Below are positions 1-29,086 of a DNA stretch of 29,086 nucleotides, in pieces. The stretch lies in IMG/VR virus record IMGVR_UViG_3300032291_000339, positions 1 through 29,086 of that record. The stretch is one strand, 5' to 3'. The notes under the pieces were generated by a model. That model made no database searches and was not told where the DNA came from. It saw nothing but the letters and a program-made list of their open reading frames with translations. Each line of letters starts with the position of its first letter. Position 1 is the first letter of the stretch. The translations under genes were made by a program, and so were the position numbers. This stretch comes from a virus.

Positions 1-285
1 GGGCATCTCGGAGCTGTATAAAAAATCGTTTATTGCTTTTTCCCGATTTTGTTTTGCGTTGGCTAGTTTTTTGTTTCGGTATGTTGCTCCGCGCGCAGAG
101 TTACAACTCTTGCATGACGCGACGTAGCCATCCTCAAGCGTGCCACCTTTATCACTCTCAACTAGGTGGTCTAGTTCTGTTGCGGTGTTTCGTTTGCACC
201 AATGGCAGATGGGTGAGTCGCGTAGTAGTTCTGCACGTGCTTGCTTGTAGACCGTTGTGTCGTGTTCGGTAAGTTTGCGTGTCAT
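1..285 (-). CDS. HNH endonuclease domain, N-terminal part (cut by window edge)
   Basis: The 95 codons visible encode an HNH nuclease domain. Paired cysteines C27/C30 (ICHWC) and C58/C61 (CKSCNSARG) would bind zinc, and D39-H40 (LDHL) supplies the catalytic His region. It closely matches the first 95 residues of the HNH-terminase fusion that starts at 14761, including the MTRK start. The frame is still open at base 1, so the C-terminus is missing; whether it continues into a terminase, as in unit B, cannot be seen. The start at 285 overlaps the stop of a short upstream frame (ATGA). HNH proteins next to terminases are known in HK97-like phages, where they help terminase cut DNA at packaging. 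Confidence 0.85.
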   Translation of the reverse strand, partial: MTRKLTEHDTTVYKQARAELLRDSPICHWCKRNTATELDHLVESDKGGTLEDGYVASCKSCNSARGATYRNKKLANAKQNREKAINDFLYSSEMP

Positions 286-347
286 CTCACGCGCTTCGCT
301 TGTGCTAGCGCGGCGCAAGCGCCTTGCTGTTGATTGTGGTTTGTCAT
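282..347 (-). CDS. short leader-like ORF overlapping the HNH start
   Basis: A 21-codon frame starts MTN and ends KRVR. It stops with a TGA that overlaps the ATG of the HNH gene (ATGA). An in-frame ATG at 365 would lengthen it to 27 codons. Unit B's fused HNH-terminase has a counterpart at 14758-14835 with the same overlap, the same MTN start and a shared Ala-rich AA(V/L)AQA stretch. A hairpin with arms GGCGC/GCGCC lies inside it in both units. It may be a leader peptide that couples translation into the HNH/terminase gene. The nucleotide conservation could instead belong to the hairpin. No strong Shine-Dalgarno is visible, so it may not be translated. Confidence 0.35.
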   Translation of the reverse strand: MTNHNQQQGACAALAQAKRVR

Positions 348-433
348 CTTTGTTGTCGGGTTCATGTTTGTGCTTTCTTTGTTTGTTAACTGTATGTCAT
401 CTGCAGGTCAATAGATGTGTGAATGCTCCACCC

Positions 434-606
434 ACCAGATTGCCCATCCTGGTACCCATTGCATTCAGTCGATTATGTTTACGACTCGCCTCGGCGCTTT
501 GCCTCGCTCATTTCGTCTTGCATGATTAAAGGCGCGCCGATCTACCCACGTTGCCGTGTGTCACCAACTGCCGTGCGAATGGCTTAGGTCGTGCTACTAG
601 CCGATT
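434..606 (-). ncRNA. candidate structured RNA or packaging element upstream of HNH-terminase (copy 1)
   Basis: This noncoding segment lies between VRR-NUC and HNH. Bases 470-606 align without gaps to 14958-15094 with about 20 differences in 137, and no reading frame survives in both copies. Read on the minus strand: hairpin 1 (589-563) has a GCC/GGC inner stem; hairpin 2 (558-547) is CACG-GCAA-CGTG; hairpin 3 (531-502) pairs CTTTAATC with GAGCGAGG imperfectly; hairpin 4 (453-434) is ACCAGG, 8-nt loop, TCTGGT. The other copy has CCC/GGG in hairpin 1, CTCG-GTAA-CGAG in hairpin 2, and three changed base pairs in hairpin 4. Both tetraloops of hairpin 2 are GNRA type. A cos/pac site or a 5' leader RNA are alternatives. 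Confidence 0.6.
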
Positions 607-607
607 G

Positions 608-952
608 TTACTGTCTGGGATTGCTTAAGGTGTAGAGAATGTACTCCATGTCGCTGGGCTTCCATACCGCCGCATGACATCCAGCCATCTCGCAAGCGTT
701 TAACCAAATCTTTTGTCCAGGCGTCAACTTGCCCTTTTCTGCCTTTAACTCAATGACCAACGGCCGACCGCCTTGGAATGGGTGCACCATGAACAGATCA
801 GGAAACCCCGCATCGCCTTGGACGTTTGTCATCCAGCGTCCTCGACTGTTCTGTGCCGGCAGATCGTGATGCACTAACCAGCCGTAACGCTTCGCAACGC
901 TGATCACCATGTCCTTAAAGTCTGCTTCGCTGATCTTGGAATCAATCTTCAT
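608..952 (-). CDS. VRR-NUC domain nuclease
   Basis: This small (about 114 aa) PD-(D/E)xK nuclease is of the VRR-NUC type, a family of Holliday-junction-resolvase-like, structure-specific endonucleases. The core motif is complete: GDAGFPDL with the catalytic Asp, then VIELKAEKGKLTPGQ with the E-x-K pair, and a C-terminal VWKPSD strand typical of the family. I chose the start at 952 (MKIDSK) over an ATG four codons upstream because it aligns with the start of the unit A homologue (MKLHSE). It overlaps the stop of the coiled-coil gene before it. It is the last gene of unit B and probably resolves branched or concatemeric phage DNA before packaging. Confidence 0.85.
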   Translation of the reverse strand: MKIDSKISEADFKDMVISVAKRYGWLVHHDLPAQNSRGRWMTNVQGDAGFPDLFMVHPFQGGRPLVIELKAEKGKLTPGQKIWLNACEMAGCHAAVWKPSDMEYILYTLSNPRQ

Positions 953-1154
953 CAGCAGGCACAATTCTTTTGTTATCTGCTAACCATTCCCACGCTTGCG
1001 CCAACTTCTGCCACGTTTCGCGACTTGCCTCTAAGTCTTTATACCGTTTTTCTAGCAATGCTTTTTCAGCGCGCAACGTGTCAATCACACCGCGCAAATA
1101 CTCAACTATTTCAATCGAAGTTGCCCCAGTTTGTTTCTCATCAAACGCGCTCAT
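942..1154 (-). CDS. small coiled-coil protein
   Basis: This 70-aa protein of unknown function is largely predicted helix. The middle (about residues 15-50) is rich in Leu, Glu, Lys and Arg with heptad-like spacing, suggesting a coiled coil. Its ATG overlaps the TGA of the preceding gene (ATGA) and its end overlaps the VRR-NUC start. Unit A has a 47-aa protein in the same slot with the same overlaps but little sequence identity, so the position is conserved more than the sequence. A partner of the neighbouring recombination protein is possible but is inference. Confidence 0.7.
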   Translation of the reverse strand: MSAFDEKQTGATSIEIVEYLRGVIDTLRAEKALLEKRYKDLEASRETWQKLAQAWEWLADNKRIVPADED

Positions 1155-1696
1155 TTCAGGCGCTCAATAATTTTGCTTGCCTCATGAGATTTCAACAGCT
1201 CAAGAACCGCGCTGTCATCGTTGAGGTTAAGTTGAATCATCTCCAACAGGGCAAGATCGTCCATGCCTTTGTCTTTTGCTAGTTTCTTGATGTAGCCAAT
1301 TTGCTTAGGTGTAGCAAATGCGCCAGAGGGTGTGTGCACTTGCGGTTGTGGTGTGCCACCTAAACGCTCGACCTTTTGCATTTCTTCGCGCGACGGCCTT
1401 GGCCCATTGCCTTGCGACTGGATAGAACTGTTGCTAATTGCGCGGCCAATTGAACTGGTCTCTCCGTTTTCGCACCAGGATGTCATATTGACCCCGCGTT
1501 CAGATCGTTGCTCATGGGCGTAGCCAACTGACATTGGTTTGGCATCATCAAAGTGTCTGTACAGCTCTGCACGGAATACGCACGAATCGCCGTCATAGTT
1601 CATCATGCAGGTCTCAATACGACCGTTCGGATATGCAGCCCAAAATCTGACTAGACGCTGTTCTACGGTTTCATAGTTGCTTAAATCAAAGCCCAT
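1151..1696 (-). CDS. probable phage ssDNA-annealing/recombination protein
   Basis: The N-terminal half (LSNYETVEQRLVRFW..., then GETSSIGRAI) resembles a family common in actinobacteriophages that is often annotated as Erf-like or ssDNA-binding/annealing protein. The C-terminal part (ATPKQIGYIKKLAKDKGM, then a helical segment) is a second small domain often attached to such proteins, joined by a Pro/Gln-rich linker. I set the start at 1696 (MGFDLSNYET) because its ATG overlaps the previous stop (TGATG) and matches the unit A start; an ATG at 1711 would add five residues. With VRR-NUC it forms the only visible DNA-processing module. The family name is from memory and the exact biochemical role is uncertain. 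Confidence 0.65.
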   Translation of the reverse strand: MGFDLSNYETVEQRLVRFWAAYPNGRIETCMMNYDGDSCVFRAELYRHFDDAKPMSVGYAHEQRSERGVNMTSWCENGETSSIGRAISNSSIQSQGNGPRPSREEMQKVERLGGTPQPQVHTPSGAFATPKQIGYIKKLAKDKGMDDLALLEMIQLNLNDDSAVLELLKSHEASKIIERLK

Positions 1697-2094
1697 CAGA
1701 TGCCCGCCCAAACGCTTAAACGTTGTGCATGGTCATGCGCGCCACCGCGATTCGCATAAGCCAGTTCGCCTGTGTTGCGAATAATGCCTCGACGCGCAGC
1801 TGCGTTTAGGCGTCCAGCGATGCCTTTGGTGACAGGGAACTGATCGCCCAGGTGCTTCCAAATGTCGTCAGATGTGAAGAAGCCTTTAGTCCGCGCAACG
1901 TGCACAATGGCAGCGTCCACTTCGTTTTGTTGTGGTCGTGTCCAGCGCGCATCAGCTGATGATTGTGATGCCAGCATGCCCTCAATGAATGGAGCGTTCT
2001 TTGGTGCCGGCACACGGCCATCACAGATGAAGTGTGTTTTGCCTGTAATTTCTGGGTAGGCGATTGTTGTTTTGCAGATCGTGCAGTTTGCCAT
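1696..2094 (-). CDS. zinc-ribbon and winged-helix-like protein
   Basis: This 132-aa protein starts with a probable zinc knuckle: C4 and C7 (CTIC) plus C24 near HFICDG. A stretch from about residue 55 to 110 then looks like a winged helix (VDAAIVHVARTKGFFTSDDIW, then GRLNAAARRGIIRNTG). Such proteins usually bind DNA or act as small regulators in phages. The unit A counterpart (16189-16509) keeps the helix-turn-helix-like part but has no cysteine cluster. The stop overlaps the start of the annealing-protein gene by one base. The function is inferred from fold-like features only. Confidence 0.6.
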   Translation of the reverse strand: MANCTICKTTIAYPEITGKTHFICDGRVPAPKNAPFIEGMLASQSSADARWTRPQQNEVDAAIVHVARTKGFFTSDDIWKHLGDQFPVTKGIAGRLNAAARRGIIRNTGELAYANRGGAHDHAQRLSVWAGI

Positions 2095-2115
2095 TGTCGG
2101 AATGTCCTTTGTCGG

Positions 2116-2379
2116 TTAGGAATGTGCTTGTAGTGCTTTGATTGCTAAGTCGAGTGTAGTCACATCGTAAAGCGGCATCGGGTCTTCTAGTGATAGCGAG
2201 TTTTTCATCGCGCGCAATCGTTGAATGATGCTTGCGTGAGGGTTCTGGCTAACTGCCATAATCTCGTCCATCAGACCCATGATTGCTGTGGTGTGATTTG
2301 TTTGCATTGCTTGCTCCAATATCATTCGTCGGGTTTCTTCTGATAATTCGCCTTGATTCCATGCAACGCCTTCGCTCAT
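2116..2379 (-). CDS. conserved small phage protein
   Basis: An 87-aa protein with no recognised domain. It is well conserved in unit A: both copies begin MSEGVA and share NQGEL, AIMGLMDEI, NPHAS and a C-terminal AIKAL(Q/G)AHS. I chose the start at 2379 rather than 2391 because MSEGV aligns between units and its ATG overlaps the stop of the upstream lysozyme-like gene (ATGA). It looks like a soluble, mostly helical protein. Its place between the lysis and recombination genes gives no clear role. Confidence 0.7.
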   Translation of the reverse strand: MSEGVAWNQGELSEETRRMILEQAMQTNHTTAIMGLMDEIMAVSQNPHASIIQRLRAMKNSLSLEDPMPLYDVTTLDLAIKALQAHS

Positions 2380-2885
2380 TTGACTGACCATGGCCCCCAG
2401 CCGAAGCCGTAGCGTCCGACACCGTAGTTATATATTTCTAAACCTGCGCGCAAATTAGTTACAGGGTCTAACAGACTTTTCTTGCCTGTGATCAGACCTT
2501 TTGCTGTAAGCCATTTCTGCCAACCGCCCCAGTTGATCTGCAGCAATCCGTAAGAACCGCCAAATGGGTCTTTGCGATTAACCGCGTTAGGTGTGCAATT
2601 GGATTCGCGCTTCATAATTGACTCCAGCACGGTGCGTTGATCTGCAGGCCAGCCAAGGTTGATTGCAAGCGCGCTGAACTGCTCGCAAGCGGTCGTGTAC
2701 GGGTCAATGTAAATTGTGGAACTGGTGGTCGTGGTCGGCTCAATTAGGTACGGCTGGACGCTTATCGGTGCCAAGGCGATGGTGCCAGATGGGGCGCTAG
2801 ACGCGCTAGGAGCCCCTGTGAGCGCCGTAACCCCAAAAACCGTACAAAGCACTAGCCCAATGATTTTTTCTGCTAAATAGTTCAT
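2376..2885 (-). CDS. exported lysozyme/SLT-like muralytic enzyme
   Basis: The start at 2885 has a good Shine-Dalgarno (GGAG six bases upstream) and gives 169 aa. Residues 8-25 form a hydrophobic signal peptide or membrane anchor, followed by a Ser/Thr/Pro-rich linker. The catalytic domain carries a goose-lysozyme/transglycosylase-like core: E94 in KRESNC is the probable catalytic acid, followed by GGSYGLLQIN and a C-terminal GLEIYNYGVGRYGFGWGPW. It would cleave peptidoglycan glycan strands outside the membrane. Unit A has a close homologue. With the peptidase endolysin upstream it gives each unit two wall-degrading activities. Whether it acts in lysis or at entry cannot be decided from sequence. 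Confidence 0.8.
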   Translation of the reverse strand: MNYLAEKIIGLVLCTVFGVTALTGAPSASSAPSGTIALAPISVQPYLIEPTTTTSSTIYIDPYTTACEQFSALAINLGWPADQRTVLESIMKRESNCTPNAVNRKDPFGGSYGLLQINWGGWQKWLTAKGLITGKKSLLDPVTNLRAGLEIYNYGVGRYGFGWGPWSVK

Positions 2886-3058
2886 CTTTTCTCCAAAGGT
2901 ATGGGCACACCCCAAGACGAGGCGTGCGATCTGAATGCGATTTGTCCCTGTAAGTATTTTCCCGACTCGGGTTCAGTAAAGATCTGCACGAGGATCTCTT
3001 GCCCGTTATCCATTACGCCTATGTAGACGCTGTAGTCAACGATCTGTGGATCAGTCAT
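2882..3058 (-). CDS. small conserved protein between the lysis genes
   Basis: This 58-aa protein was found by translating the gap between the two lysis enzymes. It shares PQIV(D/N)YSVY, MDNGQEILVQIFT, GQIAFR and SSWGVP with the unit A copy (17233-17409). It has no signal peptide or membrane segment. It starts at ATG 3058 after an AAGG-type ribosome-binding site, and its stop overlaps the ATG of the exported lysozyme gene. Strong conservation of both ends between the units supports that it is real. The function is unknown. Confidence 0.75.
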   Translation of the reverse strand: MTDPQIVDYSVYIGVMDNGQEILVQIFTEPESGKYLQGQIAFRSHASSWGVPIPLEKR

Positions 3059-3098
3059 ACCTTGTCCTTTTGTCGGTACTCCGACCTTAGGGGATAGG

Positions 3099-3623
3099 TC
3101 AAGCCTTCGGTGGGATTTCCCCGAACACCTTTAAGAATGCGGCTTTAACCCAGATCACCGAGTCTGCAGCTTGTGGTGTGATCTCAATGTGGAACCAGTC
3201 GCCTGGCACGCCGTGCATAGTTTCTTTGGTGTATGTCAACCACGTTTGACGATCGCATCTCCAGCCTCGACCATGCGGGCCGATGTAGTCAAGAATGCAT
3301 TGCAAGCCAAGATCGTTGGCATTAGCAACCAGTTTGTCAATAAAGACCAACGCATCTTTACGTCCTGCTTTTGGGTGTTTCTCGCTTTTGCGATATGACA
3401 GATCAACAGCTCTGCCAGTTGCGTGAACCGACAATGAACCAGGCTTGCCGCGCATGTCACGTTGACCCCAAGAACCGTTGTTCCACAGCGCGCCATTTGA
3501 TGCAGCGATTGCTTGCTTTATCCATTCGTTCATGCCGGCACGTGGTGCTGGTGATGCGCCGTCGGCGTTGCCAATGTAGTCGCGTGCGTTTGGCACGCCT
3601 TCTTTAGCTTTGGCTATTGCCAC
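3099..3623 (-). CDS. endolysin, M15-type peptidase
   Basis: The protein (about 174 aa) has the motifs of peptidase M15 (VanY/D-Ala-D-Ala carboxypeptidase-like) endolysins. SVHATGRAVDL supplies Zn ligands H67 and D74, and GDWFHIEI supplies the last ligand H145 with E147 close by. There is no signal peptide, as expected for an endolysin released through a holin. I prefer the GTG at 3623, which matches the GTG start of the unit A copy; a TTG at 3629 also exists. The start lies inside the end of the holin-like gene, so translation is probably coupled. A short C-terminal tail (SVIWVKAAFLKVFGEI) is shared by both units. Confidence 0.85.
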   Translation of the reverse strand: MAIAKAKEGVPNARDYIGNADGASPAPRAGMNEWIKQAIAASNGALWNNGSWGQRDMRGKPGSLSVHATGRAVDLSYRKSEKHPKAGRKDALVFIDKLVANANDLGLQCILDYIGPHGRGWRCDRQTWLTYTKETMHGVPGDWFHIEITPQAADSVIWVKAAFLKVFGEIPPKA

Positions 3624-3801
3624 GACCAAATGCCAAGTCTTTTGGGTTCACATATCGGATGAGAACTGGCACAAGCGCGGCGAGCGCTGCTTTGCCTAGA
3701 TCGGCTGGGTCTGTGTTGCCTGTTGAGTACACCGCGATAACCGCTGCAATTACCGAACGACCGTATGAGGCAAGTAGGGCTTTGTCTTTAGGCTTCAACA
3801 T
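3604..3801 (-). CDS. putative holin
   Basis: This 65-aa protein has two short hydrophobic segments (about residues 15-27 and 38-50) around a polar turn (GNTDPADL), ending with RYVNPKDLAFGRG. The composition, size and position immediately before the endolysin fit a small class II-type actinophage holin. Unit A has a clear homologue with the same KPKDKA start and NPKD end. It overlaps both neighbours, which implies coordinated expression of the lysis genes. The call rests on topology and context. Confidence 0.7.
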   Translation of the reverse strand: MLKPKDKALLASYGRSVIAAVIAVYSTGNTDPADLGKAALAALVPVLIRYVNPKDLAFGRGNSQS

Positions 3802-4063
3802 CTTTGGCTCCTTCTTTCGCTTTTGACTTTAGCCCGTTTGAGGCCACTAAGCCTGACAACGTGCCGGTCATAAAGACGGTCAGGGTTGATAGCAGGTCTA
3901 TGAATGCGGAGTCATTAGGGCTTTGATGTCCGATCGGCTGCGTCACAAACATGAGCGCATAGACAAAGCCAAGAACGGTGATGGCAAACACGCTGGCGAG
4001 GATGATGCCGACAACAACGATTAGTCGAGCGTGGAGCTCCTCGGGTTTAAGGCGTGGTCTCAT
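3788..4063 (-). CDS. small membrane protein, possibly second holin or antiholin
   Basis: This 91-aa protein has two clear transmembrane segments: IVVVGIILASVFAITVLGF near residue 15-38 and a second at about residue 57-75 (LLSTLTVFMTGTLSGLVA). The C-terminal tail is charged. It overlaps the holin-like gene by 14 bases. Unit A has an unrelated 54-aa, single-membrane-segment protein in the same slot, so this position is swappable. A lysis-timing role is inferred from location. Confidence 0.6.
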   Translation of the reverse strand: MRPRLKPEELHARLIVVVGIILASVFAITVLGFVYALMFVTQPIGHQSPNDSAFIDLLSTLTVFMTGTLSGLVASNGLKSKAKEGAKDVEA

Positions 4064-4244
4064 AAATCAAATCCCGTGTGCATGTGCCAGATGGGTTGCA
4101 GATCGGTGGTTCGCATTCAGGCTTCTGCCAGTTGGCTGGGTCTTGGCATGGGTAGCGATATGAGCCGTCATAACCACATCCCGCGCAACCCCACAAGACA
4201 ACTGCGATAAGCATGCCGTATCCGATGAGGTAACGCCAGCGCAC
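4047..4244 (-). CDS. small Cys-rich exported protein, possible lipoprotein
   Basis: This 65-aa protein starts with GTG, which overlaps the TAG of the gene before it by one base. Residues 5-22 form a signal sequence ending in a lipobox-like GCAGC, so C23 could be lipid-modified. The mature part is Cys- and Pro-rich (YPCQDPANWQKPECEPP, ICNPSGTC). I recall similar short proteins in environmental phages but no assigned function. Nothing comparable is present in unit A. An envelope role such as interference with other phages, or a lysis accessory, is speculation. Confidence 0.6.
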   Translation of the reverse strand: MRWRYLIGYGMLIAVVLWGCAGCGYDGSYRYPCQDPANWQKPECEPPICNPSGTCTRDLIYETTP

Positions 4245-4567
4245 TACTTTTTCTTAGTTGGTGCAGGTGGGTATGGGTTTGCGTCTTTGATTGCTTGAAC
4301 TGCTGCTTCCCATGCGGCTTGCGTATTTGTTCCGCGTTGCCACTCAAAAAACAAACCGTCAGATTGCGCTTCGTATTGTGTGCGGCGAGTTGTTTCGATA
4401 ATTGCAACTTGGTTGTTGTAATTCACTTGCGGCCATGCGGCGTCTAGTTCGGCTTGCGATGGTTTAGGTGTTTCGTCTAACCATGTAAGACCGTCATAGG
4501 TTTCGCCGTCTAAGGCCCATTGGGTGCCGGGATAATTGGCGTTTAGAATTAGTGCGTAGTCAATCAT
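4244..4567 (-). CDS. tail-fibre-associated conserved phage protein
   Basis: This 107-aa protein starts MIDYALILNANYPG and contains DGLTWLDETPKP and LFFEWQRG. This pattern recurs in many environmental phages next to tail-fibre genes, where it is usually left as a hypothetical protein or called a fibre-associated protein. It has no membrane segment. The start overlaps the stop of the fibre-like gene (ATGA). Unit A has a different 77-aa protein in the equivalent place. A role in fibre assembly is inferred from position only. Confidence 0.55.
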   Translation of the reverse strand: MIDYALILNANYPGTQWALDGETYDGLTWLDETPKPSQAELDAAWPQVNYNNQVAIIETTRRTQYEAQSDGLFFEWQRGTNTQAAWEAAVQAIKDANPYPPAPTKKK

Positions 4568-5085
4568 GCGCTGATTTCCATAACTGTGATTGAACTAAAC
4601 CCGCCATAAGTGGTATCCAAACCACGACGATTTACATATAAAGTGCCTGTGTTGCAGACGCCTTGGATTTTGTAAGTTGTTGCAGAAATAGTTGCTGGAC
4701 TATCTAAAAAAGTTACGCTACTTGAAAAAAATTGATTTCCGTAACTAGAAGACGACATACCAAAACCATTAAAAATTCCACTTCCCGAAGTACCAGCCGC
4801 AATTGCTGTTGAATCGCGCATAAGTCGCAACATTCCATCGCCACCACTTTGACCGAGTACAACAGTTGAAAAAACTAGGATTTTGTTAGTTGTTGCTGAT
4901 GGAGTGATTGAAACACTCAAATCAGTTATATCAACAAATGTCGCGCTAGTCGTGGTAAAGGTATTCGCTTTTGTTGCTTGCACGACTTGCAGAACACGAA
5001 ACGCGCCACGCAAATTATTCATTTGTGCAGCGGTCAAAACCTGCCCAGCGGTAAAACTGGCTGGAAGTGTTGTTGGTGTAGCCAT
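4564..5085 (-). CDS. tail-tip or fibre-like structural protein
   Basis: This 173-aa protein begins LPASFTAGQVLTAAQMNNLR, a short N-terminal motif seen in many phage tail-tip proteins and shared in style with the unit A fibre (FVANQILTASQMDTL). The rest is Ser/Thr/Gly-rich and predicted beta-strand, without Cys pairs or enzyme motifs. It has a clear Shine-Dalgarno (AGGAG) before its ATG and follows the minor tail protein gene. It is less than half the length of the unit A counterpart. It is a likely receptor-binding component. Confidence 0.6.
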   Translation of the reverse strand: MATPTTLPASFTAGQVLTAAQMNNLRGAFRVLQVVQATKANTFTTTSATFVDITDLSVSITPSATTNKILVFSTVVLGQSGGDGMLRLMRDSTAIAAGTSGSGIFNGFGMSSSSYGNQFFSSSVTFLDSPATISATTYKIQGVCNTGTLYVNRRGLDTTYGGFSSITVMEISA

Positions 5086-5093
5086 AAGTGCTC

Positions 5094-6383
5094 CTATCCT
5101 AAAACATTTTCTTCGTCGATGGTGCCATACACGGCGTCATCCAAAATCAGCTCATAGACGATCGTGGTTGGCGCGGTTGAGTACAGCACACGGTGGCCTG
5201 TGCTGAAGTCCAGATAGTGCTCGATGCCCTCAACCGAGAGCTCTTGCGCCAATTCGGTCGTGCCGGCGCCGCTTGGAAATGTCTTTTCTACGGTAATGGT
5301 GTCGCCTATTTCTAGGGTTGCCAAGGTGTCTTTTTGGGCTGTAGTCAGCATTAGAAACGCGGTTTCTACTGACGTGTATCGGGCTTCTGGTTCAGGGTTA
5401 AGCAGGTAGGCAGCTGCGGCGTCAATAGATGGTTGTTCGTGTAGCAGACTGTTGGTAATGCTGTTGGTTTGTATAAAGTACTGTGCAATTGATGCCAGGT
5501 CTGATGCGGTTGCGGTGTTGCCGTTTAAGCCTGTTACGACCGCGCGATTGATCACCGAGTCCGCTTCAAACGAGATGCCTACGCCACGGTATTTGTAGTT
5601 TGTGCCGTCATCGTGAAAATCAGCAACCGATGCCGACAGGGTGTTGCCAATGCGGTCTTGGAATGTAAGCACACCATCACGCGACATGAACAAGCGCCCA
5701 AACTCGGCCGTGTCGTTAATCTGGGTTAAATATTGCAACACGTTCGTTCCTGCCGGCACGGTGTATGCAGCGGCATGGCCGAGGTCTACGGTGCCAGTTG
5801 AGATGTTGCGGGCTAGGGCTGGGAAGTCAACTTCTGGCAGATCTAAGACGGTTTCTATGCGTTCGCCTGATGTTTCGGTGGTGACGTTTAGTTCGTCTAA
5901 ATAGGTTTGTGCTAGTAGGTAGAATTGGTCAGCGCAATAGACGGTCACGGTGTCCAGACCGCCAAGCGCAAAATTGTAGTCATAGTTCACGACATAACCC
6001 GAATAAAGCAATTCAGGTACATCGGTAGAGCTGTATCGAATCAGTTTGACTTCGCGCATAGGTGCAAGCCCAGGCTTAGATTCCGCGGTGTCGTAATACG
6101 GGCTGTTTTCGTCAAATGGGTTGAACACGCCGTCAACGTCTTGGATGGTGAATGTCATCGTGCCAGCGCTAAACGTATCGCCAATGTCGCGTCGGCCGCG
6201 CTTAGCGGTGATCGTTGTTACCGAATCCATAACGCTTGCAAACTCGGTTGTACCGTCCAGCACGTACTGGGTGTTATCTAAGATGCCTTTGGTTGCCGAG
6301 TCAAGAGTAAACCCGTCTTGGATAAATCCTGTGGCGATCTGCAGGTCATAGTTGCCTGAATCAACAACAGCTGTGCCGGGCAT
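5094..6383 (-). CDS. minor tail protein (tail tip/hub)
   Basis: This 429-aa protein follows the tape measure gene directly, sharing one base of its stop (TGATG). The beta-rich N-terminal part contains RGRRDIGDTFSAGTMTF and NPFDENSPYYD, and the central part AQTYLDEL and LDLPEVDFPAL. All are strongly conserved in unit A (19713-20987), as is the C-terminal TTIVYELILD. Position and length fit a tail-tip/hub protein of a minimal siphovirus. No catalytic motif is visible. Confidence 0.8.
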   Translation of the reverse strand: MPGTAVVDSGNYDLQIATGFIQDGFTLDSATKGILDNTQYVLDGTTEFASVMDSVTTITAKRGRRDIGDTFSAGTMTFTIQDVDGVFNPFDENSPYYDTAESKPGLAPMREVKLIRYSSTDVPELLYSGYVVNYDYNFALGGLDTVTVYCADQFYLLAQTYLDELNVTTETSGERIETVLDLPEVDFPALARNISTGTVDLGHAAAYTVPAGTNVLQYLTQINDTAEFGRLFMSRDGVLTFQDRIGNTLSASVADFHDDGTNYKYRGVGISFEADSVINRAVVTGLNGNTATASDLASIAQYFIQTNSITNSLLHEQPSIDAAAAYLLNPEPEARYTSVETAFLMLTTAQKDTLATLEIGDTITVEKTFPSGAGTTELAQELSVEGIEHYLDFSTGHRVLYSTAPTTIVYELILDDAVYGTIDEENVLG

Positions 6384-7699
6384 CAGGCAATGTTCAGAGC
6401 CAACGGCCCTGCACTCCGTGAATAGGCGCGCAAAGCGTTGACCACGGCTTGACCAATCTCTGCGCTAGTTGAGAGTCCGCCTGTGACGTTGACGGTCACT
6501 CCCCCGCCAGTATTCATGCGGTCTAACGGCACTACGGCTTCTGGGCCTGCTTCACCGATTAAGGCAAGAGTAGGGGAGCTGACGATTCCACCCTCGGCCA
6601 TGCGCGGCAGGTTCATGCGACTTGCTGCTTGTGTAGCCGAGTTGCCACCGATGCTAGGCAGATTGACGTGGGCAATGGTATTGATGTCTGGCGCAATTGG
6701 AATGGCGTTATAGGCGCGAATGATGCCGTTGACCATCATGATTGCACCGTTAACAACAGACTCAAATGCGCCGAGAATGCCGTTAATTATTGCGTTGACG
6801 CCAGTCTTAAACCAGTCAAACTTGTTGTACGCGACGACTAGCGCGGCGACTAGTAGCGCGACGCCTGCAGCGATCAGGGTAAATGGGTTCATGGCCATGG
6901 CAATGTTTGTGGCGACGATTGCGGCGGCGACAAGTCCGATAGCCCCAGCGATAGCTAAGAATGCTTGAGGGTTATCTTGAGCCCATGCAGCAAACTCGTT
7001 AAGTACAGGCAACACGGCTTCAAGCACGGGCAACAGCGCTGCACCGATTGACTCTTTGGTTTCACCAATAGAGTTAGACAAGATTTTCATTTTGCCTGCA
7101 GCGGTTTCGGCGCTAGTTGCTGTAGCCCCGCCAAAGGTTCCACCGAGCACGTCCATGACTTCGTTCAGGCTTGCGCCTTCCTTGATCATCGTTGACATCT
7201 CTGGGCTCAATGATCGGAGCGCCTTAAAGTTGCCCTGGTATGCCTTGGCGAGTGCGTCAGCGACGCTGGCAGAATCCATGCCGGTGGCCGTGCTGATGTC
7301 CATGACAAGGTTCATGTCGTTCATGGCAATGCCAACGTCTTTGGTACCGCGCACAAGTGCTTCTAAGGCTTTGCGGTATTCGGTGTCGGCAACGCCAGAC
7401 GCTCGACTCATTGCGCTGATCTGCTTCTCAACCTGCGCGGTCTGAGCGGCGCCAGCACCCGTCACATTTTGCAGGGTAAGCGCTAACGCTGCTTGTTCTT
7501 GCTGGTCTTCCATTGCAGCGCGTGTGGCATCGCCTAGGGCTATTGCTAAACCGCCGAGCGCGGCAGCTGCGGGAACGGCAGCCTTCTTGATAGCAAACTG
7601 GGCTTTTTCGCCTGTCGTTTCAAGTTGCTTGAATTGGGCAATAGCCTTCTTTATCCCTTTGCCGTCAAACTCGCTGATGATCGGGATATTGATTGCCAT
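6383..7699 (-). CDS. tape measure protein
   Basis: This 438-aa protein is helical at the N-terminus (DGKGIKKAIAQFKQLE), with the tape-measure-type segment QGNFKALRSLSPEM, FGGATAT and several hydrophobic stretches (about residues 245-290). The C-terminal EGGIVSSPTLALIGEAGPEA is a signature common at the end of tape measure proteins. Using the usual rule of about 1.5 angstroms per residue, the tail would be at most about 65 nm, very short for a siphovirus. The start shares a base with the upstream stop (TAATG). The unit A homologue has 465 aa. Confidence 0.9.
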   Translation of the reverse strand: MAINIPIISEFDGKGIKKAIAQFKQLETTGEKAQFAIKKAAVPAAAALGGLAIALGDATRAAMEDQQEQAALALTLQNVTGAGAAQTAQVEKQISAMSRASGVADTEYRKALEALVRGTKDVGIAMNDMNLVMDISTATGMDSASVADALAKAYQGNFKALRSLSPEMSTMIKEGASLNEVMDVLGGTFGGATATSAETAAGKMKILSNSIGETKESIGAALLPVLEAVLPVLNEFAAWAQDNPQAFLAIAGAIGLVAAAIVATNIAMAMNPFTLIAAGVALLVAALVVAYNKFDWFKTGVNAIINGILGAFESVVNGAIMMVNGIIRAYNAIPIAPDINTIAHVNLPSIGGNSATQAASRMNLPRMAEGGIVSSPTLALIGEAGPEAVVPLDRMNTGGGVTVNVTGGLSTSAEIGQAVVNALRAYSRSAGPLALNIA

Positions 7700-8241
7700 T
7701 AGGTTGTCTCTCTGTTTGCTTCATCCATAACACGCCGCACTAACTGTTCCATTTCCCTTAGTACGTCATCACGGCGTTGCTCGTACGCTTTCCACATTAC
7801 TCGCGAACGAGGGCCATAACGTGCTGTTAGCGCTTTGCCTAAGGCGCCAGCCATGGTGGTGTCGTACAAGGTGCCAGTCGCGCCTTGCCATTGAATCATG
7901 AATGTGCCGACGTTTACCTTGTCGCCAGCGCTGGTTTCTTTGATGTTTCGCGTATTAATTTTTGCAATGATTTTTTGGTTATATCCTTCCGACCAGGGCA
8001 ACACTTGAAACCCTGAACGGTATTTGTATGCTCGAGCCATACCAGACAACGGCGCTTTAGACGGCACAAGGTTTTTGGCGTCGTCAATAACAGGCTGAAC
8101 AATCTTCTTGTAATCTTTGGTAATTTCACGGCGCAAAGATTTGTCAATTTTGTTCAGAGTTTTCAAGGCTTCTTTAAGACCGACAACCTCAATGTTGCTC
8201 GTAACCGTTGACGATTTTTCCGTGTAACTGCGCGCTGGCAT
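7699..8241 (-). CDS. HK97-gp10-like tail/neck protein
   Basis: This 180-aa protein has an N-terminal helix (LKEALKTLNKIDKSLRREI), AKNLVPSKAPLSG and a C-terminal helix following SRVMWKAYE, the overall pattern of HK97 gp10-like (neck/tail-completion) proteins. The unit A homologue shares the A-x-x-L(I/V)P segment and (S/A)RVMW. It sits between the chaperone frameshift gene and the tape measure gene, later than the usual place before the major tail protein. The family assignment is moderate because overall similarity is low. Confidence 0.6.
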   Translation of the reverse strand: MPARSYTEKSSTVTSNIEVVGLKEALKTLNKIDKSLRREITKDYKKIVQPVIDDAKNLVPSKAPLSGMARAYKYRSGFQVLPWSEGYNQKIIAKINTRNIKETSAGDKVNVGTFMIQWQGATGTLYDTTMAGALGKALTARYGPRSRVMWKAYEQRRDDVLREMEQLVRRVMDEANRETT

Positions 8242-8243
8242 AA

Positions 8244-8653
8244 TTACCTTCTTTTCTTGTTTGCCTCGTTAAGCACTTTAATGACCGTTGTCAAGTCCCG
8301 TGAGTCAAACGCAATGTCGCTAGGCCACCAACCGACCGCGACCAGTACTTCTGCTAGTTGGCGGCGGTAGGTGCCGCGTCCGTAGGGTTTGGGTCTGTCT
8401 CGTCCAGTACCGGCAGGATGTCGATGTCAGGGTTTTTGCTTAGCCATTCGCGCCAGTTGTCACCAACTTGCTCGCCTTTGATCTTCAGAATTGTGTGCAT
8501 CCAGCAGGCGTAATCCGAGTACAACGGGTTTGCGGAGAGCTGTTGAATGTTGCGACGTTCAAGCCGTTCCCATTCAGTAATTACAAACAGATTTGTGTAG
8601 TAATACTCTGGGGCGCTGTCGGGTGTGCGCTTTAACTGCAACTTGATTTTCAT
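8244..8653 (-). CDS. tail assembly chaperone, long -1 frameshift product
   Basis: The zero frame encodes 90 codons to the CCT of A-AAC-CCT at 8390-8384. A -1 slip then continues for 46 more residues (YGRGTYRRQLAEVLVAVGWW and onward) to a TAA at 8244, giving about 136 aa. The -1 extension has no start codon of its own, yet it is conserved in unit A (YGGGYRRQLAELLVALGW), so it is only used as a fusion. Such G/GT pairs chaperone the tape measure protein during tail assembly and lie just before it, as here with one gene in between. Confidence 0.8.
8354..8653 (-). CDS. tail assembly chaperone, short (zero-frame) product
   Basis: This 99-aa protein is produced when no frameshift occurs. It starts MKIKLQLKR and contains TNLFVITEWERLE, which is nearly identical in unit A (TNLFVITEWERIE), and NWREWLSKNP. 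It ends DAAPTAAN just after the slippery site. This is the abundant form in phage tail-assembly chaperone systems. Its place between the major tail protein and tape measure genes is the usual one. Confidence 0.8.
   Translation of the reverse strand: MKIKLQLKRTPDSAPEYYYTNLFVITEWERLERRNIQQLSANPLYSDYACWMHTILKIKGEQVGDNWREWLSKNPDIDILPVLDETDPNPTDAAPTAAN
8384..8390 (-). promoter_or_regulatory. -1 ribosomal frameshift slippery site AAACCCT
   Basis: The heptamer A-AAC-CCT fits the X-XXY-YYZ rule in the zero frame of the chaperone gene. The same heptamer is present at the same place in unit A (23107-23101). In unit B an overlapping C-CCA-AAC (8393-8387) is a second possible slip site in the same -1 direction. 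The downstream -1 frame is open and conserved between units. Confidence 0.75.
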
Positions 8654-8683
8654 TGTTCTCCTATGTCGGCTTGGAGCCGTTGA

Positions 8684-9112
8684 TTATGCGGTGGTATCAA
8701 CCGAGTACGTGCCCCCTTGGAGCTCGATCTCGTAAACCGAAAGCTCACCCAAGGACGCGTTCACGACAGGCAGGCTAGAAAAATAAGTATCTGTCAAAAT
8801 AAACCCTGGATTAGTCGCCGAATCAGCAGCGCTTGTTGGGTTTACTTTGACGGTGCACTTAGTGCCAAGCAACGGTGCAAGAACTGCGTACGACTCTGAC
8901 GCTGCATACGACGCGTACACAGTCAAGGTCAATGAGTTGCTGAACAAGCCTGCAGTCATGGTGCGCGATGTCTGGCCAAATGCGGTGTCTTCAAGAGCTT
9001 CCGCTGTAACCGTCAACGTCGCTGCGCTGACCTGATCGGTGATGTCAACAATGGTGCCGATTGCGGTTCCAATTTTGACTGTTGGGTTCGAGAGGTAAGT
9101 TGATGCTGGCAT
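8684..9112 (-). CDS. major tail protein
   Basis: This 142-aa beta-rich protein begins MPASTYLSNPTVKIG. It shares SNPTV/ANPVI, TAFGQTSR-like, TNPGFILTDT, LGEL and a final GTYSVD with the unit A copy. Small beta-sandwich proteins in this position, just before the chaperone frameshift gene, form the tail tube of siphoviruses. It has an AAGGAG ribosome-binding site. The 56 bases upstream of it (9113-9168) show no gene or clear motif. Confidence 0.85.
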   Translation of the reverse strand: MPASTYLSNPTVKIGTAIGTIVDITDQVSAATLTVTAEALEDTAFGQTSRTMTAGLFSNSLTLTVYASYAASESYAVLAPLLGTKCTVKVNPTSAADSATNPGFILTDTYFSSLPVVNASLGELSVYEIELQGGTYSVDTTA

Positions 9113-9168
9113 GTTTGCTCCTTAAGTTCTGATCTGATAGTAGATGATTTGTATTCGGTAGTAGTGGA

Positions 9169-9531
9169 TTATGCGGTCTGGGCTTGAATAGCGCAATCAA
9201 GGTCATAGCACGGGTACAACGCGCCACCGATCTCAAGGCTTGATGGACGGCCAGCCATAACAATGATCGGCGAGCCAAGCACACTTGCAACAATGCTCAA
9301 GATCGAGCGGAGCACCGGCAAACCTGCAGGCCCAGAGCCAATGACCTTAATTGGGAACTCAAGGCGCACAATGTTGCCGTTGCCAGCAAACGTGGTGAAG
9401 TTTGGCGCGTCTAAATAGACCGAGTTAGGCACAAGTTTTGTTGGGTCATTGATTACTCGAAGACCAGACACAGCGGTCAGCGTCGCGGTGACGTCATCAA
9501 TCGCTTCGTTGAACAGGTCGGTGTACGACAT
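9169..9531 (-). CDS. tail terminator-like / head-tail joining protein
   Basis: This 120-aa protein contains VINDPTKLVPNSVYLDAP and GRPSSLEIGGALYPCYDL, both closely matched in unit A (VVNDPRNIVPP, GRPTNIDIGGTVLPAYEL). The size, alpha/beta pattern and position between the connector and the major tail protein fit a tail terminator or neck protein. The start overlaps the stop of the connector gene by one base. The precise role is inferred from synteny. Confidence 0.65.
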   Translation of the reverse strand: MSYTDLFNEAIDDVTATLTAVSGLRVINDPTKLVPNSVYLDAPNFTTFAGNGNIVRLEFPIKVIGSGPAGLPVLRSILSIVASVLGSPIIVMAGRPSSLEIGGALYPCYDLDCAIQAQTA

Positions 9532-10163
9532 TAAGCAACCGCTGGACGTGGGATGCCAAGCAGCTGCTTGACGATCGGGGTCAGGCTTTGCTGTGGTGCC
9601 GAACCCATGCCGTCAAACGTGGCGTAGGTTGCCTCTATTGAGCCTCTGGAGCGCCACAGAGCGGCGCAATACATCAAAGTGCCCAATGTGACGTCACCGC
9701 CAGGTGAGGTCGTTAGAGAGTCAATATAACCGCTCTCTTGACGCCTGCGATAGCAGAACTGGTTGCCAGCCGACACCGATTGCGTGAGCAACGTGTAATC
9801 GTCTGACGGGTTGGCAATGGTGATGCCAAGGTAAGACATGACCTGCGCGGCCGTCACCCAAGTGCAAACAGGGTCATAAGCAACGGTGCCAGACGCGGCG
9901 ACACGCTCGACATCGCTTGCGGTCTTGGCGTAAAGCACCTGGTCGGCAATTGGCACCTGATAGTCGTAGAGCAAATCGCCTTCGGTATCAATGCCAATAA
10001 ACAAATACTGTGGCAATGCGCGCACAGTAAAAGTGCCATTAAATGTTGCGTCAACAGAAGCAACCGTGATTGAACTGCCGACTGCAATCTCCGATGGGGT
10101 CAGGAGTTGCAGTACGGCAAAGTTGTCAATCAGGTACTTGTTAGTAACTGTGTAAGTAGCCAT
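9531..10163 (-). CDS. head-tail connector (gp6-like) with extra N-terminal domain
   Basis: This 210-aa protein appears to have two parts. Residues 1-95 are a beta-rich segment (VDATFNGTFTVRALPQYLFIG) not typical of connectors. Residues 100-210 are the helical head-tail connector-like domain (WVTAAQVMSYLGI, FCYRRRQESGY, LGTLMYCAALWRSRGS). Both parts are conserved in unit A. It follows the capsid gene closely, with a hairpin covering its ribosome-binding region. The function is attachment of the tail to the portal. Confidence 0.7.
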   Translation of the reverse strand: MATYTVTNKYLIDNFAVLQLLTPSEIAVGSSITVASVDATFNGTFTVRALPQYLFIGIDTEGDLLYDYQVPIADQVLYAKTASDVERVAASGTVAYDPVCTWVTAAQVMSYLGITIANPSDDYTLLTQSVSAGNQFCYRRRQESGYIDSLTTSPGGDVTLGTLMYCAALWRSRGSIEATYATFDGMGSAPQQSLTPIVKQLLGIPRPAVA

Positions 10164-10178
10164 GGCGGTTAAGCCGCC
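10164..10178 (-). promoter_or_regulatory. hairpin over the connector ribosome-binding region
   Basis: The minus strand reads GGCGG-CTTAA-CCGCC directly against the ATG at 10163. The likely Shine-Dalgarno (AAAGG) runs into the 5' arm. This could lower connector translation relative to the capsid protein just upstream. Unit A has a strong unobstructed AAGGAGG at the same place, so this is not conserved. Confidence 0.4.
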
Positions 10179-10184
10179 TTTCTA

Positions 10185-11249
10185 CTAGGCCTGGGTGATC
10201 TTGCGAATCATTCCTGGAATTGCAGCAAAGGTTGACACGAAGCCGTGGAATGACATGTTGCGTCCCAAAACTGCAGGATTCTCAAATGACTGCAATCCAC
10301 GAATTGACTCGTAGAACTCGTAGGCATCGCCTGCACCTTGACCAACGCGGGTGATAATCATGGTCTTGGCAGCGAAGTTGCTGTCAACTACAAGCTGCAA
10401 GCCAAGTGGGTTGCCGTTCCATGAAGTTGCACTCTGCGAACCTGCAGCATTGTAACCGGACAGACCGTTTGCAATCAATGGGAAAATTTGACGGCCCGTT
10501 GTGTCTGCAAGCTGGCCGAGTTGCGCCCAGACATCAACTGACACGAACATGTGAGTTGGCAACCAGTTGCGGTTGCTTGAAATGTCGCTTGCGGAGTCGT
10601 ACACGCTCTTTAGCAAGTCGGCAACTGTTCCGTCCCAAACGCCTGACGAAGTTGCTGCGGCGAGCAAGTTGTCTGCAGCCAAGTTGTCAGATGCAATCAT
10701 GTATTCGCCCATGAGGTCATTCAAAATCAGAGACATTGCTTCGGGGCTCGTGAACGAAATATCTTGTGCGGAGAGGGTGACCTGTCCAGCAAGTGTGGTT
10801 TTTGTAACCGAGTTTGCCGCAATAACCATTGTGGTTGCAGATACTGCAGACAATTCGGTTGACTGTGTTGCGACGCTGGTGTGCGTGGTGATTGTTGGAC
10901 GTGTAAAAGTTTTTTGCTGACCGTTGTCTGGGTAAGCGCGGGCACCTACTGCTTCGACTACTGGACGCAAAAAGTTCAGGTCTTGAACCAATGGCCCAAG
11001 AACTGGAACTGGCAAAAGACCAGGTGTGTCAGTTGTTAGCACGTCACCTGCAGCTGCCTGCAATGCGGTGCGCTTTGATGCGGTGTGTTCTGCTACTGCA
11101 GCGTTCATGTTCTTAAACGTGTCGCCACCGATGTGGTAAGCGGCCATAAATTCGCCTGCGCTTGGCAATACGAACTCACGCTTGGCTTGTGCGAAAATTG
11201 GTGCGGTTGGGATTGTTGCCTCAACTGCTGGAACGGTTACTTCTGACAT
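10185..11249 (-). CDS. putative nested free major capsid protein (internal start)
   Basis: An ATG at codon 178 of the protease-capsid fusion (MSEVTVPAVE) is preceded by AGGAG nine bases upstream. The same arrangement, with an even stronger AGAGGAG, exists in unit A at 25871. Initiation here would yield a 354-aa capsid protein without protease, which could set a suitable protease-to-capsid ratio. A 17-base identical stretch lies 31 bases upstream of both ATGs. This is an inference; the residues encoded by the Shine-Dalgarno (Glu/Ile) could be conserved for other reasons. Confidence 0.5.
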   Translation of the reverse strand: MSEVTVPAVEATIPTAPIFAQAKREFVLPSAGEFMAAYHIGGDTFKNMNAAVAEHTASKRTALQAAAGDVLTTDTPGLLPVPVLGPLVQDLNFLRPVVEAVGARAYPDNGQQKTFTRPTITTHTSVATQSTELSAVSATTMVIAANSVTKTTLAGQVTLSAQDISFTSPEAMSLILNDLMGEYMIASDNLAADNLLAAATSSGVWDGTVADLLKSVYDSASDISSNRNWLPTHMFVSVDVWAQLGQLADTTGRQIFPLIANGLSGYNAAGSQSATSWNGNPLGLQLVVDSNFAAKTMIITRVGQGAGDAYEFYESIRGLQSFENPAVLGRNMSFHGFVSTFAAIPGMIRKITQA

Positions 11250-11780
11250 AGGTTCTATCTCCTGTTCTGGGACTACTTCTTCATTTAACACTACTTCTTC
11301 TGGCTCTTGGTGGATACTCGCTGCGACGGTGGCGATGTTGGCCATGTCGCCAAACGCGCCGATCGGAACGAGCGACAGCTCTGTCCAGTCAGCTGCTTCA
11401 ATGATCATTGTGCCCGCTTCGTCGTATGAGAATTTGGTTGGGTTTACGCCAACAGATACTTGGTCAATCGTGCCATCGGCAGCCATAACTAGCGCGTCGT
11501 TGCCAAGGCTGGTTGCGCTGATCTTGGCGGTGAAGAGCATTGCCTCATCTGTTGACACACGTTCTTGGACTACGCCGACTGGCATGCTGGCGTTGTGGTA
11601 CATAAAAAGACGTGGTGCTTTGCCCTCGATTGGCAATGAGCCTGGACGGAAGATTACTTGGGTTCCATCGGACACAGTTGCCGGCACGTTGTAGGGAACG
11701 GCTGTTCCGCTGATTGTGCGTCGCGGCGCGTCACCTTTGGCGGCGTCCAGCGTGAAGTCTCCTGCGATTAGTTTGATCAT
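10185..11780 (-). CDS. prohead protease-major capsid protein fusion
   Basis: This 531-aa polyprotein has residues 20-155 as a HK97-type prohead protease (family S78): RRTISGTAVPYNV at the start, catalytic H62 in MYHNASMPVG and S109 in DQVSVGV. An acidic, scaffold-like linker (about 160-180) leads into the HK97-fold major capsid protein, from about PSAGEFMAAY to the end. Protease-capsid fusions are known in very small actinophages. The protease would cut itself and the linker during capsid maturation. An internal start within the linker (11249) may also make capsid protein alone. The start overlaps the portal stop. Confidence 0.9.
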   Translation of the reverse strand: MIKLIAGDFTLDAAKGDAPRRTISGTAVPYNVPATVSDGTQVIFRPGSLPIEGKAPRLFMYHNASMPVGVVQERVSTDEAMLFTAKISATSLGNDALVMAADGTIDQVSVGVNPTKFSYDEAGTMIIEAADWTELSLVPIGAFGDMANIATVAASIHQEPEEVVLNEEVVPEQEIEPMSEVTVPAVEATIPTAPIFAQAKREFVLPSAGEFMAAYHIGGDTFKNMNAAVAEHTASKRTALQAAAGDVLTTDTPGLLPVPVLGPLVQDLNFLRPVVEAVGARAYPDNGQQKTFTRPTITTHTSVATQSTELSAVSATTMVIAANSVTKTTLAGQVTLSAQDISFTSPEAMSLILNDLMGEYMIASDNLAADNLLAAATSSGVWDGTVADLLKSVYDSASDISSNRNWLPTHMFVSVDVWAQLGQLADTTGRQIFPLIANGLSGYNAAGSQSATSWNGNPLGLQLVVDSNFAAKTMIITRVGQGAGDAYEFYESIRGLQSFENPAVLGRNMSFHGFVSTFAAIPGMIRKITQA

Positions 11781-12904
11781 GATGCGATCTCCTCTTGCGT
11801 GTTTTCTTGAATGTTTATTTCTTCTCTGTCCATGCTGTCGGCCATGAAGTTTTCTTCTAGATATTCGTGCGCGTCAAACTCCACGTATGTTCCGCGCGGT
11901 AGCACGTTGTCCATTGACAGCGCGCCAGCAATTGCGTCGGCATACAACTTCACGCCGAACAAGTAAAGGTCTGCTCGAGCCTGCTGACTTGATTGGTAAC
12001 TGTATGCGCCAGTAGCGACCCCGACGAGGTAAGGCGGGACCGATGCGATTCTGGACATCTCAAGACTTTGGTATTGCGATGCTTCAATCAACAGCATTTT
12101 GTCAGGTGTTGAATTGGTTTCTGTGTAAGACAAATACTCATTTAGCGCGGCGGTCTGATTAGTTGCGCGCGCCGCATTAAACGCCGATGCAAGATCAGCA
12201 AGTTCTTGCGCGCTTAACGGTTCACCACCAGTTTGTTTCAAGACGCCCGCTGGAATTGATGAGCTGGCGTTACGATTGCGCGCTGCTTCAAGTTTGAGCG
12301 CGGTTTCAATTGCGCTTTGCGATGAATAAATCAAGCCTTGCGCTGGTGACAAAAATTGAATCAAGTTTGCTGGGTCAATTTCTCCGCCTTGGAAATAAAC
12401 CTGTGAAGACGGGGCAAACCAGACGGGACCTGACTGATCGGTCGTGGTCACGCTGCCGGCAGGCAACCTCGTCATGGAAGCAGGCATGCCGTCAGCCGTT
12501 CTCGAAGTCACATACCAAAAAGCTCTTCCGAACATCATTAAATCGTCCAGAGTAAAACTCATGAGAAATTGATACGGAACAGTTGGGTCTGGTCGGCGCA
12601 ACCACGAACGCGGAGCAAGATATTCCTTCTCCATTTTTGTTTCTGCTTCGTTCCACACTTCTCGGTACATTCTTAATGGCATTGAGCCGATAGTTGACGC
12701 CATGAGATTTCGTGCACGTGCAATCGTTGGCACGGACATTGCAAGGTTGCGCGCTTCGCCTTCGCGGTAGGTGTAGTACTGGCCGATCATGTTGACGCCA
12801 ACATTTGAGGAGGAGTAACCAGGCGCGAAGCCACCAGCTGCAGCCGCTTTAGTTGGCGCAGGGCTAATTGCTGCCTTACTTATTTTGCGATCAAATAATC
12901 CCAT
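11777..12904 (-). CDS. portal protein
   Basis: This is a HK97-gp3-like portal of about 375 aa. Conserved stretches shared with unit A include ATKxMSVPT-like text near residue 55, MYREVW, LAPRSW, GRAFW, QFLSP, RNASSSIPAGVLK, NQTA and VPPYLVGV. I set the start at 12904 (MGLFDRK) because it matches the unit A start and has AGGA upstream; an ATG at 12937 would add 11 residues lying in the intergenic stem-loop. It forms the dodecameric DNA channel at the capsid vertex and is the docking site for terminase. The stop overlaps the start of the protease-capsid gene. Confidence 0.88.
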   Translation of the reverse strand: MGLFDRKISKAAISPAPTKAAAAGGFAPGYSSSNVGVNMIGQYYTYREGEARNLAMSVPTIARARNLMASTIGSMPLRMYREVWNEAETKMEKEYLAPRSWLRRPDPTVPYQFLMSFTLDDLMMFGRAFWYVTSRTADGMPASMTRLPAGSVTTTDQSGPVWFAPSSQVYFQGGEIDPANLIQFLSPAQGLIYSSQSAIETALKLEAARNRNASSSIPAGVLKQTGGEPLSAQELADLASAFNAARATNQTAALNEYLSYTETNSTPDKMLLIEASQYQSLEMSRIASVPPYLVGVATGAYSYQSSQQARADLYLFGVKLYADAIAGALSMDNVLPRGTYVEFDAHEYLEENFMADSMDREEINIQENTQEEIAS

Positions 12905-12926
12905 AGTCCTACTTTGCCATATAAGT

Positions 12927-12981
12927 GGCAACCGCACGAGACTTATCCGATTCCGACAAAAGGCAAGAACGTGCGGTCGCC
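12927..12981 (-). promoter_or_regulatory. conserved stem-loop between terminase and portal (unit B)
   Basis: A 12-bp stem (12981-12970 with 12938-12927; one G-U pair) encloses a 31-nt loop containing GTCGGAATCGGATA. Unit A has a stem of similar length at 27624-27613/27578-27567 made of different bases, but a loop with the same core (one base different in that stretch). Such covariation points to a structured RNA, perhaps a leader controlling portal/capsid translation or an RNA processing site. A rho-independent terminator is unlikely because no T-run follows. Confidence 0.6.
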
Positions 12982-12991
12982 GACGAGAATG

Positions 12992-14761
12992 TTACTGGTT
13001 GACGGCCACCAGCATGGGTTTACCCGAGGTAACTGGACGGGCACACATGCCAATTCCCCAGACCATTGTGCGCGCTAACTCAATAGGCCCAGGTGATCGT
13101 TTGCTAGAGAGCACAATTGTGTTGTCGGTGCGAACAGCAACGGCGCGCTGGACATGTTCAGCCAACAGTTTTTCGCCTGTATGCAGTAAGCGTGCTTCGG
13201 CGATCATGTTCTTGGCGAGCGGTGTAAACCGTCCAAGTTCTGCATAACCAACGACGACTCGGCGGCGCTCAATGTTTGGTGGGCATGTTGCGTCCACGGT
13301 TGGCGACAAGGCAAACCTGATCGTCGGGTCTTTTGCTAGTTCTTGCACGTTGTCCCACAGCTCTGTGATTGACTCGGCAATGAATGCCACGGTGACAAGC
13401 ACCCGACCGTCTGACAGGTTGACGCATCTGGTCGCGCTGTATCGGGAGTCGTCCAGCGAAGATTCGATTGCCACAACGCCACCGCTAGGGATGTCCCCTG
13501 TGTATTCCAAGGAGGGCCAGCGCCCTGGCTCAATCCATCCGCGCACAACACTCACCCAAAGGTTTAAGGATGCGCGCAAGAACGATGCCCGATCAGGGTT
13601 AGTGGATTCTTGCCTAATTGTGTCCATGTCCAACGTGTGGCCGAGCGCAGGATTACCCCACGCCCAGGATGCAGGATGCAACGGGTCAAGGCTTGGGTCA
13701 GGTGACCATTCCGCCATGTACATCGTTGACGGTGTTCCCTTGTCAATCGCTCGAATGCCCGCTTCTCTCCAGCGCGCGAACAACACGGATTCCTCGGTGC
13801 CAGCTGTGCTGAAGAAACAAGCCAAAGGATTTTTGCGTGCGCGCTGTGCCGGCAACAGACCGCCTTCAACCGAGTCAGGGTTGACGTCAAACAACTCGTC
13901 CACGATCACCAAGTCAATGCTCATACCGTGACCTTGGTTTGGCTTCAATGCTTTGACCCACCACTTGCTGCCGTCTGGCATGGTGGCCTGATAACGGCCG
14001 TACGACTTGACAATCTTGGCACCGTAATACTCCTCAAGAATTGGAGCAAGATCATCAAACAACAAACACGCAAGATCGAGTCTGTGCGCGCCCGAAACAA
14101 CAGTTTGTTTACCGCCACGTATCTTGGGCATCTCTACAAGCCAAAACAAGATTAGCGCCTGGATGATTGTGGTCTTGCCATTTTGACGTGCAACCGAAAC
14201 AAGGCTCGAGCGATGCACAAACTTCTGATCGGCGTCCACGGCCAGCATTCCCTCAAGAGCATGTAGTTGCCAAGGCATCAAATCAATCTGCAGCACCTGT
14301 TTTGCCATGTCCCCCACAAGTCCAGCTAGTGACCCGGCATGGTCTGGCATCATCGTTTCCAGTCTTGGCCGATCGTGGCCAGTTGGCGCTGGTTCAGGCT
14401 GGTTCGGGCTGGTTGCGACAAAAACATGGATGGGGCTCGGGGTCGTGTCTTGCCCTCCCAAAAAACGAACATTTGTTCGCTCGTCGTTTGTTTCGCTTCG
14501 GTTGAGTATTTCGTTTCGTGTTTGTATTCGCTGGGCGTCGCGTTTATTTTTGAACGTTGCTCCGCGTGAACTATTACAAGGCTTACAACTTGGGATCATA
14601 TTGTCGAGTGTTGAATCTCCGCCGGCCGCGATCTCTAATAAATGATCGGCGGTTGTTGCCGGTCGTTTCCTGCACCAATGGCAGATAGGACCATCGCGAA
14701 GGATTAGTTCTCGGTTCCGTTTGTATGTTGTTGAGTCGTATTCGCTGGGCTTGCGTGTCAT
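12992..14761 (-). CDS. HNH endonuclease-large terminase fusion
   Basis: This 589-aa protein combines two normally separate packaging proteins. Residues 1-75 are an HNH domain (C27/C30, D39-H40, N54, C59/C62). Residues 76-130 are a low-complexity linker. Residues 145-589 are a large terminase: Walker A-like VSVARQNGKTT (191-198), Walker B VIVDEL (D288-E289), then a RNase H-like nuclease half with VVAIESSLDDSRY and PTVDATCPP. It would pump and cut concatemeric DNA, with the HNH part aiding cleavage. The frame is continuous, and the terminase part aligns throughout with the terminase at 27636-29086. Its ATG overlaps the stop of a short leader-like frame. Confidence 0.9.
   Translation of the reverse strand: MTRKPSEYDSTTYKRNRELILRDGPICHWCRKRPATTADHLLEIAAGGDSTLDNMIPSCKPCNSSRGATFKNKRDAQRIQTRNEILNRSETNDERTNVRFLGGQDTTPSPIHVFVATSPNQPEPAPTGHDRPRLETMMPDHAGSLAGLVGDMAKQVLQIDLMPWQLHALEGMLAVDADQKFVHRSSLVSVARQNGKTTIIQALILFWLVEMPKIRGGKQTVVSGAHRLDLACLLFDDLAPILEEYYGAKIVKSYGRYQATMPDGSKWWVKALKPNQGHGMSIDLVIVDELFDVNPDSVEGGLLPAQRARKNPLACFFSTAGTEESVLFARWREAGIRAIDKGTPSTMYMAEWSPDPSLDPLHPASWAWGNPALGHTLDMDTIRQESTNPDRASFLRASLNLWVSVVRGWIEPGRWPSLEYTGDIPSGGVVAIESSLDDSRYSATRCVNLSDGRVLVTVAFIAESITELWDNVQELAKDPTIRFALSPTVDATCPPNIERRRVVVGYAELGRFTPLAKNMIAEARLLHTGEKLLAEHVQRAVAVRTDNTIVLSSKRSPGPIELARTMVWGIGMCARPVTSGKPMLVAVNQ
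14466..14479. promoter_or_regulatory. LexA/SOS-box-like palindrome inside the HNH-terminase linker
   Basis: CGAACATTTGTTCG matches the CGAAC-N4-GTTCG core of Gram-positive (including actinobacterial) LexA operators. It lies within the coding sequence for the linker between the HNH and terminase domains, in a stretch absent from the visible unit A sequence. There is no adjacent promoter that I can recognise, so it may be chance. Confidence 0.3.
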
Positions 14762-14835
14762 ACTCCCGCGCCTTCGGCTTGGGCTACCGCGGCGCTTGCG
14801 CGCCTTGCTCTCGTTGTTTGTTTGTTGTTTGTCAT
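14758..14835 (-). CDS. short leader-like ORF overlapping the HNH-terminase start
   Basis: A 25-codon frame beginning MTNNKQTT and ending AEGAGV has a TGA that overlaps the ATG of the HNH-terminase gene (ATGA). The same frame is open upstream to an ATG at 14946, giving up to 62 codons. It shares its MTN start, an Ala-rich AAVAQA segment, the overlap and an internal GGCGC-GCAA-GCGCC hairpin with the 282-347 frame. The final codons include GGGAG, which would serve as Shine-Dalgarno for the downstream gene. This suggests coupling between ribosome passage, hairpin opening and terminase translation. Real translation is unproven. Confidence 0.4.
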   Translation of the reverse strand: MTNNKQTTRARRASAAVAQAEGAGV

Positions 14836-14914
14836 GTCGGGCTCGACTCTCGCGTGTTGTTTGTTATCTATGTTTAGTTTAGTTGTGTAATGAAATGATG
14901 TTAATGAGCCTCCC

Positions 14915-15094
14915 ACCGTATAGCCCTTTACGGTTCCCAATTTCATTAACTATCGCTCGATTATGTTTACGAGCCGCCTCGACGCTTTGCCCGAACCATT
15001 TCGTCAAGCATGATTCGGAGCGCGCCGATCTACCCTCGTTACCGAGTGTCACCAACTCCCGAGCGAATGGGTTAGGTCGTGCTACTAGCCGATT
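14915..15094 (-). ncRNA. candidate structured RNA or packaging element upstream of HNH-terminase (copy 2)
   Basis: This is the second copy of the element at 434-606. Hairpin 1 spans 15077-15051 (CCC/GGG inner stem plus AA/TT and ACC/GGT helices). Hairpin 2 spans 15046-15035 (CTCG-GTAA-CGAG, a GNRA-type loop). Hairpin 3 spans 15019-14990 (TCCGAATC paired over eight positions to GGTTCGGG). Hairpin 4 spans 14934-14915 (ACCGTA, AAGGGCTA loop, TACGGT). Most differences from the other copy keep pairing or change only loops, and substitutions show no codon periodicity. It lies about 150 nt upstream of the HNH-terminase start. A structured leader RNA, a small trans-acting RNA or a cos/pac site are all possible. 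Confidence 0.6.
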
Positions 15095-15103
15095 TTAAAA
15101 CGT

Positions 15104-15439
15104 TTAAAAGTTTGAAAGAGTGTAAAGAATATATTCCATATCGGAAGGCTTCCAGACGCTATTGAAAGTCGCGCTTACGTCAAACGCCATTAACCATCGC
15201 TTTTGAAGCGGAGATAGTTTTCCCTTCTCGGCTTTTAATTCCACCGCAAGGATTTTTCCGCTTACTGGGTGAACCATAAGCAAGTCGGGAAAGCCTGCGT
15301 CGCCTTGAATATGGGTCGCCCATTTACCGCGGCTATTTTGTGCCGGCAAGTCGTGATGAATTAACCAGCCGTAACGCTTCGCTATCGAGATAACGACGTT
15401 TTTGAATTCGGCTTCGGTCATTTCGGAATGAAGTTTCAT
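15104..15439 (-). CDS. VRR-NUC domain nuclease
   Basis: The 111-aa unit A copy of the 608-952 gene is well conserved through YGWL(I/V)HHDLPAQNSRG. The active-site residues are D52 in GDAGFPDLLM and E67/K69 in AVELKAEKGKLSP, with a C-terminal VWKPSDMEYILYTLSN. It is a small structure-specific PD-(D/E)xK nuclease, probably for branched phage DNA. The ATG overlaps the TAA of the small coiled-coil-slot gene (TAATG). The gene is followed directly by the structured intergenic element. Confidence 0.85.
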   Translation of the reverse strand: MKLHSEMTEAEFKNVVISIAKRYGWLIHHDLPAQNSRGKWATHIQGDAGFPDLLMVHPVSGKILAVELKAEKGKLSPLQKRWLMAFDVSATFNSVWKPSDMEYILYTLSNF

Positions 15440-15582
15440 TAAAGCGATTCGGTCCAGATTTTATCTGATAGGTGATTTATAGCCCATCGGATCTTTTGTT
15501 TCGTTTCCGTTTGTTCCTCGCGCAATTCAACATAAACGGCCTGTAACCGTTCCACCGCGCTAATCATTTCCAACATTGTCAT
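15439..15582 (-). CDS. small helical protein (47 aa)
   Basis: This 47-aa protein begins MTMLEMISAVERLQAVYVEL and ends KIWTESL. It is short but framed exactly: its ATG overlaps the upstream TGA (ATGA) and its TAA overlaps the VRR-NUC ATG (TAATG). The composition is Glu/Gln/Lys-rich and helical, like the 70-aa coiled-coil protein in the same slot of unit B. The function is unknown. Confidence 0.7.
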   Translation of the reverse strand: MTMLEMISAVERLQAVYVELREEQTETKQKIRWAINHLSDKIWTESL

Positions 15583-16148
15583 TTCAGGGCCTCAATTACC
15601 ATGCTCGCTTCGTGGGACTTTAATAGTTCTAAAACCGCGTCGTCGCGGTTGACGGTTCGCTGTATAAATTCCAAAAGCCGAAGGTCGTCCATGCCGGCGT
15701 CCTTGGCGAGTTTTGAAATGTAGCCCGTTTGTTTCGGGGTAGCAAATGCGCCTCTTGGGGTATGGGCTGGAGTGTCACCAGACGCGCTAGGACGCTCGGA
15801 GAAGGTCGTTTGGCGTGTTTGTGGGCCTCTAGACACTTTCTCCATTTCCTCTCGGGAAGGCCGTTCCCCTTGGGAGGCGATAGGCGAGTTTTGAATCATT
15901 CTCCCGATCGCCGAAGTTTCCCCGTTTTCGACGTGGCTCGTTTTATTGACTGGCGACGATCCTCGGATTTCCTCGGCGTATCCGGTCGCGATAAGTTTTC
16001 CGTCGTTGTTGTATCCCTCGACGCGAAAGAGAACAAGGTCCCCGTCGTAATAGTGAATAGACGTCAAAATCTGTCCGTCTGGATATGCGGCCCACCATCG
16101 AACTAATCGTTCGGCTACCGTTTCGTAATTGTTGAGATCAAATCCCAT
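15579..16148 (-). CDS. probable phage ssDNA-annealing/recombination protein
   Basis: The 189-aa homologue of 1151-1696 has the same N-terminal domain (NNYETVAERLVRWWAAYPDG, then HVENGETSAIGRMI), a Pro/Ser/Thr-rich linker and the same C-terminal domain (ATPKQTGYISKLAKDAGMDD). It starts at MGFDLNN with GAAAGG upstream. A 40-base gap separates it from the winged-helix gene. Role as for the unit B copy: probable single-strand DNA binding or annealing, based on recollection of actinophage families. Confidence 0.65.
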   Translation of the reverse strand: MGFDLNNYETVAERLVRWWAAYPDGQILTSIHYYDGDLVLFRVEGYNNDGKLIATGYAEEIRGSSPVNKTSHVENGETSAIGRMIQNSPIASQGERPSREEMEKVSRGPQTRQTTFSERPSASGDTPAHTPRGAFATPKQTGYISKLAKDAGMDDLRLLEFIQRTVNRDDAVLELLKSHEASMVIEALK

Positions 16149-16188
16149 GTTTTGCCTTTCGTCGTTTTGTAATCGGATTTTGGTTTAG

Positions 16189-16509
16189 TTAAACAAGACG
16201 CCAGACGCGGATCGGCGAACAATGTCTCCGCCGGCTGGGCGCATACTCTCCCGTAAATATTATTTTGTTTTCTTTGGCAAGTTTTGACATGATCGGACCT
16301 AAAGCCCTTGGATCGTGGGCTTTGGTTGAACGATGAGATTCCAGCCACTCAAATACTTCGTCACTTGTAAACGTAAACCGCATTCGGCCTACGGTAAGGA
16401 CCGCGTTTCGGGCGTCTATCCGAAATGCCTCGCGAGTGTTTTCGTCGATCTTTCCCATCGCTTCGTCGCGTTCGCGGATCGCGTCAAAGATCGTCATTTG
16501 CTCGCTCAT
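16189..16509 (-). CDS. winged-helix-like protein
   Basis: This 106-aa protein has an N-terminal helical stretch (MTIFDAIRERDEAMGKIDE) and a winged-helix-like region (FTFTSDEVFEWLE, then LGPIMSKLAKENKIIFTGEY) ending RVWRLV. It occupies the slot of the unit B zinc-ribbon/winged-helix protein but lacks the cysteines. The start overlaps the preceding stop (ATGA). A DNA-binding regulator or DnaD-like accessory role is possible but unproven. Confidence 0.6.
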   Translation of the reverse strand: MSEQMTIFDAIRERDEAMGKIDENTREAFRIDARNAVLTVGRMRFTFTSDEVFEWLESHRSTKAHDPRALGPIMSKLAKENKIIFTGEYAPSRRRHCSPIRVWRLV

Positions 16510-16748
16510 GAATGAGCCCCTAACGCTTTGATCGCTTTATCGAGGATCGTTACTTCCCAGACCGGAACGGGATCGCGGAGAATAAAATCCGTTTGAAGCC
16601 GCTTTAGGTCGCGGATCAATGAAGCGTGAGGGTTTTTTGAAATGGAAAGTATTTCGTCCATTAAGCCCATGATCGCTTTTTGATGGAGCAACATGGCGCG
16701 AGTGTCCTCGGTTAGTTCGCCTTGATTAAATGCTACGCCTTCGCTCAT
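16506..16748 (-). CDS. conserved small phage protein
   Basis: The 80-aa unit A copy of 2116-2379 starts MSEGVAFNQGEL and contains AIMGLMDEILSISKNPHAS and a C-terminal DKAIKALGAHS. The start at 16748 is preferred to 16760 because it aligns with unit B and overlaps the lysozyme stop (ATGA). It is one of the better conserved proteins between units, so it has a maintained function that I cannot name. Confidence 0.7.
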   Translation of the reverse strand: MSEGVAFNQGELTEDTRAMLLHQKAIMGLMDEILSISKNPHASLIRDLKRLQTDFILRDPVPVWEVTILDKAIKALGAHS

Positions 16749-17236
16749 TTTGTCCTCCATGGTCCCCAGCCGAAGCCGTAACGCTCGACTCCGTAGTTAT
16801 AAATTTCTAATCCGGCGCGAAGGTTAATCTCTGCCTGTAACAAGTCTTTCGGGCGCTCAATAATTCCGCGCTCGATAAGCCATTTGTTCCAAAAGCCGTT
16901 TATCTGTAATAAACCGCGCGATCCACCGTTCGGATCTTTCTTGTTAAAAGCATTCGGAATGCAATTAGGGCCAGACTCTCGCGCCATGACTGATTCTAGA
17001 ACCGTTCTTTGATCTCTGGGCCAGCCTAAGTTCACGGCAAGCGCGGAGAATTGTTCACAAGCGGGACTATAAGGATCAATCCAAATAGTAGAACTTGTTG
17101 TCGTTGTCGGCTCGATCAAATATGGAGCGAGCGCGATAGTCGTTTGTGTAATTTGTGGAACGTTTGTTTCAGGCATAACGGATACACCGAAAAGCGCAAG
17201 AACGAAAGTTCCGATTAGTAGGAATGGGTTAGTCAT
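16745..17236 (-). CDS. exported lysozyme/SLT-like muralytic enzyme
   Basis: This 163-aa homologue of 2376-2885 starts at 17236 after GGAG. A hydrophobic signal peptide (LLIGTFVLALFGVSV) is followed by a Thr/Ser linker (PTTTTSSTIW). The catalytic-domain motifs are ARESGPNCIPNAFN with the probable catalytic Glu, GGSRGLLQIN and GLEIYNYGVERYGFGWGPW. The Cys near YSPACEQF and NC are shared with unit B, suggesting a disulphide in the exported domain. It probably attacks the wall from outside the membrane. Confidence 0.8.
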   Translation of the reverse strand: MTNPFLLIGTFVLALFGVSVMPETNVPQITQTTIALAPYLIEPTTTTSSTIWIDPYSPACEQFSALAVNLGWPRDQRTVLESVMARESGPNCIPNAFNKKDPNGGSRGLLQINGFWNKWLIERGIIERPKDLLQAEINLRAGLEIYNYGVERYGFGWGPWRTK

Positions 17237-17409
17237 TTTTTCTCCAATGGATAAGGGACTCCCCACGATGAGGAAGCCGTTCTAAATGCGATTTGTCCCA
17301 TGAGGTAATCGCCCGAGTCGGAGTCGGTAAATATTTGAACCAAAATTTCCTGTCCGTTGTCCATCGTTCCGACATATACGGAGTAATTAACAATTTGAGG
17401 TCCGGTCAT
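17233..17409 (-). CDS. small conserved protein between the lysis genes
   Basis: The 58-aa copy of 2882-3058 has the core MDNGQEILVQIFTDSDSG and GQIAFR, and ends SSWGVPYPLEKK. An upstream ATG at 17448 exists, but alignment with unit B and start spacing favour 17409 (MTGPQIVNYS). The stop overlaps the ATG of the exported lysozyme gene. The function is unknown. Confidence 0.75.
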   Translation of the reverse strand: MTGPQIVNYSVYVGTMDNGQEILVQIFTDSDSGDYLMGQIAFRTASSSWGVPYPLEKK

Positions 17410-17455
17410 ATCTAAAAGCCCTTCGTCGGTAATTCCGACCTTAGTCAAGGCGTGT

Positions 17456-17983
17456 TTAGTTTTGGGGGATTTCTCCGAAAACCTTTAAAAATGCGGCTTT
17501 AACCCAGATAACCGAGTCGGCCGCTTGCGGAGTGATCTCAACGTGGAACCAGTCTCCCGAAGGCGCTCCCGTGATCGTGTGTTTCGTGTATTTCTCCCAC
17601 GTCTGGCGATCACACCTCCAGCCCGCGCCGTGAGGTTTTGGGAAATAGTCGAGGACGGCTTGAACGCCGAGTTCGTTCGCGTGTTCTAAAACTTTATTAA
17701 TAAACGCGAGCGCGTCCTTGCGATTACCTTTTAAGTTCTTTTCAGTCTTGCGATATGAAAGATCGACCGCGCGGCCTGTTGCGTGAACGGATAACGATCC
17801 CGGCTTTCCCTTCATGTCACGTTGGCCATATGAGCCATTATTAAAAAGCGCGCCGTTCGAATGAGCGATCGCGAGTTTGATCCATGCGTCCATTCCCGCG
17901 CGCGGTTTAGGTGAAGCCCCGTCGGCGTTACCGATATAGTCCCGAGCGTTCGGAACGCCTTGTTTAGCCTTGGCTATTGTCAC
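17456..17983 (-). CDS. endolysin, M15-type peptidase
   Basis: The 175-aa homologue of 3099-3623 starts with GTG inside the end of the holin-like gene. Zn-ligand motifs are SVHATGRAVDL and GDWFHVEI, with RGKPGSL- and RCDRQTW-type flanks conserved. There is no signal peptide, so export would depend on the holin. It cleaves peptide cross-links in peptidoglycan by family inference. The start lacks a good Shine-Dalgarno, so coupling to the holin gene is likely. Confidence 0.85.
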   Translation of the reverse strand: MTIAKAKQGVPNARDYIGNADGASPKPRAGMDAWIKLAIAHSNGALFNNGSYGQRDMKGKPGSLSVHATGRAVDLSYRKTEKNLKGNRKDALAFINKVLEHANELGVQAVLDYFPKPHGAGWRCDRQTWEKYTKHTITGAPSGDWFHVEITPQAADSVIWVKAAFLKVFGEIPQN

Positions 17984-18158
17984 GGCCGAACGAAGGGTCT
18001 TTTGGGTTTAACCAGCGCAAAAGCGGAGGAATGATTGCGGCGACGCCGGCATTAACTAACACTTTTGGGTCGGTTATTCCCGACATATAAAGCGCGGCTA
18101 CGGCTCCAACGAAAGATCGCAAATAGGACGCGATCATCGCTTTGTCTTTTGGTTTCAT
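17964..18158 (-). CDS. putative holin
   Basis: This 64-aa protein begins MKPKDKAMIASYLRS, with two hydrophobic segments (FVGAVAALYM and VNAGVAAIIPPLL) around GITDPK, and ends RWLNPKDPSFGR. It is homologous to the 3604-3801 protein. It lies between a small membrane protein and the endolysin, overlapping both. It has size, topology and context typical of a small phage holin; there is no direct family signature. Confidence 0.7.
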   Translation of the reverse strand: MKPKDKAMIASYLRSFVGAVAALYMSGITDPKVLVNAGVAAIIPPLLRWLNPKDPSFGRDNSQG

Positions 18159-18319
18159 TTGTGGTCCTCCAAGTGTCCGTCGATTTTTGTTTCGATTCGG
18201 TTTAGTGAGTCTCTGACGATCCCATGATCGGTTCGGTTTTCTTTAATGATTTTATTGAGCAATATCCCGACCAGACCGAAGCCGCCACCGATAAGAGAAA
18301 CCAAAACGCCAGAATCCAA
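18155..18319 (-). CDS. small membrane-anchored protein (TTG start)
   Basis: This 54-aa protein has one glycine-rich hydrophobic segment (VLVSLIGGGFGLVGILLNKI) followed by a charged helix (RDSLNRIETKIDGHLEDHK). The frame fits between the stop of the 77-aa gene and the ATG of the holin, which its TGA overlaps. The only reasonable start is a TTG at 18319 after GAAAAG. Such membrane-plus-coiled-coil proteins next to holins are common in phage lysis cassettes. It has no homologue in unit B. Confidence 0.6.
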   Translation of the reverse strand: MDSGVLVSLIGGGFGLVGILLNKIIKENRTDHGIVRDSLNRIETKIDGHLEDHK

Positions 18320-18323
18320 GACA

Positions 18324-18557
18324 TTACTTTTCTAAAAATGGCGGCGGATCATATGGTGGAGGCGTAAAATCTTGTGTTTTTGCGTCGTAAATATATCCTT
18401 CGCCTGCGTAGGTTTTATTTGGGTTATTAAAAAAAGTTTCAACCCATACACCTAAATATCGTTCTGGATTTTCGTCTATAAATTCTTGAGTTACAACGTG
18501 GACCTGTAAACAAATATTTTTTTCGTCTATTTGTGCAAAATAAGTTAATTCGCTCAT
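18324..18557 (-). CDS. fibre-associated conserved phage protein
   Basis: This 77-aa protein contains YFAQIDEKNICLQVHVVTQE, NPERYLGVWVETF and NPNKTYAGEGYIYD, ending in a Pro-rich tail. I recall this pattern from many environmental and cyanophage genomes, next to fibre genes, without an assigned function. The start overlaps the fibre gene stop (ATGA). It replaces the unrelated 107-aa protein of unit B. Confidence 0.6.
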   Translation of the reverse strand: MSELTYFAQIDEKNICLQVHVVTQEFIDENPERYLGVWVETFFNNPNKTYAGEGYIYDAKTQDFTPPPYDPPPFLEK

Positions 18558-19708
18558 GACTTAAATCTTACGTATACGACGCCTGCCGCGCCCGAACCGC
18601 CTGCAAATGACGCACCGTAAGTACCGCCACCGCCTGCACCGTAATTGACACCGTTGTTTCCTGTGCCTGTTGATTTTCCTGCAACACCACCGTTTCCAGC
18701 CGTGCCGCCCGTAACTGAACCACCACCGCCACCGCCTGCGCCCGCGTAATAAGTTGCGCCAGTAATAAACGAACTGATGTCTAAACCGTTACCGCCCGTA
18801 CCGCCAGTAGTTCCCGAACCAGTACCACCAACACCACCAGCACCACCACCACCGCCTGCTGCTGCGGTTGGCCCTGTACCGCCATTATTTCCGCCCGTAG
18901 TTACAACGGCTTTACCACTTATTTGATCGGCAGTTGCACCACCACCACACCCGCCGTCCGAGGGATTACCGACATAACGGGAAGCACCACCGCCACCGCC
19001 TGCAGCATTGATTATTGAACCAATGGCCGAACCTGCACCATTTACTCCATAGCCGCCAATAGTTGCCGCGGCCGCTCCACCTGCTCCAACGTCTACCGCG
19101 TAGGTTCCTGCTGGAATAAAAACCGTAGTCGCGCTAGTGATACCTAAAACTTGTCCGCCGCCGCCGCCGCCCGTTGCGGTAGTGGTATCTGTTCGCCCTG
19201 ATCCTGCGCCGCCGCCTACAAGGCAGACGTCGAATAAACCCGCTTTAGAAACTACAAGGTTTGCGTCCGTGGTAAATGCTTGAAGCGTGTAATTTACGCC
19301 GCCGACTGTGATTGACGAACTGGTTCCGCCTGTCGCGGTTCCGTAACTTACGCCACCGTAGGGAAAAAATATTGAGGCTGACGCCGACGTGAAATAAAGA
19401 GTGCCGCCTCCCCACTGCGCCAAAGCCAACGAGCCCGAAGTTGTAACGGTTGCCGTTCCGGCTGTCACGGTACAAGTTCCCGTCCCGATATTGATTATTT
19501 GAAGCGTGTCCGAAGCACTAAAAAGCGCGGTATTAACCGTGATCGTCGTCGCGCTTGCAGAGTTCATTACGACGCGCGTTCCTTTGTCGGCGGCCGTGAG
19601 AACGTAACTAGCGGTTTTGGTTGAAACGGTCCAGTTGTAATCGTTTGCTTGGAGTGTGTCCATTTGCGAAGCGGTCAAAATCTGGTTCGCTACGAAGTCT
19701 TGAATCAT
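18554..19708 (-). CDS. glycine-rich tail fibre / receptor-binding protein
   Basis: This 384-aa protein has residues 1-130 as a beta-rich trunk beginning FVANQILTASQMDTLQAND with TVSTKTASYVLTAADKGTR. From about residue 150 to the end is a glycine-rich domain with repeated runs of four to six Gly (SGRTDTTTATGGGGGG and similar) separated by short polar segments, ending AAGVVYVRFKS. Gly-rich tips of this sort occur in phage adhesins that bind surface receptors. The ATG has AGGATAAAACC upstream. It is over twice the length of the unit B counterpart and shares only the short N-terminal motif. Confidence 0.7.
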   Translation of the reverse strand: MIQDFVANQILTASQMDTLQANDYNWTVSTKTASYVLTAADKGTRVVMNSASATTITVNTALFSASDTLQIINIGTGTCTVTAGTATVTTSGSLALAQWGGGTLYFTSASASIFFPYGGVSYGTATGGTSSSITVGGVNYTLQAFTTDANLVVSKAGLFDVCLVGGGAGSGRTDTTTATGGGGGGQVLGITSATTVFIPAGTYAVDVGAGGAAAATIGGYGVNGAGSAIGSIINAAGGGGGASRYVGNPSDGGCGGGATADQISGKAVVTTGGNNGGTGPTAAAGGGGGAGGVGGTGSGTTGGTGGNGLDISSFITGATYYAGAGGGGGGSVTGGTAGNGGVAGKSTGTGNNGVNYGAGGGGTYGASFAGGSGAAGVVYVRFKS

Positions 19709-19712
19709 GGTT

Positions 19713-20987
19713 TTATCCTAAAACATTTAAGGCGTCAAGTTCGCCATATTGCGCCGAGTCCAAAATCAGTTCGTAGACGATGGTAGTCGGGGAAGTAAAG
19801 AACGTGACCCTATGGCCGGATAGGACGTTAATTTGGTGCTGGACGCCTTCAACCGCTAATTCTTGGGCGAATTCGGTCGAGGTCGCGCCTTGCTGGATCG
19901 TCTTTTGAATGGTGATCGTGTCGCCAATGTCAACCACGGCCGCGAGGTCGCGCTGGGCGTTAGTAAGGGAAACGAATCCGACGGAAACTTCCGTAAAGCG
20001 CGGTTCTGGATTAGGTACTAAAAGGTATTCGGCGAGGGTTAACGCGGCCGCGTCGTTATGAACAAGCGAGCCCGTGATCGAGGTCGTCTGGATTAAATAT
20101 TGGGCTTGCGAAGCGAGGTCCTCGGCTACTTCGGGACTTGACGCTCCCGCGTGTTGTACGGACGCGCGGTTGACAACTTGATCCGCGTCAAAGGCGATCC
20201 CTACCGCGTCGTATCCAGCCGTTCCGATCGCGCCGTTATCGTGAAAATCTATTACGGAGCCGGCGAGCGTATTTCCGAGCCTCGGCTGAAAACAAAAGTT
20301 CCCATTTCTGTCAATAAAAATTCGACCCTGTTCGGCCTGTTGTATTTGTGCGGCGTAATTCGCGACCGAAGTTCCGTTTGGAACCGTGTAAGCGGCCGCG
20401 CCTCCGAGGGTTACGGTTCCCGTTGAAATGTTTCGTTCTAATGCTGGGAAGTTAACTTCGGGAAGGTCTAAAAGATCGGTTACGCGATCGCTTGAAAGTT
20501 GTTCCGTGACGTTCCATTCGTCAAGATATGTCTGGGCGAGATAGTAGAAATCGTCCGCGCAATTCACCGAAACGCGATCAAGTTCTCCAAGTTCGAATGA
20601 GTACGAATACGAAGTGATATAACCTTTAAATAGGACTTCGTTTTCGCGGCTAAGGATTACGCGACGTAACGGAGCGAGCCCCGGCTGATTATTTGAAGGA
20701 TCGAAATATGGTCCTTGATCGTCGAACGGATTAAAGATCCCCGTCGTATCGAGCAATTCGAAAGACATAGTTCCGGCGAGAATTCCTTGATCTCCAATAT
20801 CGCGTCGTCCACGGAAAACGGAAATGTTTGTCGCGCCGTCGATTACCGAGGCATAAGACGAACTAGGTCCGAGAATGTCCTCATCGAGAATTCCCTTTTC
20901 GGCAGAATCCAAAGTGAAAGAAACGTAATCGAATCCCGTGTCGATTAAAAGGTCATAGTCGCCAGACTGAACGATCGTCGCCGACAT
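19713..20987 (-). CDS. minor tail protein (tail tip/hub)
   Basis: This 424-aa homologue of 5094-6383 shares FTLDSA(E/T)KGILD, FRGRRDIGDQ, IFNPFDDQGPYFD, PGLAPLRRV, YLDEWNVTE, LDLPEVNFPALERNISTGTV and a C-terminal TTIVYELILDSAQYG. It overlaps the tape measure stop by one base. It is among the best conserved structural proteins in the two units, as expected of a core tail-tip component. Confidence 0.8.
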   Translation of the reverse strand: MSATIVQSGDYDLLIDTGFDYVSFTLDSAEKGILDEDILGPSSSYASVIDGATNISVFRGRRDIGDQGILAGTMSFELLDTTGIFNPFDDQGPYFDPSNNQPGLAPLRRVILSRENEVLFKGYITSYSYSFELGELDRVSVNCADDFYYLAQTYLDEWNVTEQLSSDRVTDLLDLPEVNFPALERNISTGTVTLGGAAAYTVPNGTSVANYAAQIQQAEQGRIFIDRNGNFCFQPRLGNTLAGSVIDFHDNGAIGTAGYDAVGIAFDADQVVNRASVQHAGASSPEVAEDLASQAQYLIQTTSITGSLVHNDAAALTLAEYLLVPNPEPRFTEVSVGFVSLTNAQRDLAAVVDIGDTITIQKTIQQGATSTEFAQELAVEGVQHQINVLSGHRVTFFTSPTTIVYELILDSAQYGELDALNVLG

Positions 20988-22384
20988 TATGAAACCTGAA
21001 TATTCGCTGGCCCGTTTGATCTATTAAAAGCGCGAATCGCATTCACGACAGACTGGCCAATTTCCGCGCTTGACGAAAGCCCACCGTTAACGTTAATCGT
21101 GTAGTTTCCGCCCATTCCACCGCTACGGCTTAAGGGAATTACGGCCTCCGGACCGCGCTCGCCGATCATGGCCAACGTCGGAGAACTTACGATCCCGCCC
21201 TCTCCGAGCATTGGAATATTCGGAACGCTGAAACCTTTTCCGCCTAAGCCGGGAACCCAGTCGGGGAACTCAAAAGAAAGTTTTCCGATCGTGTTGTTCC
21301 ATAGTTTCGCGATCGTGTTGAAAATTGTTTTATATACGCCGAGGACCGTCTGAACGTATGTCGTTATTACGTCAATACTTCCCATTACGACGTCTTTGAT
21401 AAAGCCGAACACGTTATCGACTACTTTTCGGACGCCTTCGAATTTGGTGTAAAGGATCGCGAGGATCGCAATTACGCCGGCAATACCTAAAACAATTAGT
21501 CCGAGAGGGTTAGCGGTTAGCGCGGCGTTCCAAAGCCATTGAGCGGCGGTCGCAATTTGCGCGCCTAACGTCCAGATTCGAATCGCGGCATTAGCGGCCA
21601 AAATGGCTACTCCGATCCCGCCGATCACGCCGGCAATAATGAGGAACGTCGTCGTATTTTCTTGGGCCCATGATCCCATCGCGGTCAAAAGCGGAAGCGC
21701 CTTTTCGACTACTGGAATAAGCGCGGCTCCGATGTTTTCTTTTGCTTCGCTGATCGCAATTCCGAAACGTTTCATTTGCCCTTCGGCGGTTCCGGCGGCT
21801 GTAGCGGTAGCGCCTCCAAAGGTCCCTCCGAGAACGTCCATAACCGTATTAAGGTCCGCGCCTTCTTTAATGAGGGTCGCCATTTCTGGGGATAACGCTC
21901 GAAGTCCTTTAAAGTTTCCTTGATACGCCTTCGCCAAAGCGTCCGAAACGGTCGTTAGATCGGTTCCCGTAGCGGTAGAAATATCCATCGCAAGGCTTAA
22001 GCCCTCTTGCGCTTGACCTAGGTCTTTCGTACCTCGCGCCAGTGACGCTAGGGCGGGCCGTAACGCGTCGTCGGCGATTCCCGAGGCGAGACTCATCTTT
22101 GAGATCAATTCCTCGTTAGCGGCGATCTGGGCGTCTGTGGCGGACGCGCTAATGGAAAGAGTACGAGCAAGTTCGGCTTGGGCGGCTTGATCCTCCATAG
22201 CGGCTTTAGTCGCGCCTACAAGGGCAACACCTAAAGCACCGACCGCGGCCGCCGCTGGGAGCGCCGCTTTCTTAATGACGAAGTTCGCTTTCGCGCCGGC
22301 TCCCTCAAGTTTTTTAAAATCGGCGACCGCGCGATCGAGTCCTTGCGGATTCCATTCGGAAACGATGGGGACGGAAATAGCCAT
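20987..22384 (-). CDS. tape measure protein
   Basis: This 465-aa homologue of 6383-7699 shares NFVIKKAALPAAAAVGAL near the start, KAYQGNFKGLRALSPEM and FGGATATA, with hydrophobic segments about residues 245-310. The C-terminal EGGIVSSPTLAMIGERGPEA and AEIGQSVVNAIRAFNRS are conserved. The length predicts a tail of at most about 70 nm. It starts with an ATG sharing a base with the TAA of the gp10-like gene. Confidence 0.9.
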   Translation of the reverse strand: MAISVPIVSEWNPQGLDRAVADFKKLEGAGAKANFVIKKAALPAAAAVGALGVALVGATKAAMEDQAAQAELARTLSISASATDAQIAANEELISKMSLASGIADDALRPALASLARGTKDLGQAQEGLSLAMDISTATGTDLTTVSDALAKAYQGNFKGLRALSPEMATLIKEGADLNTVMDVLGGTFGGATATAAGTAEGQMKRFGIAISEAKENIGAALIPVVEKALPLLTAMGSWAQENTTTFLIIAGVIGGIGVAILAANAAIRIWTLGAQIATAAQWLWNAALTANPLGLIVLGIAGVIAILAILYTKFEGVRKVVDNVFGFIKDVVMGSIDVITTYVQTVLGVYKTIFNTIAKLWNNTIGKLSFEFPDWVPGLGGKGFSVPNIPMLGEGGIVSSPTLAMIGERGPEAVIPLSRSGGMGGNYTINVNGGLSSSAEIGQSVVNAIRAFNRSNGPANIQVS

Positions 22385-22959
22385 TATTTACCGACCATTT
22401 GCGCGCGCTGATTAATGGCATATTCCATATCGGCGATCGCGTCTTTAACGCCCGCCTCGACTTCTCCGATTTTGCTTTCTACTGATCTCCACATAACGCG
22501 CGACGCTCCACCTCGGTCCTTTTGTAGTTTACGGATAAGCGCGGTCCCCGATGGGGTATTACCGGAGCCCGAGCGTCCAGCCATATCAAAGATCGATCCG
22601 CCGGCGGAACCGAGGACAAGTTTTAAAAGCGGGAACGTGTTCGCGTTTTTGTCTCGAATGCGTGAGCCTTTAAAAACGACCTTTATGGAACGTTTGACGG
22701 CTTTAGCGTCATAACCGAGTCGGCCCGTAACTTTCCAGCCTCCGCCACGTTTACGACCTTTTTCGCCCGGCTCGATCGCGACTTCGGGAATAAGTGAGCG
22801 CGCTTCGGCGAGGATCGGCGCGGCCGCAAGTTTCATTTTTGCTTGGGTCGCTTTGCGTAACGCTGGATCGATGGTCTTTAAAAGTTTGAGCATTTCGGGA
22901 ACGCCATAAACCTCAATACGAGCAAGATCGCCCATTTGGGGATTGAATTCACGCGCCAC
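22384..22959 (-). CDS. HK97-gp10-like tail/neck protein
   Basis: This 191-aa protein starts with GTG at 22959, with AAAGG at good spacing; an ATG at 22935 is an alternative. The N-terminal IEVYGVPEMLKLLKTIDPAL, AEARSLIPEV, a basic stretch and a late SRVMWRSVE match the gp10-like pattern and the unit B protein. The gene overlaps the end of the -1 chaperone frame by 11 bases. Same unusual position as in unit B, between chaperone and tape measure. Confidence 0.6.
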   Translation of the reverse strand: MAREFNPQMGDLARIEVYGVPEMLKLLKTIDPALRKATQAKMKLAAAPILAEARSLIPEVAIEPGEKGRKRGGGWKVTGRLGYDAKAVKRSIKVVFKGSRIRDKNANTFPLLKLVLGSAGGSIFDMAGRSGSGNTPSGTALIRKLQKDRGGASRVMWRSVESKIGEVEAGVKDAIADMEYAINQRAQMVGK

Positions 22960-23367
22960 GGCTCGACCTTTCGTTTGCTTTCTTTAAACAATAGATCACC
23001 GTTTGGAGGTCGCGAGTGTCAAAGGTTTCGGAATAAAAGTTCGGGGCCCAGCCCAAGGCGACTAACAATTCGGCTAATTGCCGACGGTAGCCGCCTCCGT
23101 AGGGTTTACGTCCGTTTTATCCTCCGAAGTGATAATCATTTCGGGATTCTCTTTAACCCATTCGCGCCAAGTATCCGGAAGTTTTTCTCCGCGCAATTTT
23201 AAAACTAGGTAAGCCCAGACAGTCACTTCGGTCATGCCGAAACCTCGACCATCGGACGCGCGACGATTCTCGATTCGTTCCCATTCGGTAATAACGAAAA
23301 GGTTAGTGAAAACGGTTTCAATGTTTTCGCCGTCGCCTTTACGGTCAATGAATAACTTAACTTTCAT
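22949..23367 (-). CDS. tail assembly chaperone, long -1 frameshift product
   Basis: The zero frame runs 89 codons to A-AAC-CCT (23107-23101). The -1 frame then adds 50 residues (YGGGYRRQLAELLVALGWAP and on) to a TGA at 22949, giving about 139 aa. The extension is homologous to that of unit B and has no start codon of its own. This is the GT-type chaperone made in small amounts beside the short form. Confidence 0.8.
23074..23367 (-). CDS. tail assembly chaperone, short (zero-frame) product
   Basis: This 97-aa protein begins MKVKLFIDRKGDG and contains TNLFVITEWERIENRRA and TWREWVKENPEM, matching the unit B copy. It ends TEAATVGN shortly after the slippery site. It is the major product when ribosomes do not slip. 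Confidence 0.8.
   Translation of the reverse strand: MKVKLFIDRKGDGENIETVFTNLFVITEWERIENRRASDGRGFGMTEVTVWAYLVLKLRGEKLPDTWREWVKENPEMIITSEDKTDVNPTEAATVGN
23101..23107 (-). promoter_or_regulatory. -1 ribosomal frameshift slippery site AAACCCT
   Basis: The heptamer is A-AAC-CCT in the zero frame, identical to that of unit B and at the same codon context (AAC CCT ACG). The overlapping C-CCA-AAC of unit B is absent here (C-GTA-AAC), which points to AAACCCT as the shared slip site. Confidence 0.75.
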
Positions 23368-23403
23368 TTTTGCTCCTTGTGTCGGGCCGAGGAACGGCCG
23401 TCT

Positions 23404-23808
23404 TTATGAAATGTCGACCGAGTAAGTTCCTTGAGTGAACGTTAGGTCTATGGACTGTAATTCGCCGAGGCTCGCTTGAAGGACAGGCATCTCACCTAGC
23501 AAAGTATCAACTAAAGTAAAGCCCGGATTCGTTGGCGAGTTAGCGCCGCTTGCTGGGGTCGCGATAATCGTCGTTTGTTCTCCGACAAGTTGAGAAAGAA
23601 CTTCATAAGTCGCGTTATCGCTGTAGTCAAGATACAAGGTTACGGTCGCTTCATGGTTGCCGAGGCCCTTTTGACTCTTGCGATCCACCATTCCGAAAAC
23701 CGTATTTTCCAAAACGTCGTAACGTTCGGTCACGGTTGCGGCTGTGCAAAAGCCGGTCAAGTTGACGCCGCCAATAGTGATAACTGGATTTGCTAAAAAT
23801 GAAGCCAT
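23404..23808 (-). CDS. major tail protein
   Basis: This 134-aa beta-rich protein is homologous to 8684-9112, with LANPVITIGGVNLTG at the start, TVFGMVDR, TNPGFTLVDTLLGEMPVLQ and a terminal GTYSVDIS. Its place between the terminator-like and chaperone genes is standard. It forms the tail tube by family inference. Confidence 0.85.
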   Translation of the reverse strand: MASFLANPVITIGGVNLTGFCTAATVTERYDVLENTVFGMVDRKSQKGLGNHEATVTLYLDYSDNATYEVLSQLVGEQTTIIATPASGANSPTNPGFTLVDTLLGEMPVLQASLGELQSIDLTFTQGTYSVDIS

Positions 23809-23838
23809 GTTGAAATTCTCCTTCGTTCTTTCTTTACT

Positions 23839-24213
23839 TTAGTAATTCGACGTCGCCATTATGGGGATTATCAATTCATAAGCCGGAAGGACGGTTCCGC
23901 CAATGTCGATATTAGTCGGACGGCCAGACGTGACCGCCACGTTCTTATCGATCAACTTTGCGACCATTGATAAAAGCGAACGTTCGCCGTCAAGGTTGCC
24001 GGGGCCAAGCGTCATAACTTGAACCGTAAAAACCGCTTTAACGATCTTGTTGTTATATGCCTCAATAGACGGGCTATTGATTAGCGCGCAAGGCGGAACG
24101 ATATTTCTAGGATCGTTTACGACCTGCAAGTTAAGGATCGTTTGGAGCGTCGTTGTAAGGCTGTCTAACGCGACATTTAGGAAGTCCGTGTAGACGGTCG
24201 GGGTTATTGGCAT
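23839..24213 (-). CDS. tail terminator-like / head-tail joining protein
   Basis: This 124-aa homologue of 9169-9531 has QVVNDPRNIVPPCALINSP, LGPGNLDGERSLLSMVAKLI and GRPTNIDIGGTVLPAYEL. It overlaps the connector stop by one base. The role is inferred from synteny with other siphoviruses. Confidence 0.65.
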   Translation of the reverse strand: MPITPTVYTDFLNVALDSLTTTLQTILNLQVVNDPRNIVPPCALINSPSIEAYNNKIVKAVFTVQVMTLGPGNLDGERSLLSMVAKLIDKNVAVTSGRPTNIDIGGTVLPAYELIIPIMATSNY

Positions 24214-24839
24214 TAGGCGACCTGCGGGCGGTCAATTCCGAGCAACTGGCGGATTATGCCGTTTAAGCCGGTAACTGGAGAGACTCCCATATCTTGAAAA
24301 CTATTAAAGGATTCGACGGAGCCTCGGGCCCTGTACATCGCCGAGCCGTACATAATCGCGCCTAGTTTGACGTCTTGCGAAGGAACGGTCGTTAATGAAT
24401 CCGTATAGCCAGACTCCATACGTCGCCTCCAACTAAATTGAGAAGCCGCGGCGGCGCAAATAGTGAGATAGTTAGCGTCGGACTGGGTAGCGACTCCGAT
24501 TCCTAAATAATCGTAAAGGTCTTGAGCGCTAATCCAAGTACAAGTCTGGGTTATGGTCACGGTTCCAGACGCCGCTTGACGCGCTACGTCGTCGGCGGTC
24601 TTTGCGTAAAGGACTTGGTTCGCGATCGGAACTAGCGGATCATAAATTAAATCGCCGTATTGATCAACGCCTATGAATAAATATTCGGGAAGTGCCCTTA
24701 CGACGAACGAGCCGTTAAAAGTAGCGTCAACATTTGTAACGACGATACTTGCGCCGATCTCGATCTCTGCTGGGGTTAAGAGAACGAGAACGGCGAAGTT
24801 ATCGTTTAATTGTTTTTGAACGACCGAGTAGGCGGCCAT
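24213..24839 (-). CDS. head-tail connector (gp6-like) with extra N-terminal domain
   Basis: This 208-aa homologue of 9531-10163 has the beta-rich N-terminal part (VDATFNGSFVVRALPEYLFI) and the helical connector part (WISAQDLYDYLGI, FSWRRRMESGYTDSLTT, LGAIMYGSAMYRARGS). It has a strong AAGGAGG ribosome-binding site, unlike the unit B gene, whose site is in a hairpin. Confidence 0.7.
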   Translation of the reverse strand: MAAYSVVQKQLNDNFAVLVLLTPAEIEIGASIVVTNVDATFNGSFVVRALPEYLFIGVDQYGDLIYDPLVPIANQVLYAKTADDVARQAASGTVTITQTCTWISAQDLYDYLGIGVATQSDANYLTICAAAASQFSWRRRMESGYTDSLTTVPSQDVKLGAIMYGSAMYRARGSVESFNSFQDMGVSPVTGLNGIIRQLLGIDRPQVA

Positions 24840-24860
24840 AATTGGGCCTCCTTCCGGAAG

Positions 24861-25871
24861 TTAAGCGGCTCGTTTAACGAACTTGGTCGAGTCGATCATC
24901 AATGTCGCAAGATAGCCACGGAAGGCTACTGTTCGCGACAAGGTTGAAGGCGTGTCGATACTGATCGCGCCCTTAGCCTGTTCGAATACTTCGAATCCGT
25001 CTGTATTGCCGACGTACACTTGCGCGCTCAAATTACGGTCAACTACGAGGCGCAAGCCAAAAGCGGAAGCCTCAACGGAGGCCGCGTTCATTGAGCCGTA
25101 AGCGTTCATCGGTCCTACTTGTGGGAACAATGGACGACCTGCGTCATCGGTCAAAGTTCCGAGCGCTTGGAAATATTCAGGCGAAACGATGAGCGCGTTA
25201 GGAAGGTTTCCGTTTGAGTTTACAAGGATTTCCGTAGCGGCTTCGTAAACGAAAGCGGCCCAGTCGGCGGCACTTGAAGCCGAGGTAAGGGTCGCGGTCT
25301 GGGAAACGCCGGCTTCAAATTCGGAGCAAGCGTAGTCGTCGGTCTGATTCGCATAGATTCGAGCCATGTCGTCGAGCAAAAGCGACAACACTTCCGGCTG
25401 GGTCCAGTCGATCGAGGCTTCGGAAACTGATACGTATCCGCCGAAAATTTTCTTTGTTACTTGCTCATCGGAGATAACGAAAGTTCCGTCCGTGATTGTC
25501 TGTGATTCGGTTTCAGGTCCACCGATTGAAGTATGGGTCGTGACCTTTGGACGAATGAAAACTTTTCCGCCTTGTGGCATGGCCTTAGGGCCCATCGCGT
25601 CGATGAGCGGGCGCAAGCCTCGGAAGTTGTTGTAGACAGGCTGGACGATCGGCAAAGGAAGCACGCCATCAAGCGAGCCGCCAAGTGTGTTGACGTCTGG
25701 AGCGGCGGCTTTGATTTTTGCTTGCATTTCTGCCGCGACTGCTCCGCCTTGCATGAATGCCGAAATATATTCGGCGGCGCTAGGAAGTTTGAAAGCCTGC
25801 TTTGGTTGAGCAAATAGCGGAGCGATTGTTGACGCTTCGATTACGGCTGGGGTTTCGATGATTTCGGACAT
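24861..25871 (-). CDS. putative nested free major capsid protein (internal start)
   Basis: The ATG at codon 184 of the fusion (MSEIIETPAV) follows AGAGGAGATTAAAGAA, a very strong ribosome-binding site at good distance. It yields a 336-aa capsid protein. Unit B has the equivalent start, and a 17-base identical stretch (25903-25919) lies at the same distance upstream in both. This is good sequence evidence for dual expression, but not proof. Confidence 0.55.
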   Translation of the reverse strand: MSEIIETPAVIEASTIAPLFAQPKQAFKLPSAAEYISAFMQGGAVAAEMQAKIKAAAPDVNTLGGSLDGVLPLPIVQPVYNNFRGLRPLIDAMGPKAMPQGGKVFIRPKVTTHTSIGGPETESQTITDGTFVISDEQVTKKIFGGYVSVSEASIDWTQPEVLSLLLDDMARIYANQTDDYACSEFEAGVSQTATLTSASSAADWAAFVYEAATEILVNSNGNLPNALIVSPEYFQALGTLTDDAGRPLFPQVGPMNAYGSMNAASVEASAFGLRLVVDRNLSAQVYVGNTDGFEVFEQAKGAISIDTPSTLSRTVAFRGYLATLMIDSTKFVKRAA

Positions 25872-26420
25872 TTCTTTAATCTCCTCTTGTGAGTTCTCTA
25901 TTTCATTTAACACTACTTCGGTTTCTTTTTCGTGGATATCCTCGTCCTCGGGGATACTGGCCGCGATCGAATTTATGACGGCCCCCGCCACGGCCCCATG
26001 AGGGACCATAGACAATTCGAACCATTCACTAGCGAGGATTTCCATAACTCCGTCTTTTGAGTAACGGAACTTCGTCGGATTTACCCCGACGGAAACTTGG
26101 TCCACTACCCCGTCCATCGCCAAAACCAAAAACTCATTTCCGAGAGTTGTTTCCGAAATTCGCCCAGTAAATAGAACCGAATTTTCGGCTTCGATTCGTT
26201 CGGTCAAAATTCCGACCGGCTGACTTGCGTCGTGATACATAAAAATTTTAGGCGCTGGACCGTCAAGCGGTAACGAGCCTTTCGCGAACTTGACGCGAGT
26301 CCCATCGGAAACCGTGGCCTCGACACCATAAACGACCGCGACGCCCGAAACGGTTCGACGTGCTGGAGCGTCTGGCGCGGCCGCGTCGACTGTGAAATTT
26401 TGCGGAGTTAAACGAATCAT
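24861..26420 (-). CDS. prohead protease-major capsid protein fusion
   Basis: This 519-aa protein is homologous to 10185-11780. The protease half has RRTVSGVAVVYGV, the catalytic His in MYHDASQPVG and Ser in DQVSVGVNPTKF. An acidic linker (residues about 160-190, rich in Glu) precedes the capsid part (LPSAAEYISAFM, FRGLRPLIDAMG, IRPKVTTHTSIGG, then LGTLTDDAGRPLFPQVG). It is a single gene serving protease, scaffold-like linker and shell. An internal Shine-Dalgarno and ATG at 25871 may give free capsid protein. Confidence 0.9.
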   Translation of the reverse strand: MIRLTPQNFTVDAAAPDAPARRTVSGVAVVYGVEATVSDGTRVKFAKGSLPLDGPAPKIFMYHDASQPVGILTERIEAENSVLFTGRISETTLGNEFLVLAMDGVVDQVSVGVNPTKFRYSKDGVMEILASEWFELSMVPHGAVAGAVINSIAASIPEDEDIHEKETEVVLNEIENSQEEIKEMSEIIETPAVIEASTIAPLFAQPKQAFKLPSAAEYISAFMQGGAVAAEMQAKIKAAAPDVNTLGGSLDGVLPLPIVQPVYNNFRGLRPLIDAMGPKAMPQGGKVFIRPKVTTHTSIGGPETESQTITDGTFVISDEQVTKKIFGGYVSVSEASIDWTQPEVLSLLLDDMARIYANQTDDYACSEFEAGVSQTATLTSASSAADWAAFVYEAATEILVNSNGNLPNALIVSPEYFQALGTLTDDAGRPLFPQVGPMNAYGSMNAASVEASAFGLRLVVDRNLSAQVYVGNTDGFEVFEQAKGAISIDTPSTLSRTVAFRGYLATLMIDSTKFVKRAA

Positions 26421-26435
26421 GATCGAATCCTAAAC

Positions 26436-27545
26436 CTATTGAGTCGCCATTTCGGGCATATCTGAAACATCGTCCGGAGAATCCATCGGTTCTATTTCCT
26501 CAACGTCCCCGCCCATATAGTCCTCGGCCAAAAATTCGGAGGTATCGAAACGAACTTTTGTTCCGCGCGGTAGGACGTTATCGCTTGACAATGTTTCCGA
26601 AATACAATTCATCAATGGGAGGCAGCCAAAGGTCACCAAGTCGATACGAGACTGAGAGGCATTCTGATATGAATATGACCCCGTAGAAACGCCCACCAAA
26701 TACGGAGGAACGCCCATCGCGCGAGAAAGATCTTTCGCGCTGTAATCGGCGGAATCAATGAGAAGCATTCGGTCCGGCGTCGCGCTTGTTTCCGTGTATG
26801 TCAAGCCTTGCGAAATGACGGCCGTCTGATTTGTCATTCTGGCGAGGTTGAATTGCGCGGCTAATTGCTGGAGATCCTCCGCGCTCATCGGTTCCCCTTC
26901 GGTAATTTTTAGAACGCCGGCGGGAATCGACGATGAAGCGTTTCGAACGCGGGCTTCCTCAATGCGAAGCGCGGTTTCTATTGCGCGCCGTGAAGTGAAA
27001 TTGAGCCCTTCGATCGGGCTTAGAAATTGGATTACGTCGCGCGAGTCAAGAGGCATTCCGTTAAATTGAATTTGATTTGACGGGCCGTAAAAAATTCCGC
27101 CCTGCTGATCGAGTGTTTGGACCATGTTGGAAGGTAGCCGCGTGAAGTTCAGGGGATAGCCGTCGGCACTACGCTCGACCACCCACCAAAAGGCCCGACC
27201 CGTGAACAATAAATCGTCCGCGGTCCAACTTAGTATGAAGTTATTCGTCACGGATTTATCGATTCGTCCGATCCATGATCTAGGCGCGAGATCGATCTCT
27301 GACATTTCGCGTTCGTTTTCGGACCATACTTCGCGATACATCTCTAGTTTTAAGTTGCCGATCGTTCCACAAATAAGATCGCGTGAACGTGTAACTGTTG
27401 GGAGACTCATCGCGCGGGCGCGCATTTCTGACGCCGAATAGGCGATGAAGTTTCCAATTTGTGACGCGCCGACATTCGATCCAGCGGCCGCGACTATTGC
27501 GGGAGCCGGCGAAACGGTTTCGGTCTTGCGATTAAATAAAGCCAT
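26436..27545 (-). CDS. portal protein
   Basis: This 369-aa HK97-gp3-like portal starts MALFNRKTETVSPAP. Shared blocks with unit B include MSLPTVTRSRDL, MYREVW, LAPRSWIGR, GRAFWW, QFLSPIEGL, RNASSSIPAGVLK, MTNQTA and GVPPYLVGVSTGSYSYQ. It is preceded by the conserved stem-loop at 27567-27624. The stop lies 15 bases before the protease-capsid start. Confidence 0.88.
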   Translation of the reverse strand: MALFNRKTETVSPAPAIVAAAGSNVGASQIGNFIAYSASEMRARAMSLPTVTRSRDLICGTIGNLKLEMYREVWSENEREMSEIDLAPRSWIGRIDKSVTNNFILSWTADDLLFTGRAFWWVVERSADGYPLNFTRLPSNMVQTLDQQGGIFYGPSNQIQFNGMPLDSRDVIQFLSPIEGLNFTSRRAIETALRIEEARVRNASSSIPAGVLKITEGEPMSAEDLQQLAAQFNLARMTNQTAVISQGLTYTETSATPDRMLLIDSADYSAKDLSRAMGVPPYLVGVSTGSYSYQNASQSRIDLVTFGCLPLMNCISETLSSDNVLPRGTKVRFDTSEFLAEDYMGGDVEEIEPMDSPDDVSDMPEMATQ

Positions 27546-27566
27546 TTCTAAAGTATGTCACGGGAA

Positions 27567-27624
27567 GCGGCCGATCGGGACGATATCCGATCCCGACGAA
27601 AGGCAAGGTCAACCGACCGACCGC
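27567..27624 (-). promoter_or_regulatory. conserved stem-loop between terminase and portal (unit A)
   Basis: A 12-bp stem with two wobble pairs (GCGGTCGGTCGG at 27624-27613 with CCGATCGGCCGC at 27578-27567) encloses a 34-nt loop containing CTTGCCTTTCGTCGGGATC. The loop core is nearly identical to that of unit B while the stem bases differ. The structure sits 22 bases before the portal start, consistent with a leader that affects portal translation, or an RNA cleavage site. Confidence 0.6.
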
Positions 27625-27635
27625 CGGCGACGATC

Positions 27636-29086
27636 TTAGTTCGGCATTACGAAAACTAAAGGCTTTGCATTTTGTGTCGGTCTTGCGGCCATAGCGGCCG
27701 CCCAAATTAGACATCGACAAAGTTCGATCGGCCCCGGCGAACGTTGACTTGATACCGCGACGGAACCTTGGGTTCGTACCGCGACGGCTCTTTGGACGTG
27801 TTCGGCGAGCATGGTTTCGCCCATGTGGAGAACGCGGCCTTCGTGGATCATTTGTTTAACGACTGGCGTATATTTCAAAATTTCTCCGTAGCCAACGACG
27901 ACGCGACGACGCTCAAAACTTGGCGGACAATGAACGTCGATCGTTGGACTTATTGCGAAACGGACCGACGGATTTTTTGCTTCGTTATGAATTTTTTCCC
28001 AAAGTTCGGAATATGTTTCGGCCATGAATGCGACCGTACAGACGACGCGCCCATCGGGAAGCGGTGAAGCGCGAACCCCAAAGAAACGAGATTCGTCCAT
28101 GGACGCTTCGATCGCGATCACTCCGCCGGCGGGCATTGTTCCGTCATGGCGTAAAGCGGGCCATCTGCCCACGTCGATCCAGCCCTTGGAAACCGTAATC
28201 CAGAGGTTCATCGATGAGCGTAAGTAGGCGGCGCGGTCTGGGCCGTCGCGCTCCGCTCGAATTGTTTCGGGCCTTAGGGTTACTCCGAGACTTGGGTTTC
28301 CCCAGCCGAACGCGGCGTCCGACATTGGATCGAGATCCGGCGGAGGGCTCCATTCCATGAAAAGGAAAGGCGAGGGTTTTCCCTCATCGATAAGCCGAAG
28401 CCCGTTCTCTCTGTAGCGAATAAAGGCCGTACTGGATTCGGTTCCCGCGGTTGAAAATAGCGCCATATGAGGCGAACGTCTGGCGCGTTGTGCCGGCTCC
28501 AAGCCCATTGAAAGTACGGCTTCGGAGATATCAAAAATTTCGTCGGCGATCGCGAGATCAATACTCATTCCGTGACCGATCGAGGGACGCGGCGCTTTAA
28601 CGAACCAGCGGGAGCCGTCTTTCATTGTCGCTTGATAACGGCCGTAACTCCAGATTATATGAGCGCCAAATTCCTTTTCTAAAATCGGAGCGAGTTCGTC
28701 AAAGAGTAAACAAGCAAGGTCGAGTCGGTGAGCGGTTGAAACGACCGTTTGTTTGTGGCCTCGAATCTTTGGCATTTCTACTAACCAAAATAAAATGAGG
28801 CTTTGGGCGATAGTTGTTTTTCCATTTTGACGCGCTACGGATAAACAACTAGAACGATGAACGAGATCCATTTCTCCATCGTCTGCCGGCGAAAAACCTA
28901 ACGCTCGATCTAAATAGTGACGTTGCCATTCCATTAGTTCTACGCCGAGATACTGGGAAGCCATGTCCCCCACAAGCGCGCCCCACGATCCGACCGCCTC
29001 CGGGCTAATCGTTTCCAGTCGTGGGAGGTCCCGTCCAGTCGTCGCCAGTTCTGGCCAGTTCTGGCCGTTCTTGATAAAGAGTTGAC
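27636..29086 (-). CDS. large terminase (5' end beyond the window)
   Basis: The frame is open to the right edge. A GTG at 28973 could be read as a start, but about 37 codons upstream of it still match the unit B fusion (NWPELATTGRDLPRLET against NQPEPAPTGHDRPRLET), so the gene begins outside. Key motifs are Walker A-like LSVARQNGKTT, Walker B LAIADEI, and nuclease-half VIAIEASMDESRF and PTIDVHCPP. It is the packaging ATPase/nuclease. Whether an HNH domain is fused at its N-terminus cannot be seen here; the HNH fragment at 1-285 is the right type. Confidence 0.9.
   Translation of the reverse strand, partial: QLFIKNGQNWPELATTGRDLPRLETISPEAVGSWGALVGDMASQYLGVELMEWQRHYLDRALGFSPADDGEMDLVHRSSCLSVARQNGKTTIAQSLILFWLVEMPKIRGHKQTVVSTAHRLDLACLLFDELAPILEKEFGAHIIWSYGRYQATMKDGSRWFVKAPRPSIGHGMSIDLAIADEIFDISEAVLSMGLEPAQRARRSPHMALFSTAGTESSTAFIRYRENGLRLIDEGKPSPFLFMEWSPPPDLDPMSDAAFGWGNPSLGVTLRPETIRAERDGPDRAAYLRSSMNLWITVSKGWIDVGRWPALRHDGTMPAGGVIAIEASMDESRFFGVRASPLPDGRVVCTVAFMAETYSELWEKIHNEAKNPSVRFAISPTIDVHCPPSFERRRVVVGYGEILKYTPVVKQMIHEGRVLHMGETMLAEHVQRAVAVRTQGSVAVSSQRSPGPIELCRCLIWAAAMAARPTQNAKPLVFVMPN

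Follow-up and report, generated by a model that had tools for sequence, protein, structure and literature searches.

A new, probably pseudoknotted RNA family heading a gene cluster in very small tailed phages

The window analysed here, the whole 29,086-base stretch (29086) of an IMG/VR virus record, contains two copies of a noncoding element that, judging from covariation among its relatives, is almost certainly a pseudoknotted RNA of gene sense, ~100–195 nt in length. Copy 1 (417–605, minus strand; 222 bits, E 3.4e-67 with the covariance model R1 described below; included in alignments A3 and A4) lies after the VRR-NUC gene and before the HNH domain of one phage (A), and copy 2 (14898–15093, minus strand; R1 190 bits, E 3e-57) after the VRR-NUC gene of a second phage (B) and before the HNH part of an HNH-TerL gene. 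An earlier note, made from the sequence of the window, had placed the element at 434–606 and 14915–15094; this location stands, with slightly larger bounds and on the minus strand. The note's author did not recognise a known RNA family, in agreement with our search of Rfam 15, in which no covariance model matched the whole window up to E 5 or positions 260–640 up to E 10. We also found no paper that appeared to describe this RNA. Measured against Rfam and the literature searched, the element is a new RNA family without Rfam relatives.

The window comprises two complete and different phage genomes of ~14.5 kb, B followed by A, joined through their cos site at 14431–14440: phage B extends from 29086 to 14441 and phage A from 14430 to 1, and both window ends are cos ends too. 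The two units described in the earlier note are thus present, as two different complete genomes joined at cos. Both gene sets lie on the minus strand throughout and are of the small-siphovirus type, ordered TerL, portal, capsid-protease fusion, head-tail genes, tape measure, lysis genes, phrog_11717, VRR-NUC, element and HNH domain, where phrog_11717 is a conserved protein situated between the lysis genes and VRR-NUC. The VRR-NUC gene upstream of copy 1 (608–964, minus strand) matches Pfam VRR_NUC (6.3e-9), and the one upstream of copy 2 (15104–15439, minus strand) is its homologue. The HNH domain at the right end of phage A (1–318, minus strand) runs to the contig terminus at cos, TerL of phage B (27636–29086, minus strand) begins at the contig's cos end, and an HNH-TerL open reading frame (12992–14761, minus strand) is restored over the joined cos, with HNH from phage B and TerL from phage A. 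Short leader reading frames, recognised from the sequence, overlap the HNH start (ATGA) in both phages (MNPTTKMTNHNQQQGACAALAQAKRVR, 282–365, and MTNNKQTTRARRASAAVAQAEGAGV, 14758–14835, both minus strand), and a like arrangement was seen at the HNH starts of 38 of 57 relatives. An A/C-rich linker occupies about 370–415, beside copy 1.

The right end of B and A's own right end have only ~12 bases in common, which makes a simple k-mer walk improbable as the cause of the joining; it may have occurred in cells or in the library. We ruled out a composite virus with a tandem 14.5 kb array: both termini of the window are cos, as is the junction inside it, and monomer contigs occur that either stop at these same ends or are terminally repeated. 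In certain other contigs the sequence wraps after one genome length, at 75–100% identity, and single genomes with terminal repeats are also found as contigs. Metagenome contigs may be chimeric, as exemplified by the window and by G085, in which the terminase is joined to a tape-measure segment in inverted orientation; for this reason G085 was not accepted as a relative of the L210 clade lacking the RNA. Relatives are abundant in IMG/VR (270, 217 and at least 595 confirmed stretches), the locus counts among them being redundant.

The position of cos was fixed by contig ends. Contigs spanning it read CCC-CCGAGCCCCA-TCC, the ten bases CCGAGCCCCA (gene sense) occupying 14431–14440 within the HNH-TerL frame, and linear contigs lack these ten bases at either end. 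Among 146 distinct loci with the cos boundary no more than 400 nt from the locus start, 46 start exactly at this boundary, just before TerL. On the plain reading, the contig ends would be those of a cos whose 3' overhang of 10 nt was trimmed during library preparation. The reading frame runs on through cos as Pro-Ser-Pro, so that HNH and TerL form one gene only with cos closed. The terminase gene would then be split in two in virion DNA and become whole again only upon circularisation of the genome, a second unusual feature of these phages.

The two copies of the element align over 138 ungapped bases at 86% identity (~137 bases at ~85% in the earlier note). Their outer stem is formed by GAATGC/GCATTC in copy 1 and GTTAATG/CATTAAC in copy 2. 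The following parts are given for copy 1, all on the minus strand. Hairpin P2 (564–588), assigned by covariation, contains CC/GG and GCC/GGC, the latter replaced by CCC/GGG in copy 2; its loop UCGC (575–578) forms the predicted 5' side of the pseudoknot and pairs with GCGA after P4 (486–489), the 3' side, with compensation in relatives on both sides. Hairpin P3 (547–558) is closed by a GNRA tetraloop, changes from CACG-GCAA-CGTG to CTCG-GTAA-CGAG between the copies and is paired in 100% of cells, its most variable position showing four pair types. P4/P5 (491–540) displays a conserved apical GCAAGACGAA, and five of the seven P4 pairs are changed on both sides. P6 (468–485; loop TAAACATAAT), found by covariation analysis, is reduced or absent in distant members. 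In the P7/P8 hairpin (421–466; GGGCA loop), four of five P8 pairs are doubly changed and P7 shows double changes across clades. The four hairpins with compensatory changes that the earlier note had described (P2, P3, P4/P5 and P8 around GGGC) were therefore all recovered, while the outer stem and the pseudoknot had escaped it. The unpaired motifs GGGUAGA, GCAACACGAAA and GGGCAA are conserved in the element and suggest protein or tertiary contacts.

Together with the two copies in the window, 59 other distinct copies could be aligned (61 in all), and those covarying pairs that score highest and are almost completely paired are partners in nested helices. In A3, a MAFFT alignment of 32 relatives that was not fitted to any model, 92.7% of paired cells hold standard pairs, 188 cells have both sides changed compared to 57.8 in shuffles, and 19 of 37 pairs include such double changes; structures shifted by 1–3 columns gave 24–42% paired cells. 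The covariance model R1, built from the A3 set, matches relatives down to ~40% TerL identity (L264–L282; L210, E 1.8e-13; L212, E 0.0036; all E-values from covariance models are rough). The model-fitted alignments A4 (97.1% paired; 29/37 pairs doubly changed) and A5 (29 further distinct sequences; 95.4%; 25/37) are biased toward the model, and the weight therefore rests on A3 and on predictions across clades. Covariation is strong in most helices, and folding energy z-scores are weak (approximately −1.4 sense, −1.0 antisense), so that the proof of structure lies in covariation and not in stability alone. The selection on a folded nucleic acid proposed earlier is thus borne out by the covariation in A3, the slide controls and many homologues with compensatory changes, and the covariance-model search of viral metagenomes, a check suggested at the time, returned compensated relatives across clades.

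The pseudoknot between the P2 loop and the bases just after P4 was predicted with Alifold on A4. Over all clades, the loop/partner combinations are UCGC/GCGA, UCGC/GCGG, UUGC/GCAA, UUGC/GCAG, CUGC/GCAG and CUGA/UCAG; within the A4 set alone this pairing is nearly invariant, and its support comes from clade-to-clade comparison. The sequence fits a loop pairing that could form either within one molecule or between molecules. In the modelled helices of A4, read in gene sense, G-U/U-G pairs outnumber A-C/C-A combinations (55 vs 9), and P4 in A3 contains 25 G-U cells and zero unpaired cells. As G-U cells would be mismatches on the opposite strand, this points to selection on an RNA of gene sense instead of a folded DNA site. 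No conserved reading frame was detected among the 61 copies, whose anchor-to-anchor lengths take all three values modulo 3 and no one frame of which is open in the majority, extending the absence of a shared open frame observed in the two original copies; an overlapping or antisense gene was ruled out on this basis. A search for tRNA and tmRNA found none, which eliminated these identities for the element.

Upstream of HNH starts the element is nearly constant. It was found at all of 199 such starts (redundant loci having enough upstream sequence or a match), at 198 by profile HMM and at the last, L212, by the covariance model, and the clades of L210 and L212 both have it. When a short sequence pattern was used irrespective of genes, larger phages that lack HNH-TerL were recovered as well (L427, L436, L438, L440, L465, L489 and L491; model R2, E 9e-10 to 3e-12), one of them, a record of 39.5 kb with a terminal repeat of 123 bases, having the element within some 900 nt devoid of convincing genes. 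The earlier placement upstream of an HNH-terminase thus holds near almost every related gene examined, but the element is independent of HNH-TerL, which had gone unnoticed. Its place in the larger phages is the intergenic stretch flanked by leftward terminase genes on one side and rightward genes on the other; it points rightward there, and the first rightward gene is ~500–600 nt away. Genes for homing HNH proteins or methyltransferases can directly precede or follow it, and whatever gene comes next, the element heads a run of co-directional phage genes. The HEARO/omega RNA of IscB is likewise encoded upstream of an HNH-bearing protein, but matches to it were absent from the Rfam search, HNH is fused to TerL here, and our RNA also occurs without HNH. 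The HNH-TerL carriers are tiny freshwater bacterial viruses. By blastn against isolated-phage DNA, copy 1 gave chance-level matches only and two divergent versions gave none.

Given this position and independence of neighbours, we tentatively favour a leader that opens the gene cluster and acts in cis, a reading ranked just above, and about equally likely as, an origin RNA, which fits the exchange with initiators described below. The RNA would act in cis on the transcript that begins with it, which in the circularised genome would pass through HNH, the ligated cos, TerL and then the structural genes. Folding as it leaves RNA polymerase, it may alter how the polymerase (or ribosomes) handle the long transcript that follows, much as RNA antiterminators do. 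HK022 put and the Bacillus eps-associated (EAR/epsC) antiterminator RNAs are structured RNAs heading long operons; the element, which heads co-directional gene runs, may resemble them in this, and differs in having no Rfam match. A promoter scan revealed no conserved promoter just upstream of the element and no excess over shuffles; this and the ~500–600 nt to the first gene in the larger phages count against a cis-acting leader.

The RNA-less relatives (L294/L405, L303–L306 and G069) carry a replication-initiator-like protein in the same slot, with matches to phrog_4707 (to 6e-24), phrog_428, phrog_270 and DnaD-like proteins. That this slot holds an initiator-like gene and not another regulator suits a replication role better than a cis-acting leader. 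In a six-frame search, phrog_4707 was found in all six RNA-less records holding the region, exactly between VRR-NUC and HNH-TerL, and in none of the 41 RNA-bearing near-complete records. The HNH-TerL of L294 is 94% identical to that of L212, yet coupled to the initiator module in place of the RNA, which implies that such an HNH-TerL needs no adjoining RNA. It is accordingly possible, if somewhat doubtful, that the RNA is a replication origin or an origin-control RNA, a folded transcript that would prime or license replication with host enzymes and replace a protein initiator, like ColE1 RNA II, to which no sequence relation was found. No initiator, helicase or polymerase was found among the scanned right-arm proteins, and the long noncoding divergent region that houses the element in the larger phages would also be in keeping with an origin. 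On the other side, L427 has the RNA plus a nearby initiator-like HTH protein, which weakens strict mutual exclusion; no hybrid-forming repeat or primer site was identified, initiators of families not yet known could escape detection, and third-position GC skew, which was uninformative, shows no turn at the element.

Isolated small cos siphoviruses offer a further comparison. Arthrobacter AN/Atraxavirus, Microbacterium EE, Curtobacterium Root and Rhodococcus RRH1 share genomes of 14–17 kb, a fused capsid-protease, HNH at or near the right end and TerL near the left (PMC5513430, PMC7302621); the Root HNH is an unannotated frame read here from the sequence. The parts of these papers drawn on here describe the same architecture, with a fused capsid gene and, in cluster AN, no DNA metabolism genes, and mention no such RNA (PMC5513430, PMC7302621). 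Unlike the phages studied here, these isolates have genes between the left end and TerL, and Atraxa, Root and Nobel, searched in full with filters off, yielded only chance-level fragments of the element. In Kels and Root, an initiator resembling lambda O is encoded close to the right end (phrog_8540), in Root without an RNA match, as an origin RNA would lead one to expect; in Atraxa no initiator was recognised among the scanned proteins, and that place is occupied by a 784-nt noncoding gap at about 13592–14376.

A small RNA acting in trans on the host or a competing phage, with polymerase, ribosome, nuclease or a defence target as its partner, appears unlikely: the element is a discrete, neighbour-independent module with conserved unpaired loops, but no intrinsic terminator follows it and its fixed place heading gene runs would be unexpected. 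We consider still less probable the packaging RNA suggested in the earlier note, an analogue of the phi29 pRNA that would serve HNH-TerL instead of a small terminase. In HK97, cos cleavage is promoted by an HNH protein (GP74), and phi29 relies on pRNA in the absence of TerS (PMC9410871); this precedent explains an HNH adjoining cos here and calls for no RNA. As in phi29, a structured phage RNA lies near the genome end and no small terminase was recognised; the RNA is close to HNH, TerL and cos, and the four-nucleotide loop pairing could be intermolecular. Against this, Rfam gave no match to the pRNA family, the phage type is unrelated, and the RNA is not constant with HNH-TerL, whereas a phi29-type pRNA should accompany its motor in every case. 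L294, L303–306 and G069 possess HNH-TerL without the RNA, L294 and G069 sharing the cos-spanning form with no upstream small terminase, and the larger phages have the RNA without HNH-TerL, one with a terminase protein bearing a small-terminase-like N-terminus. RNA and HNH-TerL type thus separate in both directions, which disfavours packaging. Folded DNA at cos or pac, also suggested earlier, or an overlapping gene has next to no probability despite the nearby genome end, given the G-U bias, the lack of a conserved frame and the mapping of DNA ends through contig ends, which located the cut site at 14431–14440 and the contig ends, ~420 nt from the element and not within it.

With genomes of ~14.5 kb, these phages are near the smallest known for siphoviruses and frequent in metagenome collections, and nearly all of the group carry an elaborate, undescribed RNA. 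Its constancy, together with the swap for an initiator gene, raises a testable question: how replication or late transcription starts when no replication genes are recognisable in a tailed phage. It is conceivable, although we regard it as rather doubtful, that certain tailed phages among the smallest known have a pseudoknotted RNA as their replication origin, standing in for the protein initiator that occupies the same slot in their closest RNA-less relatives.

The window is made up of two complete and clearly distinct genomes, phage B (29086 to 14441) followed by phage A (14430 to 1), which are joined by a cos site (10-nt 3' overhang) at 14431-14440. Both ends of the window (1 and 29086) are likewise cos, and the lineages differ between the right end of B and the left end of A. 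More than one related unit was also found in other, window-like contigs of 17-30 kb (G012, G031, G007 and G084). Contig G085 (L406), in which an inverted tape-measure segment is fused to TerL, is an apparent assembly chimera.

A recurring TGACATA...AACAAAC box lies between the structured RNA element (417-605 and 14898-15093, minus strand) and HNH in L210, L280, L321, L346 and the linker regions of the window. In six loci (L037, L040, L057, L069, L073 and L003), inserted genes directly flank the element on its 5' or 3' side, encoding either homing-type HNH proteins or a DNA cytosine methyltransferase. In larger phages (L440, L465, L459, L427 and L436), an AT-rich TATATxTATGTATA-like box is located ~220-290 nt 3' of the element, possibly serving as a promoter or unwinding site. 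For the cultured Arthrobacter phage Atraxa (L290), in whose scanned proteins we recognised no initiator, a 784-nt noncoding gap (13592-14376) preceding the last two genes may be the site of an analogous RNA.

HNH itself is preceded by a short ORF of 25-27 codons (282-365 and 14758-14835; MNPTT... or MTNN...) containing G+C-rich hairpins. The stop codon of this ORF and the start codon of HNH overlap (ATGA), an arrangement found at 38 of the 57 HNH starts of relatives. The HNH-TerL gene (12992-14761) is cut by cos, as it is in related loci. In virion DNA the HNH part would lie at the right end and the TerL part at the left, with a single frame restored after circularisation.
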